From the NCBI RefSeq assembly GCF_006715305.1, contig NZ_VFMY01000001.1, positions 310,001 through 374,000 of the forward strand: a stretch of 64,000 nt of DNA, read 5' to 3'. This stretch comes from Arthrobacter sp. SLBN-100. GTDB taxonomy: Bacteria > Actinomycetota > Actinomycetes > Actinomycetales > Micrococcaceae. Numbering within the stretch: the first letter of the stretch is position 1; each line of letters begins with the position of its first letter. Positions 1 to 64,000 of the stretch are shown here, piece by piece. The position numbers and the translations under genes were made by a program. The notes below the pieces were generated by a model, which did no database searches, was not told the origin of the DNA, and was given only the letters and a program-made list of their open reading frames with translations.

Positions 1-2
1 TC

Positions 3-1997
3 CACGGGCTTCGAACGATCTTTCCGGTCCCACTTGCTCTGGCGGCCACCTGGTCGCCCCAGACCATCGAGGCAGTCCAGGCGACAGCTGCGCGCGAGAC
101 GCGTGCAGTGGGGATCCACTGGACATTTGCCCCCATGGTCGACGTCGCGCGCGATCCCCGCTGGGGACGCATTATTGAGGGCGCCGGTGAGGACCCGGTG
201 CTCGGTGCTGCAATTGCGGCCGCTCAGGTGCGGGGCTTTCAAGGTAGCTTGGGACCGGACAGCATCCTGGCCGGACCGAAGCATTTTGCCGGCTACGGTG
301 CGTCCCGTGGAGGTCGTGACTACGACGACGCAGACATCTCCGACTCCGAACTGTGGAACGTGTACCTACCGCCATTCCGTGCAGCGATCGACTCCGGTGC
401 CGCCACCGTCATGACCGCGTACATGGACTACAACGGGGTCCCGGCATCCGGGAACCGCCGTCTGCTCAGTGACGTGCTGCGTAACGGCCTTGGCTTCACT
501 GGCTTTGTGGTCTCCGACAACAACGCAGTGCGGTCTCTCGAAACCCAGCACTTCGCGAAAGACCTGACCGACGCAGCCGTTCGAGCTGTGACAGCCGGCG
601 TTGACATGGAAATGTGCATGGTGGACCCAGCTTTCTCTCGCCTTGCTCAAGCGGTACGGGACGGCCTGGTAGGAGAAGAGGTCATCAATGATGCCGTCAG
701 CCGGATCCTCAAAGTTAAGTTCGAGCTTGGCCTGTTCGAATCGCCCTATGTTGATGAAGAGGCAGCGGCCGTGGTGCTGGCAGGGACTGAGAGCCGCGAT
801 CTGGCGTGCTCAGCAGCTGAGGCGTCGCTCGTGCTCCTGAAGAACGACGCAGGTGCACTGCCTCTCGCGGCGTCTTCGCTGACGTCTGTTGCGGTGATCG
901 GCCAGCTCGCCGACAGCAAGCGTGACACCCTTGGACCGTGGGTCTTTGATCACGACACCAAGGAAACCGTGACAATCCTCGAAGGTCTGCGATCACGGCT
1001 AGGCGACACTGTCAACGTCGTCTATGCACCTGGAGCCGGCATTCCAGAACGGATCTTCCCGTCCATGTTCGACCAGATGGATTCCACCGTCGTCGCGACA
1101 CAGGACGACTACGACGACGCCGCCGAAATCCGGACAGCCGTGCAGCTCGCCGCCGAATCAGACATCGCTATTGTCGTCGTCGGACAGCGGCAGAACCAGA
1201 TTGGGGAGAACGCCTCAACGTCCACGCTTGAAATGCCGGGCGCCCAGGAGGAACAACTGCGTCAAATCGTCAAAACGGGCACTCCCGTCGTCCTCGTCGT
1301 GATGTCCGGCCGGCCGTTGGACCTTCGATGGGCCGACGCGAACGTCCCGGCAATCCTGCAGGCCTGGTACCCGGGCACCAGGGGAGGAGACGCCGTCGCC
1401 TCCGTACTTTTCGGTGACACTTCGCCGGCGGGCCGGCTACCGTTCACCTGGCCGCGCCACGTGGGCCAGGTGCCCATGGTGTATTCCCACTATCGGACTT
1501 TTGCTCCTCAGGATCAGCAAGCCCGCTACTGGGAGGAAAGCAGCACACCTCTGTACCCCTTCGGGCATGGCCTGTCGTACGCCACCTTCGACTACGCCAA
1601 CCTCCAGCTGGACCGCGGCTCGATTGGGGTCGGTGAATCCGTCACAGCAACCGTTGAGGTAACCAACACGTCAGCTTCCGCCGCGGAAGAAGTGGTGCAG
1701 CTGTACATCCACCAGCGATACGGAACCTCGTCGAGGCCTGTCCGGGAACTCAAAGCGTTCGAACGCGTGAAGATCGCAGCAGGCGAAAGGCGGACCGTTG
1801 AATTCACCCTCGGCCCGGACCAACTGCAGTACTGGAGCGCGGTCACGGGCGGGTACGTGCAGGACGCCACCACCATTGACGTCTGGGTCGGAGGCAGTTC
1901 CACTGCCGAACTTACCACTGTGCTTGATGTGACCGATTCAGCACCGGCCGCAACCAGCGTCGGCTGGACTCCGAGCTTGCACATAGCAAAGGCCTAG
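3..1997 (+). CDS. Glycoside hydrolase family 3 (beta-glucosidase/xylosidase type), 5'-truncated by window edge
   Basis: The reading frame is already open at base 3 and reads through GH3-type residues (HGLRTIFPVPLALAATW), so the true start lies upstream and the protein is N-terminally incomplete here. The visible 664 residues carry the GH3 barrel, with GFVVSDNN around residue 172 supplying the aspartate nucleophile (GH3 more often has SDW). The GH3 C-terminal alpha/beta sandwich follows (VLLKND, then AGRLPFTWP and YPFGHGLSYATF). From about residue 540 there is a fibronectin-III-like domain (TATVEVTNTSASAAEEVVQLY). This enzyme class removes terminal beta-linked glucose or xylose from oligosaccharides. 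A LacI regulator follows 131 bp downstream on the same strand, which suggests a sugar-inducible unit. No signal peptide can be judged because the N-terminus is missing. Confidence 0.93.
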   Translation, partial: HGLRTIFPVPLALAATWSPQTIEAVQATAARETRAVGIHWTFAPMVDVARDPRWGRIIEGAGEDPVLGAAIAAAQVRGFQGSLGPDSILAGPKHFAGYGASRGGRDYDDADISDSELWNVYLPPFRAAIDSGAATVMTAYMDYNGVPASGNRRLLSDVLRNGLGFTGFVVSDNNAVRSLETQHFAKDLTDAAVRAVTAGVDMEMCMVDPAFSRLAQAVRDGLVGEEVINDAVSRILKVKFELGLFESPYVDEEAAAVVLAGTESRDLACSAAEASLVLLKNDAGALPLAASSLTSVAVIGQLADSKRDTLGPWVFDHDTKETVTILEGLRSRLGDTVNVVYAPGAGIPERIFPSMFDQMDSTVVATQDDYDDAAEIRTAVQLAAESDIAIVVVGQRQNQIGENASTSTLEMPGAQEEQLRQIVKTGTPVVLVVMSGRPLDLRWADANVPAILQAWYPGTRGGDAVASVLFGDTSPAGRLPFTWPRHVGQVPMVYSHYRTFAPQDQQARYWEESSTPLYPFGHGLSYATFDYANLQLDRGSIGVGESVTATVEVTNTSASAAEEVVQLYIHQRYGTSSRPVRELKAFERVKIAAGERRTVEFTLGPDQLQYWSAVTGGYVQDATTIDVWVGGSSTAELTTVLDVTDSAPAATSVGWTPSLHIAKA

Positions 1998-2128
1998 AGG
2001 CACGTGAGTCACTGACGGGGAAGGCCGTACTCGATGAAGGTGGTGTCTGCCGGCTCATCCAGGCTATCTCTGCATGACGCGCCTATCCGGCACGTCATGA
2101 GCATCATCGATTCGGAAGAAATGTAGAC

Positions 2129-3163
2129 ATGTCAAAAAGCTCACGCGCAGCCGGTGCCAGGGCCACGATTTACGACATCGCCAAACTGGCGGGGGTCAAT
2201 GCCTCCACCGTGTCTCGCGCCTTAGGCAACCCTGCCCGGGTCAGTGTCAAGACGCGGAAGCTCGTCGAGGAGGCTGCAGCGGAGCTCAACTTCAGCGTCA
2301 ATCCGCTTGCCCGGGCGTTGCCCACCGGCCGCACGGGCATGGTCGGGCTCATCGTCTCGGACATCACCAACCCCAGCTTCTTCGACATCATCCGCGGTGC
2401 CCAGTCCGAGGCCGCAGCACGTGGCTTCACGTTGGTGCTGGCCGAATCGGCCGAGTCGGCATCGACAGAGACCGCTATTGTCCAACGCATGCAGGCGTCC
2501 ACTGACGGCATCATCCTGGCCAGCCCCCGCATGTTCGATCCGGAGATCCGCGCGCTCAACGGAATAAGGCCCGTGATTGTGCTCAACCGTTGCGTCGATG
2601 GCATTGCTTCGGTTGTCCCGGACGTAGAGTCCGGGGTCAACGAAGCAGTCCGCCACCTGGGGTCCAATGGCCACCACAGGATCGCTTTCCTGGCGGGCCC
2701 TGAGCAGTCATGGATATCCGCACGTCGTTGGGACAGCTTCCGCCTGGCCTGTGAGTGGACCGGGAGGGAAGCGCAGCTCATTCCCAGCACGGCGCCCACG
2801 ACCGAGGGGGGAAGACTCGCTGCCCGGGACGTCATCGCGTCCGGCGCCACCGCAGCCCTATGCTATAATGACCTGCTGGCCATCGGGCTGATGCAGGAAC
2901 TCCAGGAAGCAGGGGTGAAGGTACCTGACGACTTCAGCGTGGTGGGCTTCGATAACATTTTCGGGTCGGATTTTACGACGCCGGCGCTGAGCACCGTAGC
3001 TTCCCCGTTCAGCGCATGCGGTGCAGCGGCCTTGGACCTCCTCCTGGCTGCCCTTTCCGGCGAAGGCAAAAATCCGCGCATTGTGCAGACGGGTGATTCG
3101 GTCCTGCGGACCAGGCTGCTCGTACGCGGATCCAGCGGCCGACTCCTAGCCCCAAGGGTGTAG
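2129..3163 (+). CDS. LacI family transcriptional regulator
   Basis: The 344-aa protein begins with the LacI helix-turn-helix and hinge (TIYDIAKLAGVNASTVSRAL, residues about 13-32, then PLARALPTGRTGMVGLIVSD). The rest is a periplasmic-binding-protein-like effector domain, ending with the typical DDFSVVGFDNI segment. The ATG at 2129 is preceded by an A/G-rich GGAAGAAA stretch. It follows the GH3 gene on the same strand and probably controls it or a linked sugar operon. I found no convincing palindromic operator in the 131-bp gap before it. Its HTH differs from the LacI protein encoded at 25191-26234, so the two probably bind different operators. Confidence 0.93.
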   Translation: MSKSSRAAGARATIYDIAKLAGVNASTVSRALGNPARVSVKTRKLVEEAAAELNFSVNPLARALPTGRTGMVGLIVSDITNPSFFDIIRGAQSEAAARGFTLVLAESAESASTETAIVQRMQASTDGIILASPRMFDPEIRALNGIRPVIVLNRCVDGIASVVPDVESGVNEAVRHLGSNGHHRIAFLAGPEQSWISARRWDSFRLACEWTGREAQLIPSTAPTTEGGRLAARDVIASGATAALCYNDLLAIGLMQELQEAGVKVPDDFSVVGFDNIFGSDFTTPALSTVASPFSACGAAALDLLLAALSGEGKNPRIVQTGDSVLRTRLLVRGSSGRLLAPRV

Positions 3164-3386
3164 AAAGAAGACTGGAGGCCTCTTCAATTGTTGCAATGCC
3201 GCCGAACATCGGCTTGGCCGGACGCACAACACCCGATTTGAAGGGAACCAACGTGTAGCGACAGATAGGCCACAATGTCTAAAGCGCCGTCAAGTGTCAC
3301 GCCCTTCGAGCAATTGAAGGACAGCACCGCCCTTGTGCGAACAGTCCCTGAACTGATGTTCGACTGGTAGCGGGACATGTTGAAAG

Positions 3387-3719
3387 GTCGTTGACCGGTA
3401 TGGGTTCCATATCCGCGATATCGGACTCTTGGCCTCGGCCTTGGCCCGTGCGGCAACGACGGTCATGGGTGTGGAAGCCTACCCGGAGTTAGCGATGAAG
3501 GCGGCAGCGCTTATGGAGTCTGCGGCAGGGTTCCGCCCGCTGATCGATGGGAACAAGCGGACTGCGTGGACGCTGATGGTGTTGATGCTCTGGATCAATG
3601 GCTGCAGGCATGGCTTCAGCACTGATGGGGCGTTCAGTCTCGTTGTGGGAGTGGCCGCCGGCGACATCTTGTTGGAGGACAGCGCGGGGATGATTGCCTC
3701 GCACCTCGTGAAGCGGTAA
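3387..3719 (+). pseudogene. 5'-truncated Doc (death-on-curing) toxin remnant, copy 1
   Basis: From 3387 the frame reads VVDRYGFHIRDIGLLASALAR and continues to LVKR at 3719, matching the intact Doc protein at 7071-7439 from about its residue 13 onward. The first dozen codons and any antitoxin gene are missing, and an in-frame TGA at 3381-3383 closes the frame upstream. The Fic/Doc active-site motif reads FRPLIDGNKR, so the catalytic histidine (FHPLIDGNKR in the intact copy) is replaced by arginine. It is therefore a dead remnant on two grounds. The 224 bp before it show no antitoxin homology. Confidence 0.8.
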
Positions 3720-3935
3720 TGGCAGGTTTCCTGTCGACAGGTGCTTGGTGATCCTGGGATCACGTGCGGGCATTCCGCGCCCCTCCGTCATGTGTTTCTC
3801 TGCCCAAGAGCTGCAGGAGGCGTCAGCCAAAGCAGGGGCCGGGCCCACCCACGCGGACTTCCAGCGCAGAGAAGAACCGCGTTCCTCAGCTGGGTGCCGC
3901 TGCCGTTTTGGAGTGCTGAGACGGGTGAATTTGGG

Positions 3936-3954
3936 GTGTGGACATTGTCCACAG
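3936..3954. repeat. Palindrome P1 (GTGTNGACANTGTCNACAC family)
   Basis: Reads GTGTGGACATTGTCCACAG. The arms pair except for the outermost base. The 3'-side sequence runs into repeat unit A. Confidence 0.75.
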
Positions 3955-3990
3955 TTTTCGGCTCGGACTCGCTCGTTCAGTCTTCGGACT

Positions 3991-4068
3991 GCTTCGGATT
4001 CCGCATGTTTCCGCGGGTTCCCAGTGTTTGTAAGGGTTGGAATGCAGTTCGAGTCCCACCTCGGGCAC
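3991..4068 (+). repeat. tRNA-Leu 3'-end-like repeat, unit A (putative att remnant)
   Basis: Begins with GCTTCGGATTCCGCATGTTT and ends with a T-loop-like TTCGAGT, then CCCAC and CTCGGGCAC. The last 22 bases look like the T-loop, 3' T-stem and 3' acceptor strand of an actinobacterial tRNA-Leu, whose acceptor stem would be GCCCGAG/CTCGGGC. The 5' T-stem strand (TGCAG) does not pair with CCCAC, so this is not a working tRNA. Related copies lie at 7545, 24500 and 54953 in the same orientation. Confidence 0.6.
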
Positions 4069-4475
4069 GTGTTTCCGCAGGTCAGCAGCTTTTTCTCTTC
4101 TGACTGTTGACAAAGCTTGACTTTTTGCCGCCCCAGGTGTTGTTACGGTGCACCATCACGAGGGCTGGTACGGGCACCGTAATGAGGGACATAAGGCCCC
4201 GGACTGCGCTCACGGCCCGTCTTTGCAAATATCAGGGCACAATTTACATCGACACATAGCTGAACAGAGTGTCGTTGAGCGCTGCAATCTTCTACGCATC
4301 GGGGCTTCCAGACAGAGCGGCCGCAGGGCGTGCATGCCAACCGGCAGCGGTGTCGGAGACGACAGACGTGTATCTTCAGGCCGTTCTAATCCAGCAGATC
4401 TGGCAGCAACTGCGGCGCTCCGCTCCCAGAAGGACGGGCGAGCTGCAAAAGGCGACCGTCAGGGTACCAAGGACT

Positions 4476-4862
4476 TCATGCAGCACCCGATCCGTATGGA
4501 CGCGTGATCGCCTCGAGGAAATGCCCGTCAGGATCCGCGAAGTAGACGCCACGTCCGCCGTCGTTGTGGTTGATTTGCTGGGGGCGGGACCGTCCCGGGT
4601 CAGCCCAGTAGGAGATGCCCTGGGCCTGGATCCTTGCGAAGATTCCGTCGAAGTCCTCCTCGCTGACGAGAAAGGCGTAGTGCTGCGGGGAGATGGGCCG
4701 GTCCGCGGTGGCGAAATCGAGGGCCACTCCGTGGTCGAGGGGCACGGTCATGAATGACCACATGGCTTGGGGTTTCGGCAGTCCGAGCACGTTCGCCAGG
4801 AAGTCCGCCGAACGGCGCTTGTCCGTTGCGTAGACGATGGTGTGGTTGAAAGTGACCGTCAT
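4476..4862 (-). CDS. VOC superfamily (glyoxalase/bleomycin-resistance-like) protein
   Basis: The 128-aa protein has the two-repeat beta-alpha-beta-beta-beta layout of vicinal-oxygen-chelate proteins. It starts FNHTIVYATD with an early histidine ligand and ends GVYFADPDGHFLEAITRP, the usual 'DPDG..lE' metal-ligand strand. PQHYAFLVSEEDFDGIF marks the middle of the fold. A GAGGAG Shine-Dalgarno sits about 7 bases before the ATG at 4862. It stands alone on the minus strand between repeat-rich segments, so context gives no substrate. Members range from glyoxalases to dioxygenases and antibiotic-binding proteins. Confidence 0.88.
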   Translation of the reverse strand: MTVTFNHTIVYATDKRRSADFLANVLGLPKPQAMWSFMTVPLDHGVALDFATADRPISPQHYAFLVSEEDFDGIFARIQAQGISYWADPGRSRPQQINHNDGGRGVYFADPDGHFLEAITRPYGSGAA

Positions 4863-5975
4863 GGCGTCTCCTCAGCTGTTTTATCCAGCAGTCGGGGAAG
4901 CTCTCACTGCTGATGGCAACCACTCGGTGAGTACCTACAACGGGTGCTACCCCAACATAACCGTAGCGCTCGGGGCGGTCGACCGATCGGCCACGTGCCC
5001 CTGTCGGCGACTCAACACGGACGAGTTCCAAATCGTCCGATCGACAGTTTTCGCCGACGACGGCAACTGAGTGAGGGAACGGTCGTTGCACCTGCGGTTA
5101 TTCGCTTCAAAGAAGTGAGGGGGCAGACCGATTGAAGATCTTGGGAGCCCATCTTCCCCGGGGCAACCCCGGAGCAGCTGCGGCGTGCTTAATGCACACG
5201 CGGCAGCTGTTCGGACGTCACTTGGAATGTGGCAAAAAGGAAGTGTGGACGATGTCCACACTTCCGGCTTCGGATCGGTCCGTATAGCGGCCGGTTGGGC
5301 TACTGCATTACCAACGGGTTGCTTTCGTCTTCTTGTCCAGGCTCGATCGGCAAGCTAGTTGACCCAAGCATCGGGACTCCCGCTGGCAGGGCGACTTGGT
5401 ACTCGCGCTCTGCCTCCAGGCCTTCCAGTTCGCGGCCAATGGATCGGGGCGTCGTTCTTGCAGCGGAGCTACCGCTTGGGCCCTGGTTGCGCGGAGGCCC
5501 CAGCGACGATGAAGCATCAGAATGACAGGCAGCGATGATTCGTCTGATCACTCGGGACAGTTGGATCAAGGCAGCGTGTCGCGCGGTGTAGATTTTTGCA
5601 GTGAGAAAGCCATGTGTTAAAAGGGAGCCAGCCCAGAATGAACCCCTGATGCTCGTATGAGGCCCGCGGAGTTCTTGAGTCCAGTTGTGGGTTATCGTCG
5701 ACTTTCTTGATGCGAAATGGGCTCGATCGCCCGAATTCTGTGCTACCAAGCCAAAATTCCACCCCTTAGATAGGCTGTCCCAGTGACAGACGAGATAGAG
5801 TGGCCCGCCTTGCCAGCTCCTCACGCACGCGGCCAGGGCTGCGGCCGTGACCGTCTCACGCGCTGGCGCTAATCCGCCCACGCGTGCCGAACTCAACTGC
5901 ATTGAAACCGCCGCAGAGGACGCTCCTGCTGTCGAACTGACGGGTGCGGAGCTTGACAGCAAGTGAAAGGAAGCC
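4863..5975. other. 1.1-kb interval without a confident gene
   Basis: Contains palindrome P2 at 5239-5265. The open frames here are short, overlap on both strands and show no recognisable motif. A short plus-strand frame just before 5968 ends in LTGAELDSK but has no usable start and may be a gene remnant. AT content rises around 5560-5760, which fits decayed DNA. Confidence 0.5.
5239..5265. repeat. Palindrome P2, 12-bp perfect arms
   Basis: GGAAGTGTGGAC, three central bases (GAT), then GTCCACACTTCC. This is the longest perfect member of the family. It is preceded by TGTGGCAAAAA, shared with P3 (GTGGCAAAAA), but no tRNA-like segment follows. Confidence 0.8.
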
Positions 5976-6506
5976 ATGAAAACGCATGATCCATTTGCAC
6001 CAACATCCGGGATCGAATCCTTCGAAGTCATCAGCGAATCCTTCGAGGACGGCGAGGTTCTTCCGGAAGCTCAACGCAGCGCCGTCCTGGGATCCGGCGG
6101 GCGGGACGAATCGCCCCAGCTCACCTGGTCGGGCGCGCCCGAGGGAACCAGGAGCTACGCAGTCACCGTCTTCGACCCCGATGCCCCAGGCGCGGGCTAC
6201 TGGCATTGGGCTGTGGTGAACATCCCGGCAGACGTCACCTCCCTCCCGGCCGGTGCAGGTTCCCGGGACAACTCCCGGTTACCGTCTGGTGCAGTGCAAT
6301 TGAAGAACGATGCCGGATTTGTCGGTTTCGTGGGAGCTGCCCCGCCTCCCGGGCACGGTCAGCACCGGTATTTGCTGGTGGTCCACGCCATGGATGTTGA
6401 ACGGCTGGACCTTCGCACTGATGACACCCCAGCCGCCCTGCAATCCGCGCTCTCCAACCACACCTTGGGCCGGGCGAGGCTGACGGGAACCTTCGAACGC
6501 CGCTAG
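5976..6506 (+). CDS. YbhB/YbcL-type PEBP (Raf kinase inhibitor-like) protein
   Basis: The 176-aa protein has the phosphatidylethanolamine-binding-protein fold signature: SPQLTWSGAPEGTRSYAVTVFDPDAP (about residues 47-72), then GYWHWAVVNIPADV and PPPGHGQHRYLLVVHAM, close to the family's DPDAP and GxHRY motifs. Bacterial members are cytoplasmic or periplasmic and of uncertain function. This one has no signal peptide. An AAAGGA Shine-Dalgarno precedes ATG 5976. It is a lone gene between palindrome P2 and an IS5 remnant. Confidence 0.93.
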   Translation: MKTHDPFAPTSGIESFEVISESFEDGEVLPEAQRSAVLGSGGRDESPQLTWSGAPEGTRSYAVTVFDPDAPGAGYWHWAVVNIPADVTSLPAGAGSRDNSRLPSGAVQLKNDAGFVGFVGAAPPPGHGQHRYLLVVHAMDVERLDLRTDDTPAALQSALSNHTLGRARLTGTFERR

Positions 6507-6562
6507 GGCGTGTCTCCCAAGCCTGTCCGGAATGCGTGATGGGTGTCTCGTATTTCTATGTT

Positions 6563-6830
6563 TTGACTGATGGGCAGTGGGCCCTTATTTAGCCGTTGCT
6601 GCCGTCTTCCATTGGCCGCCGGGGTCGCCCGTTCCGGGACGACCGGCGGGTGGTCGAGGACATTATTTACCGATACCGCTGCGGGATCGCTTGGCGGGAT
6701 GTGCCGGCCGAGTTGGTTCGTGGCAGATGCTTGGGAGCGGCACCGCCGCTACAGCGGTGATGGAACTTGGGACAGTACCCTGGCCGCGCTGTTGACGGTA
6801 GCGGATCGGCGTTGCCAACTTAACTGAGAC
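6563..6830 (+). pseudogene. IS5-family transposase N-terminal remnant
   Basis: From TTG 6563 the DNA reads LTDGQWALI, hits an in-frame TAG at 6590, then continues PLLPSSIGRRGRPFRDDRRVVEDIIYRYRCGIAWRDVPAE. This is the conserved N-terminal block of IS5-type transposases. After about 6715 the frame shifts (WERHRRYSGDGTWDSTLAALLT lies in another frame), and the rest, including the DDE domain, is absent. No intact terminal inverted repeats were identified. It lies directly upstream of the TA operator at 6842. Confidence 0.75.
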
Positions 6831-6841
6831 GGGACCCTTGC

Positions 6842-6860
6842 TGGTACTGTTTTGGTACCA
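6842..6860. promoter_or_regulatory. Putative TA autoregulatory operator TGGTAC-N7-GTACCA
   Basis: Perfect 6-bp arms with a 7-base spacer, ending 7 bases before the antitoxin ATG. Exactly the same arms, spacer length and distance occur before the second antitoxin copy (50698-50716), which supports a conserved RHH-antitoxin operator. The lack of a Shine-Dalgarno suggests a leaderless or very short leader transcript. Confidence 0.7.
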
Positions 6861-6867
6861 TTGGTGA

Positions 6868-7074
6868 ATGGCTATGAATCTGCGTGTTCCCGAAAATCTT
6901 GACCGGCGTTTGGACCAGCTGGCTGCCGAGGAACATACGTCGAAGTCTGCGTTGTTGCTCCAGGGTGCAGAGCTGGTCCTGCAGCGTCACCGTCGGACCC
7001 GTGATATCCGCGAGGGTCTGGATTTCGTGTTGAGCCATGATGCGGAGCTTTTGACGCGCCTTGAGGATGCGTGA
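6868..7074 (+). CDS. Ribbon-helix-helix antitoxin of RHH/Doc module (intact copy)
   Basis: A 68-aa protein starting MAMNLRVPENLDRRLDQLA, typical of a ribbon-helix-helix beta strand and first helix. HTSKSALLLQGAELVLQRHRR forms the second helix, and the acidic C-terminus (SHDAELLTRLEDA) probably neutralises the toxin. It overlaps the toxin start by 4 bases (GTGA), so translation is coupled. Unlike the classical Phd-Doc pair, the antitoxin here is RHH-type. It probably represses its own promoter through the TGGTAC-N7-GTACCA palindrome just upstream. A nearly identical 68-aa copy is at 50724. Confidence 0.85.
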   Translation: MAMNLRVPENLDRRLDQLAAEEHTSKSALLLQGAELVLQRHRRTRDIREGLDFVLSHDAELLTRLEDA

Positions 7075-7439
7075 CCGAGTACCTCGAGATTGAGGACGCT
7101 TTGCAGGTCGTTGACCGGTTTGGATACCATGTCCGTGATATCGGGCTTCTGGCCTCGGCACTGGCGAGGCCTGCGACCACTGTGATGGGGGTGGAAGCCT
7201 ATCCGCAGTTAGCGACGAAGGCAGCGGCGCTCATGGAGTCGGTGGCGCGGTTTCACCCCCTGATCGACGGGAATAAACGCACGGCCTGGACGCTGATGGT
7301 TCTGATGCTCTGGATCAACGGCTCCCGGCATGACTTCAGCACTGACGAGGCCTTCAATCTCGTCGTGGGTGTGGCAGCCGGCGACATCACACTGCAGGAC
7401 AGCGCGGGGACGATTGCGACCCACCTCGTCAAACGGTAG
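7071..7439 (+). CDS. doc: Doc/Fic-family death-on-curing toxin (intact copy)
   Basis: A 122-aa protein starting at GTG 7071, overlapping the antitoxin stop. The Fic/Doc active-site loop reads FHPLIDGNKRTAW with the catalytic His at about residue 62 and the Asp-Gly-Asn-Lys-Arg phosphate-binding residues intact. Doc toxins phosphorylate EF-Tu and stop translation. The length is normal for Doc (about 120-130 aa). This is the only one of three related copies in the window that keeps both the N-terminus and the active site, with its antitoxin adjacent. It is followed within 50 bp by palindrome P3. Confidence 0.88.
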   Translation: MTEYLEIEDALQVVDRFGYHVRDIGLLASALARPATTVMGVEAYPQLATKAAALMESVARFHPLIDGNKRTAWTLMVLMLWINGSRHDFSTDEAFNLVVGVAAGDITLQDSAGTIATHLVKR

Positions 7440-7488
7440 CCGTGCGTTCACCTGCGGTTCGGAGATGCTTCGAAGTGGCAAAAAGAGA

Positions 7489-7507
7489 GTGTTGACACTG
7501 TCAACAC
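7489..7507. repeat. Palindrome P3 with compensatory change
   Basis: GTGTTGACACTGTCAACAC, perfect 9-bp arms about one central base. Compared with P8 (GTGTGGACATTGTCCACAC), both arms changed together (G to T in one, C to A in the other), so symmetry was kept. Confidence 0.8.
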
Positions 7508-7544
7508 ATTCGGCGTCGGACTGGGCCATATGTCGGCCGGACTG

Positions 7545-7621
7545 CCTCGGATTCCGTATGTTTTCTGGCGTTCCCAGTGTTTTCAAGGGCTCGAATGCAG
7601 TTCGAGTCCCACCTCGGGCAC
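7545..7621 (+). repeat. tRNA-Leu 3'-end-like repeat, unit B
   Basis: CCTCGGATTCCGTATGTTTT through GTTCCCAGTGTTTTCAAGGG to TTCGAGT, CCCAC and CTCGGGCAC. Same orientation and layout as units A, C and D. The 5' T-stem does not pair with CCCAC. Confidence 0.6.
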
Positions 7622-7972
7622 GATGTTTTCCCTCGTCAGAGGCGATTTTGCTTTGACGTGTTGACAAAGCTTGTGGTCGCGCCGCTCTGACGGCTGGTTC
7701 GCGGGCTACGGCCTGACTGCCGCGGGGCCTGTTCAGGTGTGTGGGGTGGCGGGTTCAAGTCCCTGACTGGTGGGCCTTCCGCCTGCTGTGGCTGGGTGTG
7801 TGTGGTTCCTCGTTCCGTTCTTTCGGGTTGGTCGTGGGTGGCCAACACCTATTCATGGTTCCTGGTGACGGGTACGACATGACGACACCGACCTTGGTGC
7901 GGCTTTGCTGCAAAAGCTCGCTCTATTTACCGCCCAGACGCTGAGGGTGCTGGGTTTGTCCTGCCAAAGAGG

Positions 7973-7991
7973 GTGTTGACATTGTCCGCAC
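7973..7991. repeat. Palindrome P4 (degenerate)
   Basis: GTGTTGACATTGTCCGCAC, two mismatched arm positions. Preceded by TTTGTCCTGCCA and followed by TCTGCTTTGTT, both shared with P7 at 24915. Confidence 0.6.
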
Positions 7992-8271
7992 TTATGTCTG
8001 CTTTGTTTTCGATCGGCACCGAGTCTCTCTGCGGGTGGGATGTCGTTCGGATAGCGGAACGACTTCTGGGCTGCACGACGGGCTTGTCAAACGTACGGGC
8101 GCGCTGCAGCGAACCCGGTCTACGCGAGACCACCCGCCAAGACATCAGTGGGCCATCAGAATGAACAAGCGGCGACGGAGCGCCTGTGGGTTCATCACCG
8201 TCGGGGAATCAAACGGCATGACCTACATGGGCAGGCATTCACAACGTGGGCGTCTGCGGGACAGCTGGCTA

Positions 8272-8295
8272 TACTTCAGAACATGGTCTGAAGTA
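8272..8295. promoter_or_regulatory. Putative TA operator TACTTCAGA-N6-TCTGAAGTA
   Basis: Perfect 9-bp inverted repeat with a 6-base spacer, ending 10 bases before the antitoxin ATG at 8306. No Shine-Dalgarno is visible. This is the position expected for antitoxin autorepression. Confidence 0.65.
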
Positions 8296-8305
8296 GTGTA
8301 AGTGT

Positions 8306-8761
8306 ATGAGCGCATTAGCCACTTCCCGAACGACGTTCCAGTCTTCCGAACTAAGCCGCGCCTCCGCTGAGGCCTTTGCCGCTGCAGCGGATCACCCGAT
8401 TCAAATCACTCGACGCGACGGCGAGCATCTGGTGCTCATGTCCGAGAGCGCAGACCGGGCACGTGCGTCACTGCTGGAACTGGCCGCGCAGTTAATTGCT
8501 GTTACCACCAGTACAGAGGGGACGCTCGCGAACCGCATGAGTGATCGATTTCCCTGGATGCTTGCCCTGAGCCAGATAGACCGGGAAACATGCGCCTCGG
8601 AGATCGTGGCGGCAGCACGAGCCTCTTTCGCAACCAACCAGCCGCATCTGGCCATTGCGGAACTCAATGCCTGGCGTGAGACTGCAACTGCCATCGCCGC
8701 CGGCCTCGGCAAGGAAACGATCGAATGGCTTGATGACGCCGAAACTGTTGAGCGTCCCTAA
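8306..8761 (+). CDS. Phd/prevent-host-death-like antitoxin
   Basis: A 151-aa protein whose N-terminus (SSELSRASAEAFAAAADHPIQITRRDGEHLVLMS) has the Phd/YefM layout: a short beta strand, a helix, then 'P..ItR.dge..vLm'. The C-terminal two thirds are helical and longer than in classical Phd (about 80 aa), which is usual for larger actinobacterial antitoxins of this kind. The partner starts 3 bases after the stop codon. The palindromic operator just upstream fits self-repression. Family assignment is by N-terminal pattern and gene pairing, not by search. Confidence 0.65.
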   Translation: MSALATSRTTFQSSELSRASAEAFAAAADHPIQITRRDGEHLVLMSESADRARASLLELAAQLIAVTTSTEGTLANRMSDRFPWMLALSQIDRETCASEIVAAARASFATNQPHLAIAELNAWRETATAIAAGLGKETIEWLDDAETVERP

Positions 8762-8764
8762 GGG

Positions 8765-9109
8765 ATGGCCAAGAGCGAAAAGGTCGAGCGGCCGACAAAG
8801 AAGAGTGAATACGAGCTGCGTTTCGCATCGGTGCAGGCTAAACGCGGTTGGACGGATCTGAAAGCCACGATCAGGAACTCACTGGTGGATTCATGGGACT
8901 TTCTTACCCGCACTCCGCAAGTGACGACACCAACGAACTACAGATTGCGTGGTGATCTGGGCAGCGTGTCACGAGGCGGCGTTACCCACGACAGATGGCA
9001 GCACAAGCCCACCTTGAAGGGTGATGCACGCATCTGGTTTTACGTTTTGGACCAGGTTGTCTACCTAGAGCAGGTCCATACAAGCCACCCAAACGAAACA
9101 AAGTCATAG
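8765..9109 (+). CDS. RelE-like toxin partner (putative)
   Basis: A 114-aa basic protein directly downstream of the Phd-like gene. It reads QAKRGWTDLKATIRNSLVDSWDFLTRTP, then YRLRGDLGSV, HDRWQHKPTLKGDARIWFYVLDQVVYLEQVHTSHPNETK. This is the RelE/ParE-type order: an N-terminal helix, a strand with 'yrL+gdl', a 'g..Riwf.v' strand, and a final 'v...HtshpnEt' strand. Such toxins are usually ribosome-dependent mRNA interferases. Activity here is inferred from fold pattern and pairing only. Confidence 0.65.
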   Translation: MAKSEKVERPTKKSEYELRFASVQAKRGWTDLKATIRNSLVDSWDFLTRTPQVTTPTNYRLRGDLGSVSRGGVTHDRWQHKPTLKGDARIWFYVLDQVVYLEQVHTSHPNETKS

Positions 9110-9251
9110 CAGAACATGGACAGTCCCCGGCCTTCAGCGCTGAGATGCAGCGAACGCTGATAACAAGGATTCCGCCACTTTGTAAGCCTCGTCCAAACTA
9201 GCCTGCAGGGTCTCTTGTTGAGTGCTCCGATGCCGGGATAGGGCCCAAAAG

Positions 9252-9275
9252 AAAGTGTGGATGCGTCCACACTTT
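9252..9275. repeat. Palindrome P5
   Basis: AAAGTGTGGA, four central bases (TGCG), then TCCACACTTT; 10-bp perfect arms. The centre is one base shorter than in the other members. A partial unit follows (GCGGATTCCGCATGTTCCC, to about 9338) that stops before the tRNA-like part, exactly where the primase-helicase gene begins. Confidence 0.75.
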
Positions 9276-9348
9276 TCGTCCCGGACGGTCACGCACAGCC
9301 TTAGACTGCCGCGGATTCCGCATGTTCCCGTGGTTCCCTGCCGGCTGT

Positions 9349-11781
9349 ATGAGAATTGGAACCGTGATTGAAGACACTCCTGAAGTTGGTGCGCAAACTG
9401 CATTGCCGGGCCTTTCCCTTGCGGCAGACAGGGCGTTAAGACGTGAGCTCGAGGAGCTTCGTCTGGACAACGCCAGACTGCGGAAGCTCTTGGAACTCAC
9501 GGAAGCGGAGTCAAAGGCAGCCCACTTGGCTCAGGCTGTACTTCCTTCAGTGGTGCACCATGGTCCGGTCACCATGGATTCGTCTCCGGAAGCGAAAGTC
9601 CGGCTGTTCCAGGATCTGTTCAGGGCGCGCAATGATGTGTACGCAGTCCGGTGGGAAAACTCGCGGGACGGGCGCTCCGGCTGGGTTCCTGCCGTCGCCG
9701 GTGGTTGGCGTAAAGGCGCGAACATCGCAGGCGCCAGGTTCCTGCCGCTTACTCCATTAGTCGTTGCCGACCATTTGCGCGGAGAGCAGCACATTGGCCT
9801 CTATCCCTTGACGGAACAGGACACCTGCTGGTGGGTCGCAGCGGACTTTGACGGCGGCGCCGCAATGCTCGATGCACTTGCGTACGCTAAGGCTGCTCGG
9901 TTTCGAGGTATTCCCGCGGCCCTGGAAGTGTCCCAGTCCGGTCGTGGTGCCCATGTTTGGATCTTCTTCAGCGCGGCAGTCCCTGCCTCTGCAGCTCGCC
10001 AGCTTGGCACCGGCCTCATTCATGAGGCGATGGCACTGCGAGGCAGCATGAGCCTGGCCAGCTACGACAGGCTTTTTCCCGCCCAAGACGTTCACTCAGG
10101 CAAGGGTATGGGGAACCTGATAGCCGCACCGCTGAACGGCAAGCGCCGGCAGCATGGCACCACCCTGTTCCTCGGCACAACGACCCTCGAACCATATGAG
10201 GACCAGTGGGCGTATCTTTCCAGTTTGGATCGGCTTTCGGACCGTGAAGTTCGCGACCACATCCGGAGACTTCCGGCAGTTAAGCTGGGAAATGAAGTTC
10301 GCCGGCTGGAGTTGCCCCAATCGTCCAAAATTGTTCCGCGCCCCGCGCTGGTTGTCCGCGCAGGTTTCGGTTCCCGTCTGACGATCAAAGCTGCGGACCT
10401 TGGACCAGCAATGATCGCGGCCGTCAAGCATGCCGCGTCCATGCCGAACCCGGAGTTCTATGAACGCCAACGCCAGAGGCGGTCCACCTGGAACATTCCT
10501 CGATACCTGCGGAACTACGACGAAACGCTTGACGGCGACCTTATCTTGCCCCGTGGTTTGTTGCCCCTGTTACAGCAACTCGTCGAATCGAGTGGCAGCT
10601 CGCTGCGCATTGATGATCAACGGGCGCGAGGCACGGCTCAAAGCTTCGAGTTCTCGGCCAGCCTGCGCTCCGAACAACAAAGCGGCTTGGACGCCGCCAC
10701 TGCCGCCGAGCACGGAGTCCTGGTAGCCCCGCCCGGTACGGGAAAGACTGTGATGGCGTGTGCTGCGATGGCACTGCGCGGCGTCTCAACCCTCATTCTG
10801 GTTGATCGCAAAGCCTTGGCGGAGCAATGGCGCAGCCGCATCCGCCAATTCATGGACGAGCAGTGCGGCCAAATCGGAGGTGGCCGTGCCAAGACGACGG
10901 GGCGGGTCGATGTCGCGCTGTTGCCTACGCTGGCACGGCGGGAAAATGTTGCCGAGCTGACCGCCGACTACGGTTTCGTCATCGTAGACGAATGTCACCA
11001 CGTCCCGGCGGCAGCGTTCACCCACGTCATGAACCAGATCCAGGCCCGGTACTGGCTGGGGCTGACGGCAACACCATACCGCCGCGACAAGTTGGACTCG
11101 CTGATCTATCACCAGCTCGGCCAAATCTCCCACACGATTTCCCCAGCTGTTCCGCAGCAGCTGCCAACGCACGCCCACGCGATTGCCGAACAGACGCTGG
11201 CCTTGGAACTGCACCGGACCTCATACGTGTACGACGGCGCCGCAGACCCCAGCGAACCGGGCGGGATCTCTGCCATCTACAAGGACTTGATCGCCAACGA
11301 GGAACGCCTGCAGCAAATCTACGACGACGTCATTGAAGCCTACGAACAGAACTCCCGAATCCTCCTACTGACGACGTGGAAAGCCCATCTTGAGTCCCTG
11401 AGGTCCCGGTTCGAGGCGGCTGGTCTGAATCCCGTGGTTTTCACCGGGGCGATGAAGGCCAAGGAACGACAGGCCGCCGTCGACCTCCTTGCCAGCACGG
11501 ATGATGCGCAGCCTCTGCTGGTCTTGGGCACCGGCTCATACATTGGAGAAGGCTTTGACTGCCCAAAACTGGATACCCTATTCCTTGCAGCGCCTGTGTC
11601 GTTCAAAGGCAGACTGGTCCAGTACGTCGGCCGGGTAATCCGGCCGTACCCGGGGAAAACTGTGTCGACCGTTCACGACTACTACGACGAATCCACACCC
11701 GTACTGGCCGCGTCCCTGAACAAGCGGGCTCCGGGGTATGTCTCGCTCGGGTTCCCTGATCCGCGGAAGCTCAAAGCCTAG
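9349..11781 (+). CDS. TOTE-type conflict-system primase (AEP) plus superfamily II helicase fusion
   Basis: An 810-aa two-part protein. After a short coiled-coil-like start (LRRELEELRLDNARLRKLLE), residues about 80-340 form an archaeo-eukaryotic primase module: WWVAADFDGGA with metal-binding aspartates near 166 and 168, then SGRGAHVWIFF with a conserved His near 202, and LFPAQDVHSGKGMGNLIAAPL. A DEAD/DEAH helicase follows with Walker A APPGTGKT (Lys near 466), DECHH near 547, and motif VI QYVGRVIRP near 760. TOTE conflict systems are predicted anti-mobile-element modules in which a primase-polymerase and helicase act on invading nucleic acid; the biochemical role here is not shown. An earlier ATG at 9322 lies inside repeat sequence shared with units A-D, so 9349 is preferred, but no clear Shine-Dalgarno supports either. 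A strong hairpin terminator follows. Confidence 0.85.
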   Translation: MRIGTVIEDTPEVGAQTALPGLSLAADRALRRELEELRLDNARLRKLLELTEAESKAAHLAQAVLPSVVHHGPVTMDSSPEAKVRLFQDLFRARNDVYAVRWENSRDGRSGWVPAVAGGWRKGANIAGARFLPLTPLVVADHLRGEQHIGLYPLTEQDTCWWVAADFDGGAAMLDALAYAKAARFRGIPAALEVSQSGRGAHVWIFFSAAVPASAARQLGTGLIHEAMALRGSMSLASYDRLFPAQDVHSGKGMGNLIAAPLNGKRRQHGTTLFLGTTTLEPYEDQWAYLSSLDRLSDREVRDHIRRLPAVKLGNEVRRLELPQSSKIVPRPALVVRAGFGSRLTIKAADLGPAMIAAVKHAASMPNPEFYERQRQRRSTWNIPRYLRNYDETLDGDLILPRGLLPLLQQLVESSGSSLRIDDQRARGTAQSFEFSASLRSEQQSGLDAATAAEHGVLVAPPGTGKTVMACAAMALRGVSTLILVDRKALAEQWRSRIRQFMDEQCGQIGGGRAKTTGRVDVALLPTLARRENVAELTADYGFVIVDECHHVPAAAFTHVMNQIQARYWLGLTATPYRRDKLDSLIYHQLGQISHTISPAVPQQLPTHAHAIAEQTLALELHRTSYVYDGAADPSEPGGISAIYKDLIANEERLQQIYDDVIEAYEQNSRILLLTTWKAHLESLRSRFEAAGLNPVVFTGAMKAKERQAAVDLLASTDDAQPLLVLGTGSYIGEGFDCPKLDTLFLAAPVSFKGRLVQYVGRVIRPYPGKTVSTVHDYYDESTPVLAASLNKRAPGYVSLGFPDPRKLKA

Positions 11782-11805
11782 GTCTAGCCGTTCCGGAGGC
11801 CCCTT

Positions 11806-11832
11806 CGAGGACGCGTCTTGGACGCGTCCTCG
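11806..11832 (+). terminator. Hairpin terminator after the primase-helicase gene
   Basis: CGAGGACGCGTC, loop TTG, GACGCGTCCTCG; 12 perfect pairs, followed by TTGTCCCT. The related segment at 62717-62755 has lost the hairpin. Confidence 0.75.
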
Positions 11833-11884
11833 TTGTCCCTACTGGAGCGCAGTTCCCGCCAGCTGACGCCGTAGGTTTAAAGAC

Positions 11885-12430
11885 ATGACAAACTTCCATC
11901 GCTTGCCTGATTCTCGACCCCAGTTTGCTAGGAATCAGCCACGAGGTAACTTTGAGGAGCGATTCGGAATCCTCTCCAAGTACTCCGGTGTCTGCGGTGT
12001 TTGCGGAGCTTCTTGGATCACCGGGGAGAGCATTTTCAAGTTGCCAGAGTCCCGCCGTTCCACTCAGAACCCGTGGGTCTGCCGAGGCTGTCGCTTCCCG
12101 GAGTACCGCTCCGAGCCAACACTTGAGGATGTATTCGTTAAGTTGAACCACCGCAATCGTACCGGCCGTACACCCGGGCTCAACCGGCACGACGTCCAAC
12201 ACTTGCTTGCTCTGCACGGATCGCTCACCGGAGAAGCCGCGCTCGCGATGGATGATCTGCCAGCAATGAATAAGCTTCGGAGAGGTCACCAAGAACGAGT
12301 TTCTGCAAACCTTAATCGCGTTGAACTCCTGGATCTTTTGGAAGGCTTTGTCCGTGGCGGTCTAGTTAAGCGCGTGGGGCGGACTCGTTACTACTGCATC
12401 CCCGCGAAGATCGAGTCGGCCGGCTCCTAG
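11885..12430 (+). CDS. Zinc-ribbon protein of unknown function
   Basis: A 181-aa protein with two CxxC pairs (Cys37/Cys40 in GVCGVC and Cys66/Cys69 in WVCRGC) that form a likely zinc ribbon. A helical second half follows (NRHDVQHLLALHGSLTGEAALAMDDL), and the C-terminus looks like a winged helix (LVKRVGRTRYYCIPAK). I do not recognise a named family. A nucleic-acid-binding role is plausible from the zinc ribbon plus the wing-like end. It follows the TOTE-type gene by about 100 bp, beyond a terminator, and a broken near-identical copy lies at 62806-63281. The start ATG 11885 has only a weak AAAG ribosome site. Confidence 0.75.
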   Translation: MTNFHRLPDSRPQFARNQPRGNFEERFGILSKYSGVCGVCGASWITGESIFKLPESRRSTQNPWVCRGCRFPEYRSEPTLEDVFVKLNHRNRTGRTPGLNRHDVQHLLALHGSLTGEAALAMDDLPAMNKLRRGHQERVSANLNRVELLDLLEGFVRGGLVKRVGRTRYYCIPAKIESAGS

Positions 12431-13105
12431 ACTGTGGCTCAAGTTCTTGTTCGGCGCAATAGGGCTGAGCGCGTTTTCCTAGACAGCCCCTGCGTCCATG
12501 TGTCCGTGAAGCGAAGTTTCTTCAGTGCCCAATGAAGCTCAGGACGTCGGCTGGGGTTTTTATGGTGATGGGTTCCATGTTCCTTCTCCTTCAGCGGCTG
12601 GCTCGGCACAGGATGTGTCTGTCAGATACACGGAGTCACAGCTGGGTTGAGGGTCCGGAGTGCAACTTGGGGGACCGGAGCGGTTCAACGTTGCGGGAGG
12701 AGATAAGCGACGGCGGAGCGCCGAACGAAACGTTGAATCGAGCCCGGCGCGTAGGGCCCTCGTTGCGGGGAGGGCCGACCCAGCGATGATGGGGATCAGA
12801 ATGACAAACAGCGAAGTTGCTTCTGGTGGTTCATGGATATCCTTCGGCGGCATGGCATGACGCCGGGGTTGACCGCTCAACAGGACGCCGGTCATGTCAG
12901 GGTCTGACGCACCTCGCCAGCGGCTGGTCATGCGCCCCCTCGCGGCTGCCAATACGCCATCCCTTTAATAAATTTGCCCTGGTCTCTATCCCGGCGCCCG
13001 GATATCACTTAGTAACTGACATCACTTTTTTGCTTGATTTAATAAAATATAAAAGCTATCGTCTACTCAAAGCCGGGAAGTGCCCGGTTGTACACGGAGG
13101 CCGCA
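12431..13105. other. Intergenic region upstream of the catabolic operon
   Basis: No gene supported. It holds the tail of the long direct repeat (to about 12526), a 9-bp inverted repeat TTCAACGTT / AACGTTGAA about 35 bases apart near 12690-12735, and a markedly AT-rich stretch at about 13020-13062 (TTTAATAAAATATAAAAGC) that is the best promoter candidate for the operon starting at 13106. Confidence 0.5.
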
Positions 13106-14455
13106 ATGGACGACTCAACGACGAGCACATCTATCCCGCCAAGCGGGCTGACCATAGACCCGGATTTGGCTGTCTCTACTCCCCGGCAGCAGCGGAGGGT
13201 CCTGCTGTCGAGCCTGGTCGGGGCTTTGATCGAGTGGTACGACTTCTACCTGTTCGGAATCGCGTCAGCGATGGTGTTCAACGTCCTGTTCTTCCCGCAG
13301 TTCGATCCCTTGGTCGGCACGTTCCTCGCCTTCACCACCCTTGCCGTCGGGTTCTTCGCACGGCCGCTGGGTGGCGCCATTTGGGGCCACTACGGCGACA
13401 AGGTCGGACGGAAACAAATGCTCGTTCTCTCCATCCTGGCCATGGGCGTCTGCACCACGGCCATGGGTTTGCTCCCCACCTACGCCCAAATTGGCGTGGC
13501 GGCACCGATCCTGCTGCTGATCCTCCGGCTCGTCCAGGGCATCGCCGCCGGCGGCGAATGGGGCGGGGCAGTTCTGATGGCCATGGAGCACTCACCCAAG
13601 CGCCGCGGCTTCTCCAGCAGCTTCCCGCAGATGGGCCTGACAGGTGGAATCCTCGTTGCTAATGGGGTGTTCGCTTTGGTCGCCGGGGTGATGCCCGAAG
13701 ATCAACTCCTGGCCTGGGGATGGCGCATCCCGTTCCTGCTCTCGGCGGTTCTTGTCATGATCGGTTTGTGGATACGCCTCGGCGTGAGTGAAAGCCCGGT
13801 CTTCCTCGCCGAACAAAAGAAACAGGCGCAGACGCCCGCCCAGAAGAAGGCACCTCTCGTAGAGGTCTTCCGACACCCGCGGACACTGATTGTCACCATC
13901 CTGCTCGTTATCGGGCCGTTTGCCGTCAGTGCCGTGTATCTGACGTTCGCTGCCTCCTACGGCCTGCAAGTGGGCTTCTCCCGGTCGGACCTGCTGACCG
14001 CTTCCATCGTCGCGGCTGCCTTGGGCGTGATTGGGCAGCCGATCTTCGCGACGTGGTCTGACTACATCGGGCGTAAAAAGGTCGTGGGTCTCGGCCTCAT
14101 CATGCAGGCAGTCACAGGTGTGATCTTCTTTGCCCAGATGAATGCCGGCAGCATCGCGGGACTGTACTGGTCCATCTCCCTCATTTCCATCGCCCACGCC
14201 ATTTGCTACGCACCCTTGGCGGCATGGCTGGGAGAGCTGTTCCCCACCCATCTTCGCTACACCGGTTCCTCGATGGGCTATCAGATCGCAGGTACCCTGG
14301 GCGGCGGGCTGACCCCCGCTGTCTGCACCTGGCTGCTGATCACCGGGGGCGGTGCGCCCCATTCCGAACTGGTCGTCGTCTTCACTGGAGCCGTGAGCCT
14401 GCTGTCACTCATCGGGGTGCTGATGGCAAAGGAAACCTACAAAGCAAAGCTCTAG
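13106..14455 (+). CDS. MFS transporter, metabolite:H+ symporter (MHS) type
   Basis: A 449-aa, about 12-helix membrane protein. It has the MHS-family opening (LIEWYDFYLFGIASAMVFN), the loop 2-3 motif GHYGDKVGRKQML and the matching SDYIGRKKVVG motif in the second half. MHS carriers import carboxylated compounds such as shikimate, dicarboxylates, phthalate or protocatechuate-like acids by proton symport. The GGAGG at 13094-13098 sits 7 bases before ATG 13106, so the in-frame TTG at 13088 is rejected. It is the first gene of a nine-gene plus-strand operon and probably imports that pathway's substrate, which suggests an organic acid. Confidence 0.92.
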   Translation: MDDSTTSTSIPPSGLTIDPDLAVSTPRQQRRVLLSSLVGALIEWYDFYLFGIASAMVFNVLFFPQFDPLVGTFLAFTTLAVGFFARPLGGAIWGHYGDKVGRKQMLVLSILAMGVCTTAMGLLPTYAQIGVAAPILLLILRLVQGIAAGGEWGGAVLMAMEHSPKRRGFSSSFPQMGLTGGILVANGVFALVAGVMPEDQLLAWGWRIPFLLSAVLVMIGLWIRLGVSESPVFLAEQKKQAQTPAQKKAPLVEVFRHPRTLIVTILLVIGPFAVSAVYLTFAASYGLQVGFSRSDLLTASIVAAALGVIGQPIFATWSDYIGRKKVVGLGLIMQAVTGVIFFAQMNAGSIAGLYWSISLISIAHAICYAPLAAWLGELFPTHLRYTGSSMGYQIAGTLGGGLTPAVCTWLLITGGGAPHSELVVVFTGAVSLLSLIGVLMAKETYKAKL

Positions 14456-14490
14456 GGATTCCGCCTAAGACAAGAATCTAGAAGGAAACA

Positions 14491-15654
14491 ATGACTATCA
14501 CAGACTTAAGTGTCTCCAACGTGTCCAAAACCGGATCCAAGCTCGGGGTTATTGATGTGGATTTCCACCCAATGCCCCTGCCCACTGACCCCCAGGTGGC
14601 CGATCACCTCCCGCAGCAGTGGAAGGAATACATCAGCCGCTATGGTCTGGGCGCCATGGGCGGCGGCGTTTACCCTTCCCAGCGCGAATTCACCCACCGG
14701 CTTGACGCCATGGACGACAACGGACGGGTTGGCCTTGATCCCTACCTGGCCGTCGAGCAAGTACTTGACCCCTTCGATATGACGGCCGCCGTCCTGACCT
14801 GCCCGCAGACCTACATCATCACCAACGGCGGGGCTAATATGCCCCACAAGCTGGCAACCAGTCTGTACCGTGCCTACAACAACGCGCTGGCCGAAACCTG
14901 GTGCGCAGCAGATGACAGGTTCCGGGCCTCCGTCACCGTGGCCCGCGACCTGCCCGGCGGCGAGCGGGAGATCCAGCGCTGCAAGGAGGGCCAATTCGGG
15001 GACAAATTCGTGCAGGTGCTGATGTCACCCTCCGGCCAGGATCCGCTGGGAAAGCGCCGCTACTGGCCCATCTTTGAGGCCTGCGAAAGCTACGACATTC
15101 CGCTGTCCTTCCATGTACCCGGTATGGGACGGCAGCCCACGGGAGCCGGACGCCAGAACTTCTACGCTGAAACCCACGCGGCCTTCGGAGTTCTTCCGCT
15201 GGCCCTTGTGCCGAGCCTCATTTTCGAGGGCGTGTTCGATCGCTTCCCGAAACTCAAAATTGCGATGCTTGAGATGGGCTGGGACTGGGTCGCCCCGTTC
15301 AGCTGGCGTCTGGACGCAACGTGGGAAAAGCTCCGCCACGAACTGCCGCATCTGCAGCGTAAGCCCTCGGAGTATCTAAAGGAACACTTCTGGTTCAGCA
15401 CGCAGCCACTGGAGGAACCGGAACGGCCCGACATGCTGGAAGGTGTATTCGGCATGTTCGAAGACTCCGGCTTCGCTGACCGGCTGATGTTCTCCTCGGA
15501 CTATCCCCACTGGGACTACGACTCGCCGTACGAATCCGTACCTGAGAGCTTTCCCGAAGATCGCCGCCGCCGCATCCTGGGCGAGAACGCCAGCAAACTT
15601 TACGGCATCCCGCTGCGCGAAAACAGCGGCCTGCCCTCCCCGAACGGGGCGTAG
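14491..15654 (+). CDS. ACMSD-like amidohydrolase (amidohydrolase_2), copy 1
   Basis: A 387-aa metal-dependent TIM-barrel protein. IDVDFHPMP near residue 23 gives the first-strand D-x-D-x-H-like metal site, PLSFHVPG gives a barrel histidine, and LMFSSDYPHWDYD near residue 335 carries the final conserved aspartate. The family includes aminocarboxymuconate-semialdehyde and gamma-resorcylate decarboxylases and some hydrolases, so decarboxylation or hydrolysis of an aromatic-derived acid is likely. GAAGGAAACA precedes ATG 14491. The second amidohydrolase at 17450 has the same layout but differs widely in sequence, so the two probably act on different intermediates. Confidence 0.9.
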   Translation: MTITDLSVSNVSKTGSKLGVIDVDFHPMPLPTDPQVADHLPQQWKEYISRYGLGAMGGGVYPSQREFTHRLDAMDDNGRVGLDPYLAVEQVLDPFDMTAAVLTCPQTYIITNGGANMPHKLATSLYRAYNNALAETWCAADDRFRASVTVARDLPGGEREIQRCKEGQFGDKFVQVLMSPSGQDPLGKRRYWPIFEACESYDIPLSFHVPGMGRQPTGAGRQNFYAETHAAFGVLPLALVPSLIFEGVFDRFPKLKIAMLEMGWDWVAPFSWRLDATWEKLRHELPHLQRKPSEYLKEHFWFSTQPLEEPERPDMLEGVFGMFEDSGFADRLMFSSDYPHWDYDSPYESVPESFPEDRRRRILGENASKLYGIPLRENSGLPSPNGA

Positions 15655-15659
15655 CAACT

Positions 15660-16868
15660 GTGGCGATCACAAGCGCTCTGGGCAAACGCCGGCTGGCAAC
15701 AGTCCTTAACTACGACGACGCCCGGGCCAGCGCCAAAAGGCAGCTCCCCGCGGCCATCTTCGACTACGTCGACGGCGGAGCCGAAGACGAAGTCACGCTA
15801 CGGAGAAATGTCCAGGGCTTCCGGGACCTGGCCTTCGAACCCCATGGTGCAACCTGGGTTGAGAAACCCGACCTGAGCACCAACCTGCTAGGACTCGAGC
15901 TCTCCATGCCGATCCTCACAGCACCCTGCGGGGGGATGCGGCTTGTGCATCCGCACGGGGATCTGGGCATCGCAGCAGCGGCTTCAAAGGCCGGGATCGC
16001 CCACGTTGCGACCTCCGCTTCCGGATACACCTTGGAAGAAATCGCCGAGACGCCGGGTCAGCAATGGTTCCAGGCCTACAAGTTTTCCAGCCAGGACGCC
16101 ATGAGATCACTCATCCGCCGCGCCAAAGCGGCCGGCTTCGAAGGACTCGTGGCAACAATCGATACCAGTGTCTCCGGGAACCGAGAAAAGGACTTCCGCA
16201 ACGGCTTCAGCTACAACATGAGCATCAATCTCTCAAACGTGTTCAGGATGGCCCCGAAAATGATCAGCCGGCCCGGGTGGGTGTACCGGTTCATGCGAGA
16301 CGGCATGCCGTTCGTATTGCCAAACACCGCCGATCTCACCGTCGACGGCAAGCCAATGGAACTCACCGAAATGATCCGGACAGGAAAAGAATCGCATTCC
16401 CCGTCTTGGGATGACATCGCCTGGATGAGGGCGAACTGGGACGGTCCGCTGATCATCAAAGGAATCCTCAGCACCTCCGATGCGCGCACGGCGGTCAAGC
16501 TGGGTGTGGACGGAATCATCGTCTCAAACCACGGCGGTCGCCAACTCGACGGCGTTCCCGCCTCCATAGCCGTTCTCCCTCAGATCGTGGAGGCAGTCGG
16601 CGACGACGTGACCGTCATCCTCGACAGCGGAATCCGCCGCGGAAGCGACGTCCTGAAGGCTCTCGCCCTCGGCGCGAAGGCCGTCATGGTGGGCCGACTG
16701 CCCGCGTGGGGGCTGGCGGTTGACGGGGAAGCGGGCGTATCCCACGTTCTGGAAACGACCCGCACCGAGATGGTTCGCACCATGCGCCTCCTTGGATGCT
16801 CCTCCATTCAGGACCTGGATCCTTCCTGGCTCAGCCAACAATCCCGCGCCGGCGCCGTTGCCCGGTAA
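15660..16868 (+). CDS. FMN-dependent alpha-hydroxy-acid oxidase/dehydrogenase
   Basis: A 402-aa TIM-barrel flavoprotein of the lactate/glycolate/mandelate oxidase family. IFDYVDGGAEDEVTLRRN is the N-terminal family signature, VSNHGGRQLDG near residue 290 has the catalytic His and substrate-binding Arg, and ILDSGIRRGSDVLKALALGAKAVMVGR binds FMN phosphate. It oxidises an (S)-2-hydroxy acid to the 2-oxo acid. It starts with GTG 15660, 2 bases after the upstream stop codon, so it is probably translationally coupled. In this operon a 2-oxo acid product could feed the HpaI-type aldolase. Confidence 0.92.
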   Translation: MAITSALGKRRLATVLNYDDARASAKRQLPAAIFDYVDGGAEDEVTLRRNVQGFRDLAFEPHGATWVEKPDLSTNLLGLELSMPILTAPCGGMRLVHPHGDLGIAAAASKAGIAHVATSASGYTLEEIAETPGQQWFQAYKFSSQDAMRSLIRRAKAAGFEGLVATIDTSVSGNREKDFRNGFSYNMSINLSNVFRMAPKMISRPGWVYRFMRDGMPFVLPNTADLTVDGKPMELTEMIRTGKESHSPSWDDIAWMRANWDGPLIIKGILSTSDARTAVKLGVDGIIVSNHGGRQLDGVPASIAVLPQIVEAVGDDVTVILDSGIRRGSDVLKALALGAKAVMVGRLPAWGLAVDGEAGVSHVLETTRTEMVRTMRLLGCSSIQDLDPSWLSQQSRAGAVAR

Positions 16869-16886
16869 GCAGAAAGCGAATACGAA

Positions 16887-17453
16887 ATGAACGAAGCAGT
16901 AGCTTCCGTCAAGAAACCCCAGAAATTTGTGGTGGCTCGGGCAGAAGAGATACCACCGGGCAGCCGCCTCATCGTCGATGTCGGCGGCCGCGAAGTGGGA
17001 ATCTTCAACATCAAGGGCTCCTACTACGGCATGCTCAACCGTTGCCCCCACGTCGGCGGGCCCCTGTGCCAGGGGCAACTCGTCAACTCCGTGACAGCCA
17101 CGGTCCCCGGACACATCACCCTGGATGACTCACAGGATCTGCTCACATGCCCCTGGCACAACTGGGAGTTCGACATCAAAACCGGACAGTCCTACTGGGA
17201 TCCCAAACACATGCGTGCCCGCCCCTTTGCCGTGAACGTTGAAGCCGGCACAGACGTGGCTGACCAGGTCGACGGCGGGAGTGTGGGGCGGATTAAAGGC
17301 CCCTACCAGGCCGAAACAATCGAAGTGTCGGTCGAATCCGACTACGTGGTCCTGTCCATGCGGCCGCAACGGCCCGGAACTGCCGTTAAACCCGGCGCCT
17401 GCGCGCCCCCGCCCACTGAGACCACCGAAATGAAAGTAGAGGTCAGGCCATGA
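16887..17453 (+). CDS. Rieske [2Fe-2S] domain protein
   Basis: A 188-aa protein with the Rieske ligands C53-P-H55 and C88-P-W-H91 (CPHVGGPLC and CPWHNWEFD). The spacing between the two ligand pairs is 32 residues, about twice the common 15-17, because of an inserted loop (LVNSVTATVPGHITLDD). There is no catalytic mononuclear-iron domain, so it is a small electron carrier or accessory subunit and not a full oxygenase alpha subunit. The C-terminal extension is rich in proline and charged residues. The stop overlaps the next start (ATGA). It presumably works with the ferredoxin and reductase encoded at 20352-21955. Confidence 0.9.
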   Translation: MNEAVASVKKPQKFVVARAEEIPPGSRLIVDVGGREVGIFNIKGSYYGMLNRCPHVGGPLCQGQLVNSVTATVPGHITLDDSQDLLTCPWHNWEFDIKTGQSYWDPKHMRARPFAVNVEAGTDVADQVDGGSVGRIKGPYQAETIEVSVESDYVVLSMRPQRPGTAVKPGACAPPPTETTEMKVEVRP

Positions 17454-18538
17454 CCACACCCCTGCTCACCGGCACCCAGCGAAGCACCCTGTGGACCGGC
17501 CCCGTCATCGACTGCGATGTCCATGCCAACGTCCCCTCCATTGAAACCCTCTTCGACTACATGGATCCCGTATGGGTCCAAGGGACCCTGGAGCGCGGCT
17601 GGCACGGCCCCACCGGACCCCGCCTGAGCTACCCGCCCGGGGCGGCCACCACTGCGCGGGACGAATGGCGCCGTGACGGCCTGATGCCCGCATCAAAGCT
17701 GTCGATGCTTCAAAACGACATCCTTGATCCTTGGCACGTCGACCGCGCGGTCCTGAACTGCTACTACGGCGTTGACTCCCTGCGGCACCCTGATTGGGCG
17801 GCGGCACTGGCTTCCGCCGTCAACAACTGGATCATTGCCGAATGGCTGGATAAGGACCCGCGCCTGGCAGCGTCACTGGTGATTCCGGCACGCGACCCGA
17901 TCGCGGCGGCAGCGGAAATAGACCGCGTCGGGTCACACCCGGGCTTTGTCCAGGTCATGCTTCCGGTGCGGTCAGAACGCCTGTACGGTCAGCGGATCTT
18001 TAACCCCATCTATGAAGCCGCGACCCGCAATGATCTCGTGATCGGCCTGCACTGGGGCGGCACCACCGAAGACGCGCCATCCCCGACCGGCTACGCCTCG
18101 TGGTACGCAGAGCAGTACGCGGCCGAAACCCAGGTCTACGTTGCCCAGCTCACCAGCATGGTGTTCGAAGGCGCATTCCAGAAGTTCCCGAACCTCAGAG
18201 TTGCAGTCATGGAAGGCGGATTCAGCTGGGTCCCCACGTGGGGCTGGAGCATGAACAAGAAATGGAAGGGCCTGCGCCGCGAAACACCGTGGGTCGACCG
18301 CCTCCCCCTTGAGATCATCCGGGACCACGTCCGTTTCTCCGCTGCCCCTGCAGATCTCGGCCCGCGGGAACATTCGCAGAGGATCATTGAATGGCTCGGA
18401 TCCGAAGACCTGCTCATGTTCGCTACAGATTACCCGCACCGCCATGACGACGACATCGACGAACTCCTCGCCATCATCCCCGAGACGATGAAGGCCAAGC
18501 TGATGTCCGAAACTGCCCGGGCCTGGTACAAACTGTGA
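17450..18538 (+). CDS. ACMSD-like amidohydrolase (amidohydrolase_2), copy 2
   Basis: A 362-aa metal-dependent hydrolase-fold protein. The first-strand site is IDCDVHANVPS (about residues 21-31), a barrel histidine lies in IGLHWGG, and the closing aspartate is in LMFATDYPHRHDDD near residue 323. It overlaps the Rieske gene by 4 bases and the aldolase gene by 4 bases, so all three are coupled. Proteins of this type often sit beside Rieske proteins in actinobacterial degradation clusters. The exact reaction (hydrolysis or decarboxylation) cannot be read from sequence. Confidence 0.9.
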   Translation: MTTPLLTGTQRSTLWTGPVIDCDVHANVPSIETLFDYMDPVWVQGTLERGWHGPTGPRLSYPPGAATTARDEWRRDGLMPASKLSMLQNDILDPWHVDRAVLNCYYGVDSLRHPDWAAALASAVNNWIIAEWLDKDPRLAASLVIPARDPIAAAAEIDRVGSHPGFVQVMLPVRSERLYGQRIFNPIYEAATRNDLVIGLHWGGTTEDAPSPTGYASWYAEQYAAETQVYVAQLTSMVFEGAFQKFPNLRVAVMEGGFSWVPTWGWSMNKKWKGLRRETPWVDRLPLEIIRDHVRFSAAPADLGPREHSQRIIEWLGSEDLLMFATDYPHRHDDDIDELLAIIPETMKAKLMSETARAWYKL

Positions 18539-19308
18539 CCCGCCACGGCCGTCCCAACCGGCTCAAAGCCATGCTGGCCGGCGGAGATACGGCGGTAGGC
18601 TTCTCCTGCGCTCTGGGCAGCGCGCAAATCGCCGAGGAATTCGCCATGGCAGGATTCGACTTCATCTACATAGATCAACAGCACGGACTGACATCCCACG
18701 ACACCCTGATTGAAATGCTCAGAGCCATCTCACGCAGCAAGACCACCCCTATAGTGCGGGTCGCCGCCAACGATACAGCCCTCATTGGAATTGCCCTCGA
18801 CGCGGGTGCCGAAGGCGTCATTGTGCCGATGATCAACACCGCCGACGAGGCCAGGCTCGCGGCGCAGGCCTGCCGCTACCATCCCCAGGGCACCAGGAGC
18901 TGGGGTCCGATCCGGGCGCGCTACGGCCTCGGATCGGACCCTCAAACCGTCAATCAGGAAGTGCTCTGCCTGGTCATGATCGAGACCAGCGAAGGCCTCA
19001 AGAACCTTGAGGAGATCCTGGATACGCCAGGCGTCGACGGCGTCTACATCGGCCCCGCAGATTTAGGAGTGAGTCTTGGCGGCCAACCTCTCAGCTTCGA
19101 ACAGACCAGCGACACGCTGCAGCTGGACGCGATTAGCAGGATCCGCCAGGCGTGTGTCGAAAGGGACCGGATCGTCGGGCTCAGCGGGGACCCCGGGACG
19201 CTCGCCGCAGAAGGCTTCAACATGATCACCGCCGCCTTGGATGTCGCCATGATCCGCAAAGCCATCAGCGAAGTACGCCGGCCGGCCGCAGTCGCTGCTG
19301 GCCACTAA
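18535..19308 (+). CDS. HpcH/HpaI-type class II aldolase
   Basis: A 257-aa protein with the family core FDFIYIDQQHGLTSHDTLIEML, GAEGVIVPMINTADEAR, CLVMIETSEGLKNLEEIL (metal-ligand Glu) and GVYIGPADLGVSLG (metal-ligand Asp). Family members cleave 4-hydroxy-2-oxo acids to pyruvate or another 2-oxo acid plus an aldehyde. It starts with GTG 18535 overlapping the previous stop codon. It is the probable C-C-cleaving step of this operon. Confidence 0.92.
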   Translation: MTRHGRPNRLKAMLAGGDTAVGFSCALGSAQIAEEFAMAGFDFIYIDQQHGLTSHDTLIEMLRAISRSKTTPIVRVAANDTALIGIALDAGAEGVIVPMINTADEARLAAQACRYHPQGTRSWGPIRARYGLGSDPQTVNQEVLCLVMIETSEGLKNLEEILDTPGVDGVYIGPADLGVSLGGQPLSFEQTSDTLQLDAISRIRQACVERDRIVGLSGDPGTLAAEGFNMITAALDVAMIRKAISEVRRPAAVAAGH

Positions 19309-19340
19309 GAAAGACCTCAACTGCTTTAGAAAGGCACGTC

Positions 19341-20315
19341 ATGACTACTGTCGAAACCGTCCGCGGTCCCGTTGCTGTAGAGGACCTGGGCACAACACTG
19401 ACGCACGAGCACCTGTTTACCAAGAACCCTGAGCTGGAGCAGGACTACCCGCACCCGGAGTGGGACGAAGAACGGCTGGTACAAACGGCAATCGATGGTC
19501 TCAACGCCCTCAGCGCCAAAGGCATCCGGACAGTGGTTGATCTGACTGTCCCCGGACTTGGCCGCTTCATCCCCAGGGTCCAGCGCGTGGCGGCCGAAAC
19601 GGACATCAACATCGTGGTTGCCACCGGGTTCTACTCCTTCAAAGACCTCCCCATGTTCTATAAAATCAACGGACCGGGCCTCATGGTGGACCGTTCCGAA
19701 CCACTCGAAGAGTTCTTTATCAAGGATCTCACGACCGGGATTGCCGACACCGGGGTGAAGGCCGCCATGATCAAGATCGCCACCGACGAATACGGGATCA
19801 CCCCGGACGTTGAACGGATCATGCGTGCTGCAGCCGTAGCGCACCAGGAAACCGGGGCAACGATCACCACCCACACCCATGCAGAGGATTTCACAGGCAG
19901 GGACCAGCAAAAATTCTTCGAATCCCTCGGTGTTCCGCTAGAACACCTCGTCATCGGTCACTGCGGGGACAGCACGGATCTGGGCTACCTCCGCGAACTC
20001 ATGGATAACGGATCAACGCTCGGCCTCGACAGGTTCGGAATGGAACAAGTCCTGCCGGACGAGCAACGAATCGACATGCTCGTAAAACTCTGCGAACTCG
20101 GCTACGCCGACCGCCTGACGCTCTCGCACGACGCCGGGTTCTTCAGCATCAACACGCCTCCGTCCTGGCGGGCCAAACACGCACCGAACTGGCACCACGC
20201 CAACATCTCCGACCGGATCCTTCCCGCCGTAATGGCGCGCGGAGTGTCCGAAGAAACAATTCACCAGATCATGGTCATCAACGCGGCCCGGGTCATGGTC
20301 GGCCGCAGGGCCTGA
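19341..20315 (+). CDS. Phosphotriesterase-family metal-dependent hydrolase (lactonase-like)
   Basis: A 324-aa TIM-barrel protein with THEHL (His22, His24), AAMIKIATDE (the lysine expected to be carbamylated), TITTHTHAE, LVIGHCGDSTD and LTLSHDAGFF, the full binuclear metal-site set of the phosphotriesterase-related family. Natural substrates in this family are mostly lactones rather than organophosphates. AGAAAGG precedes ATG 19341. The open frame extends farther upstream, but those residues overlap the aldolase gene and are not family-like. It probably opens a lactone or hydrolyses an ester intermediate. Confidence 0.92.
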   Translation: MTTVETVRGPVAVEDLGTTLTHEHLFTKNPELEQDYPHPEWDEERLVQTAIDGLNALSAKGIRTVVDLTVPGLGRFIPRVQRVAAETDINIVVATGFYSFKDLPMFYKINGPGLMVDRSEPLEEFFIKDLTTGIADTGVKAAMIKIATDEYGITPDVERIMRAAAVAHQETGATITTHTHAEDFTGRDQQKFFESLGVPLEHLVIGHCGDSTDLGYLRELMDNGSTLGLDRFGMEQVLPDEQRIDMLVKLCELGYADRLTLSHDAGFFSINTPPSWRAKHAPNWHHANISDRILPAVMARGVSEETIHQIMVINAARVMVGRRA

Positions 20316-20351
20316 CCAATACTTCACCCACTATCAGTTAGGAACGAGACC

Positions 20352-20684
20352 ATGCCAAAAATCTTCTACCACCACCCCGGCGGCGCCACGGACGTCATCG
20401 ACGCTGTCCCCGGCACCTCCGTCATGCGGGCCGCCATCACCAACGGGGTGAACGGAATCATTGGCGAATGCGGGGGGCAGGCCATGTGCGCCACCTGCCA
20501 CGTCTATGTGCGCGAAGAGTACATCGGAGCATTGCCGGCCATGAATGAGGATGAGGAAGAAATGCTGGATGTCACCTCTTCTCCCCGCCACGAGCAACGG
20601 TCGCGCCTCGGTTGCCAAATCAAGGTTGGGCCCTCCCTGGAGGAGATCGCCGTCGATCTCCCTCTGACCCAGGTCCAGCCATGA
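20352..20684 (+). CDS. [2Fe-2S] ferredoxin, adrenodoxin/putidaredoxin type
   Basis: A 110-aa ferredoxin with Cys40, Cys46, Cys49 and Cys88 in the C-x5-C-x2-C...C order (GECGGQAMCATCHVYV and LGCQIKV) typical of the vertebrate-type ferredoxins that feed cytochromes P450 or oxygenases. The length is normal. It overlaps the reductase start by 4 bases. No P450 or oxygenase catalytic subunit is present nearby. Confidence 0.93.
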   Translation: MPKIFYHHPGGATDVIDAVPGTSVMRAAITNGVNGIIGECGGQAMCATCHVYVREEYIGALPAMNEDEEEMLDVTSSPRHEQRSRLGCQIKVGPSLEEIAVDLPLTQVQP

Positions 20685-21955
20685 GCCGCATCGTCATCAT
20701 CGGAGGCGGACAGGCCGGTGTGCAATTGGCCGACTCGCTCAGGACGGAAGGTTACGAGGGCGCCATCGACTTGTTCGCCGAGGAACCACACCTGCCCTAC
20801 CAACGACCGCCTCTGTCCAAGGACTTCATGTCTGAAAACGACAGTGCAAGCCCGCTGCCACTCAGGGCCGATGCGTTCTTCGGCGAACGCGCAGTAGAAT
20901 TCCACCGTGGCGTGCAGGTCACCGCCGTCGATCCCGCAGGGCAAACCGTCGTCGCCAGCGATGGCGCCACCCTCGCCTACACACACCTTGTTTTCGCCAC
21001 GGGAGCCCGCAACCGGGAGATAGCAGTCCCGGGCTCCGAGCTGGATGGAATCCGCTACCTCAGAACGCTCGATGATGCCAAGGCACTGCAGTCCGAGCTC
21101 GGCAGCGCCAGGCACGTTGTCGTCATCGGGGCGGGTTTTATAGGCCTGGAGTTCGCAGCGGCGGCCCGCAAACGAGGGCTTGACGTCACGGTTCTCGAGT
21201 TTGGGCCGCGCCCCATGGGCCGCGTCCTTTCACGGTTCATGTCAGGCTACTTCGCAGACATGCACACAGATAACGGCATCAAGCTGAAACTGGGCGAAGG
21301 CATCGCCTCGCTGACCGGGACCGAAGGAAAGATCACCGGCGCGGTCAGCACGACCGGCACGGAATACCCCGCTGATCTCGTCGTTGTCGGAATCGGGGTA
21401 CTTCCCAACAGCGAGCTCGCGGAACAAGCTTGCCTGGAGACCGACAACGGAATCGTCGTGGATGCGTGTCTGCGAACGAGCGACCCATACATATTCGCCT
21501 TGGGCGACTGCAGCAGCTACCCCAGCGCGCACACCGGCACGCGCATCCGGTTGGAATCGGTACAGAATGCCACCGACCAGGCAAGAAGCCTCGCGAAGAC
21601 CCTCACTGGCAAACCCACGCCCTACGACAGCCTCCCGTGGTTTTGGTCCCAGCAGGGAACAGTGAAACTTCAGATAGCAGGCATTATCCACAGCGACGAC
21701 GAATCGATCGTGCGTGGCGAGCCCGCTAGCGGCAAATTCTCGGTCTACTGCTTCAGGGACGGCCGACTCACCGGAGTGGAGTCGGTCAACAGCCCCTCGG
21801 AGCATATGGCCGCCCGAAAGGTCCTCGAACAACGGCTTCCGCTCACACCCGAACTAGTAATGGATGCTGATTTCGACCCGAAGGGCTTTTCGAGGCAGTT
21901 GGTATTCCTCAAACCGAACGATGCGAAAAACCTTGAACACTCTGCGACGGTCTGA
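20681..21955 (+). CDS. FAD-dependent NAD(P)H:ferredoxin reductase
   Basis: A 424-aa flavoprotein. IVIIGGGQAGVQLADSLR at the N-terminus binds the FAD ADP moiety, VVVIGAGFIGLEFAAAARKRG near residue 145 is the NAD(P)H Rossmann motif, and DPYIFALGDCSSYP near residue 268 is the second FAD motif. The C-terminal domain (SLPWFWSQQGTVKLQIAG) is typical of putidaredoxin or rhodocoxin reductases. The ATG at 20681 overlaps the ferredoxin stop codon, so the two form an electron-transfer pair. Confidence 0.94.
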   Translation: MSRIVIIGGGQAGVQLADSLRTEGYEGAIDLFAEEPHLPYQRPPLSKDFMSENDSASPLPLRADAFFGERAVEFHRGVQVTAVDPAGQTVVASDGATLAYTHLVFATGARNREIAVPGSELDGIRYLRTLDDAKALQSELGSARHVVVIGAGFIGLEFAAAARKRGLDVTVLEFGPRPMGRVLSRFMSGYFADMHTDNGIKLKLGEGIASLTGTEGKITGAVSTTGTEYPADLVVVGIGVLPNSELAEQACLETDNGIVVDACLRTSDPYIFALGDCSSYPSAHTGTRIRLESVQNATDQARSLAKTLTGKPTPYDSLPWFWSQQGTVKLQIAGIIHSDDESIVRGEPASGKFSVYCFRDGRLTGVESVNSPSEHMAARKVLEQRLPLTPELVMDADFDPKGFSRQLVFLKPNDAKNLEHSATV

Positions 21956-22377
21956 ACGGCACAGGTTATAGGGGCACGGGCACCTGCACTGGATAGCCGT
22001 TCACAGGGTCGAATCACGAATAATGCTTGAAAGGGTTCCGCTTATGAGCTTTCTACCTCCCGCCGACAGAGGACGCAAGAGCGGCGGCCCCGCTAGTCAA
22101 ACGGACCTATTTATCCAAGCGGCCCACGCCATTGAAGGTACTGCCTGCCCCAATGAACGACATGCGGCGCATGCCACCGGGGTGTCCTCCCCCGCGGGGG
22201 ACACACGCGGCTTCCCATCAGGTCAGCTCATCTCTATGGCATGGGAGGGGTGGTGGCTCCAAGGGGCCGAGGGAACCCCGGCAGCGACAGGACCGCGCCC
22301 TCCTGCGGAACCAAAAACGGCCACACGCGGCGTGGACCCGAGCTAGTATCTAAAACCATCATGATAAATTATTTTTT
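21956..22377. other. Intergenic region between operon and GntR gene
   Basis: No supported gene. A GC hairpin sits near 22182-22205 (CTCCCCCGCGGGGG), possibly a terminator without a T-tract. An AT-rich segment at 22345-22376 with the palindrome ATCATGAT directly precedes the regulator's ATG and is the likely promoter. Confidence 0.5.
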
Positions 22378-23085
22378 ATGAAAGGCTTCAAGCTTGAGTT
22401 GATGGGTCAGGCGGTCGCTGCGCTGATCCGCGAACAAATCCTCAGCGGCGAAGTCAAACACGGCGACGCCCTGCGCCTGGCCCCTCTCGCTGAAAAACTG
22501 GATGTGAGCATCACACCTGTCCGAGAGGCCCTTCTCCAATTAGCCCGAGACGGGTGGGTTGTCCATCAGCCCAACCGAGGTTTCCGCGTCGTACCGATAC
22601 GGCGGGACAACGTCGTCGATACCTACTTTATGTGGGCCACCGCGGAAGGCGAGTTGGCAGCCCGCGCGGCGTCCCGGTCCGACTCGGAGAGCATCACCTT
22701 CCTGCGCAGGTTAGACGCTGAGTTGCACCGACTCGACGACCATCACAGCAAACACGCGCTGGACCTCAACTCCGAGCTGCACACCGCCATCCATGCCATG
22801 GCGGATGCCCCTAAATTACTGTGGTTCGCCGAGGCTGCACGACGGCTGGTACCCCTGCAGTTTGACTCGTCTTTTCATTCCGTGCCGGGATGGGCGGAGA
22901 TCAACCGTTTCGGTCACACAGCAGTTATCGACCGGATCGAATCGGGTGATTCCCCAGGTGCCAGGAAGCTCATGTTCGATCACTTCGAAAGTACATGCAA
23001 CTTGCTCGTGACCTGGCTGGATAGTTTGGACTTTTGGGAACCGGAATCAGTACGAGAGCCACACCAGGCCCTCGGAAACGACTGA
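22378..23085 (+). CDS. GntR-family regulator, FadR subfamily with FCD effector domain
   Basis: A 235-aa protein. The N-terminal winged helix reads HGDALRLAPLAEKLDVSITP, then VREALLQLARDGWV and RGFRVVPI (residues about 22-75). The all-helical FCD ligand domain follows, with DLNSELHTAIHAMAD and a final FGHTAVIDRIESGD helix providing metal- and ligand-binding histidines. FCD regulators usually sense organic acids and control nearby catabolic operons, which fits the upstream cluster. No Shine-Dalgarno is visible and the ATG follows an AT-rich promoter-like stretch, so it may be leaderless. Confidence 0.92.
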   Translation: MKGFKLELMGQAVAALIREQILSGEVKHGDALRLAPLAEKLDVSITPVREALLQLARDGWVVHQPNRGFRVVPIRRDNVVDTYFMWATAEGELAARAASRSDSESITFLRRLDAELHRLDDHHSKHALDLNSELHTAIHAMADAPKLLWFAEAARRLVPLQFDSSFHSVPGWAEINRFGHTAVIDRIESGDSPGARKLMFDHFESTCNLLVTWLDSLDFWEPESVREPHQALGND

Positions 23086-23891
23086 CAGAGCGGGGCTCTG
23101 AAGACATACGGGAGCGTGGCCGGCGACGCTAATACGTCGACAAGCCCAAGAGACAGGTGCACTCCCGGGCATGGGCCGAATGAGCACCGTTCTCGTGAGA
23201 CGTCCCCTTAATCACCACATCATTGTTCGGTCGCCGGCCCCCCCGTCAGTTGAAGATCGGCACATTGGCTGCCGTTCGACAGGCAACCACGCACATGCTG
23301 GACCTGGAATCAGTCAAAGACGGCAAGATTGAGCCATGGTGGGCTGATGGGTGAGATGTGTGGACTCCCAGTCATGCAAGAGCTCATGGCATGTTCCATC
23401 GGCGGTTTACCTGCCCATGAATCGGCTCGAGACCCGGCAATGGGTAGCCTGCTTCACCTGTTCACCGTATTCAACCTCTTCCGGCGCCTTCGAACGCGGA
23501 TCGAATGCGGGGCGGACAGCGCGATTGCTCAGCGGCCCTTGAGTTGGACTTGTTCCGGGGTATGGAGGTTGACGACGTTTCGAGCTTATAGCCGACTAAT
23601 GTACGAGGATACGTCCGAATATTGTTAAATCGTCGTGCTGGCAATTCAGCCTAAAGGTTTCCATGCTTGTGCCGAATTGCGAACCTGTCCGCGAGTCACT
23701 GAGGTAGCGGCAACCTGCGCGGCGGATGCCCGCTCTTCCTTGGGGTGCCTGGTCGTGGCCCCGGTGACTTGGCTTGCTTGCGAGCCCGGCGCCCAGGCCG
23801 GCACCAATAGGGGTCGCGACAGCGCCCTCCGATTTCCCGCCCTTCGGTACTTCGAGGAGTAGGGTTTGCCCTAGCCGACGAAGGGGTCACC
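23086..23891. other. 0.8-kb interval without a confident gene
   Basis: A small hairpin CAGAGC-GGG-GCTCTG (23086-23100) follows the GntR stop codon. Beyond it, open frames are short and motif-free. Confidence 0.5.
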
Positions 23892-24095
23892 ATGAGCTAC
23901 AAATATCGAACTGTTCGGGTGCGCGGTACCGAACTGGTTGGAACTATTGCCAGGAAGCACGGGAGTGCGGCTGAGATCTACGAAACGTCCAAGGACCCGA
24001 GTACATCCGTCGTCCCAGTGTTCTTCGAGGCAACGGGCGAGGTCCGTTTTTTCGACAGGTCGGTGCTGGAGGATGTGGTGGCACCAGCCGGTTGA
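23892..24095 (+). CDS. Small hypothetical protein (67 aa)
   Basis: MSYKYRTVRVRGTELVGTIA starts a 67-residue frame with balanced composition, ending EVRFFDRSVLEDVVAPAG. GAAGGGG sits 6 bases before ATG 23892, a plausible ribosome site. Alternating hydrophobic and charged residues suggest a small beta-rich protein. I do not recognise a family, and context (between GntR and repeat unit C) gives no role. Confidence 0.45.
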   Translation: MSYKYRTVRVRGTELVGTIARKHGSAAEIYETSKDPSTSVVPVFFEATGEVRFFDRSVLEDVVAPAG

Positions 24096-24439
24096 CTGTC
24101 CAGGCCCAGGGGCGCTGGCCACGCCTGGTTGCCCGGTTCGACGGGTGGACCGGGTAGTTGACTGCCCGCGGTCGAAGAAATGCATCACTTTGGCCTGGTC
24201 ACGCGTGCGACGGCAAAGAACCTCGTAGGATGTGTGAAGAGAGAGTGCCGGCGCCGCGAAGTGCTTCTTTGTTGGGCAGGCCTCCCATCTCATGATCTAT
24301 CCGGCGCGGGCGGCGTCACCAGTAATCTCGGACGCGGCGAGCCGGTGCGCAGCCCCATTCTCCCCAGCGCAAAGAGAAACCGCGTTTCCCGGGGGACGGG
24401 AGTTGCCGTCTCGGAATGTCGCGGAACGGCCCATTGCCC

Positions 24440-24460
24440 AGTGTGGACAACGTCCACACT
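24440..24460. repeat. Palindrome P6
   Basis: AGTGTGGAC, three central bases (AAC), GTCCACACT; 9-bp perfect arms. Confidence 0.8.
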
Positions 24461-24499
24461 TGGGGCTTCGGAACGGGTCGTATCTTGGAGCGGATAGGT

Positions 24500-24574
24500 C
24501 CGAATTCCGCATGTTTCCGCGGGTTCCCAATGTTTGCAGGGGCTGGAATGCAGTTCGAGTCCCACCTTGGGCAC
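24500..24574 (+). repeat. tRNA-Leu 3'-end-like repeat, unit C (left boundary of sugar locus)
   Basis: CCGAATTCCGCATGTTTCCG through GGTTCCCAATGTTTGCAGGG to TTCGAGT, CCCAC and CTTGGGCAC. It is the only unit followed by an intact terminator hairpin, as a real tRNA gene would be. The 5' T-stem is unpaired, as in the other units. Confidence 0.6.
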
Positions 24575-24576
24575 GC

Positions 24577-24602
24577 AAACCCCCTCGTCAGAGGGGGTTT
24601 TT
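24577..24602 (+). terminator. Terminator hairpin after unit C
   Basis: AAACCCCCTC, loop GTCA, GAGGGGGTTT, followed by TT; 10 perfect pairs. Degraded versions follow units A, B and D. Confidence 0.7.
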
Positions 24603-24914
24603 GCTTTAGACGTGTGTACAAAGCTTGTGGTGGCGTCCCTCTGACGCTGGTGCGCGGGCTGGGCCTGGCCGCCGGGGCCCTGTTCAGGTGTGTGGGGTGG
24701 CGGGTTCAAGGTCCTGGCTGGTGCCCTCCGCCTGCTGTGTATGGGTGTGGGTGGTTCCTCGCTCCGGTTCTCTCGGGTTGCTCCTGGCTGGCCAACAACT
24801 GTTCATGGCTTTGGGGTGCGGGAACGACATGACGAAACTCTCCGGCGGGTAGAAGTTTTGGAAGGCCGCTTTGCGCGGGGGAGTTGTGGTCGTGGATTTG
24901 TCCTGCCAGGGGAG

Positions 24915-24933
24915 GTGTGGACAGCGTTCGCAG
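24915..24933. repeat. Palindrome P7 (degenerate)
   Basis: GTGTGGACAGCGTTCGCAG. The left arm is intact and the right arm decayed. The flanks TTTGTCCTGCCA and TCTGCTTTGTT match P4. Confidence 0.55.
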
Positions 24934-25190
24934 CTATTTCTGCTTTGTTGGACTGGCAGTTGGGCGGTATCCAGTGTCAGGTTCGGGTACATGAGTTCCT
25001 TGCTCCCGGCGTCAGAAAATGAAGAGACGAGCCCAGCCCGACACCCGGACACCCTTCACATCGCCGGGTGACGTCAGGTTGAAGCGTGGCCTAACTGGAC
25101 CATTTCGCTTGAGTTGGTTCCGGACCTGAGCCCAGTTACATAGGGGTCACGTTCGCCTGCGGACGTACCGGCAGTTGCCCTGTACGGCGC

Positions 25191-26234
25191 TCACTGGGAG
25201 GGGGAGCCTACTGGCCGCCGCCCTGGTGCGGCAGTGGATTCTCTTTCCAGAAGTTGGGGTCGGACCGTTGAGTCGGCAATGTCCTCCGCTCCGGACAGCT
25301 GCTGTTGGAGCAAACGGAAGGCTCTAACACCGAGGTCCTTGAAGTCGGGGGCGACTGTGCTCAGGGCGGGCCATGTGAACTCGCTGAAGGGCTGGTTGTC
25401 CCAACCGATGATGGATACTTGGTCGGGAACCGCTACTCCCTTTTCGGTGAGTGCGCGGAGGGCTGCGAGAGCGAGTCCGTCATTTGAGCAAAAGACAGCT
25501 GTTATTCCTGGATCGGCGGCGATCCGAAGTCCTTGCTCGTAGCCCGATCTCGGAGCGCGCGAGGCTTCGAGTACAGGGGGCGGCTTGATGCCGGCGTCAG
25601 AGAGTGCGTCGTGCCATCCTTGGTATCGCCCCGAGAATTGTGTCAGAGGATAAAGGCCCAGGTGGTGGACTGTTGAGTGTCCCAGGTCGAGCAGGTGTTG
25701 CGTCGCCTCGCGTCCGGCTGCGTACTCATCAATGAACGCGTAGGGAAAGCCGGGCTGGCCAGCTGAGAACCCGGATGCGGCGACAGTGGGTATGCTCTTC
25801 GGCAGTTGCTTGAGCACCTCTGCGCCTGAGGGATCGAAGTCGAGGACGATGATCCCCGCTAGCTGCTGTTGCAGGGCTATTTCGAGCGCGGCTTTCACGT
25901 CCGGGTCTTCCGAAGATTTCACGGCCGATATCACGACGGAGTAGCCTGCTCCCTGCGCCACCTCCTCTATGCCGGCCAGCGTATTGGCGTAGCCAAAGGT
26001 GGAAGTGCTGGCAGCAAAGATCGCGATCATCGATCGTTCGCCGCTCTTGAGCGCTCTGGCTAGTGAGCTCGGTCGGTAATTCAGCTCTTCGATTGCAGCC
26101 AGCACCCTCTGGCGTCGCTCCTCGCTGACCGGGATGTTTCCGGTTAAAACGCGCGAGACTGTTGGTACGGAGACACCCGCAAGACGGGCCACGTCGGCGA
26201 TCACCGGTTGGCGGGAATCTTTCGTAATTCTCAT
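25191..26234 (-). CDS. LacI family transcriptional regulator of the sugar locus
   Basis: A 347-aa LacI repressor. PVIADVARLAGVSVPTVSRV (residues about 10-29) is the HTH and SSLARALKSGERSMIAIFAA is the hinge. The effector domain has PYAFIDEYAAGREAT and PDQVSIIGWDNQP. It is transcribed leftward right after the DUF624 gene (40-bp gap), divergently from the ABC transporter operon. It probably binds the palindrome TGATATCGATATCA at 26991, 50644 and (one mismatch) 38592. This is inferred from proximity and because LacI proteins favour such central-CG palindromes. Confidence 0.93.
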   Translation of the reverse strand: MRITKDSRQPVIADVARLAGVSVPTVSRVLTGNIPVSEERRQRVLAAIEELNYRPSSLARALKSGERSMIAIFAASTSTFGYANTLAGIEEVAQGAGYSVVISAVKSSEDPDVKAALEIALQQQLAGIIVLDFDPSGAEVLKQLPKSIPTVAASGFSAGQPGFPYAFIDEYAAGREATQHLLDLGHSTVHHLGLYPLTQFSGRYQGWHDALSDAGIKPPPVLEASRAPRSGYEQGLRIAADPGITAVFCSNDGLALAALRALTEKGVAVPDQVSIIGWDNQPFSEFTWPALSTVAPDFKDLGVRAFRLLQQQLSGAEDIADSTVRPQLLERESTAAPGRRPVGSPSQ

Positions 26235-26274
26235 GTCAGTCCTTGCCGTTCCAATTTGAGCTCTATGGGGAAGG

Positions 26275-26907
26275 TTATCCCGTGGCGCCGTTCGGGGCGC
26301 CCATTTGTTGGCGGACGAGCAGCCAGGCGAGAAGGGCAGGAACTAATCCGCTGCCTAGCGGAATCAAAGTCGGCAGGCGGAAGGCCAGAAGCAGCCAGGT
26401 GCTAAAGACAACCACGCAGCCGGCAAGGGGCAGGGACTTAGCCAGCATCAAACTCCGAATAGATCTCACAAGTTCCCGGCCGGTGACGTCATCCTCTGCA
26501 AGCATGGACGCTGCCAACAGTGCCACGTACGCCGCGGCCCCGATGCCGCAAATCGGGATAATCACGCACAGGGCCAGCAGACCGGGAACCCCTGGCGTTG
26601 CAAGCCAGAAGAGTATGGAGAAGACAGCTGCTGCCATGGCTACCGGGACGGCCAGGCCCAAGTATCCAACACGGGGCCAGGCCCACGAGAACTCCCGAAA
26701 GAACGAGCGGGCCACCCCGGCGCGCTCTTCGATGACTGTTTTGCGCAGCGCACGCTGCAAGGCAACGGCCGCAGGAACCATAGTAAAAAGGGGAAGGCTC
26801 ACGAGCAGGAACAGGATCTGCAGCAGGAGGGTGTCCCCGATCGTTTCCAAAGCAGCCATGACCGCTACACTTCGGGGTTTGCGCCTTTGCTGTTCCATAA
26901 CTTCCAT
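26275..26907 (-). CDS. YesL/DUF624 family membrane protein
   Basis: A 210-aa protein with five to six hydrophobic helices (for example LLLQILFLLVSLPLFTMVPA, GYLGLAVPVAMAAAVF, PGLLALCVIIPICG). The pattern and the TMVPAAVALQRALRK segment match DUF624 (YesL of Bacillus subtilis), often encoded with sugar ABC transporters of pectin or uronide loci. Function is unknown. It is probably co-transcribed with the LacI gene downstream and shares the divergent promoter region with the solute-binding protein at 27059. Confidence 0.85.
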   Translation of the reverse strand: MEVMEQQRRKPRSVAVMAALETIGDTLLLQILFLLVSLPLFTMVPAAVALQRALRKTVIEERAGVARSFFREFSWAWPRVGYLGLAVPVAMAAAVFSILFWLATPGVPGLLALCVIIPICGIGAAAYVALLAASMLAEDDVTGRELVRSIRSLMLAKSLPLAGCVVVFSTWLLLAFRLPTLIPLGSGLVPALLAWLLVRQQMGAPNGATG

Positions 26908-26990
26908 TCACTGTCTGCGGCATCGTTGCTGGGGAGGGGAGCCGCTTCACATCTCATCATCCTATGAAATGAGGCTGTGACTTGCGCCTC

Positions 26991-27004
26991 TGATATCGAT
27001 ATCA
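26991..27004. promoter_or_regulatory. LacI-type operator TGATATCGATATCA (site 1)
   Basis: Perfect 14-bp palindrome in the divergent region between the DUF624-lacI pair and the ABC transporter operon, 55 bp before the solute-binding protein's ATG. Confidence 0.8.
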
Positions 27005-27058
27005 TACACTCGTTGCAGCGCCATCCAACGCCGGGTGGCTACATCAGGAGGATTTGAT

Positions 27059-28336
27059 ATGGCACGTCGACGTGCAGGATTTCTCGCGCTGGCAGTCGCT
27101 GGCACCCTGGCCCTTGGAGCCTGCGGCTCCGGCGGTACATCTACTGCCCCGGCTTCCAACCCCGGGGAAGTGACAGGGACTCTACGGGTGCTGGTTCCCA
27201 GCTACCCAGCCAGCAACGAGGGTAAAGCCGAGCTTGAGAAGGTAGTGGCATCCTTCAAGACGAAGTATCCGCAGGTAACTGTCGAGCCTGACTTTGCCAC
27301 CTTCGACACCCTCAACCAGAAAATCTCCACCTCCATTGCTGGAGGCCAGGGCTACGACGTCCTGGTGACCGGAATCGGCTGGGTGCCTCCGTTTGCCGCC
27401 AAGAACGTCTTTGAAGACCTTTCAACGTTTGGCGCCACCGCTGAATCGCTCGGGGAATCGACCAATCCCGCCCTCGTTCCGGCCTCAGAATACAAGGACA
27501 AGGTCTACGCCGTTCCGTTGATCGCCGGGCCCAAGCCTTTGGCTCTGCGGAAATCACTCTTCGAGAAGGCGGGTCTTGATCCATCAAAGCCGCCTACAAC
27601 CATGGCCGAAATCAAGACCGCTGCCGAGAAGCTCACCGTCAAAGATGCCGCTGGGAACATCACCCAGGCAGGCTTTGACTTCTGGGCCGCGCCGGGTGGC
27701 TACCGCCAGGACTTTGTTGCTCTGCTCGGTTCATTGGGCAAGCCCCTGTACAACACCGACGGCGAGGCAGAGTTCGCCGGTTCCGAGGGCGTTCAGACCC
27801 TTGAATGGATGAAGAGCATGGTGAACAACGTGCAGAAGTACGGCGCACAGAACGCCGCGAAATCCCCGCTGGTCAACACGGGCGAAGCTGCCATGGGATT
27901 CACCGGCGGATATATCGACTGCTCCGACAAGGGCGTAGGCAAGGCCGTCTGTGACGACCTCGTCTACTTCAACGTCGAAGACAAGGAAGGCTCCATGTTC
28001 ACCGGCGGCCAGCTTGCCTCCGTGGGTAAGAGCAGCAAGCTTAAGTCAGCGGCGTGGGACTTCATCCAGGAGCTCAGCAAGCCAGAGGCTGAAGCCGGCA
28101 TCGCGACTCTGAACTTCGCGGTACCAGCAGGCAAGGACGCCGCGGAGTCGCCGGTCGTAAAGTCCAACCCCGCGAGCACTTTCGTGGCCGCAAACCTCGA
28201 CGACGCCAAGTTTGAGGGCGGAGCCGCCAACTGGCTCGAATTGCGTGGGACGTTTGGAACAAGCCTTGACGATGCCCTTCTGGGCAAGAAGTCAGTCGAG
28301 GAAACGCTCAAGGCTCTGGAGCAGCAGTCAAAGTGA
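27059..28336 (+). CDS. ABC transporter extracellular sugar-binding lipoprotein
   Basis: A 425-aa protein with a lipoprotein signal peptide (RRRAGFLALAVAGTLALGAC, lipobox LGAC, lipidated Cys22). The family-1 solute-binding fold reads VASFKTKYPQVTVEPDFAT, then YDVLVTGIGWVPPFAAKNVFEDL and AAMGFTGGYIDC. AGGAGG at 27046-27051 is ideally placed before ATG 27059, so the in-frame GTG at 27035 is rejected. It heads an operon with two permeases, an isomerase, a dehydrogenase and a GH36 enzyme, and lies just after operator site 1. The ligand is probably an oligosaccharide. Confidence 0.94.
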   Translation: MARRRAGFLALAVAGTLALGACGSGGTSTAPASNPGEVTGTLRVLVPSYPASNEGKAELEKVVASFKTKYPQVTVEPDFATFDTLNQKISTSIAGGQGYDVLVTGIGWVPPFAAKNVFEDLSTFGATAESLGESTNPALVPASEYKDKVYAVPLIAGPKPLALRKSLFEKAGLDPSKPPTTMAEIKTAAEKLTVKDAAGNITQAGFDFWAAPGGYRQDFVALLGSLGKPLYNTDGEAEFAGSEGVQTLEWMKSMVNNVQKYGAQNAAKSPLVNTGEAAMGFTGGYIDCSDKGVGKAVCDDLVYFNVEDKEGSMFTGGQLASVGKSSKLKSAAWDFIQELSKPEAEAGIATLNFAVPAGKDAAESPVVKSNPASTFVAANLDDAKFEGGAANWLELRGTFGTSLDDALLGKKSVEETLKALEQQSK

Positions 28337-29289
28337 GCACTCTCAAAGAGACCAAACCAGCGGTGCGCGCGGCGGGGGCGGCTAACACCCGCGCCGCGCG
28401 CCCTGCGGGGCGGAAGTCACGTCTTACCCGCCAGCAGTCCCGCGCCGGCTGGCTGCTCCTGGCACCAGCCCTGCTGCATTCAACATTCTTTCTCGCCGTA
28501 CCGGCCCTCGCAGCAATCTTCCTGAGTTTCACGAACTACGATTTCTCTGGCGCCTGGCAGTTGATCGGCACGGAGAACTACGTGGAGCTGTTCCAGGACA
28601 CCCGGTTCCAAGCGGCGTTCCGCAACACCATCCTCTACACCCTCGCCGTGGTTCCCCTGTCCATGGGGTTGGCTTTGATCATCGCGTTGGGCCTGAACCA
28701 AAAGATCCGCGGTCTGGGGTTCTTCAGGACGGTCTATTACCTCCCCGTCGTGACCGCAACTGTGGCTGTCGCATCAGTGTGGCTGTGGATCTACCACCCT
28801 GGCGCAGGCCTTGCCAACGCTGTCGGAAGCCTGTTCGGACTCACCCGGTCCGAGTGGTTGAATGACCCCGCCACAGCCCTGCCCGCCTTGATCGCCGTCG
28901 GCATCTGGCAAGGACTTGGTGCAAAGATGATCGTCTATCTGGCCGCCCTTCAGGGCGTATCCAAGGAACTGTTGGAGGCCGCAAACCTGGACGGCGCCAA
29001 CCGCTGGCAGGTTTTCCGCAACGTGATCTGGCCAGCCTTGGGACCGGCCCATTACTTCGTGTTGATCACCGCAATCGTGCAGACCTTCCAGGTCTTCGAC
29101 CTCGTCTTCGTCATGACCAAGGGCGGTCCGGTCAATTCCACGACCGTGCTGACCTTCGACATCTACAACAACGCCTTCGAAGGCCTCCGGCTGGGCTATG
29201 CCTCGGCCGAAACGGTCATCATGCTCATACTCGTCGCTGCCTTCATATACCTGGGTGGTCGTTCGCAAAGGAAGAACCAGGATGGTTAA
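28333..29289 (+). CDS. ABC sugar transporter permease (MalF/UgpA type)
   Basis: A 318-aa protein with about six membrane helices after a charged N-terminal tail. The cytoplasmic coupling EAA loop is LLEAANLDGANRWQVFRNVIWPAL near residue 215. It begins with GTG overlapping the stop codon of the binding protein. It pairs with the permease encoded at 29282. The cognate ATPase is not in this operon, as is common in actinobacteria, where a shared MsiK-like ATPase energises many sugar importers (established for Streptomyces, inferred here). Confidence 0.94.
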   Translation: MSTLKETKPAVRAAGAANTRAARPAGRKSRLTRQQSRAGWLLLAPALLHSTFFLAVPALAAIFLSFTNYDFSGAWQLIGTENYVELFQDTRFQAAFRNTILYTLAVVPLSMGLALIIALGLNQKIRGLGFFRTVYYLPVVTATVAVASVWLWIYHPGAGLANAVGSLFGLTRSEWLNDPATALPALIAVGIWQGLGAKMIVYLAALQGVSKELLEAANLDGANRWQVFRNVIWPALGPAHYFVLITAIVQTFQVFDLVFVMTKGGPVNSTTVLTFDIYNNAFEGLRLGYASAETVIMLILVAAFIYLGGRSQRKNQDG

Positions 29290-30151
29290 GACGAAACTAA
29301 CGCCGGGGCGCGTTGTCCTCTACGTTGTACTCTCACTGGGCAGTTTGCTCATGGTTGGCCCGTTCATCTGGATGATCCTCACCGCGCTCAAATCAACCGG
29401 CGAGGTCGGAACGTTCACCTGGCTGCCCAAGGAATTCCACTGGTCCAACTTCGTGGAAGCCATGGACGCAGCGCCGTTCCTTCGGTATTTCTGGAACAGC
29501 CTGGTGCTCACGGTCGGGCAGACAGCCCTGACTTTGATCTTCTGCACCATGGCCGGATACGCCTTGGCAAAAGCTCCGATCCGCGGCGCGAAGGGGATCC
29601 TGAACTATTTCATCGCCTTGATGATGGTTCCCTTCCAGATCATTTTGGTGCCCATGTTCCTCCTGGTGAAGTCCATCCCGCTCTTCGGTGGGAACGACAT
29701 CTTTGGGATGGGCGGGACTGGGTGGCTCAACACCTGGTGGGCGCTGATCATTCCCTTGGCGATCGCACCGCTCTACACCTTCCTTGCCCGCCAGTTCTAC
29801 GTCACGCTTCCTTCCGAACTGGCGGATGCAGCTCGTGTGGACGGCCTTGGAGAGTTCGGGATTTTCTTCCGCATCATGACGCCCCTGGTCAAGCCCGCTC
29901 TGGTCACCATCGGCGTCTTCCAGATAGAAGCGGCCTGGAACAGCTTCCTGTGGCCCCTCATCGTCACCAACTCGGATGAGCTCCGGCCCCTTCAGGTAGG
30001 GCTTGCTATCTTCTCGCAGGATCCGCTCAACGTGCAGTGGCCCTACCTTATGGCCGGCGCCACGCTTGCCACGCTGCCCATGATCATCCTGTTCATCTTT
30101 GCCCAGAAACGCTTCGTTGAGGGCATGGCCAGCGCAGGCCTCAAGGGCTGA
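29282..30151 (+). CDS. ABC sugar transporter permease (MalG/UgpE type)
   Basis: A 289-aa protein with six predicted membrane helices and the EAA loop LADAARVDGLGEFGIFFRIMTPLVKPAL near residue 185. The ATG at 29282 overlaps the previous stop codon by 8 bases. Upstream in-frame codons lie inside the preceding gene and are not family-like. It forms the heterodimeric channel with the MalF-type partner. Confidence 0.94.
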   Translation: MVKTKLTPGRVVLYVVLSLGSLLMVGPFIWMILTALKSTGEVGTFTWLPKEFHWSNFVEAMDAAPFLRYFWNSLVLTVGQTALTLIFCTMAGYALAKAPIRGAKGILNYFIALMMVPFQIILVPMFLLVKSIPLFGGNDIFGMGGTGWLNTWWALIIPLAIAPLYTFLARQFYVTLPSELADAARVDGLGEFGIFFRIMTPLVKPALVTIGVFQIEAAWNSFLWPLIVTNSDELRPLQVGLAIFSQDPLNVQWPYLMAGATLATLPMIILFIFAQKRFVEGMASAGLKG

Positions 30152-30174
30152 CCCTTTCAAACAAGAGGAACAAC

Positions 30175-31023
30175 ATGATCACGCCGTCAGCCTCAACGCT
30201 GGGCGCACCCGGAATACCCCTGGACGTCGTCCTGGCCTGGCTGCAACAACACCGCATCCCTGGCATCGAACTCCGGCTCGCTGCAGGGGAAATCGCCGAC
30301 CCACACATGGGCGTACCGGCCCGGGACGACCTCCGACGCCAGATTGAGGCAGCAGGAGTGCAGGTAACGGCCATCGCGAGCTACGTGAAGGTAGCGGCCC
30401 CGGGGTCCGATGAAGCCGTCCTCGCCGGGCTCACCCAGGCAATCGCCTTCGCTAGAGACCTCGGGGCACCGATGGTCCGGGTATTCCCCGGAGCAGATAC
30501 CGGACCTGCCGCCTTCACCGACGTCCCGCCCCTGGTGGAATCCCGTGAAGAAGTGGATGACCGGGCGGCAGGGAGGCTCAGTGCCGTCACCTCATACGCC
30601 GCGGACCTCGGCGTCCTGCCGGTGCTGGAGACTCACGATTCGCATCCCACAGGCAAGGACATCGCCGGGATCCTCCACCGCGTGGACGGACCAGTGGGGG
30701 TGGTATGGGATGTGCTGCATCCCTGGCGTGTAGGCGAACAGCTGGAAGAGACGTGGAAAACCCTCGCGCCCTGGCTGGCGACCGGTCGCGGCTGCGTCCA
30801 GATCAAGGACGCCGACATGCCCGCCAGCAGTACACCGCTGCCCATCGGCAAGGGTTCCTTGCCGACCGAGGAGTTTGGCCAGTTGCTGGTCCGCCACGGT
30901 TACTGCGGCCCGGTCACTCTTGAGTGGGAAAAAGCCTGGTATCCGCAGGCCGCTCAACTGGACGTCGCACTAGGGTCCGTCCGGGCATGGCTCGACAACC
31001 ATTGGGATGAGGACATCAATTGA
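30175..31023 (+). CDS. Sugar phosphate isomerase/epimerase (xylose-isomerase-like TIM barrel)
   Basis: A 282-aa protein of the AP-endonuclease-2/xylose-isomerase-like barrel superfamily. Metal-ligand strands are VLPVLETHDSHPTGKD, VGVVWDVLHPW, RGCVQIKDADM and GPVTLEWEKAWYP. Substrates in this family vary (inosose, hydroxypyruvate, sugar phosphates). GAGGAA precedes ATG 30175. It overlaps the dehydrogenase gene by 4 bases, so the two probably act on successive intermediates. Confidence 0.9.
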   Translation: MITPSASTLGAPGIPLDVVLAWLQQHRIPGIELRLAAGEIADPHMGVPARDDLRRQIEAAGVQVTAIASYVKVAAPGSDEAVLAGLTQAIAFARDLGAPMVRVFPGADTGPAAFTDVPPLVESREEVDDRAAGRLSAVTSYAADLGVLPVLETHDSHPTGKDIAGILHRVDGPVGVVWDVLHPWRVGEQLEETWKTLAPWLATGRGCVQIKDADMPASSTPLPIGKGSLPTEEFGQLLVRHGYCGPVTLEWEKAWYPQAAQLDVALGSVRAWLDNHWDEDIN

Positions 31024-32069
31024 ATGCAGCACTGCACAGCACCGCCGTGCCAAAAACGCCTCGGTTCAGGCCCAAAGTGGCCCTGGCGATGCAGGACGCT
31101 GACCTGCGGGACGCCCTTTTTTCCAAACGTCTCCGCAGCCGGCTCGAATCGATCTGTGACTGCGACTTCAGCCTGGTCATTCAGGACTTCAATGCCACGC
31201 CCGATGAGGCCATCGGAGATGTTGATGTTCTCCTCACGGGCTGGTTCTCTCCCCGCGTCGACGCAACCGTTCTTGCCCGTATGCCCCGGCTCAGGCTTAT
31301 TGCCCACGCAGGTGGAAGCGTCAAGGGCCATGTCCTGCCTGAATGCTGGGAACGGGGCATCACAGTGACAACGGCTGCAGAGGCCAACGCATTGCCGGTG
31401 GCCGAGTACACCCTTGGCCTCATCCTCCTGGCGGGAAAGTCAACAATTGCTGCCAGCCACCTCTACACGCAGCGCCAAACCAAAATTGACCGGGAACTGG
31501 AGTTCCCGGACACGGGCAACTACGAGCGGGCCATCGGGATCATCGGGGCGTCCACCATCGGAAGGCTGGTTCTCGAGCGCCTGCGGCCCTTCGATTTTGA
31601 TGTCACCGTGTATGACCCCACGATCAGCGACGCCGAGGCGCTGCGGCTGGGGGCCCGCCGGGTAAGCCTGGACGAGCTTATGAGCTGCAGTGACATCGTG
31701 TCTCTGCATGCGCCGGTTCTGCCAGAAACCCTTAACATGATCGGCCCTGCCCAGCTTGCCGCTATGAAGGACGGCTCGACACTCATCAACACCGCCCGGG
31801 GGGAACTTGTGGACCACAACGCACTGATCCATGAGCTGGAATCAGGCCGGCTGAATGCTTTCCTGGACGTGACCAGCCCGGAACCATTGCCCGCCGGCCA
31901 TCCGTTGTACACCCTTCCCAACGTACTGCTGACTCCCCATATTGCCGGTTCGATGGGTACCGAGCTGCACCGGCTGGCGGCCTACGCAATCGACGAAATC
32001 GAACGCTACGCCACAGCAGCCCACCAGCGGTTCCCTGTCGGCCTGGCCGACCTGGTGAGGATGGCATAA
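31020..32069 (+). CDS. D-2-hydroxyacid dehydrogenase family oxidoreductase
   Basis: A 349-aa NAD-dependent enzyme. The Rossmann motif is AIGIIGASTIGRLVLERL, the catalytic Arg is in INTARGELVDH, the Glu in LDVTSPEPLP, and the His in LTPHIAGSMG, the complete D-2-hydroxyacid dehydrogenase triad. Translation starts at TTG 31020 coupled to the upstream stop codon; the next in-frame ATG (31089) would remove about 23 residues before the first strand. Beside a sugar isomerase and glycosidases it may reduce or oxidise a sugar-acid intermediate. Confidence 0.9.
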   Translation: MNAALHSTAVPKTPRFRPKVALAMQDADLRDALFSKRLRSRLESICDCDFSLVIQDFNATPDEAIGDVDVLLTGWFSPRVDATVLARMPRLRLIAHAGGSVKGHVLPECWERGITVTTAAEANALPVAEYTLGLILLAGKSTIAASHLYTQRQTKIDRELEFPDTGNYERAIGIIGASTIGRLVLERLRPFDFDVTVYDPTISDAEALRLGARRVSLDELMSCSDIVSLHAPVLPETLNMIGPAQLAAMKDGSTLINTARGELVDHNALIHELESGRLNAFLDVTSPEPLPAGHPLYTLPNVLLTPHIAGSMGTELHRLAAYAIDEIERYATAAHQRFPVGLADLVRMA

Positions 32070-32071
32070 CA

Positions 32072-34168
32072 ATGGAACCCGGTCTTATTTCATGGTCAAA
32101 CGGCACCCTGCATCTCGCGCTTCATGCCGGCAACGAAAGCCCTGTCGGCATCGCCTACCTGCACCCAGCCGAGGCCGCCTCGTCACCGCTGGCGTCCGGC
32201 CCTGCGCTTGTGGAAATCCTCACAGTGGAGGAGGGAAGAGCCAGAACCAGCCAACGGTACGCGGAATCCACCGTCGGTAAACGCCTTAGGTACGTCAGTC
32301 ACACCGCCGCATCGAAGGGCATCTGGTACATCCTCAGGGTGCTCCAGCGTGACGCGGAAACTGGGCTGGAAGCAGAAACTGTCCTCCGCGCGGCCAACGG
32401 CGCAAGCACGGTACAGGCCGTGACGACCCTCCGCAACAACGGACGCAAACGCGTCGCGCTTCAGGCCGTCACCACCCTGGCCCTCCCACTCCTGGCCGGA
32501 CACCGGCCTGCCGAGGCCACAACTTTGCAACTCGCCTCGGCCACCTCACAGTGGCTGGGCGAAAACCAATGGACCTTGGAGGACCTGCGCCGGTCCCTGC
32601 CTGACCTCAACCTGGGCCTTCACGAACAGGACCAGCGCGGGCATCTGCTTCGCGCTTCGACCTCGTCCTGGTCCACCGGGGGGCCTTTGCCCACCGCGGC
32701 CCTGGTTGACGCCGACAACCAGTGGTGCTGGATGTGGCAGGTCGAACACAACGGGGGATGGGCATGGGAACTGAGCGAGACCCGTGACGCCCTCGACCTC
32801 GCCCTGCTCGGGCCGACAGATGATCAACACAACTGGCTCCATGCCCTGGAGCCCGGCGACAAATTCACTACCGTCCCAGCCGCCCTGGCCGTCAGCCGGG
32901 ACGGCTTGCATGGGGCGCTTGCCCAGATGACCGCACACCGCCGGGCACTGCGGGGCCACATTTTTTCGGGCCGGCCGCCCGTGATCTACAACGACTTCAT
33001 GAACACCCTGATGGGGGATCCGAGCACCGACAAACTCCTCCCGCTGATCACAGCCGCTGCTGAAGCCGGTGCTGACATCTTCTGCATTGACGCCGGCTGG
33101 TACGACGACACAACCGACTGGTGGGACGCCGTTGGGGAGTGGCAATCCTCCACTGCACGATTCCCCAAAGGCCTTTCGGAAGTCACCGACGCCATCAGCT
33201 CCGCAGGCATGGGCGTCGGGCTCTGGCTGGAACCGGAAGTGGTGGGCGTCCGAAGCACCATGGCAGCCTCGCTCCCCAAAGAGGCATTCCTTCAGCGCCG
33301 TGGTGTCCGGGTAGTAGAACACGGCCGGTACCACTTGGACTTCAGGCATCCGGCAGCGAGAGCCCACCTTGATGAGACGGTGGACCGGCTCGTGGCCGAC
33401 TTCAACACGGTCTATTTCAAGCTCGACTACAACATCACCGCCGGTACCGGAACTGACCTCGGCGCCAGCTCCTCCGGCGCCGGCCTGCTCGGACATAATC
33501 GGGCCTACCTTGACTGGCTGGACGGCGTGAAAGCACGCCATCCCCAGGTAATCATTGAAAACTGTGCCTCCGGTGCGATGCGGCAGGACTATGCGCTGCT
33601 GGCACGCCTTGACCTTCAGTCGACCTCGGACCAGCAGGATCCGCTGCTGTATCCGCCCATCGCCGCCAACGCCTTCTTCAGTGTCCTCCCCGAGCAGGCA
33701 GCCAACTGGGCCTACCCTCAGCCCGAAATGGACGATGAGGAAATCCGCTTCACCATGGCCACCGGGATGCTCGGCCGGATGTGCCTCTCGGGCTTCCTCG
33801 ACAGGATGACAACCGGCCAGCTGGCGCTGGTACGCGAAGCCGTCTCCCTGCACAAGGAAATACTTCCGGAGATCCAAGCGTCCACCGCGTTCTATCCGTC
33901 AGGAATACCCCTGTGGAATGACCAGTGGTTATCCGTGGGACTCCGGGCTTCCGAAAGGGACCTGGTGACCGTCTGGCAGCGCGGTCACGCACAGAACGAA
34001 CTGACCCTGCACCTGCCCCGTTGGGCCGGACAGGAAATCACCCTCCGCTGCCTGGACTCCGGTAAGGGCTTCGAGACGAAGTGGGACCCATCCGGGTACT
34101 TATTCCTCACCGCTACCACGCCCAATGGACATCCCTCCGCAATGACCTTCACGGTACAAGCTGCATAG
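32072..34168 (+). CDS. Alpha-galactosidase, glycoside hydrolase family 36
   Basis: A 698-aa protein with an N-terminal beta-supersandwich and a central barrel. The motif FCIDAGWYDDTTDWWDAVGEW, nucleophile strand TVYFKLDYNITAG (Asp near residue 450) and acid/base segment LQSTSDQQDPLLYPP define a GH36/GH-D enzyme. There is no signal peptide, so it acts in the cytoplasm on imported oligosaccharide. It starts 2 bases after the dehydrogenase stop codon. It releases terminal alpha-galactose or a related sugar. Confidence 0.93.
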   Translation: MEPGLISWSNGTLHLALHAGNESPVGIAYLHPAEAASSPLASGPALVEILTVEEGRARTSQRYAESTVGKRLRYVSHTAASKGIWYILRVLQRDAETGLEAETVLRAANGASTVQAVTTLRNNGRKRVALQAVTTLALPLLAGHRPAEATTLQLASATSQWLGENQWTLEDLRRSLPDLNLGLHEQDQRGHLLRASTSSWSTGGPLPTAALVDADNQWCWMWQVEHNGGWAWELSETRDALDLALLGPTDDQHNWLHALEPGDKFTTVPAALAVSRDGLHGALAQMTAHRRALRGHIFSGRPPVIYNDFMNTLMGDPSTDKLLPLITAAAEAGADIFCIDAGWYDDTTDWWDAVGEWQSSTARFPKGLSEVTDAISSAGMGVGLWLEPEVVGVRSTMAASLPKEAFLQRRGVRVVEHGRYHLDFRHPAARAHLDETVDRLVADFNTVYFKLDYNITAGTGTDLGASSSGAGLLGHNRAYLDWLDGVKARHPQVIIENCASGAMRQDYALLARLDLQSTSDQQDPLLYPPIAANAFFSVLPEQAANWAYPQPEMDDEEIRFTMATGMLGRMCLSGFLDRMTTGQLALVREAVSLHKEILPEIQASTAFYPSGIPLWNDQWLSVGLRASERDLVTVWQRGHAQNELTLHLPRWAGQEITLRCLDSGKGFETKWDPSGYLFLTATTPNGHPSAMTFTVQAA

Positions 34169-34275
34169 GGGCCTACCCCTCGGTCACGCCTGAGCGGTGA
34201 AACCCAATGGTTGACGACTTCCTCCCACCGCTCATCCCTCTGAGCATGCGGTTCCTGATTTCGAGAGAAGAAGCT

Positions 34276-35580
34276 ATGTACAAACTGAACAACCGGATCA
34301 GGGATTACGCCTGGGGTTCCACGACACTTATCGCTGACTACCTTGGCCGCACACCCTCAGGTGCCCCTGAGGCGGAGATGTGGATCGGCGCCCATCCAGG
34401 AGCGCCGTCAGAGGCACTCCTGGACAGCTGTCACAGACGCCTGGATAAATTGATAGAGGCTGACCCGGAAGGCATGCTGGGGCCGGACAGCCACGCCGCC
34501 TTCGGGAGCACACTGCCGTTCCTGATGAAGGTGCTGGCTGCCGAATCTCCACTGTCACTTCAGGTACACCCGACACGGGAACAGGCCGCGTCCGGCTTCG
34601 CAGCCGAAGATGCCCTCGGCGTCCCGAAGGATGCCCAAACACGCAACTACAAGGACCCTAACCACAAGCCCGAGATGATTGTGGCCCTCACGGACTTCGA
34701 GGCTTTGTGCGGGTTTCGCCCTGCAACTGAGGCCAAAGCGATTTTCGACGCGCTCGTGACCCTTTTCAGGGAGACAGGGGCCGAAATCCTCGAGGTCCTG
34801 CAGCAGGCCAGCTCCACCCTTGCCGGCGCCGATGAACCAACTGCCATCCGGCAAACCTTCACCGGACTGATCAGGGGCGGCGATGAAGTCTCCCGTGCGG
34901 TTGACGCCGTGGCGGCGCTGCTGGGCTCGAGGATTCCCGAGGGTCCGTATACCGCGGCTTTGAAAACAGCACTGGAGCTCAGTGAAGCGTACCCGAGGGA
35001 CCCCGGGGTTTTGATATCCCTGATGCTGAACAGGGTTTCCCTTCGTCCAAACGAGGCGATATACCTGCCTGCCGGGAACATTCACGCCTATCTGCACGGT
35101 TTAGGCATCGAAGTCATGGCTTCCTCCGACAACGTGTTGCGCGGCGGACTAACCGCCAAGCATATTGACGTTGACGAACTGTTGAGAACAGTCGACTTCA
35201 CGCCCCTGCCCGTTCCAAGACTTGCCGCAACTTCTCCCGCAGAAGGGCACCTGATCTGGAAACCCCCCTTCGACGAGTTCCAATTGCAGCGGATTGAGCT
35301 GGAACCCGGAGCCCCAAACATGGAGCTTCCAGCAGTGCTTCCGGTGATTGTCCTGGTGGCCTCCGGCAGTGGCCTGCTAGGCACCAGGCTGCAGACATTG
35401 GAGCTGGGGAAAGGCGACAGCGCTTTTGCCGGAGCCAATGAAAGCCCTATTACGTTACGGGCAGGCAGCACGGAGCCGCTGGTTGCCTTCGTCGCCACCA
35501 CAGGGATTCAGGAAGGGATACCCATTGACGGCCCGCCCACCCTTCGACCAAGCCGTAACGACACCTCAGGCATGATATGA
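34276..35580 (+). CDS. manA: Mannose-6-phosphate isomerase, class I
   Basis: A 434-aa cupin-fold zinc enzyme. Signatures include IRDYAWGSTTLIADYLGR at the start, SLQVHPTREQA (zinc ligands), DPNHKPEMIVALTDFEALCGFRP, and PAGNIHAYLHGLGIEVMASSDNVLRGG. GAGAGAAG precedes ATG 34276; the longer in-frame start at 34207 adds residues not typical of ManA. It interconverts mannose-6-P and fructose-6-P, which points to mannose among the released sugars. It overlaps the kinase gene by 4 bases. Confidence 0.94.
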   Translation: MYKLNNRIRDYAWGSTTLIADYLGRTPSGAPEAEMWIGAHPGAPSEALLDSCHRRLDKLIEADPEGMLGPDSHAAFGSTLPFLMKVLAAESPLSLQVHPTREQAASGFAAEDALGVPKDAQTRNYKDPNHKPEMIVALTDFEALCGFRPATEAKAIFDALVTLFRETGAEILEVLQQASSTLAGADEPTAIRQTFTGLIRGGDEVSRAVDAVAALLGSRIPEGPYTAALKTALELSEAYPRDPGVLISLMLNRVSLRPNEAIYLPAGNIHAYLHGLGIEVMASSDNVLRGGLTAKHIDVDELLRTVDFTPLPVPRLAATSPAEGHLIWKPPFDEFQLQRIELEPGAPNMELPAVLPVIVLVASGSGLLGTRLQTLELGKGDSAFAGANESPITLRAGSTEPLVAFVATTGIQEGIPIDGPPTLRPSRNDTSGMI

Positions 35581-36530
35581 CCAACTCAGCGAATTCCCTG
35601 TTCACCGCCGACGGGATCCCTACGGCCAGCGGCGCAACAGGCGCCTTGATCGGTTTGGATATCGGTGGCACCAAGACTCACGGCGTGCGGTTCGAAAATG
35701 GCCTGCCTGTCGCCGACAGTATCGCCGGCAGTGCCAACGTCCAGAACGTCAGCCGGGAAGCTGCCCAGGCCCACCTCGCGGAGCTTTTCGCGGATATTGG
35801 CTACGGAAACGTTGTGCAGGTATACGCCGGTGCCGGCGGAATCGACACGGAAGCCGATGCCGAAGCTCTAAAAGCTCTCATTGCCCCTTTCGCACCGAAG
35901 GCCCTGACCACCATCGTCCATGACTCGCGGCTGCTGCTGGCAGCAGGCTGTGTCAGCAGCGGAGTCGCCGTCATCGCCGGGACGGGGTCAGCGGCCTGGG
36001 GGCGTAATCCGCGCGGAGTGGAGGCACGGGCAGGGGGTTGGGGATACCTGCTGGGAGACGAAGGAAGCGGATATTGGCTCGGTCGGGAAGCTGTCCGCCA
36101 CAGCCTGCGCAGAATGAACCAAGGCTACGAAGCGGACGCCCTCACCCGGAGCCTTCTCGTCGCATGCGATCTGGATCATCCGAATCAACTGATCGCCCTG
36201 TTCCATTCGGCGGGCACCGGACGCCGGTACTGGGCGCAGCAGGCACGTCTGGTAGTAGACGCCGCCGACGCCGGACACCTCCCCAGTCAGAAGATGCTTG
36301 ACCGTGCCGGGCAGGATCTCGCTGATATGACAACGCAGACACTGTCTCAATTGGGCATTACCGGACCAGTCGTTCTGGGCGGAGGCCTTGGCATGCACGT
36401 ACCGCGGCTTCAATCAGCCTTCCGTGACGCCTTGGCCAAGGACGGAATAACCGATGTCCGCCCTGTTACCCGAGCCCCTGTCTTCGGTGTCACCCAACTC
36501 GCCGCCGAACATCCGGCGAGGTCGGCCTAG
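35577..36530 (+). CDS. BadF/BadG-type sugar kinase (N-acetylglucosamine-kinase-like)
   Basis: A 317-aa ASKHA-fold ATPase. IGLDIGGTKTHGVRFENG is the phosphate-1 motif, VAVIAGTGSAAWGRN is phosphate-2, WGYLLGDEGSGYWLGREAV is the family signature, and GPVVLGGGLGMHVP binds adenosine. It is coupled to manA by a 4-base overlap. It is a likely hexose or amino-sugar kinase supplying the sugar phosphate used by ManA; substrate specificity is inferred from context only. Confidence 0.9.
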   Translation: MTNSANSLFTADGIPTASGATGALIGLDIGGTKTHGVRFENGLPVADSIAGSANVQNVSREAAQAHLAELFADIGYGNVVQVYAGAGGIDTEADAEALKALIAPFAPKALTTIVHDSRLLLAAGCVSSGVAVIAGTGSAAWGRNPRGVEARAGGWGYLLGDEGSGYWLGREAVRHSLRRMNQGYEADALTRSLLVACDLDHPNQLIALFHSAGTGRRYWAQQARLVVDAADAGHLPSQKMLDRAGQDLADMTTQTLSQLGITGPVVLGGGLGMHVPRLQSAFRDALAKDGITDVRPVTRAPVFGVTQLAAEHPARSA

Positions 36531-36604
36531 CAATACCGTAATTTCCCGTTCCGCAAACATTGTCGAAAATTTAGTCCGCCGCGTTGAAGCGGCATGGAGG
36601 TCCT

Positions 36605-38533
36605 ATGCAATCCGTCCACGCTCCCGCAACAGAAACGTTCCCGGTCGCCCCCTCGACGGGTGTTCTTTCGCCATTGCCCCTGCCGGCTGTATCCCTGTCG
36701 CGTGGCTTCTGGGGGGAACGCCAGGAACTGAACCGTGCCGCCATCATTCCCCATGGCGTCTCCTGGGTCACCCGGCTTGACTGGTTGGGCAACCTTGAGA
36801 AGGCGGCTGGCAAGGAAAAGTACGAGCACCGAGGACGCGAATTCGCCGACTCAGAAATTTATAAGCTCATCGAAGCCATGTCTTGGGAACATGCCCGCTC
36901 CGGCGCAACCGAACTCGACGAGGTTCTGGAGGCATTCATCGATAAGCTGGCCGAAGCCCAGGATCCCGACGGCTACCTCCACACCTTATTTGGCAGGCCC
37001 TGGCAGCAGCCCCGCTACTCGGATTTCAAGTGGGGCCATGAACTCTACTGTTTCGGCCATCTTATTCAGGCCGCAGTAGCCAACCACCGTGCCACCGGGG
37101 CGACAAAGCTGCTGGACGTCGCACGGAAACTGGCCGACCACGTCTGCACCATGTTCGGCCCCGAGGGGCTGGAGAAAGTGTGCGGGCACGCCGAGATCGA
37201 GGTCGCCCTCGTGGAGCTGTTCCGGGTCACGGACGAACGGCGCTACCTGGACCAGGCCAAGACCTTCATCGAGCGCAGAGGCACTGGAACGCTGCCCCTG
37301 TTTGAATTCGGCCAGGCCTATTGGCAGGACGACATGCCCGTCCGCGCGGCCACCGTCCTGCGAGGCCATGCCGTCCGTGCCCTGTACCTCGCCGCCGGCG
37401 CCGTCGATGTTGCGGTTGAAACCAACGACACGGAGCTCCTGGATGCCCTGAAGCTCCAATGGCGGAACACCGTCGCCCGCCGCACCTACATCACCGGCGG
37501 GATGGGCTCGCACCACATGGACGAGGCCTACGGGGAAGACTTCGTGCTCCCGCCGGACCGCTCATACTGCGAAACATGCGCAGGCGTCGCCTCCGTCATG
37601 TTTAGCTGGCGCCTGCTGCTGGCAACCGGTGACCCGCAATATGCGGACCTGATCGAGCGGACCCTGTTCAACATCCTGGCAACTTCCCCCTCGGCCGACG
37701 GCAAGTCCTTTTTCTACGCCAACACCCTGCACCAGCGCTCCACGGCGGGGGAAGCACCACTGAACGAGGACGGCGTCTGTATCCGCGGAGGGTCCAGCGG
37801 CCGTGAAGCATGGTTCGAAGTGTCCTGCTGCCCGCCCAACGTCGCCCGGACCCTGGCAAGCCTCAGCTCCTATGTAGCAACCACGGACGCAGACGGAGTA
37901 CAGATTCACCAGTACGCGGCTGGACGCATCCGTGCCGAACTGGGCCCCGGCGCCTTGGTCCTGGATGTGGAGACCGACTACCCAACCACCGGTAGCATCA
38001 AGATCACCGTGGTCGAAGCGCCGGATTCGGCAGTCAGCATCAGCCTGCGGGTTCCCGGCTGGGCAATGGGAGCGACGATGGACGCCGGCGAGGGCGCGCA
38101 GCTTTCCGTTCCGGGCACAGCCACAGTCACCAGGGCTTTCCTGTCCGGGCAGGAAATCAGTCTGAAGCTGCCTATGGAGCCCAGGTTCTCCTGGCCCGAT
38201 GACCGGATTGACGCTGTTCGCGGCTGCGTTGCCGTCGAGCGCGGCCCGGAGGTCTTCGCGCTGGAATCCGTCGACCTCCCCTCCGGTTGGGAACTGTCGG
38301 ACGCACACATAGACACGACGGCTGGCATAGGCGAAATGGACGGTACCGTCACCGTACAACTGGCCTCACTGCAGCGGGAGACATCAAACCGTTTGTGGCC
38401 CTTCGCAGGCGAGTATCACACGCCTGCTGGTCCCACGTGCGGGGTGGCACTGGTCCCGTACCACTCCTGGGCCGAACGCGGCAGCTCGACCATGAGGATA
38501 TGGATCCCGGTACACACCCCGGTCATTCCCTAA
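36605..38533 (+). CDS. Glycoside hydrolase family 127 (beta-L-arabinofuranosidase type)
   Basis: A 642-aa alpha/alpha-toroid enzyme of the DUF1680/GH127 family. The conserved zinc-site cysteines appear in RSYCETCAGVASVMF and EVSCCPPNVARTL, the arrangement known from Bifidobacterium HypBA1 (Glu/Cys acid-base and nucleophile pair). ITGGMGSHHMDEAYGEDF and DFVLPPD are further family motifs. GGAGGT lies 3 bases before ATG 36605, so the TTG at 36584 is rejected. No signal peptide, so intracellular. It implies that arabinose-bearing glycans are processed. Confidence 0.93.
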   Translation: MQSVHAPATETFPVAPSTGVLSPLPLPAVSLSRGFWGERQELNRAAIIPHGVSWVTRLDWLGNLEKAAGKEKYEHRGREFADSEIYKLIEAMSWEHARSGATELDEVLEAFIDKLAEAQDPDGYLHTLFGRPWQQPRYSDFKWGHELYCFGHLIQAAVANHRATGATKLLDVARKLADHVCTMFGPEGLEKVCGHAEIEVALVELFRVTDERRYLDQAKTFIERRGTGTLPLFEFGQAYWQDDMPVRAATVLRGHAVRALYLAAGAVDVAVETNDTELLDALKLQWRNTVARRTYITGGMGSHHMDEAYGEDFVLPPDRSYCETCAGVASVMFSWRLLLATGDPQYADLIERTLFNILATSPSADGKSFFYANTLHQRSTAGEAPLNEDGVCIRGGSSGREAWFEVSCCPPNVARTLASLSSYVATTDADGVQIHQYAAGRIRAELGPGALVLDVETDYPTTGSIKITVVEAPDSAVSISLRVPGWAMGATMDAGEGAQLSVPGTATVTRAFLSGQEISLKLPMEPRFSWPDDRIDAVRGCVAVERGPEVFALESVDLPSGWELSDAHIDTTAGIGEMDGTVTVQLASLQRETSNRLWPFAGEYHTPAGPTCGVALVPYHSWAERGSSTMRIWIPVHTPVIP

Positions 38534-38538
38534 CACTT

Positions 38539-38582
38539 AAAGCAGGCCGGTGTGACTTGAACAACACGCCGGCCTGCTTTAC
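38539..38582 (+). terminator. Terminator after the GH127 gene
   Basis: AAAGCAGGCCGG and CCGGCCTGCTTT, 12 perfect pairs, 18-base loop. It closes the first sugar operon before operator site 2. Confidence 0.75.
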
Positions 38583-38591
38583 GGTGACCTG

Positions 38592-38605
38592 TGATATCGA
38601 TTTCA
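38592..38605. promoter_or_regulatory. LacI-type operator TGATATCGATTTCA (site 2)
   Basis: One mismatch from the perfect palindrome at sites 1 and 3. It sits just after the terminator and about 80 bp before the second ABC operon. Confidence 0.7.
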
Positions 38606-38686
38606 CACTGAGGGTTTTCCTTGGATGCGGCAGGGCCGCGTCCCTCAGTTCAGCAAAGCTCGTCTCCAACGAAGGCGTCAGGAACT

Positions 38687-39700
38687 ATGTCCAACATCAA
38701 AACAACCTCCTTGGCTGATCCGGCGCGTACGCAGGATCAGCAAACCGGGCCAGGTCCACAGCCCGAGGCTCGTGGCCCCGCCAGGAATAAGAGCACGTTC
38801 AGGGCGAGGCTTCGCACCGACTGGCCTCTGCTGCTGCTCGCCGCACCAGGCATCCTGCTGATCCTGGCTTTCCATTACGTGCCGCTCCTCGGGAACGTCA
38901 TCGCCTTCAAGGACTACCAGCCGTTCATTGGCATCTGGGACAGCCCGTGGGTGGGATTCGAGAACTTTAACGTTCTCTTCAACGGCGACGCGGCATTCAT
39001 GAGGGCATTGGGCAACACGCTCATCATCCTGTTGCTTCAGGTAGTGCTGGTTTTCCCCGCACCTATCGCACTGGCTCTGCTCCTGAACAGCCTTATATCC
39101 AATCGGGTCAAGCAATGGGTTCAGAGCATCCTCTACCTGCCGCACTTCATGTCTTGGGTCATCGTTGTGGCAATATTCCAGCAGATGCTCGGCGGTGGTG
39201 GACTACTGAATTCCATGCTCCGCTCGGCAGACATGGCCACAGTGTCGATCATCGGCAACCCGGACCTCTTCAAGGCGCTGATCACATCCCAGGTGATCTG
39301 GAAGGACACCGGGTGGGCCACTATCCTCTTCCTGGCGGCGCTGGCTGGAATCGACCAGTCCCTGCACGAAGCCGCCGCAGTGGACGGGGCCTCTCCCTGG
39401 CGGCGGATCTGGCACGTTACCCTTCCGGGCCTGCGCGGCCTGATCATCCTGTTGCTCATCCTCCGTCTGGGCGATGCACTCACTGTCGGATTCGAGCAGA
39501 TCATCCTCCAACAGCAACACGTCGGGCTGGAAGTTTCGGAAGTACTGGATACCTACGTCTTCAACAACGGCGTCATCGGTGGCGCGTGGGGTGTCAGCAC
39601 CGCAGTAGGACTGGTCAAGGGAATCGTTGGCCTGGCACTGGTCCTCGGAGCCAACAAAATCGCGCACATGTTCGGCGAAAGGGGCGTGTACCAATCATGA
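38687..39700 (+). CDS. ABC sugar transporter permease (LplB type)
   Basis: A 337-aa permease. After a polar N-terminal tail come six membrane helices and the EAA loop HEAAAVDGASPWRRIWHVTLPGL near residue 225. FHYVPLLGNVIAFKDYQPF is typical of LplB-like permeases used for complex polysaccharide oligomers. ATG 38687 follows a GAAGG-like site. It overlaps the next gene by 4 bases (ATGA). It is part of a second importer, distinct from the one at 27059-30151. Confidence 0.93.
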   Translation: MSNIKTTSLADPARTQDQQTGPGPQPEARGPARNKSTFRARLRTDWPLLLLAAPGILLILAFHYVPLLGNVIAFKDYQPFIGIWDSPWVGFENFNVLFNGDAAFMRALGNTLIILLLQVVLVFPAPIALALLLNSLISNRVKQWVQSILYLPHFMSWVIVVAIFQQMLGGGGLLNSMLRSADMATVSIIGNPDLFKALITSQVIWKDTGWATILFLAALAGIDQSLHEAAAVDGASPWRRIWHVTLPGLRGLIILLLILRLGDALTVGFEQIILQQQHVGLEVSEVLDTYVFNNGVIGGAWGVSTAVGLVKGIVGLALVLGANKIAHMFGERGVYQS

Positions 39701-40635
39701 CCAATTCCACCCTTAGCAAGCGCAAAGCCTCGGCGCGGGAGCGGCGCCTTGCCGATACCGAGCGTCCGATGTGGATGGGCAGGCCCAGCCCGGCCGTGCA
39801 AGCCCTAAAGGCTATCGTCCTGACCATCGCCTGCGTGCTGGTGATTCTGCCTTTTATTGCGGTCATTTCAACAAGCCTGTCCGATGAGGAGACGGTCCGG
39901 CAGGCCGGCGGCTTCGTCCTGTGGACAACCGAACCCACCTTCGCCGCCTACCAGCAGATATTCTCCGGCGGGGTTGTCACCCGCTCAGTGCTGGTCAGCA
40001 CCGGCGTGACCCTGGTCGGCACACTCATCAGCATCATGACGACCGTGGCCCTCGCATACGGGTTGGCACGGCCCAAGACCCTGGGCGCGAAACCGCTGTT
40101 GATGACCGTCCTCTTTACCCTTCTTTTCGCTCCGGGACTGATTCCGTCCTACCTGATGGTGAAAGAACTCGGGCTGATTGATTCCTACTGGGCACTGATC
40201 CTTCCGGTCTGCGTGAACGCCTTCAATGTGATCGTGGTGCGGTCCTTTTTTATGGATATCCCACAGGAACTTATCGACAGTGCACGGATTGACGGCGCCT
40301 CGGAGTTCACCATCCTTACCCGCATCGTGCTCCCGCTCTCCCGCGCGGTGATCGCCGTCGTCGCTCTCTTCTATGCGGTGGGCTACTGGAACGCGTTCTT
40401 CAACGCCGTCCTCTACCTCAACGACAACTCCAAATGGCCCCTGCAGCTCGTTCTGCGCACCTTCGTGGTGCAGGGCCAGACCTACCAGCAATCGCTCGAC
40501 GGCTCCATCCCGCCGCCGCAGGCAGCCCTGCAGATGGCCATCCTCGTGGTCTCCATCGTGCCCATCCTCATTGTTTACCCCTTCCTGCAAAAGCACTTCG
40601 CCAAAGGCATGCTCACCGGTGCGGTCAAGGGCTAA
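39697..40635 (+). CDS. ABC sugar transporter permease (LplC/YtcP type)
   Basis: A 312-aa permease with six helices and the EAA loop IDSARIDGASEFTILTRIVLPLSRAVI near residue 200. GYWNAFFNAVLYLNDNSKWPLQL is a strong LplC/YtcP signature. ATG 39697 overlaps the upstream stop codon; longer in-frame starts lie within the upstream gene and are rejected. It works with the LplB-type partner and the binding protein at 40684. Confidence 0.94.
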   Translation: MTNSTLSKRKASARERRLADTERPMWMGRPSPAVQALKAIVLTIACVLVILPFIAVISTSLSDEETVRQAGGFVLWTTEPTFAAYQQIFSGGVVTRSVLVSTGVTLVGTLISIMTTVALAYGLARPKTLGAKPLLMTVLFTLLFAPGLIPSYLMVKELGLIDSYWALILPVCVNAFNVIVVRSFFMDIPQELIDSARIDGASEFTILTRIVLPLSRAVIAVVALFYAVGYWNAFFNAVLYLNDNSKWPLQLVLRTFVVQGQTYQQSLDGSIPPPQAALQMAILVVSIVPILIVYPFLQKHFAKGMLTGAVKG

Positions 40636-40683
40636 GGCCCTCCAGCCCCCGGCATCACTGCAACTTTTCAAAGGAGAAATGAC

Positions 40684-42312
40684 ATGACCGTACTCAAACC
40701 ATCCCGACGGGGATTCCTCAGCGCAGCCGTCCTGCTGGGAGGAGCAGTTGGAACCGGGCTTCTCTCCGGCTGCAGCGGTGGCTCCTCCACCGGAAACACT
40801 GCCGCCAACAGTAAAGTGGCCCTCCCCGCATACATTCCCTCTTCCCTGGTCGAGGCGGATCTGCCCGGCAAGGGCGCCGCGATCCAGGCCGGATTTTTCA
40901 AGTACCCCCTCGATAATCTGAGGAGGACCGTGGAGGCTGCTCCGGGTAAGGGCAGCAGCCTCAGCTTCCTCACCCTGACCTTCGGAGCGGTCGGAACGGC
41001 AAAAGAGCAGAACAAATACTGGCAGTTCATGAACAAGGAGCTGAACGCAGACATGGACGTCCAGACCACTCTGGCGGACTCGTACCTGCAGAAAGTCCAG
41101 ACCGTTGTCGCCGGCGGCCAAATACCTGACATGGTCACCTTCGGCAGTAACTATCCGATCCCGCAGACGCCTGCCTTGCTGAAGTCCAAATTCACCGACA
41201 TCACATCGCACGTTTCGGGCGATGCCATCAAGGACTACCCGAACCTGGCCAACATTCCCACCGAGGCGTGGCAGGCAACTGTCTTCAACGGCGGCATCTA
41301 TGGCGTTCCGTGCCCGCGGCCGACAGGCGGTGCTCCCATTCTTGCCTACACAGACAGCTTCGCGGCAGCCGGTGTAGCGGCAGCACCCAAGAACCTCGAG
41401 GACCTCCGGGACGCTCTCAAAGCCGTAACTGACCCCGGAAAGTCTCTCTGGGGGGTGTCAAATCCCTTCTCCGCGGCGTACTACGGGCGCCTTGGCAATG
41501 GATCTCCAAACAACTGGCGTGAAGAGGCCGGGAAGTTCACCCACGAGATCGAAACCGAAGAGTTCGAAGCGGCGTTGGCGTGGGCCGCCCAGGTCAAACA
41601 GGACGGTTCGATACATCCTGACGGGATCACCGTGGAGGACGGCAACCGGCTCTTTGCCGCCCGCAACGTGGCTACCACTCTTGGCAGCGCCACCGGCTGG
41701 CCCGGTGTGTACGCTGCAGCGGTCAAAGCGGGCACCAAGGTTGCGCCCTGGGTGGCCCCGGCCGCTGCAGGAAAGTCGGTAGTACTTCACGCCGGCAGCC
41801 CGTACGGGTTTTTTACCGCATTCGCAAAGACCGACGATGCCGGGCGCATCAAGGAAATGCTTCGAATCGCCAACTACATGGCTTCGCCCTTCGGCAGCCA
41901 GGAACACCTCAACATCACCTACGGTGTCAAGGACCTCCACTGGACAGACAAAAACGGTGTCATCACCCCTACGGACCTGGCAAAGACCGAAAAGGGCATC
42001 AGCTTCAGCTACCTCAGTAATGCACCCATACCGCAGTTCAGCCCCGGCTTCGAGGAAGGCACCAAGCTCATCCACGAATTCCAGACCAAGACTGAACCCA
42101 TGCTGATCAGTGACCCCAGCCTTGTTCTCTTCTCCGACGCATGGAGCAACAAGAAGGCCCAGCTGAACACGCTGATCACTACCGCCATCAATGACGTGGT
42201 GCTGGGCCGTAAGCCCGTGTCGGCGATCAAGTCCGAACTGGTTCCGGCATGGAAGGCAGCCGGGGGAGACCAGGCGCGCAAGGAATTCGAGGAAGCCTTG
42301 GCCGCAGGATAG
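40684..42312 (+). CDS. ABC transporter solute-binding lipoprotein (LipO/YtcQ-like)
   Basis: A 542-aa binding protein with a Tat-like and lipoprotein signal (PSRRGFLSAAVLLGGA, lipobox LSGC, Cys30). It is larger than typical sugar-binding proteins, as is usual for LplA/YtcQ-type partners that bind polysaccharide oligomers. Core segments are FGAVGTAKEQNKYWQFMNKE, YLQKVQTVVAGGQIPDMVTF and YMASPFGSQEHLNITYG. AAAGGAG precedes ATG 40684. It is encoded right after its two permeases. Confidence 0.92.
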   Translation: MTVLKPSRRGFLSAAVLLGGAVGTGLLSGCSGGSSTGNTAANSKVALPAYIPSSLVEADLPGKGAAIQAGFFKYPLDNLRRTVEAAPGKGSSLSFLTLTFGAVGTAKEQNKYWQFMNKELNADMDVQTTLADSYLQKVQTVVAGGQIPDMVTFGSNYPIPQTPALLKSKFTDITSHVSGDAIKDYPNLANIPTEAWQATVFNGGIYGVPCPRPTGGAPILAYTDSFAAAGVAAAPKNLEDLRDALKAVTDPGKSLWGVSNPFSAAYYGRLGNGSPNNWREEAGKFTHEIETEEFEAALAWAAQVKQDGSIHPDGITVEDGNRLFAARNVATTLGSATGWPGVYAAAVKAGTKVAPWVAPAAAGKSVVLHAGSPYGFFTAFAKTDDAGRIKEMLRIANYMASPFGSQEHLNITYGVKDLHWTDKNGVITPTDLAKTEKGISFSYLSNAPIPQFSPGFEEGTKLIHEFQTKTEPMLISDPSLVLFSDAWSNKKAQLNTLITTAINDVVLGRKPVSAIKSELVPAWKAAGGDQARKEFEEALAAG

Positions 42313-42437
42313 ACCCTTTGTATCCGGTGTGCGGGAACGGTCTCGAAGAACGCCGTTCCCGCACACCCGGCCACCTGACGGCGACGCGGGCCAGCACCTA
42401 TCCACTCCAACCGCATTATCAGTCCCGAAAGGACCCC

Positions 42438-45400
42438 ATGTCATCTGCCATCGGCCTGAACGCCCACGCGCAGGACACCGGACGAGCTCACCCCGACTAC
42501 TGGCAGGATTTCGTGGACTTCGGCCACGAACAATCCGAAGCCGAGCACGCGCTCAACAGTGAGGCGAGTAGCGTCATCGCGGATGGCATGGATGTTGAGA
42601 TCCCGGTTCTCCCCACGGGTGCGGACACGACACTCATCGGGCACCCCCGTGAGCCAGGCAGGATAGCGCTGCCGCTTCAACCAGCGGCGACCAGACTCGC
42701 AGACCTGCGCTTCACCATGAAGGTCGACCCGCTCCGGCAGAACTACCTCACGGTCAAGTTCTGGGGCGAGGACTCATCGGCCTACAAGACCCTGGTCCTT
42801 GTTAACGGCGAGCAGGCAGCTTACCGAACCGTCGGGGACTACGAACCAATCAACGTTGGAACACGGGGCGGCCTCCCCGGCCGGTTCTTCCACTCGACCG
42901 CCGCGCTTCCGCTGGCTTCAACCACCGGGCAGCAGATCGTCGAAATCACCCTCAGGACCTACGCCCTGTCCTACCGGACCCTCGCTGGAGAGACCGGATT
43001 TGAAAAGGCCACCAATATCTCGCGGCGGTTTTTCTCCGCGGGCACACACACCGTCGCTGCGCTGCCCCCCTCAACCCTGCTGGCCGGCCCACACTCCGCA
43101 GCGGGCAAAGCATGGCACCCTGCCTACCTCAAGCCCCAACGAGCGCCCCTTGAGCAGGAAACCGCGATGGTCCACGGCTTCCGCCGGTGGCAAAAGGATC
43201 ACTTGAACGCGCTGGAAGCCCGTACTGATCGGGGCGAGCCGCTGCCGATCAGCAGGTACGACGACGACCTCCGCTTTTACGCCGAAGCGCTCCTGATGGA
43301 GTGGTCCCTTGCCAAGACCAAGGAGCATAAGCGGCAGGGTCTACGGCGCATCTTTGCAACCATCGACCACTACACCCGTGAATACTACGGAAACGTCCTC
43401 CTGCTCGGAACCGGGGGACACCAGTCCGACTGGGGCGGCTACTACGCAGCCCTCGGCGAAGCCCTGTACGTCGTCGAGAACCTGATCGCTGACCAGGACG
43501 CGTATGGCTCCGAAGAGTTCGAATCCTTCCTCGCGGAGCCATTCTCCACCGGCACCACAGAGGGCAGAACGTCACTTGCGGACGCCGGCTGGGACGGCGG
43601 TCCGCTGACCCGGAAGGCGGCGTGGGAACGCGTCCTGAAAGCCAACTTTGACTTCGCCCGCTCCCGGCTCAGCTACATCTACAACCAGGTGATGTACACC
43701 TACGAAGGTGCCTGGAAGGCGCACGAAGGGCTCCGCGTCATTGGCTCGACCTTCTACCAGGGGAGGGAACGCAGCCACCGCATCGTCCGCGAGTTCCTGG
43801 GGACAGCGCCGTTCCTCGGCGAGGAAGTGCTGATCGGACCCGAGGGCCGCGAACTCGAGGTGCATCACTCGCTTTTCCATCACGACGGCAACGCCGGATA
43901 CACCGAAGACTACGTCCAGATCATTATGAAGGGCCTGGCCCAGAGCAAACTTACCGACGACGGCAGCCAGGCCCGCAGGATGCCGTACGGGCCGCACTAC
44001 TACGGGCTGACCCTGGCCGGGCTGACCCGTGAAAACGGCTACGTCGGAGTGTACGGCGAATCAACTAACTACTTCCCCTGCTGGTTCTTTCGGACTCTCG
44101 GGCACGCAGGCGACGAAGAACTGAACGACGACATCCTGAAAGTGGCCTTGAAGAACCTGCATGCGCGGGGATTCACCCGGTATCAGGGACAAACAGCGGC
44201 GGGACACCGGGCCATGTTCATGCAGCAGGTGATCGATGACCGGAACAGCGACTACCCGGGCCGCCCGGCCTACGGCACCGACGAGGAATCCGGCGCCGCC
44301 CTGCGCTACGCGGCGCTGGAAGAATTCATGGCACGGAACCCGGACCGGTACTCCGCACCGGAATGGGAAGAGTACCGCGAGTATGCAAGGGAAGCGACCG
44401 GTTACGCCCAACAGCAGTTGCTGGACGCGCAATTCTTTGACTCATTCCAGCGGCGCTGGCTCGACCGTAAGCTCAAATACGATCTCCGGATCCAGGAAAC
44501 CTTCCACTACCTCACCGGAGGCAGGGAAGCCCTTCTCGGGTCTGCCGGTGCCGGCCGCATCCTGCCCCACGCGCATCTGGACGCCTTCTCCTCGCAGGAG
44601 CTGAAGGAACTCGGCGTCGAAGCGGGCTGGGACAACACATCCTTCGCCTGGGTCGACATCGACAATTTGCTGGTCTCTGTGCGCGACGGCGACAACCACC
44701 TTTTTGCAAACCTGCTGGAACGAAACACCGGAATGTCGGGCGCAAGCAGGGCCCACCTGCAGTACGGAAGTACCGAACAGCTCCTCCACTTCCAGGCCGA
44801 CGTCGACATGACCACCAGCTACGTGGCGATCCGGGGCATAACCCGTGAGGAATACCGGCAAAAGGCCCAAGACGAAGTTATAGAAGGCCGGCCTTTCGCC
44901 CTCACGGGGGAACTCCTTCCCGTGGCCGCCCAGCCCGGCGTCGGGGAGATCCGGCGTGACAACTTCGTCGAGGACAACCCCTATTCGGCCTATCCGGAGC
45001 TTGCCACCGCCTGCCTGGGTGAGTACTTCATCGCGATCAACACCACCCGGACCAGCTACGGAAACAGGCGTGCCGCTGCTGTCACGTTGCCCTTTGAACA
45101 CGACCAGGATGGCGTTCAGGACTTGGTCACTGGGGCACGGCTTCCCGTGGTTAACGGTCAACTGATGCTTGAGCCGTTGTCCGCCGTCGTCCTCAAAACA
45201 GGAACGTGGCCATGCGGCACGCCGATGGCGCCCGCCCGCGTCCCGGCGGTCATCGCCACGCCCGGGCAGGGAAAAGTCGGCCTGAGCTGGAAAACAGTTG
45301 CAGGAGCAACCAGCTACACCGTCGCTAGGACGGGGGGACACTCCGAACCGGAAATTTTGGCCAAAGGAATCCCGGGCACGTCGGCAATTTTTGCTGCCGA

Positions 45401-46364
45401 CGACCAAACACCGGCTGACTATACCGTCACTGCAAACGGCACCCTTGGAACAGGGATGCCCTCCCAGCCGGTGCGGTGTGCGGCCTTGCCGGGCACCGCG
45501 CGCGCAAGCCTCCAGCCGGCCCTGATAGGGCGGGGGACTGCTGCCCTGATCGCATCCTTCATAGACCGGTATGAGTTTAGGGAAGTAAAGGCCGCCGGGT
45601 TTGCGGGAGGCGATGACGCGAACCTTTATCTGCGCAACGAGGCCGATGCTGTGGCGGCCGCAACGGCTCTGGCAGAGGGATCGTTCCACATCACGGCCCG
45701 TCTCTCCGACGCTGCAACCACGGCAGGTGTGTGGCTGCGGGAAAACCTGGCAGGGCGTGCCCGCTACGTTTTCTTCGGACTCGACCACGGCTCTCTGGTG
45801 CTGCGCACACGCACGCTGGATACCCGCGAAGACTTCGGCGCAGGAAACCCTGGCGACGACGCCGGCGGAGGGCAGACGCGAAGCCCCTACACATGGGAGG
45901 TCCGCGGCCTGCCGGTTCCGCTCCGGCCATGGCTCCGCCTGCAGCGCGACGCTGAGGGCCACCAAATCACGGCACTTATTTCTGCTGATGGCAGGTTGTG
46001 GCAGCGGGTCGCCCAGGACATCGTGCCCATGGCGGAAATTGTGCACGCCGGCGTCTGTGTATCCGATGACGCCGTGTTTGAGGCGGTCGGCATCTCCTGC
46101 CTTCCGCGCGACATCCCGGTGCTGACAGCTGGCTATCGGGAATCGACCGTTCAGTTGACTTGGACCAAGCCCAAGGCGGTAACCGTTTTCGACCTCTACC
46201 TTGTTGACGAGGATGGCCTGTCACTGGCCGGCGAGAATTTGTGGCAGACCTCCGTTGTCCTGCCCGCACCCTCAAGACCTTGCAGGTACAAGGTCGTGGG
46301 AAAAGGGCCCGACGGCCGGACGGTCGGTAGCCGTGAGCTCCTGCTGGGAATCCCGAACGGCTGA
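42438..46364 (+). CDS. Large uncharacterised carbohydrate-active protein (1308 aa)
   Basis: No signal peptide, so probably cytoplasmic. Residues about 70-190 look like a beta-sandwich (RQNYLTVKFWGEDSSAYKTL) reminiscent of accessory domains in GH127-like enzymes. Residues about 230-760 are helix-rich with many aromatics and His/Glu (LEVHHSLFHHDGNAGYTEDY, PYGPHYYGLTLAG, YGESTNYFPCWFF), suggesting an alpha/alpha-toroid lyase or hydrolase. A beta-rich part follows (AAVTLPFEHDQDGVQDLV). The C-terminal third has FN3-like repeats (GKVGLSWKTVAGATSYTVAR and STVQLTWTKPKAVTVFDLYL) flanking a lectin-like sandwich. GAAAGGA precedes ATG 42438. Context (second ABC operon, operator site 2) points to depolymerising the imported oligosaccharide. 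I cannot name its family. Confidence 0.7.
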   Translation: MSSAIGLNAHAQDTGRAHPDYWQDFVDFGHEQSEAEHALNSEASSVIADGMDVEIPVLPTGADTTLIGHPREPGRIALPLQPAATRLADLRFTMKVDPLRQNYLTVKFWGEDSSAYKTLVLVNGEQAAYRTVGDYEPINVGTRGGLPGRFFHSTAALPLASTTGQQIVEITLRTYALSYRTLAGETGFEKATNISRRFFSAGTHTVAALPPSTLLAGPHSAAGKAWHPAYLKPQRAPLEQETAMVHGFRRWQKDHLNALEARTDRGEPLPISRYDDDLRFYAEALLMEWSLAKTKEHKRQGLRRIFATIDHYTREYYGNVLLLGTGGHQSDWGGYYAALGEALYVVENLIADQDAYGSEEFESFLAEPFSTGTTEGRTSLADAGWDGGPLTRKAAWERVLKANFDFARSRLSYIYNQVMYTYEGAWKAHEGLRVIGSTFYQGRERSHRIVREFLGTAPFLGEEVLIGPEGRELEVHHSLFHHDGNAGYTEDYVQIIMKGLAQSKLTDDGSQARRMPYGPHYYGLTLAGLTRENGYVGVYGESTNYFPCWFFRTLGHAGDEELNDDILKVALKNLHARGFTRYQGQTAAGHRAMFMQQVIDDRNSDYPGRPAYGTDEESGAALRYAALEEFMARNPDRYSAPEWEEYREYAREATGYAQQQLLDAQFFDSFQRRWLDRKLKYDLRIQETFHYLTGGREALLGSAGAGRILPHAHLDAFSSQELKELGVEAGWDNTSFAWVDIDNLLVSVRDGDNHLFANLLERNTGMSGASRAHLQYGSTEQLLHFQADVDMTTSYVAIRGITREEYRQKAQDEVIEGRPFALTGELLPVAAQPGVGEIRRDNFVEDNPYSAYPELATACLGEYFIAINTTRTSYGNRRAAAVTLPFEHDQDGVQDLVTGARLPVVNGQLMLEPLSAVVLKTGTWPCGTPMAPARVPAVIATPGQGKVGLSWKTVAGATSYTVARTGGHSEPEILAKGIPGTSAIFAADDQTPADYTVTANGTLGTGMPSQPVRCAALPGTARASLQPALIGRGTAALIASFIDRYEFREVKAAGFAGGDDANLYLRNEADAVAAATALAEGSFHITARLSDAATTAGVWLRENLAGRARYVFFGLDHGSLVLRTRTLDTREDFGAGNPGDDAGGGQTRSPYTWEVRGLPVPLRPWLRLQRDAEGHQITALISADGRLWQRVAQDIVPMAEIVHAGVCVSDDAVFEAVGISCLPRDIPVLTAGYRESTVQLTWTKPKAVTVFDLYLVDEDGLSLAGENLWQTSVVLPAPSRPCRYKVVGKGPDGRTVGSRELLLGIPNG

Positions 46365-46408
46365 GACTTGGGCGAACACCAAGGGACGTGATCTTCCTAG
46401 AATGCCGG

Positions 46409-46453
46409 AAGGCCGGTGGAGATGGCTGATAATGCCATTTCCACCGGCCTTTT
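46409..46453 (+). terminator. Terminator after the 1308-aa gene
   Basis: AAGGCCGGTGGA pairs with TCCACCGGCCTT, extended by a further ATGG/CCAT, then TTTTG. Position and T-run fit the plus-strand operon end. Confidence 0.7.
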
Positions 46454-46483
46454 GTGCGCCGTGCCAGCTTTCAGTTCTGAAGG

Positions 46484-46520
46484 TTAGCTGAGGCGGGCCT
46501 TCTCGGGCCGCCTCAGCTAA
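46484..46520. terminator. Perfect 13-bp hairpin between convergent genes
   Basis: TTAGCTGAGGCGG and CCGCCTCAGCTAA with an 11-base loop. It is placed to end transcription of the minus-strand heparinase-like gene. Confidence 0.65.
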
Positions 46521-46539
46521 TCCTTCCGCCTTCTTGGCC

Positions 46540-49500
46540 CTACGAGGCCTTCATGAGAATCAGAGCCTGATGAGCGCTGACGTTCACGGTGGTGCCGTTG
46601 ATGGAGCCGTTTTCTTCGGGGGTAGCGCTCGTCCAGGCTCCTGTCAGTCCGAGCTCGGTGCTAGCGGTGGCGTCCCCGCTGTTGAGGACAACCAGGGCGC
46701 GCTCTCCGTTGGAAGCGACAAGCTCGAACGCTTTGAGGGTCCCGGAGCCGGTCGCGCGTTCGATGGTCTCGATTGGCTTTGCGTCCTTCGCCCGTGGCTG
46801 CAGCAAGACCGTGTGGTCTGTTCCCGCGGGTTGGCCAAGCTGCAGCCACTGCTGGTTCTCCTGCGGCCAGTCACCGGAGACTTTGCCCTTGTCGAGGCCA
46901 ACCGAGGGCTGGGCCGATCCGAGGAGGTGAACATCCAGATCCACTCCCTGATAACCGTGGGCCGTGAGCAGACCGGGGGCCTGATCTACCGATGTGGTCA
47001 GCGTGTGCAGATTGAACCGGCTCGGTACGGAGGACTTGATGCGGTCCCAGACAAGGAATGCGCCGAAGCCACCCTTGAGCTGGATCATGTTGCGCTGGTA
47101 ATCACTAGCGCCCGGCGTGGCCCCACCGGTCTGGACCAGGTCGAGCTTGTCGGAGTAGTAGCGGACAGGAGTTTCCACAGACACGGCTGTGCCCTGCCAG
47201 GAACCGTCGGCTTGGAACTGGACAACGTTGTGGGCCGCGGCGCTGTTGAACCAGACGTTGTCACCGTTGAAGTAGCCTCCAACACCCGCGTCCAGGGCAA
47301 GCGGCACGGACTTGCCCCAGAGGGAGAAGCCGGTGCGGTCATCGTGGTTGTGGCCCAGCGTCCGGGGGGTGTTGGACATGATCAGGTAGTTCTCGTCGGC
47401 TGTTCCTACCTTGTCACGCAGGATGTCGTAACCGACGGTCTCCACTGCCGACGAGGACAGGGCCGGGTCTTTGGAGGGAAGGGCCGGGTCGGTGTTCAGC
47501 AGCGGCGGCAACGCCCATGGGTTGGCGCCGGTGTCGGCCATCGGTGACCCTGCCCGGTTCCAGGTCCACTGCATGGCGGCGGAAAGCTCTGGGTCGGAAT
47601 CCTTGTACAACGCGGCGTTCCAGCCGAGGATCCGGTAGGGCTTTTCGTTGTAGTCAGCGTCGCCGATGGCGGGCATCAGGACGGTTCCCGGCGCCTTGGT
47701 GTTGGTTGAATCGACGGGAGTCTGGATGTTCACGAGGAAGGAGAACATCTTCTTCAGCTTTGCGTCATTGACCAGGTCGGCCCCACCGGCCCGCTTGAGG
47801 GCCTGCGCAAACGGCACGAGCCTCACCAGCGGGGCGGCGTGGTAGCGGATGGTTTCGGGGAATGCCCCGTCTTCCCCGACGACTGTCTCCAGGGTCCATT
47901 CAACTTCGCCCTGGGCGTGGGCGCGGTACGTGGCCGATGAGGTCAGGTTCGGGAGGGCCATGCTGACGAGTCCGACGCCGATAGCCCGGTCAAGATTCCA
48001 GTTTGAGATCCTGCCTGCTTCGGTGGAGCGGTCGTAGTAGGTCAGGTTCATCTGGGTGTCCTGCATCCAGCCGAGCCGGTCGGTGAGCCAGGCGCGGTCG
48101 GTGGCGCTCATGGATTTGGAGTTGATGACAAGATCCAGGGCCTGGGCATAACCTCCCATGGCGCGGCCGAAGTGCACGGCCCCATAGCCGTCCTCACCGT
48201 TGGGCTTTCCACCCGTCGTAAGGGCGTAGTTCATACCCCAAATGGATTCACCAATGAGGTATTTGACTCCCAGGATCGCCTTTTGTGCTGCTTCTTCATT
48301 CCCTGTTACGAGGTACACGTTGGCGCTTGCCTGCGTTGCCTCAAACAGCGGGGAATCCCACCGGGTGTGTGTGTCCCAGTTGTAGGCAGGTGTCTTATAG
48401 GCTGCGCCGACTGGTGCCCCGGCGTCATTTGTGTATGAGACGCTCCATGTGAGGCCGGCACCTTCAATGAGTCCACGCTGGCTGATCGTTGCCCCAAGGG
48501 AATAGCGCGCCCCTGCTGTTGCCGGGAGGTCCTGGTTCAAGGTGACGGTGGCCTTGTCGGTGGGGGAAGCGCCGGTGTATTTGAGGGATGCGGCACCGGT
48601 TGCGGCCCATTCGCTGGTCTTGCTCACCTCAGCACCCGCCGTTGTCGCAGTCCAGGGGCTCACGCCTGAGCCGAAATCCTCGAAACTGTTGTCCGGAATT
48701 GTCACGGGCTGACCGTTGGCCAGGGAGGTGAGGGTGATGGCATCGACCATGGTCGAGCCTTTACCTTCGACGTCGAAGGACAGGCGCATCTTGGTGGCGC
48801 CGGCGGGGACCGTGTAGATGTTGCTTTGCCCCCGGTGTGGGTTGGCCAGGTACGCGGGGTCCTTTAGCTGTTCAACTGTCCATTTTTGGGACAGCGCGAG
48901 CTGGCGTTGGTACTCCTCGCCGACTACGCCTGTCTTGACGCGGTCCTGCAGAGCCTTGACCTCAGACTTTTCGAGCAGCAGTGACGGGCGGGCGGTTGTT
49001 GTGGCGTCCTGGTTGATGACGGTGCTGCGGATGAGGGAGATGTCGTCGAACCAGGCCTGGCCTTTGCCTGTGAGCCGAACGAATGCCCGTGCCTCGGTTG
49101 CTGCCGCGGGAGGGAAGCCCTGCAGGCCGCTGGCGTGCCATCCGGTAGCGCCGCTCACGGGTTGTGTCAGCTGTTCGCTCAGGGTGACGCCGTTGGCGTC
49201 CAGGTATTTCAGCCCGGCGGTGGCTGTGCCGTTGGCCAGGTCCGTCTTCACTCCGGCGGAGAAGTCGTAACCAGCAAGCCGTTCGATCGGGATGGGGGAG
49301 GACTCAAGAACGGATTGGTCGCCTTCCGATTTATTGATGAGAGTCAGGGAATTTTGCCCGGTTTGGGCTGTTCCGGAGTCCGTACCGGCTGTATTTCCCT
49401 CGGCAACGCCGGATACGGTGGTTTGCTTCGCGATGGTGATGTCATCAAACCACGCGGTCCCGCCGTTGTAGAGCCGGTAGTCGATTCGGACCGAGACGGC

Positions 49501-50562
49501 ACCTGCCGGTGCTGCCAAAACTGACTCAACATACGTCCAGTCCGAGGTGGACACACTGTTCTGGATGATTCTGTCACCGCCGACCGTTTGGCCGTTGGCG
49601 TTACGGAAAATCACCAAGGGCCGGATGTCACCCGGGGCTGCGTTTTGTCCTTTAATCCAAAATCCGAACTTGTAGGTGCCTGGAGAGATCGGGACATAGT
49701 TGACCTGCTGCCAGTCACCGATGCCGCCGGGGACGCCGTCAATGCGCAGTGATTTTGTGCCAGTGTGGGCAACCGCTTTGTCCCAGACCATCGTGGCTTT
49801 GGCTGCGGAGTAGTTAAACGTCTTCCAGTTTTCCGGGGTTGTTGTCCCTGATTCCGCTGACGGGTTCGGGACTGTAACAGGGGTCCATTGAACTGATGCC
49901 GGGGACCAGCCGGCGGGCGCCGTCTGGCCACTACCGGTAGCAGTTTCTGCGCCTCCATCAGGCACCAATTCCCGCCGCTGACGGACGTCGGGGGAGATGT
50001 CATCGACATCCACGGCCGCGGCTCCCAGAACGTGTATCGAGACCTGCACGTCCTCCGCGTCAGCTGGGGTGGCGGCTGTCAGGGACAGCTCGGACCAGGA
50101 CCCTGGCTTCATCCCGGTAGGGGCGGAAACCTGCTGGCCTACTTCGTCGCCATTCGCCGCTGTGAACCGGACCTGAAGTTCAACCCTTGGTGCCCCTTCC
50201 GCTGGCCGCACCAGCGCACGGTAGTAAACAACGTCAGATGACTTCTTCAGCTTAACGGCAGGGGAGCTGAGCACCGTCGCGTCAGTCTCAGAGACTGAGT
50301 TGATTCTGGCACCTGATTTTCCCGTACGTGCCGAAGTCGTGCCAGTAGAGGCCGTCCCCGGTCCGCTCTGGCTCCAGCCCTCGGGCAGGGACGGCTGCGT
50401 TCCCTCCTCGAAGGTTGCTCCTGGGAACGAAAAACCTTGCGAGGTGTCGGTTGAAGGTGCCTGAGGAAATGCTGCGGCTGCGCCCCCGGCAGTCGCAGTC
50501 GCGACAAGCAGGGAAAGTGCGAGGGCAGCCCCCACCGGGCGGCAAATTGCTGGGTCTTTCAA
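46540..50562 (-). CDS. Secreted heparinase II/III-like polysaccharide lyase with N-terminal carbohydrate-binding modules
   Basis: A 1340-aa exported protein. TTG 50562 follows GAAGGGG and gives a Sec signal peptide (VGAALALSLLVATATAGGAAA). Residues about 50-560 contain several jelly-roll carbohydrate-binding-like domains (WKTFNYSAAKATMVWDKAVA, AWFDDITIAKQ, AWFDDISLIRS). An alpha/alpha-toroid follows (EDGYGAVHFGRAMGGYAQAL, RISNWNLDRAIGVGLVSMAL), then the heparinase II/III C-terminal sandwich with MSNTPRTLGHNHDDRTGFSL, the His/Asp-rich catalytic or metal strand. It should cleave a uronic-acid polymer outside the cell. The operator TGATATCGATATCA lies 82 bp upstream. Confidence 0.85.
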   Translation of the reverse strand: MKDPAICRPVGAALALSLLVATATAGGAAAAFPQAPSTDTSQGFSFPGATFEEGTQPSLPEGWSQSGPGTASTGTTSARTGKSGARINSVSETDATVLSSPAVKLKKSSDVVYYRALVRPAEGAPRVELQVRFTAANGDEVGQQVSAPTGMKPGSWSELSLTAATPADAEDVQVSIHVLGAAAVDVDDISPDVRQRRELVPDGGAETATGSGQTAPAGWSPASVQWTPVTVPNPSAESGTTTPENWKTFNYSAAKATMVWDKAVAHTGTKSLRIDGVPGGIGDWQQVNYVPISPGTYKFGFWIKGQNAAPGDIRPLVIFRNANGQTVGGDRIIQNSVSTSDWTYVESVLAAPAGAVSVRIDYRLYNGGTAWFDDITIAKQTTVSGVAEGNTAGTDSGTAQTGQNSLTLINKSEGDQSVLESSPIPIERLAGYDFSAGVKTDLANGTATAGLKYLDANGVTLSEQLTQPVSGATGWHASGLQGFPPAAATEARAFVRLTGKGQAWFDDISLIRSTVINQDATTTARPSLLLEKSEVKALQDRVKTGVVGEEYQRQLALSQKWTVEQLKDPAYLANPHRGQSNIYTVPAGATKMRLSFDVEGKGSTMVDAITLTSLANGQPVTIPDNSFEDFGSGVSPWTATTAGAEVSKTSEWAATGAASLKYTGASPTDKATVTLNQDLPATAGARYSLGATISQRGLIEGAGLTWSVSYTNDAGAPVGAAYKTPAYNWDTHTRWDSPLFEATQASANVYLVTGNEEAAQKAILGVKYLIGESIWGMNYALTTGGKPNGEDGYGAVHFGRAMGGYAQALDLVINSKSMSATDRAWLTDRLGWMQDTQMNLTYYDRSTEAGRISNWNLDRAIGVGLVSMALPNLTSSATYRAHAQGEVEWTLETVVGEDGAFPETIRYHAAPLVRLVPFAQALKRAGGADLVNDAKLKKMFSFLVNIQTPVDSTNTKAPGTVLMPAIGDADYNEKPYRILGWNAALYKDSDPELSAAMQWTWNRAGSPMADTGANPWALPPLLNTDPALPSKDPALSSSAVETVGYDILRDKVGTADENYLIMSNTPRTLGHNHDDRTGFSLWGKSVPLALDAGVGGYFNGDNVWFNSAAAHNVVQFQADGSWQGTAVSVETPVRYYSDKLDLVQTGGATPGASDYQRNMIQLKGGFGAFLVWDRIKSSVPSRFNLHTLTTSVDQAPGLLTAHGYQGVDLDVHLLGSAQPSVGLDKGKVSGDWPQENQQWLQLGQPAGTDHTVLLQPRAKDAKPIETIERATGSGTLKAFELVASNGERALVVLNSGDATASTELGLTGAWTSATPEENGSINGTTVNVSAHQALILMKAS

Positions 50563-50643
50563 AGGTGAACCCCTTCGTTCGTCATATTCGAAGCAGTAAT
50601 TGGGCAGGGGCAAAGGCAGCAGCCAATACGAGACCTGTATCAC

Positions 50644-50657
50644 TGATATCGATATCA
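50644..50657. promoter_or_regulatory. LacI-type operator TGATATCGATATCA (site 3)
   Basis: Perfect palindrome identical to site 1, upstream of the minus-strand heparinase-like gene. Confidence 0.8.
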
Positions 50658-50697
50658 GACTAGGTGAACCGAGGGCTTCGCGCAATAGATCCTCGTT

Positions 50698-50716
50698 TGG
50701 TACTGGCTCGGTACCA
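50698..50716. promoter_or_regulatory. TA operator TGGTAC-N7-GTACCA, copy 2
   Basis: Same arms, spacer length and 7-base distance to the ATG as at 6842-6860, while the spacer bases differ. This points to selection on the arms. Confidence 0.7.
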
Positions 50717-50723
50717 TGAGGTC

Positions 50724-50930
50724 ATGGCTATGAATCTGCGTGTCCCCGAGGATCTGGATCGTCGTTTGGACAAGCTCGCGGCCGAGGAACACACCTCGAA
50801 ATCGGCGTTGCTGCTCCAAGGTGCAGAGCTTGTACTGCAGCGACACCGTCGAAGTCGCGAGATCGGCGAAGGACTGGATTTCGTAATGAGCCATGATGCT
50901 GAGCTCTTGACGCGCCTTGAGGATGCGTGA
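50724..50930 (+). CDS. Ribbon-helix-helix antitoxin (orphaned copy)
   Basis: A 68-aa protein nearly identical to the antitoxin at 6868 (MAMNLRVPEDLDRRLDKLA start, HDAELLTRLEDA end). Its toxin gene overlaps at GTG 50927 but is truncated, so the antitoxin is intact and orphaned. It could still repress both TGGTAC-N7-GTACCA operators or neutralise the Doc encoded at 7071. It sits only 67 bp from the sugar-locus operator site 3. Confidence 0.83.
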   Translation: MAMNLRVPEDLDRRLDKLAAEEHTSKSALLLQGAELVLQRHRRSREIGEGLDFVMSHDAELLTRLEDA

Positions 50931-51082
50931 CCGCGTACCTTGAAGTTGAAGACGCGTTGCAGGTCGTTGACCGGTATGGGTTCCATGTTCGCGATATCGG
51001 ACTTCTGGCCTCGGCCTTGGCCCGTCCGGCAACGAGAGTTATGGTACAAACGGCGCCTAGGACTGATGGGTTACATGGGTGA
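50927..51082 (+). pseudogene. 3'-truncated Doc toxin remnant, copy 3
   Basis: From GTG 50927 the frame matches Doc through LLASALARPATRVM (about 38 codons). Homology ends abruptly near 51045, and 13 unrelated codons lead to a stop. The active-site loop is missing. Loss coincides with the entry into IS-derived sequence. Confidence 0.8.
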
Positions 51083-51714
51083 TTCCTGAGTAAGTGTGAC
51101 CTAATGCTGCTTCCGGTGCTGGTACGCACAATGCTGATGAAGTCACTTTCACAGTCGCGGATCCTGGACGTGCAGCCTCACCGGTGGTCTGGCGGGTCAC
51201 GTTTAGAGCGCCGTTGAAAAAGGTGGTTCCTCCTCCCCGGCAGGCTTTCGCGCTATGTCTTAGCAGTTTTCGATTCCTCCCATCACGACATATTGAAGAC
51301 TGGATTCCGGGCGACGCTACGACAGCCCCATCGCCTTGGTCAAAAACTGGCTGGCATGGCCATACGTATCATTCGCTGTGGTTCCAGCCTGGCCATTAAC
51401 GACTTGTAGAGTGGCGGATTTGCATCGGCGGCGTCCCGGGTGTGATTTTCTGCACCGCGAAGTAGGTGCGGTACGTGGCCTTGAGATGGGGCTCCAGTTC
51501 GCCCGGCCGGGTCGGCCAACGAAACAAGTTCTTGGTGTTCGGGCACATCACGCGTCTGCCCGCCAACGCGGCAGATGCGCGCGAGCCCGATGGCCCGGCC
51601 GCGTCTCCGGTTGGCGATCGCCTGGTCCAGGTACCCACCGTAGGACTTATCCGATACGAGAAACGGCTCATCTCCGATGGTGCTGTCGATCAGGCCCGAC
51701 AGAGCGTCCAGCAC
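51083..51714. other. Rearranged interval with no assignable gene
   Basis: Between the truncated Doc and the IS3 remnant. A minus-strand frame around 51400-51720 (for example DSTIGDEPFLVSDKSYGGYL) has some coding character but overlaps a plus-strand frame, and I cannot place either in a family. It is probably debris from several insertions. Confidence 0.4.
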
Positions 51715-52195
51715 GCCGACGGTGTTCCCGTGGTAGTGACCTGCAGGGTGTTGAAGTTCAGCAAGCAAGGCTATTACCGGTGGAAGGCCAGTCCGGTGAC
51801 CGAACGGGACTGGATCGATGCGCACCTCGTCAATGCCGCCCGGGACATCCATGCCGAGGACCCTGCGTTCGGGTACCGGTTCATCGCCGACGAACTCCCC
51901 GGGAAGGGCATCACGTCGGGTGAAAACAGGGTCCAGCGCCTGTGCGGGGACCACGCCATCTGGCCGGTGTTCTCGAAGAAGCCGGTCCTGAACCGCAGAC
52001 CTGCACCGCCGGTCCACGATGACCTGGTGGAGTGGGAATTCAACGCCGCGGCGCCGAACGCGCTGTGGCTGACGGGCATTACCGAGCACCCGGCTGCCGA
52101 GGGGAAGCTCTACCTCTGCGCTGTTAAGGAGGTCTATTCCGGAAGGATTGTCGGGTACTCGATGGACTCCCGGATGAAGTCCTCGCTTGCCGTCC
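51715..52195 (+). pseudogene. IS3-family transposase OrfB remnant
   Basis: Reads VTCRVLKFSKQGYYRWKASP, then AARDIHAEDPAFGYRFIADE, PNALWLTGITEHPAAEGKLY and VKEVYSGRIVGYSMDSRMKS, the conserved OrfB/IntB segment with the first Asp of the DDE triad region altered (LTGITEH where LTDITEH is usual). The frame then diverges after SLAV, so the HSDRGSQ segment and the catalytic Glu are missing. OrfA is absent. Inactive. Confidence 0.8.
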
Positions 52196-52301
52196 GGGGG
52201 TCACCGCGGGGGGTGGGAAGCCGCCCGCTGACGGTCGCTGGAGCTCTATGGGCGGATAAGACGTGAGGGCTGCTGGCTGCCCCGGCTGCTTCCCGTCCGG
52301 A

Positions 52302-54167
52302 CTAAGGGGCCATGATGACGAAGCCGGCGGCCGGGACGGCGATGCTGATGGCCCTGCCGTTTCGAGCCTCGACAGCTGTCTCGGAGCCCTGCTGGTTCTG
52401 GTCGATCGAGTAAATGCACCGGAACTTGTCGCCGGCAGAATGCAGCCCGCCGTCGATGGTTACCCATACCGTCCTCGTCGCTACAAGATCGGTGTTGAAG
52501 GCACACACCACCTCGCGGCTGGACATGATGCGGCTCCAGGCCACGACGGACGTCATGCGTCCATCGCCAATACGGTTCGGATACCAGAAGTTGGCACCGT
52601 CCTCTGAAATGGGCCTGAAGTACTGGCGGCCACGCCGGAGCGCAAGGTCGTTCCGGCGAAGGTCCAGAACCCGGGCAAGTTGACTGTAGGTGTCGGTCGA
52701 CTCGTCAAAGAAGTGACGGTCCTTGCTGCGGAACGAGCCGAAGCCGCCGCCGAACATCGTTTCGCGGATGTAGCGGTCTGCCTTGTGGTCGTTGCCTGGA
52801 TCCAGGTTCACGTTAGTCGGGAACTTGCCGTTGAAAAGCTGTTCGCTTCCGTAATAGATGCAGGGGATGCCAATCGTTGTTGCGTTCATGGCCAGGACGG
52901 CTAGCTCCAGCGCCTTGCCCTCCGGGTCCGATGCGAAACGGGCCTTGAAGCTCCGGCCCATGCGGACCAGGTCGTGGTCGTCGAAGGACGTGACGACGTG
53001 CTTGCGGAACCAGGTGTGTGATGCCTTGCCGACCTGATAGGAGTTGCGGAAAAGCTTGAAGTAGTCGTCGGGGTTTCCCCATCCCTTGACTGCATCCACC
53101 ATTCTTCCCTGCACATCGGCAAGGCCGAGGGCAGCGTCGAGTCCCGTCTCGTCACGGGTCGCAATGGCCTCTCCACGGGGGCCGGTGATCTCGCCGACAA
53201 GGAAGAAGGACTCCTTGCCGATGGTCTGTGTGAACTCATGAACGGCGGACGCGAAGTATCGCGTAGCCCCAGCATCCATGTGCTTCACGGTATCGACGCG
53301 GAAGCCGTCTACGTCGGCGTAGGCGATCCAGTACTGGTATGCCTCGGTGAGGACTTGAAATGCGGGGGAGGGCTGGTAGCCGTCGACAGGACCGGTTCCC
53401 TGTTGGATGTCCTTCAGTCCTTCAAAGTCACCCTCTGTCGTCTCTGGCCTGGCGTCCCAGTTCATGATCTTTCCCTTGCAGGTGAAGACACCGTTGGCCT
53501 GGAGTTCACTTGGCCAGACGGCGCTGGCGGGGTTATTCGGATCAACAGGGGAAGGGAAGGGAAGAGTGGGGCTGCCGTTCGAATCTCTCCACCCGGCCAC
53601 GGGGAACGTGCTGCCGTTCCATCCCGGTTCCGGATCGTCTGCGGCGTACTGGAAGACGTCGGCGGTGTGGTTGAGGATCACATCGAGGATGACGTACAGC
53701 CCCTCCGCGTGCGCGGCGGACACCAGGTCCTTGAAGTCCTTGTCCGTGCCGAAGTGCGGATCGACCTCGAGGAAGTTCTGCGTTCCGTAACCGTGGTAGT
53801 CGTCGACACCTTGCCGCTGCCGGAGCACTGGGCTGATCCACAGCGCGGTCACACCCAGTCGTTTTAGGTAGCCGATCTTAGTCGCTATCCCTTTCAGGTT
53901 TCCGCCGAGCCACTGCGTACCGGCGGTTTCCCATGTTGCGACGTCGGCCGGGTTCGCGACTGCGTTGTTGGCGTCGCCGGCAGTGAACAGGGGCGTCTGG
54001 CCTTGGACGACCTGTCCGGATGCGTCTTTGTATCCGTCTTCCTTGCCGTCGGAGAACCTGTCAATGAGGAGGAAGTAGATGACCTGGTCGGACCAGTCGT
54101 GGGGAGAGGGGTGGAAGTTGTTCTGGTTCAGGAGATTCGCCCAAGGGATGGCTCGGATGGAAAGCAT
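52302..54167 (-). CDS. Alpha-amylase family protein, glycoside hydrolase family 13
   Basis: A 621-aa GH13 enzyme. VIYFLLIDRFSDG starts the barrel, GVTALWISPVL follows, region I is DVILNHTADV, region II GFRVDTVKHMD holds the nucleophile Asp, region III FFLVGEITGP the acid/base Glu, and region IV TSFDDHDLVR the third Asp. The C-terminal beta domain ends SIAVPAAGFVIMAP. No signal peptide, so intracellular. AAGGA precedes ATG 54167. It acts on alpha-glucans or related glucosides. It is the last gene inside the segment bounded by units C and D and has no visible copy of the TGATATCGATATCA operator. Confidence 0.93.
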   Translation of the reverse strand: MLSIRAIPWANLLNQNNFHPSPHDWSDQVIYFLLIDRFSDGKEDGYKDASGQVVQGQTPLFTAGDANNAVANPADVATWETAGTQWLGGNLKGIATKIGYLKRLGVTALWISPVLRQRQGVDDYHGYGTQNFLEVDPHFGTDKDFKDLVSAAHAEGLYVILDVILNHTADVFQYAADDPEPGWNGSTFPVAGWRDSNGSPTLPFPSPVDPNNPASAVWPSELQANGVFTCKGKIMNWDARPETTEGDFEGLKDIQQGTGPVDGYQPSPAFQVLTEAYQYWIAYADVDGFRVDTVKHMDAGATRYFASAVHEFTQTIGKESFFLVGEITGPRGEAIATRDETGLDAALGLADVQGRMVDAVKGWGNPDDYFKLFRNSYQVGKASHTWFRKHVVTSFDDHDLVRMGRSFKARFASDPEGKALELAVLAMNATTIGIPCIYYGSEQLFNGKFPTNVNLDPGNDHKADRYIRETMFGGGFGSFRSKDRHFFDESTDTYSQLARVLDLRRNDLALRRGRQYFRPISEDGANFWYPNRIGDGRMTSVVAWSRIMSSREVVCAFNTDLVATRTVWVTIDGGLHSAGDKFRCIYSIDQNQQGSETAVEARNGRAISIAVPAAGFVIMAP

Positions 54168-54896
54168 AGGGTCCTTCTTTCGCTTGCTGACTTGAGGGGC
54201 TTGGAGGATGAAGCTTTTTCTCGCTCTCTTCCGGATGGGCCCGGAAGCCGGGCTCGTATGAATCGTGAAGAGGACGCGATGAAGGCCCACCACCGGTCGC
54301 CAGTTGCGATGAGACGCGCCCTTGGTGTGGCATCCGACTGCACGATGAGCCCAGTATGAGGACTTGGGCCGCGGGGCGGAAGAGGCCGCCGGCTTGGATT
54401 TCCGTGGGCGCTGAACCTCGCGGGCCACGGTCAGGAATAACCTCTCTTACAGCCGCAGGCGCGGCGGCAGTTTCGCGTCCCCAGCACTGCCAGTCCCGGC
54501 ACCGAGGGCTCGGCCGCGGGACAGCTCGGGCCTGACCGGCGCCGGCTGCGGTGCGGTCTCCCCGGCCCGGTCCATCCGTGTCCCGATCAGTGCCGTCCTG
54601 TCCCTGGTGCCCATCCAATGAGGCGTGGCGGCAAGCAGCGGCGCCTGGTCCATCACGGCGGTGGCGTCGAAGGTCTCCCAGGGTGTGAAGGCGTAGTCGC
54701 CAAGCAAAAGCCCAGGCGCTGGCGTCTCGGAAAGGCGTCTCACAGGGGAGTGCGGAGGACCTCTCAAGCGAGGATGCCTCGAGCACCTGCACACTGCTGG
54801 TGCTGCAGGAGTGAAATAAACGGACGGTCTCACGCACCTCAAACGCTAGGCGTGCAGTTGCTGTTGAACAGTGAGCGGCAAGGGACCGAACTGAGG

Positions 54897-54915
54897 GTGT
54901 GGACATTGTCCACAC
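54897..54915. repeat. Palindrome P8 (perfect consensus)
   Basis: GTGTGGACATTGTCCACAC, perfect 9-bp arms around one base. Confidence 0.85.
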
Positions 54916-54952
54916 TTTCACCTTTGGATCGGGCTTTACAGCCCTCGGACTG

Positions 54953-55028
54953 CTTCGGATTCCGCATGTTTTCGGGGTTCCCGGTGTTTGCAAGGCCGGG
55001 AATGCAGTTCGAGTCCCACCTCGGGCAC
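54953..55028 (+). repeat. tRNA-Leu 3'-end-like repeat, unit D (right boundary of sugar locus)
   Basis: CTTCGGATTCCGCATGTTTT through GGTTCCCGGTGTTTGCAAGG to TTCGAGT, CCCAC and CTCGGGCAC. Same orientation as unit C, 30.4 kb away. Confidence 0.6.
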
Positions 55029-55070
55029 AGGGTTTCCGCAGGTCAGAGGCGGTTCTTCGGCCTCTGGCCC

Positions 55071-55087
55071 TGTGGACACTGTACACA
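55071..55087. repeat. Palindrome P9
   Basis: TGTGGACACTGTACACA, one mismatch in 8-bp arms. Confidence 0.6.
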
Positions 55088-55547
55088 CCCTGCACGAGGG
55101 GTCGTTATGACGGGTGTCAGCCACGCCGTATTTGTCGGCGGACGTTCTTGTGGCCGGGTGCTTCCTCCCTTTCCTGTAGTGAGCGAGGGTCTGCTTCTTA
55201 CTCCTTCATTACGCGGTCTGGGCGCAGCAACATGACTTTCTTGGAGCAGGGGAGTGGGGCTGCGCCGGCCCGTTGTCTGTTTCGTGGTCATGACCGTTCA
55301 TGGGTTTATTCGTGGGTTGCAGCATGACCACCGAGTTTCTTTCGCTTACCTTTTCCTAGCGTGGTGACTTGAGGGACACCGCCTGGGTGGCGGATCGAGG
55401 AGCCGGTGCTGCGCGTTCCGACATCTATCCGTCGAATCTCGCCCGCGTCGCGAGGGGCTCAGACTTACCGCTTCGACGTCACCTCGGCACGGCGCCGTCC
55501 CACGCGGGCCCGGGTATCGACTCGTTCCCACCGAGCGTCTCCGTACC

Positions 55548-55933
55548 ATGAGATTCATGGCATCCCGTATCAGCGAACTGGTCCTCAAATGCGCCGACCC
55601 CGAACGGCTCGCGCGGTTCTGGAGCGAGGTCCTCGGCTACATCGAGCTCGACCGGGAGGACGGTACGATCGAGATTGGCCCGCCCGACGCCGGGTTCGGA
55701 GGCCTGCAGCCCACCATCATCCTGAGCCCCAGCAGCGATCCGCGGACCGGAAAGCTCCCACAGCACATCGACGTCAACCCCGTCGATCGGGACCAGGACG
55801 CCGAGCTGGAACGGTTACTCGCCCTCGGCGCCCGTCCCGCCGACGTCGGGCAGACCGGCGACGAGCAATGGCACGTCCGGCCGACCCTGAGGGCAACGAG
55901 TTCTGCCTCCTGCGCAAGCGGCTTGGACCCTGA
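55548..55933 (+). pseudogene. VOC superfamily protein with a C-terminal frameshift
   Basis: Starts MASRISELVLKCADPERLARFW at ATG 55557 (or ATG 55548) and reads HIDVNPVDRDQDAELERLLALGA and GDEQWHV. The expected ending ADPEGNEFCLLRKR then continues in the next frame, to TGA 55931. A single-base loss near 55880 in GTCCGGCCGAC explains this. Without it the protein would be a normal ~125-aa glyoxalase-like VOC protein with its final metal-ligand Glu. It could be a sequencing error or real decay; decay is favoured because neighbouring genes are also broken. Confidence 0.75.
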
Positions 55934-56106
55934 TCCGATGATATGCCGGTCGCACGCGCGATCTTTAAGCGCCATAAGGGTGCCTGGTTCCACGGATGCT
56001 GGAGCGAGCCTCGCGCAGGTAGAGCCTCATATCAACTTCAGCTGTAAGGGCTCTTCGGCAAGTTAAACTTCCGAGAGCCGATAAGCGCCCATAGTTCACG
56101 CGCCAG

Positions 56107-56510
56107 TACCGGGAGTTCGCGAGCCTAACCGTGGACAAGGGCGGCACCCTGGTCGTCATGGATCTTAGGCTGGACTGGTGGGAGGACAGGCCCGCAATCG
56201 TGGATCCTGGCCCGGTCCTGTCGCTGAAGGATTCCGTGGCCTCTAAACTGCTGGCGGTCTAGTCCCGCGGATACGCCCGGGACTCCCTTGATGCCTACTC
56301 GATCGATCATCAGCAGTGGCTGGTTCACTGCACGTCACCCGATGGCGGTGGGACGGCCCCGGGTTCCGTCCGACGAGGCGGCATTGTTCGAAGCCTTCGC
56401 TTCGTCTGGCGGGAAACCAGCGGAATGCCCGTGGGATTCCAAGCTGGCGGTCGCCATGGCCGAATGCGGCCTCGCCCTCGAGGAGGAGGCCGTGGCAACT
56501 TGCTAGCCGG
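56107..56510 (+). pseudogene. AbiEii/AbiGii-like nucleotidyltransferase remnant
   Basis: In frame from about 56110: REFASLTVDKGGTLVVMDLR, then LDWWEDRPAIVDPGPVLSLKDSVASKLLAV, an in-frame TAG at 56260, then SRGYARDSLDAYSI. The order 'D..LD...P.....GPVLs..DsvA.K..A...R..aRD..D..si' is the middle of AbiEii-type nucleotidyltransferases (type IV TA/abortive-infection toxins). The N-terminal GSxxR...D active-site part is missing. The downstream part (EAALFEAFASSGGKPAECPW) lies in another frame. Confidence 0.5.
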
Positions 56511-56591
56511 TGACGTGTTGGCGACAGGGCTTTCGTTGAGTAGGGCCATGACTACGAGAGGGATGGGGTGTGCCGTCTATCGGTCTCAGCC

Positions 56592-57632
56592 CTAACGCCA
56601 GTGGTCGAGCACGTCGCCCACTTTTTCACGGACCCTCTCGCGGGCATTGTCGCGCGGCACGCCCGCCATGAGCAGTGCGTCGTAGTCGGTGTCTCGGTGG
56701 CGAATGGAGGCAACGACCGCTAACTCCAGTGCCTGTTGGTCAAGGCGCTGTCCCTCGGCGGTGCGGCCGACCCGGCCGCTGCCCCGTGCCGCGGTGTGTG
56801 CGGCGATCGCGGCGGCACGCTGAGGGGGACATCCGGGTAGCAGTCGGCTGATCTCCGCGGCCATTCGGTCCGCGAGCTGGCTGTCAGCCTCGCGGCGTCG
56901 CTGCTCATCGCGGGCTCGACGGCGGGTGCGCGCCTCCACGTCCGCAAGGGATGATGCCTCGGCGTCCACCAGCGCCTGCTCCTCGACGAGGACGCCTTGT
57001 CGCTCGTAGCGCCGTCGGGACTGGCTGAAGCGCACTACTACCGCCGACAGGCCGCTGGCTTTGCGCGCCCGGCGCGTCAGAGTGGTGTTGCCGGCCGGCA
57101 GGTAGGTGAGGTGGTCGAGATCGGCGCACCTCATGCACAGGGGCGCTTCGTCTTCCATGAGCAGCAAGTCCCCGTGCCCGCCGCACCCCGTGCATGTCCA
57201 GTCCTTCAGCGGCGAGACGACGACGAGGTCCGGCGCTCGGCTGGCCTGCTCCTGGACGCGTGCGCGTTTGGCCGCTGACAGTGTCGGGGAGACCCAGTGC
57301 GTACTGTATGCGCGCTCGATGGACGGACTGCCGCTGGCGGAGAACTGCAGCGTTTTGCGGCCGCGGGTCCGGGCAACGTAATCGGTCTCACTGGGCTGCA
57401 ACCCTTGCTCATGGGCCCAGCGAGTCAATGCCCGCATCGCCGTCGAGACCTTGCCCAAGCCGACCGGCACCACCTGCTCGAGATAGGGTATGCGTCCCTG
57501 GCGCCAGTGGTCTCGGTGCACCGGCTGCAGCCAGCCCATTCCAACGAGCACGTCGACCGGCGCAACGTAACCGTGGTCCTGCAACGCCTCCTCAGCCGCC
57601 CGGGCGACCCGCTGCTCGATTGATTGCGCCAT
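56592..57632 (-). CDS. DUF2293-containing zinc-ribbon protein
   Basis: A 346-aa protein. The middle has a CxxC...CxxC zinc ribbon (DWTCTGCGGHG and APLCMRCADLDH). A long charged, coiled-coil-like helix follows (EARTRRRARDEQRRREADSQ), then the C-terminal DUF2293 segment (ISRLLPGCPPQRAAAIAAHT, GSGRVGRTAEG and IRHRDTDYDALLMAGVPR). Function unknown. The RNA- or DNA-binding look is inference from the zinc ribbon and basic helix. GGGAGA precedes ATG 57632. It is the longest apparently intact gene in the 55-64 kb decay zone. Confidence 0.8.
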   Translation of the reverse strand: MAQSIEQRVARAAEEALQDHGYVAPVDVLVGMGWLQPVHRDHWRQGRIPYLEQVVPVGLGKVSTAMRALTRWAHEQGLQPSETDYVARTRGRKTLQFSASGSPSIERAYSTHWVSPTLSAAKRARVQEQASRAPDLVVVSPLKDWTCTGCGGHGDLLLMEDEAPLCMRCADLDHLTYLPAGNTTLTRRARKASGLSAVVVRFSQSRRRYERQGVLVEEQALVDAEASSLADVEARTRRRARDEQRRREADSQLADRMAAEISRLLPGCPPQRAAAIAAHTAARGSGRVGRTAEGQRLDQQALELAVVASIRHRDTDYDALLMAGVPRDNARERVREKVGDVLDHWR

Positions 57633-57884
57633 TCTCTCCCATCACCGCCTTGCGGCTCCCGCGCCCCGCGCCACGGCGCAGTAAGCAGTCGGCGGGCGGC
57701 GTATTGTGCCGCGAGGTGTGATCGGACCTCCGCGCCGGAGCAGGGCTAAATCCTACTCCTGGTCGCACAGGGCCGCGAGAACGGACGCGGAACGGTGACA
57801 GGAGAAAGCCTCGCTGTGGTGGAGCCGACTAGACACGGCCGAGCTATCGAACACGAGATGCTCGGTACACTCAACTCCGAGTCT
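57633..57884. other. Interval upstream of the helicase remnant
   Basis: No supported gene; possibly the promoter of the minus-strand DUF2293 gene plus unrecognisable remnant sequence. Confidence 0.4.
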
Positions 57885-58165
57885 CCCGGTGTGGTATGGA
57901 CTGGCAAGGTGCCACCGAGTCGTACATTTGCGAGAGTCTTGATTGCCCGAAACTGGATATGTTGCTCCTTGCGCCCCGTCTCCATCAAGGGCAGGTGCTC
58001 CAAGATGGCGGCCGTGTTATTTGACCGTATCCGGGTAAAGCGGTGGCGACCGTTCACGACTGCCACGACGGGTGGGCGCCGGTCCTGGCAGCCTCGCAGA
58101 ACAGAGGGGCGGCGGGGCACTTCGCGCTCGGTTTTCCTGATCCGCGGAAACTATTAGGCAAGTGA
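57885..58165 (+). pseudogene. TOTE-type helicase C-terminal remnant
   Basis: Matches the C-terminus of the protein encoded at 9349-11781. PGVVWTGKV aligns with PVVFTGAMK. After a deletion the frame reads ATESYICESLDCPKLDMLLL, then GGRVI, a TGA where Arg is expected, PYPGKAVATVHDCHDG, VLAAS and FALGFPDPRKLLG. The frame shifts between the two blocks and the rest of the gene is absent. Divergence from the intact gene is clearly larger than between the two zinc-ribbon copies. Confidence 0.8.
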
Positions 58166-58276
58166 CATCGTGTTCCCCGCAGGAAAAGTCTTCGGGGACT
58201 TTGGGCGGCACCAGCCGCCCACCGTGGTCATTCAGCGCTGAGCGGTGGACCGAAAACACAAGCGATGGAGTACTTG

Positions 58277-58293
58277 ACGTACGTGGTGTACGT
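58277..58293. promoter_or_regulatory. Putative TA operator ACGTAC-N5-GTACGT
   Basis: Perfect palindrome overlapping a possible -35 (TTGACG at 58274-58279), ending 15 bases before the antitoxin ATG. It fits autorepression. Confidence 0.6.
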
Positions 58294-58308
58294 GCGGATG
58301 ATTGGTAC

Positions 58309-58749
58309 ATGAGCACTCCTACACATGGCGCGGTCGGTGGACGCGTCTATGGGTTTACCCAAGCACGGGATTCGTTGAAGGCGATCCTGGATTTCAGCGA
58401 GCGGGGAGGGCTGTCCACGATTCGGCGGCCAGACCGGGCCACGGCCGCGGTCGTTAATGGCGAGAGCCTGCGGAGATACCTGGAGCTGACGGTCGCCGCG
58501 AATGTTCAGGTCGTGAATGAGGACGGTGCCTGGGCCGTCTTTATGCCGGGGCAGCCTATTGCCGCCGAAGCCACGGAGTTGGGCGAGGCCTTGGCGGACT
58601 TTGTCGACGCTTTGCGGGATTACGCGGAGGATTGGGAGGACCATTTGCATGCGGCGCCCAACCACCGTGAGAACTGGGCGATGGTTCAGCTCATTGACCT
58701 GTCCACCGATGAGCAATTGACCGCCTGGCTCACCGGCTCGGTGGCATGA
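58309..58749 (+). CDS. Phd-like antitoxin of a two-gene TA module
   Basis: A 146-aa protein, VYGFTQARDSLKAILDFSER followed by GLSTIRRPDRATAAVVNGESLRRYLEL, a Phd/YefM-like N-terminal DNA-binding pattern. The helical, acidic C-terminal half (ALADFVDALRDYAEDWEDHL) probably binds the toxin. There is no Shine-Dalgarno and it may be leaderless. It overlaps the partner by 4 bases (ATGA). It is the same general type as the protein at 8306 but not closely similar. Confidence 0.65.
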   Translation: MSTPTHGAVGGRVYGFTQARDSLKAILDFSERGGLSTIRRPDRATAAVVNGESLRRYLELTVAANVQVVNEDGAWAVFMPGQPIAAEATELGEALADFVDALRDYAEDWEDHLHAAPNHRENWAMVQLIDLSTDEQLTAWLTGSVA

Positions 58750-59189
58750 GCGTCCGCCGCGTGGGCGGACGGGACGACCATGAGAAGTTCTGTCTGAACG
58801 AGCACTGGGAACTCGTGACGAACGCACGCGGGAAGCCCGTGCGCCACCATGCGACCTACCGGTTGATTCTGCCGGATGGGCGGATCCTCCGGACCCGGAT
58901 TTCCCGGCCGGTGGACCGCACCACGTATTCGAGTTCGATCTGGAACCACATTCTCCAAGACCAGCTCGTCGTCAGCGAAGATGAATTTTGGGCCTGTGTC
59001 GACGACGGAGCACTGCCTGCCCGCGGAGCCCCTGCGGCTCCGACTTCGGCTGTTCCTCTTGCGCTGGTCTGGCAACTCACGCAAACGGTTGGAATGGATG
59101 AACGAGTTGTTGCCAGGATGACGAAAGAGCAGGCCGTTCAGGCGATCAACGATTACTGGATGTCCCAAGGGGACGCACCGGACGATTGA
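58746..59189 (+). CDS. Putative toxin partner ('cytotoxic translational repressor'-like)
   Basis: A 147-aa protein, KFCLNEHWELVTNARGKPVRHHATYRL, then LPDGRILRTRISRPVDRTTY, WNHILQDQLVVSEDEFWACV. Proteins of this look are annotated in Arthrobacter relatives as cytotoxic translational repressors beside Phd-like genes. The N-terminal half contains a HicA/RelE-reminiscent 'W+lv...GkpvrHH.ty.l..pdGri..t.iS' strand-helix pattern. The target is unknown; the toxin role is inferred from the coupled antitoxin-like gene. Confidence 0.6.
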   Translation: MSVRRVGGRDDHEKFCLNEHWELVTNARGKPVRHHATYRLILPDGRILRTRISRPVDRTTYSSSIWNHILQDQLVVSEDEFWACVDDGALPARGAPAAPTSAVPLALVWQLTQTVGMDERVVARMTKEQAVQAINDYWMSQGDAPDD

Positions 59190-59599
59190 GGCGATTGCCG
59201 GTTGCGGGGACAAGCTGCTTGTGGCGTGGGAAAAGACTTTGCCTCCTCAGGCACCTGGCTTCCAACGCACCGGCGACGTGGAGGTCCGGATCCTCCATCC
59301 GCGGTGACGCGTACCGCGGGGGAATAAAGCCCTTATGGGGCACTTCCTTTCCGTGTCCCCCTGAAAAAACGTTTCGTAGAGGGCCTACGATTGAAAACGC
59401 GCCGAAGGAAAGCGACTCCACCGAGGACGAATAGAGCTCATCCGCGGCGAGGTCGTTATGTCCCCTTGGCTGGACCCAGTCACGGCCGACTCAGTCTGGG
59501 CTTCCTGCAGTAGTTCCTGTCGCTACGGGTCCGCATCGCACGCATGCAATGTCGGACCGGGATCAGGCGTCCCGGCCACTGATGGATAAGAATGGGGGC
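59190..59599. other. Interval without a gene
   Basis: I see no supported coding frame or structured element here, only short overlapping frames. Confidence 0.45.
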
Positions 59600-60022
59600 A
59601 TGGACGTGGAAGCACTCATGGAACGGGCGGCAGATCTCAAGGCAGCCCTGGTCGGCTACGCGACTACGCCGGGGTTCGCCCGGCGCCTCGCACTGGCCGT
59701 CGCATCAGCCTCCGGACCCGAATCCGGGCGAGAGGATCACTGGGCAGAGGCCGTCGAGGCGCTGCTTTATGAGCCCTCGGACAGTCGCGAACCTTTGCTG
59801 GACCGGTGTCTGCGCACCAACAGGAACATTGCCCCGGAAGACCGGCTCGTTTACGAGGACTGGCGGGAACGCAACGTGTATGGGGCATTCCGCGTCGACG
59901 CACGCCGCGGTGCCGGGCTCACTCTGCACAACCTCATCGCCGAGCCCGGGGTGCAACGCGGAGTGCTGTTCCTGGACGAGGCGTCAGATCTAGGGCATAC
60001 CACGCCGACCGTCAACGCCTGA
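59600..60022 (+). CDS. Hypothetical protein (140 aa), possibly C-terminally truncated
   Basis: MDVEALMERAADLKAALVGYA starts a mixed-charge soluble protein with AVEALLYEPSDSREPLLDRCLRTNRN, DRLVYEDWRERNVYGAF and GLTLHNLIAEPG. The last segment resembles the start of a longer family in which a domain would follow, but the frame ends at 60022 with low-complexity codons. ATG 59600 (after GGGGGC) is preferred to in-frame ATGs at 59549 and 59582. No function assigned. Confidence 0.5.
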   Translation: MDVEALMERAADLKAALVGYATTPGFARRLALAVASASGPESGREDHWAEAVEALLYEPSDSREPLLDRCLRTNRNIAPEDRLVYEDWRERNVYGAFRVDARRGAGLTLHNLIAEPGVQRGVLFLDEASDLGHTTPTVNA

Positions 60023-60049
60023 GCTTGGTTATCGCTGCCATTGGATGCC

Positions 60050-61059
60050 ATGCGTGCCATCGATCTTGAAGCCAGAGTGATTTCGGCCGTCGATCAGATA
60101 CGGTCCGGACAGTCGGTAGAGAATGATTTCATCGAGTGCAAGCGGGACTCGCCTAAGGAGAACAAGGCGCGTCAGCTGGCCGGTAGCCTAAACCGCGCTG
60201 CAGGCGATCCTGTCGTCTACATCATCGGCATCGATGAAAAGGACGGTGCGGTCCACGATGTAGCTGGGACTGACATCCTCGGTGGGCGCAAATAACGAAC
60301 AAGTTCGACCACACGCCTCCTGAGATGACACGTCACATTCATGTTCCGGTCGGTCCCAATGGAGAAAGTGTTGTAGCCGTTGCCATCGCTTCAGACCGGG
60401 CGCCGTATGTCGTCAAAACTGGTTCTGCTAACCCAAGCCTTGAGGTGCCCATGCGGGAAGGCACAGGAACTCGGAGCGCTCGACGCGATGAATTGCTCAG
60501 AATGTTGATACCGGTCACCAAGTTGCCCGAAGTGATCGCACTCCAGGGCTATCTCCGTGCCACATATCGACCTGAGATTCAGCGGGCTACCCCGCAAGGC
60601 CGCTCGGAGCACCAAGAAGAGGCGGTAGTTTGCAACGGCAGTCTTCGCGTCTTCATCGCCCATAACGGGCGTGAAACCGTAACGCTACCGACGCACATCA
60701 TGAGTGGCCAACTTTGGATTGGTGACGAGGCTTTCGCGACGAAAGTAGGGCCGCAGGTACTCGATAAAGATAAACAGCTGGACCCTCTAGCCGCACCCAT
60801 TACGACAAGGGAGGCCATCACAGTTACTACGTCGGGTGCTGTCACTTTGGGCTTCGCATCGAAAAACATCCCGCCACAGAAGCGTCAGATTCTTAAAAAC
60901 AGTCCATCGCTGAAGTTGGATATCGATCTAGAGGTACTAGGTGGTGCTAGGCCTGTTCGACTAACTGTTGAAATGCGCCGGGAAGATGGTCGTTTGATTA
61001 AATCTGAGTATGAAGAAGGGCTCGGTAAGTGGGGAGTCGCGAACCCCGAAATTTCGTGA
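60050..61059 (+). pseudogene. AlbA_2/Schlafen-type DNA-binding-domain protein, frameshifted
   Basis: The first part reads SVENDFIECKRDSPKENKAR, LAGSLNRAAGDPVVYIIGID, the AlbA_2 (Schlafen-like) signature. At about 60281 the frame breaks (DIL then GGRK stop). One frame over it continues WAQITNKFDHTPPEMTRHIH and on through SVVAVAIASDRAPYVVKTGS and MREGTGTRSARRDELLRMLI to 61059. A single-base loss near 60281 would restore a ~335-aa protein. Such proteins occur in defence- and regulation-associated loci. It is either a recent frameshift or a sequencing error. Confidence 0.75.
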
Positions 61060-61429
61060 GACATCCCGATGACCGCGACTCCGTGGGTGAGTCCTAGTGA
61101 CTCGGCTTTTCAGCGGCGAACGGCCGTTAGAAATCCGCCTAGCCATTCGGAAACTGGAAGCTGATGCCCAACTATTCCAAGGTGGCGCAGTGGGCGCCTG
61201 CTCTTCAGTAATCACTTTTCTGCATAGTCATCGGGTATCAGGGGCGTCGTCGGAGCGTCCAGAATCAGGTCGGTCGCGTCGCCGTAGAGGGGTTGGTTAT
61301 CGGAGGCCCGGCCGCTTTCTGCGAACGATCCCCAGATGTCCAATATCGCAGATGATTTTTGCGTTCTCCTGCTCGACGGCAATCACGCGCATGTTCGTCA
61401 TCTCGTCGACATCCCATTTCGCGGTCGCC
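61060..61429. other. Interval with only debris
   Basis: No supported gene. A minus-strand frame at 61297-61420 (MTNMRVIAVEQENAKIICDI) may be part of the same decayed gene as 61430-61768. Confidence 0.4.
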
Positions 61430-61768
61430 TCAGTGTGCGTGTCCGAAGCGCTCCCGGGCAGTTCGAGCGGACGTGCCGAGGGCGGCACCGATAACCTCCC
61501 AAGAGTCTCCGTTCACTCGGGCGGCGCTGACAGCGGCGTCTAGCTCGGCCTCGGCCTTAGCGGCAGCCGTACGGGCAGCGGTTATCCGGCGGAAGTCCGC
61601 GGCGTCCCTGTCAACGCGCGGCGTCGGGCTCAGGCGAAGGAGCGTGCCGTCTACCCGCAGGGGCGCGGCTAGGTGCTCGACGTGCAGGACGTAACCTTCT
61701 TCGTGCCCGCGCTGAATGTAGAGGGTGAGGACGACCTTTCCCTCGCCGTGTCCACTTTCCCGTAGCTT
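61430..61768 (-). pseudogene. Remnant of a small helix-turn-helix protein
   Basis: The minus strand reads VVLTLYIQRGHEEGYVLHVE, then DAADFRRITAARTAAAKAEA and NGDSWEVIGAALGTSARTARERFGHAH before TGA 61430. The SWEVIGAALGTSARTARERF segment is a clear helix-turn-helix. An in-frame TGA (61769-61771) closes the frame upstream (after AYRPE), and no start codon fits between, so the N-terminus is broken. Confidence 0.55.
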
Positions 61769-61866
61769 TCACTCGGGGCGATAGGCCACGGGCGCGGCCT
61801 CAAGTGGGGTGGACGGCTTGTCTCCTGCACGTCCAACCGAGTTATGGCAGAAAATATAGCAGCTGA

Positions 61867-61876
61867 GTTGTACAAC
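61867..61876. promoter_or_regulatory. Putative HigA-type operator GTTGTACAAC
   Basis: Perfect 10-bp palindrome, followed by a direct half-repeat GAGTTGTAT 6 bases on, and 23 bases before the toxin ATG. This is the typical place for HigA-like autorepression. Confidence 0.55.
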
Positions 61877-61899
61877 AGGTGAGTTGTATTCTGGACTCG

Positions 61900-62254
61900 A
61901 TGTGCACTGTGGATGTGGGCCTGGTTGAGCCGTGGCTGTTAGGTCTTGACCAAGACTCGTATGAGCAGATTGTTGCTGCATTAGAGCTTCTCGCCGAGCG
62001 CGGACCTCAACTTGGTCGTCCATTGGTCGACACGGTGGTCCGTTCACGGCATAAGAACATGAAGGAACTGCGGCCGGGATCGAGCGGGCGGTCGGAACTA
62101 CGAATCCTGTTTGCCTTTGATCCGGAGCGGCGGGCGATCCTGCTTGTCGCCGGGGACAAGGGGGGGCAACTGGAGCAAGTCGTACACGACGAACATTCCG
62201 GTTGCGGATGACCTGTTCGATGATCATCTGAGGATCCTGAAAGGAGAGGCATAG
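61900..62254 (+). pseudogene. higB: HigB/RelE-type toxin with a frameshift in a G7 tract
   Basis: ATG 61900 opens VEPWLLGLDQDSYEQIVAAL, then VVRSRHKNMKELRPGSSGRS, ELRILFAFDPERRAILLVAGDKGG, a phage-derived Gp49/HigB-type toxin. In DNA reading AAG then six G's (62158-62166) one extra G throws the frame; without it the end reads NWSKSYTTNIPVADDLFDDH to TAG 62252-62254, overlapping the antitoxin start. The antitoxin is intact, so the module is either inactivated, phase-variable through the G tract, or a sequencing artefact. Confidence 0.78.
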
Positions 62255-62559
62255 TGGCGAAGTCCATGGAAGAACTACTGGCTAAGCGTCCGGTTGACCG
62301 GGCAGCTGTGAATGCTCACAAGAAGCGCATGCTCGATGAGGTCCGGGCCTACCGGCTTCGGGAGCTCCGCGAGGCCTCTGAGCTGACGCAGGTCGAGCTG
62401 GCTGGGCGCCTGCATGTCAGCCAGAACCGGGTCTCCCGTATCGAGCACGGTGACATTGATCGTGCCCAGGTCGACACCTTGCGGAAATACGTCGAGGCGC
62501 TCGGCGGCCGGCTTCGTGTCGAGGTAGAGCTAGGCGACCAACGAATCCAGATCGCCTGA
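62254..62559 (+). CDS. higA: XRE-family HTH antitoxin (HigA-like)
   Basis: A 101-aa protein starting with GTG 62254 (after GGAGAGGC). The XRE helix-turn-helix ASELTQVELAGRLHVSQNRVSRIEHGD is at residues about 43-70, followed by TLRKYVEALGGRLRVEVEL, the dimerisation strand usual in HigA antitoxins of toxin-first modules. It overlaps the toxin stop codon. It probably binds GTTGTACAAC at 61867. Confidence 0.85.
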   Translation: MAKSMEELLAKRPVDRAAVNAHKKRMLDEVRAYRLRELREASELTQVELAGRLHVSQNRVSRIEHGDIDRAQVDTLRKYVEALGGRLRVEVELGDQRIQIA

Positions 62560-62716
62560 CGAAGTTACTGGCAGGTATGCATCGTCTATGAATCGCCGCT
62601 ATCGACGACTGTGAAACGCAGAGCAGGGGCGCAGGGCACGACAGCGGGGCTCCCTGTCTCGCCGACGACCCCGCCTACTGCGCAGAAGTCGCCCACTTTC
62701 TGCGGCGGGCAGCTAT

Positions 62717-63366
62717 CTAGCCGTTCCGGGGGCCGCTTCTTGGACCGGCCTCGTTGTCCCTACTGGAGGGCAGTTCCCGCCAGCTGACGCCGTAGGTTTA
62801 GAGACATGACAAACTTCGATCGCTTGCCTGATTCTCGACCCCAGTTTGCTAGAAATCAGCCGCGGGGAAACTTTGAGGAGCGATTCGGCATCCTTTCCAA
62901 GTACTCCGTTCCACTCAGAACCCGTGGGTCTGCCGAGGCTGTCGCTTCCCGGAGAACCGCTCCGAGCCAACACTCGAGGATGTATTCGTTAAGTTGAACC
63001 ACCGCAATCACACCGGCCGTACACCCGGGCTCAACCGGCACGACGTCCAACACTTGCTCACTCTGCATGGATCGCTCACCGGAGAAGCCGCGCTCGCGAT
63101 GGATGATCTGTCAGCAATTAATAAGCTTCGGAGAGCGCACGAAGAACGAATTTCGGCAAACCTCAATCGAGCTGAACTCCTGGATCTTTTGGACGGCTTT
63201 GTCCGTGGGGGTCTAGTTAAGCGTGTGGGGCGGAGTCGTTACTACTGCATCCCCTCGAAGCTCGAGTCGGCGGGCTCCTAGACTGTGGCTCTAGTTCTTG
63301 TTCGGCGCATTAGGGCTGAGCGCTTTTCCTGAACAACCCCTGCGTCCGTCAAGCGAAGTTTCTTCC
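62717..63366 (+). repeat. Long direct repeat, copy 2 (partner 11783-12526)
   Basis: CTAGCCGTTCCGG to AAGCGAAGTTTCTTC, colinear with copy 1 but lacking 70 bp and the terminator hairpin. Confidence 0.8.
62806..63281 (+). pseudogene. Zinc-ribbon protein gene, second copy, broken by a 70-bp deletion
   Basis: MTNFDRLPDSRPQFARNQPR through ILSKYS matches the protein encoded at 11885. Then 70 bp (11988-12057 of the first copy) are missing at 62908/62909, removing the first CxxC pair and shifting the frame. The remainder (LNRHDVQHLLTLHGSLTGEA to YYCIPSKLESAGS) is open in another frame. The deletion joins a CCG microhomology. Non-functional unless the downstream part is translated alone. Confidence 0.85.
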
Positions 63367-64000
63367 CGGCGATACCGTCTTACGGTGCTGGTGAGGGAGA
63401 GGCTCGCCTTGAGAGGATGTGACCTGGCTGACCACCGCGCGTAGTACGGTACTGCTTTCTTGCAATGGAGAGGCGCCTCCTTGTTCTTTACAAGTAACTT
63501 GACTCGTCCCGTCGACGAGAGAGAGTCGCCCGTGCCACACACCAGTGCGGCGCGTTCCTGTCTCGCCCAAGGCAGGACCGCTTCAATTCACGGGGATAGA
63601 AACAATCATCCGCAGGCACTTTCGGGGATCGCTCCTTGGGTCAACCACTAGCGTCATGGCTTTGAGAAATGAAGGAGGCAGCCCGATTTCAGGTTGATTG
63701 AAGAAGTCCGATCGACTGTCGGTGACTCGTGTCACGCTGACGAGGGGGAGCTAGTACAGGCGTTCATGCACCTTGCTGATTTTTCGACCTAAGGGAGCCT
63801 GTGGACATTGTCCGCACTTTTCGTCTCGGACTGCTTTGCACAGCCCTGCTTCTTCCTCGATCGCGGTAGTGACGCGCGATCCTACGCTTGAGCGCCTATC
63901 GGTGGCCGACAGCTAAGGCTTCAGGGCCAGATGCCGTCGTGGCGGTGCGCTGGGTCTGGCGGGTGTTGTCTTATTCGCGCTTTGCGAGGTCGTGTTCTTG
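63282..64000. other. Terminal interval without a gene
   Basis: End of the long repeat, then no supported gene. Palindrome P10 lies at 63799-63817, followed by TTTTCGTCTCGGACTGCTTT as in other units, but no tRNA-like segment is seen before the window ends. Confidence 0.5.
63799..63817. repeat. Palindrome P10 (degenerate)
   Basis: CTGTGGACATTGTCCGCAC; the core GTGGACATTGTCC is intact and the outer arm has mismatches. Confidence 0.65.

Follow-up and report, generated by a model that had tools for sequence, protein, structure and literature searches.

Probable attachment-site junctions of a tandem genomic-island array behind tRNA-Leu(CAA) bracket a sugar locus in Arthrobacter sp. SLBN-100

In the genome of Arthrobacter sp. 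SLBN-100, two repeats resembling part of a tRNA-Leu gene stand in the same orientation on either side of a large carbohydrate locus, which raises the question of whether they are the borders of an integrated element or sites of another kind. We analyzed a stretch of 64,000 nucleotides around them (the window, to which positions refer unless a contig is named) together with related genomes; the present genome is designated G000 and its contig 1 G000:C1, and other G numbers denote relatives of the genus. Based on sequence comparison, we propose that genomic islands form a tandem array behind tRNA-Leu(CAA) and that both repeats are attachment-site junctions within it, a reading that includes an integrase mechanism and the compartment between the two repeats, and to which we assign a probability of about 85%.

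Repeat units and the array behind tRNA-Leu(CAA)

Four cores of the repeat are found on the plus strand of the window, at 4048 (unit A), 7601 (B), 24554 (C) and 55008 (D). A reading made from the letters of the window (hereafter the sequence-only reading) had described direct repeats at 24500-24574 and 54953-55028, and these are indeed units C and D, with cores 30,454 bp apart. A chance origin is ruled out, as a 22-nt probe allowing up to 3 mismatches retrieved 4 sites in the window and 0 across 100 shuffles. Each unit consists of the last 20 nt of tRNA-Leu(CAA) (TTCGAGTCCCACCTCGGGCA), from which the core of C deviates by 1 base, fused to a conserved upstream arm of about 112 bp. The name tRNA-Leu-like, first applied to the whole repeat, thus holds for these 20 nt and not for the remainder, which is the conserved arm. 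No tRNA was detected in the window by ARAGORN or by Rfam (gathering thresholds), and these two scans rule out that the units are full tRNAs or members of a known RNA family.

By analogy with phage attachment sites, the upstream and downstream sides of the core are labeled P and P', and the sites they carry are putative arm sites. The P arm opens with a palindrome (GTGTNNACA-N-TGTNNACAC), located at 3936-3954 in unit A (3936..4067, core 4048-4067), at 7489-7507 and in the GTGTTGACA form in unit B (7489..7620, core 7601-7620), at 24441-24459 in unit C (24441..24573, core 24554-24573) and at 54897-54915 in unit D (54897..55027, core 55008-55027), C and D forming the left and right boundaries of the C-D compartment. 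On the P' side, a hairpin is followed by a half-site about 57 bp from the core start. The P' arm of C (24574..25046, plus strand) harbors a terminator-like hairpin, a GTGTGTACA half-site 58 bp past the core start and then a stretch that is alike in the G108 unit at 3056077; the P' arms of B and C are similar to the flank of the intact tRNA-Leu(CAA). In its GTGTGGACA form, the palindrome occurs with up to 2 mismatches at 9 places of this genome, 8 of them in the window (4 at units) and one at a unit located at 1.816 Mb. In the segment 9248-11781, a P-arm remnant lacking a core, made of a palindrome-like site and GGATTCCGCATGTT, was also noticed immediately upstream of a gene for a TOTE-type primase-helicase.

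The intact tRNA-Leu(CAA) is encoded outside the window at G000:C1:246039-246121, 68 kb to the left of A and on the same strand. Genome-wide, an 18-nt probe with up to 2 mismatches identified units A-D, a site at 1,816,019 (minus strand, 1 mismatch) and one at 20,778 (2 mismatches), and a search with the 20-nt core also matched tRNA-Leu(UAA) at 4.3 Mb with 2 mismatches. Five of the six cores found at this tolerance, counting tRNA-Leu(CAA) and excluding tRNA-Leu(UAA), lie within 119 kb, and the scattering of units over the genome that would have spoken against an island is not seen. The array begins outside the window with the intact tRNA, and its islands are separated by equally oriented repeats of the tRNA 3' end, C and D being two among five consecutive sites. 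The attL/attR geometry proposed by the sequence-only reading is retained as tRNA-Leu junctions of one island hotspot at which cassettes recombine across genomes, on a scale larger than the single element then considered.

Several further observations concern the surroundings of the units. The complete unit at G000:C1:1816012-1816145 (minus strand) is far from the tRNA; the 1.66 kb to its left resembles cassette ends in G113 and G094, and its right flank departs from the family soon after the half-site. A Doc-like gene precedes unit A (3385-3719), without a recognized antitoxin. The interval between B and C carries a catabolic cluster (13088-23085) encoding an MFS transporter, amidohydrolases, an FMN dehydrogenase, a Rieske protein, an HpcH aldolase, a PTE family protein, a reductase and a GntR regulator, as well as a long stretch (11783-12354) about 94% alike to another one right of D (62716-63205). 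To the right of D, the flank varies as a mosaic among relatives, and its segment 61807-62564, which contains a small gene pair that looks toxin-antitoxin-like by eye, recurs in many genomes of the genus.

Sites, cassettes and integrases in the genus

A 132-nt probe made from unit D matched 202 of 206 genomes of the genus, few candidates being scored per genome so that these matches do not give copy numbers. According to our own count of the listing, the best E-value was at most 1e-9, beyond the tRNA end alone, in 179 of the 206 genomes, near 2-3e-4, the strength of the tRNA end alone, in 20, and between these classes in 3, with no match in 4. The exact 28-nt string covering the end of the P arm and the core was present in 84 stretches of named genomes, labeled Arthrobacter, Pseudarthrobacter, Paenarthrobacter and one Micrococcaceae MAG. 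Twenty genomes, including the present one, were picked mainly for few contigs and strong unit matches, a choice biased toward arrays, and all 20 encode an intact tRNA-Leu(CAA). The catalogue drawn from the fetched stretches holds 96 units, including the 1.816-Mb unit and one unit in G123, and is not exhaustive, some sites with 2 mismatches having been left out. All 94 units of the chosen genomes (a count without the latter two) follow the orientation of the tRNA strand, and G113 alone exhibits 14 units across 310 kb.

The anatomy of the units is largely conserved. Of 96 units, 89 have the palindrome at -110 to -113 and 7 lack it. The variable dinucleotide of the palindrome keeps the symmetry in 77 of these 89 (shuffles: mean 42.8, maximum 57) and, when identical palindromes are collapsed, in 36 of 46 (shuffles: mean 20.1, maximum 29), these palindromes deriving from related and not from independent sequences. 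The half-site pattern was recognized in the expected P' stretch of 70/96 units and 17/20 tRNAs, being missing by pattern in 26 units. Among the 74 units whose palindrome is at exactly -112, the information content is high across the arm and near zero past the palindrome, and arms of different genomes are about 70% identical.

To locate the ends of shared DNA, the 3-kb flanks of all 116 catalogued sites were compared across genomes. Matches were scored at 90% identity or more over at least 600 bp, with cassette DNA on one side, tRNA-tRNA pairs excluded, and with an allowed end from 400 bp short of the site up to 2.5 kb past it. In every one of the 29 scored site pairs, the shared cassette DNA terminates within the att region (ends -118 to +421); these are pairs of related sequences and not independent events. 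Ten of them end at the 20-nt core (0 to +22), the others within the family-conserved arms. Another 23 pairs, collinear on both sides, were unscored, 21 of them being tRNA-tRNA pairs among integrase-bearing genomes. Cassettes are found beside different neighbors in different genomes. A good example is the A-B cassette (4068..7488), which is 96-99% identical in G153, where it occupies the first position directly behind the tRNA, and which in G048 lies between two units, minus its left ~0.95 kb, and terminates at a unit. It ends, just before unit B, with an intact pair of genes on the plus strand (6868..7439) for an RHH antitoxin (6868-7074) and a Fic/Doc protein (7071-7439). Precise exchange at the repeats was observed for A-B and not for C-D, whose outer ends both failed to match another catalogued site over 600 bp. 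Overall, there is strong support for site-specific recombination in the array.

In 7 of the 20 chosen genomes, the tRNA is immediately followed by a tyrosine integrase ORF of the same orientation. In five of these, the longest ORF (376 aa) begins 87-88 bp past the tRNA; in G094 and G150 the longest ORF begins further upstream, the similarity starting at the same place as in the other five. Similarly, the integrase starts 86-90 bp from the tRNA in five more carriers (G004, G144, G020, G183 and G085). The assignment relies on Pfam (Phage_integrase) and PHROGs (integrase). A comparison with proteins of known structure gave 15 matches at E<=1, among which are integrases and tyrosine recombinases. 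Complete or partial relatives (E<=1e-90) are present in 84 of 206 genomes. A tyrosine recombinase, for which the sequence-only reading advised a search, is found behind the tRNA of some relatives, but no relative of this integrase at E<=1e-90 was found in the present genome, which is one of the 13 chosen genomes devoid of an integrase at the tRNA, and PF00589 had no match from 51.6 kb to 1.06 Mb of its contig 1. In G015 and G054, partial integrase copies adjoin interior units, which would fit an outward displacement and decay of older islands that carried an integrase. Some neighbors of the integrase in relatives look like parts of conjugative elements by eye. In addition, G173:C2, a 298-kb contig, carries a 65%-identical integrase relative at 249117-250232, about 0.8 kb from one end of a sugar block and with no tRNA core nearby.

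The C-D compartment and its sugar block

The sugar block extends over 25069..50694, limits that derive from the stretch common to relatives, and starts 23 bp past the conserved P' stretch of C. According to Pfam, it encodes a LacI regulator, a solute-binding protein, permeases, an isomerase-type barrel, a 2-hydroxyacid dehydrogenase, a melibiase, a mannose-6-P isomerase type protein, a BadF-type kinase, a GH127 enzyme and a CBM/heparinase-type lyase. A few bases past its right end comes the region of an RHH antitoxin (50724..50930, plus strand), which belongs to a cassette-end RHH/Doc pair whose Doc gene is cut at about 51044. It is followed by a transposase-type ORF, probably a remnant (51466..52266, plus strand; HTH_21 above and rve below the Pfam cut-off), and by a GH13 alpha-amylase-type ORF of 708 aa (52302..54428, minus strand; Pfam). 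Overlapping the transposase-type ORF, about 480 bp (51714-52194) recur at 80-90% identity in many genomes of the genus. No conjugation genes were found among the main C-D ORFs scanned with Pfam.

This content corrects the earlier picture of a compartment holding every sugar gene and nothing else complete except an orphaned antitoxin. The GH13 and transposase-type ORFs are also inside, and genes for a GH3 glycosidase (108-1997) and a LacI regulator (2129-3163) are found outside, to the left of A. The antitoxin does stand next to a cut Doc gene, and since a Doc-like ORF precedes 15 of the 96 units, it is better described as the remnant of a recurrent cassette-end module.

The sugar block recurs near the tRNA or a unit in three other genomes. 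In G173, the chromosomal copy begins about 15 kb past tRNA-Leu and matches 25069-34985, 35559-38555 and 46338-50690 at 88-90% identity, and a P'-like stretch begins 16 bp past it. Parts of the block are found 17 kb after a unit in G108 and, in G123, stop about 0.9 kb short of a unit core. G173:C2 harbors a further copy, 92% identical over 25.5 kb (25215-50694), and no att core was found on that contig at up to 4 mismatches. A single unit at the same place in relatives lacking the locus, which the sequence-only reading had suggested looking for, was not encountered: none of the 12 genomes inspected (10 with a match of tRNA strength only, plus G100 and G174) has a clean empty C-D site, and in all 12 the tRNA is present with diverse DNA behind it. 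When these genomes were compared with 204 kb of G000, cargo was common only to G173, G050 sharing P' arms and G184 a toxin-antitoxin-like stretch.

With attL/attR-type sites at C and D and no integrase of its own, which an ICE or IME would encode, C-D would correspond to a CIME. It is probably a grounded cis-mobilizable island, because no close integrase relative was found in the present genome, and its present mobility is doubtful, no cognate integrase having been found in the genome. The att boundaries of C-D are established. The earlier idea of one integrated sugar element is plausible, as is the entry of C-D as a single element, set against the missing empty-site relative, the missing integrase relative and the att-free copy of the block on another contig.

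Proposed mechanism, rival explanations and known systems

The array, the common strand of its units, their fixed geometry, the position of the integrase in relatives and the reassortment at the site are observed. In the mechanism that we propose, the tyrosine integrase that relatives encode immediately downstream of the tRNA would act on islands in circular form, recombining them at the T-loop core (TTCGAGT...GGGCA). Each insertion would rebuild the tRNA 3' end and shift the older copy downstream, producing the layout tRNA-core-P'[island]P-core-P'[island]P-core. Probable arm-type sites for the integrase or for an accessory factor are the palindrome, about 112 bp to the left of the core, and the half-site, about 57 bp to the right of the core start. 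In this scheme, C-D (24554-55007) would represent one integrase-less compartment, a cis-mobilizable island with a sugar-use block, which may have entered as one unit and might still be movable if an integrase were supplied. Counting against this reading are the 13 of 20 genomes without an integrase at the tRNA, the failure to find an integrase relative at E<=1e-90 in the present genome, the lack of a clean empty C-D site, the 1.816-Mb unit away from the tRNA, the palindrome missing in 7/96 and the half-site in 26/96 units, and the sugar block without att site on G173:C2.

The most serious rival, to which we would give somewhat less than even odds, concerns the cargo: the sugar block may be independent of the att sites. 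Homologous or illegitimate recombination, with a plasmid as one possible source, may have placed it in a cassette frame that was already there, and C and D would then bracket it only through its landing inside a compartment. The position of its right end is almost the same here and on both G173 contigs (50690-50694) and falls inside C-D, not at D, the G173:C2 copy lacks a core at up to 4 mismatches, and the distance from block to unit differs between G108 and G123. Against this rival, the block lies again near the tRNA or a unit on the G173 chromosome and in G108 and G123, and its left end here adjoins the P' arm of C.

Two other rivals concern the units themselves. That they are mere repeats for homologous recombination, without any site-specific enzyme, is improbable: arms about 70% identical between genomes do offer some homology and the present genome has no close integrase relative, but the palindrome, core and half-site keep a fixed spacing, the integrase keeps a fixed place by the tRNA, and junctions end at a 20-nt core, a length too short for ordinary homologous exchange. 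It is still harder to regard the units as decayed tRNA genes or small-RNA genes. Their 3' 20 nt match the tRNA and a terminator-like hairpin follows some of them, but ARAGORN and Rfam had no match in the window, the sequence upstream of the core follows a different conserved arm and not the tRNA, and cargo switches at the units. As for the source of the sites, an attP from a known phage or plasmid was rejected, since unit D yielded only a 26-base tRNA-Leu match in two records of one phage and nothing among plasmid records; a scan of viral contigs for the core and one form of the P' start found nothing.

Arrays of islands linked to a tRNA are a known kind of genome hotspot and are common in this group of soil bacteria. 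The array described here would explain how the Arthrobacter group collects large catabolic loci at one chromosomal address, and its named integrase, core, arms and cassettes form a concrete recombination system open to testing. The recombinase behind an island that has no integrase is often difficult to identify, and this family of sites makes such an assignment possible. In integrons, a recombinase encoded beside the primary site is followed by an array of recombinase-less cassettes, some with toxin-antitoxin genes. The cassettes here are island-sized and the sites tRNA-derived. By this analogy, we tentatively raise the possibility, which we consider rather unlikely at present, of an island-scale integron-like platform, where the integrase beside tRNA-Leu(CAA) would act both in cis and in trans on a pool of cassettes (<1 kb to >100 kb) that spans the genus and consists mostly of cassettes without integrase. 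Each cassette would have a P' half-site at one end and, at the other, a P palindrome of drifting but symmetric sequence, some with Doc addiction genes at the right end, and the range of cassettes open to a given integrase may depend on the site variant.

A literature search, mostly without subscription papers, gave no title on such an array in Arthrobacter. The closest known case is that of the Dehalococcoides ssrA islands. They follow a single RNA gene in tandem, have its 3' ~20 bp as their borders, are inserted at the T-loop and show a conserved sequence just upstream of the repeat, some islands having no integration genes (PMC3146451). There, the target is tmRNA, the enzyme a serine recombinase and the integration module is found in 16/31 islands (PMC3146451), whereas here the target is tRNA-Leu, the proposed enzyme a tyrosine integrase and a palindrome lies 112 bp from the core. 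Among actinobacteria, Frankia and Streptomyces AICEs occur in tandem in one tRNA gene, as pairs with their own integrases (PMC3218068), whereas the arrays described here are long and mostly without integrase. In ICE/IME/CIME accretion, decayed elements keep attL and attR and accrete with later arrivals at the same site (PMC5704250); here, up to 14 units per array (G113) are found, and units are present in most genomes of the genus. In additive flexible genomic islands, a tRNA is the target of cassettes that leave repeats of its end and vary between strains (PMC4119200, PMC7771536, PMC10872708); for the present array, the position of the integrase, the putative arm sites and the exact junctions can be described in addition. 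CIME accretion (PMC5704250) and additive tRNA islands (PMC4119200, PMC7771536, PMC10872708) are together the general kind to which the array belongs.
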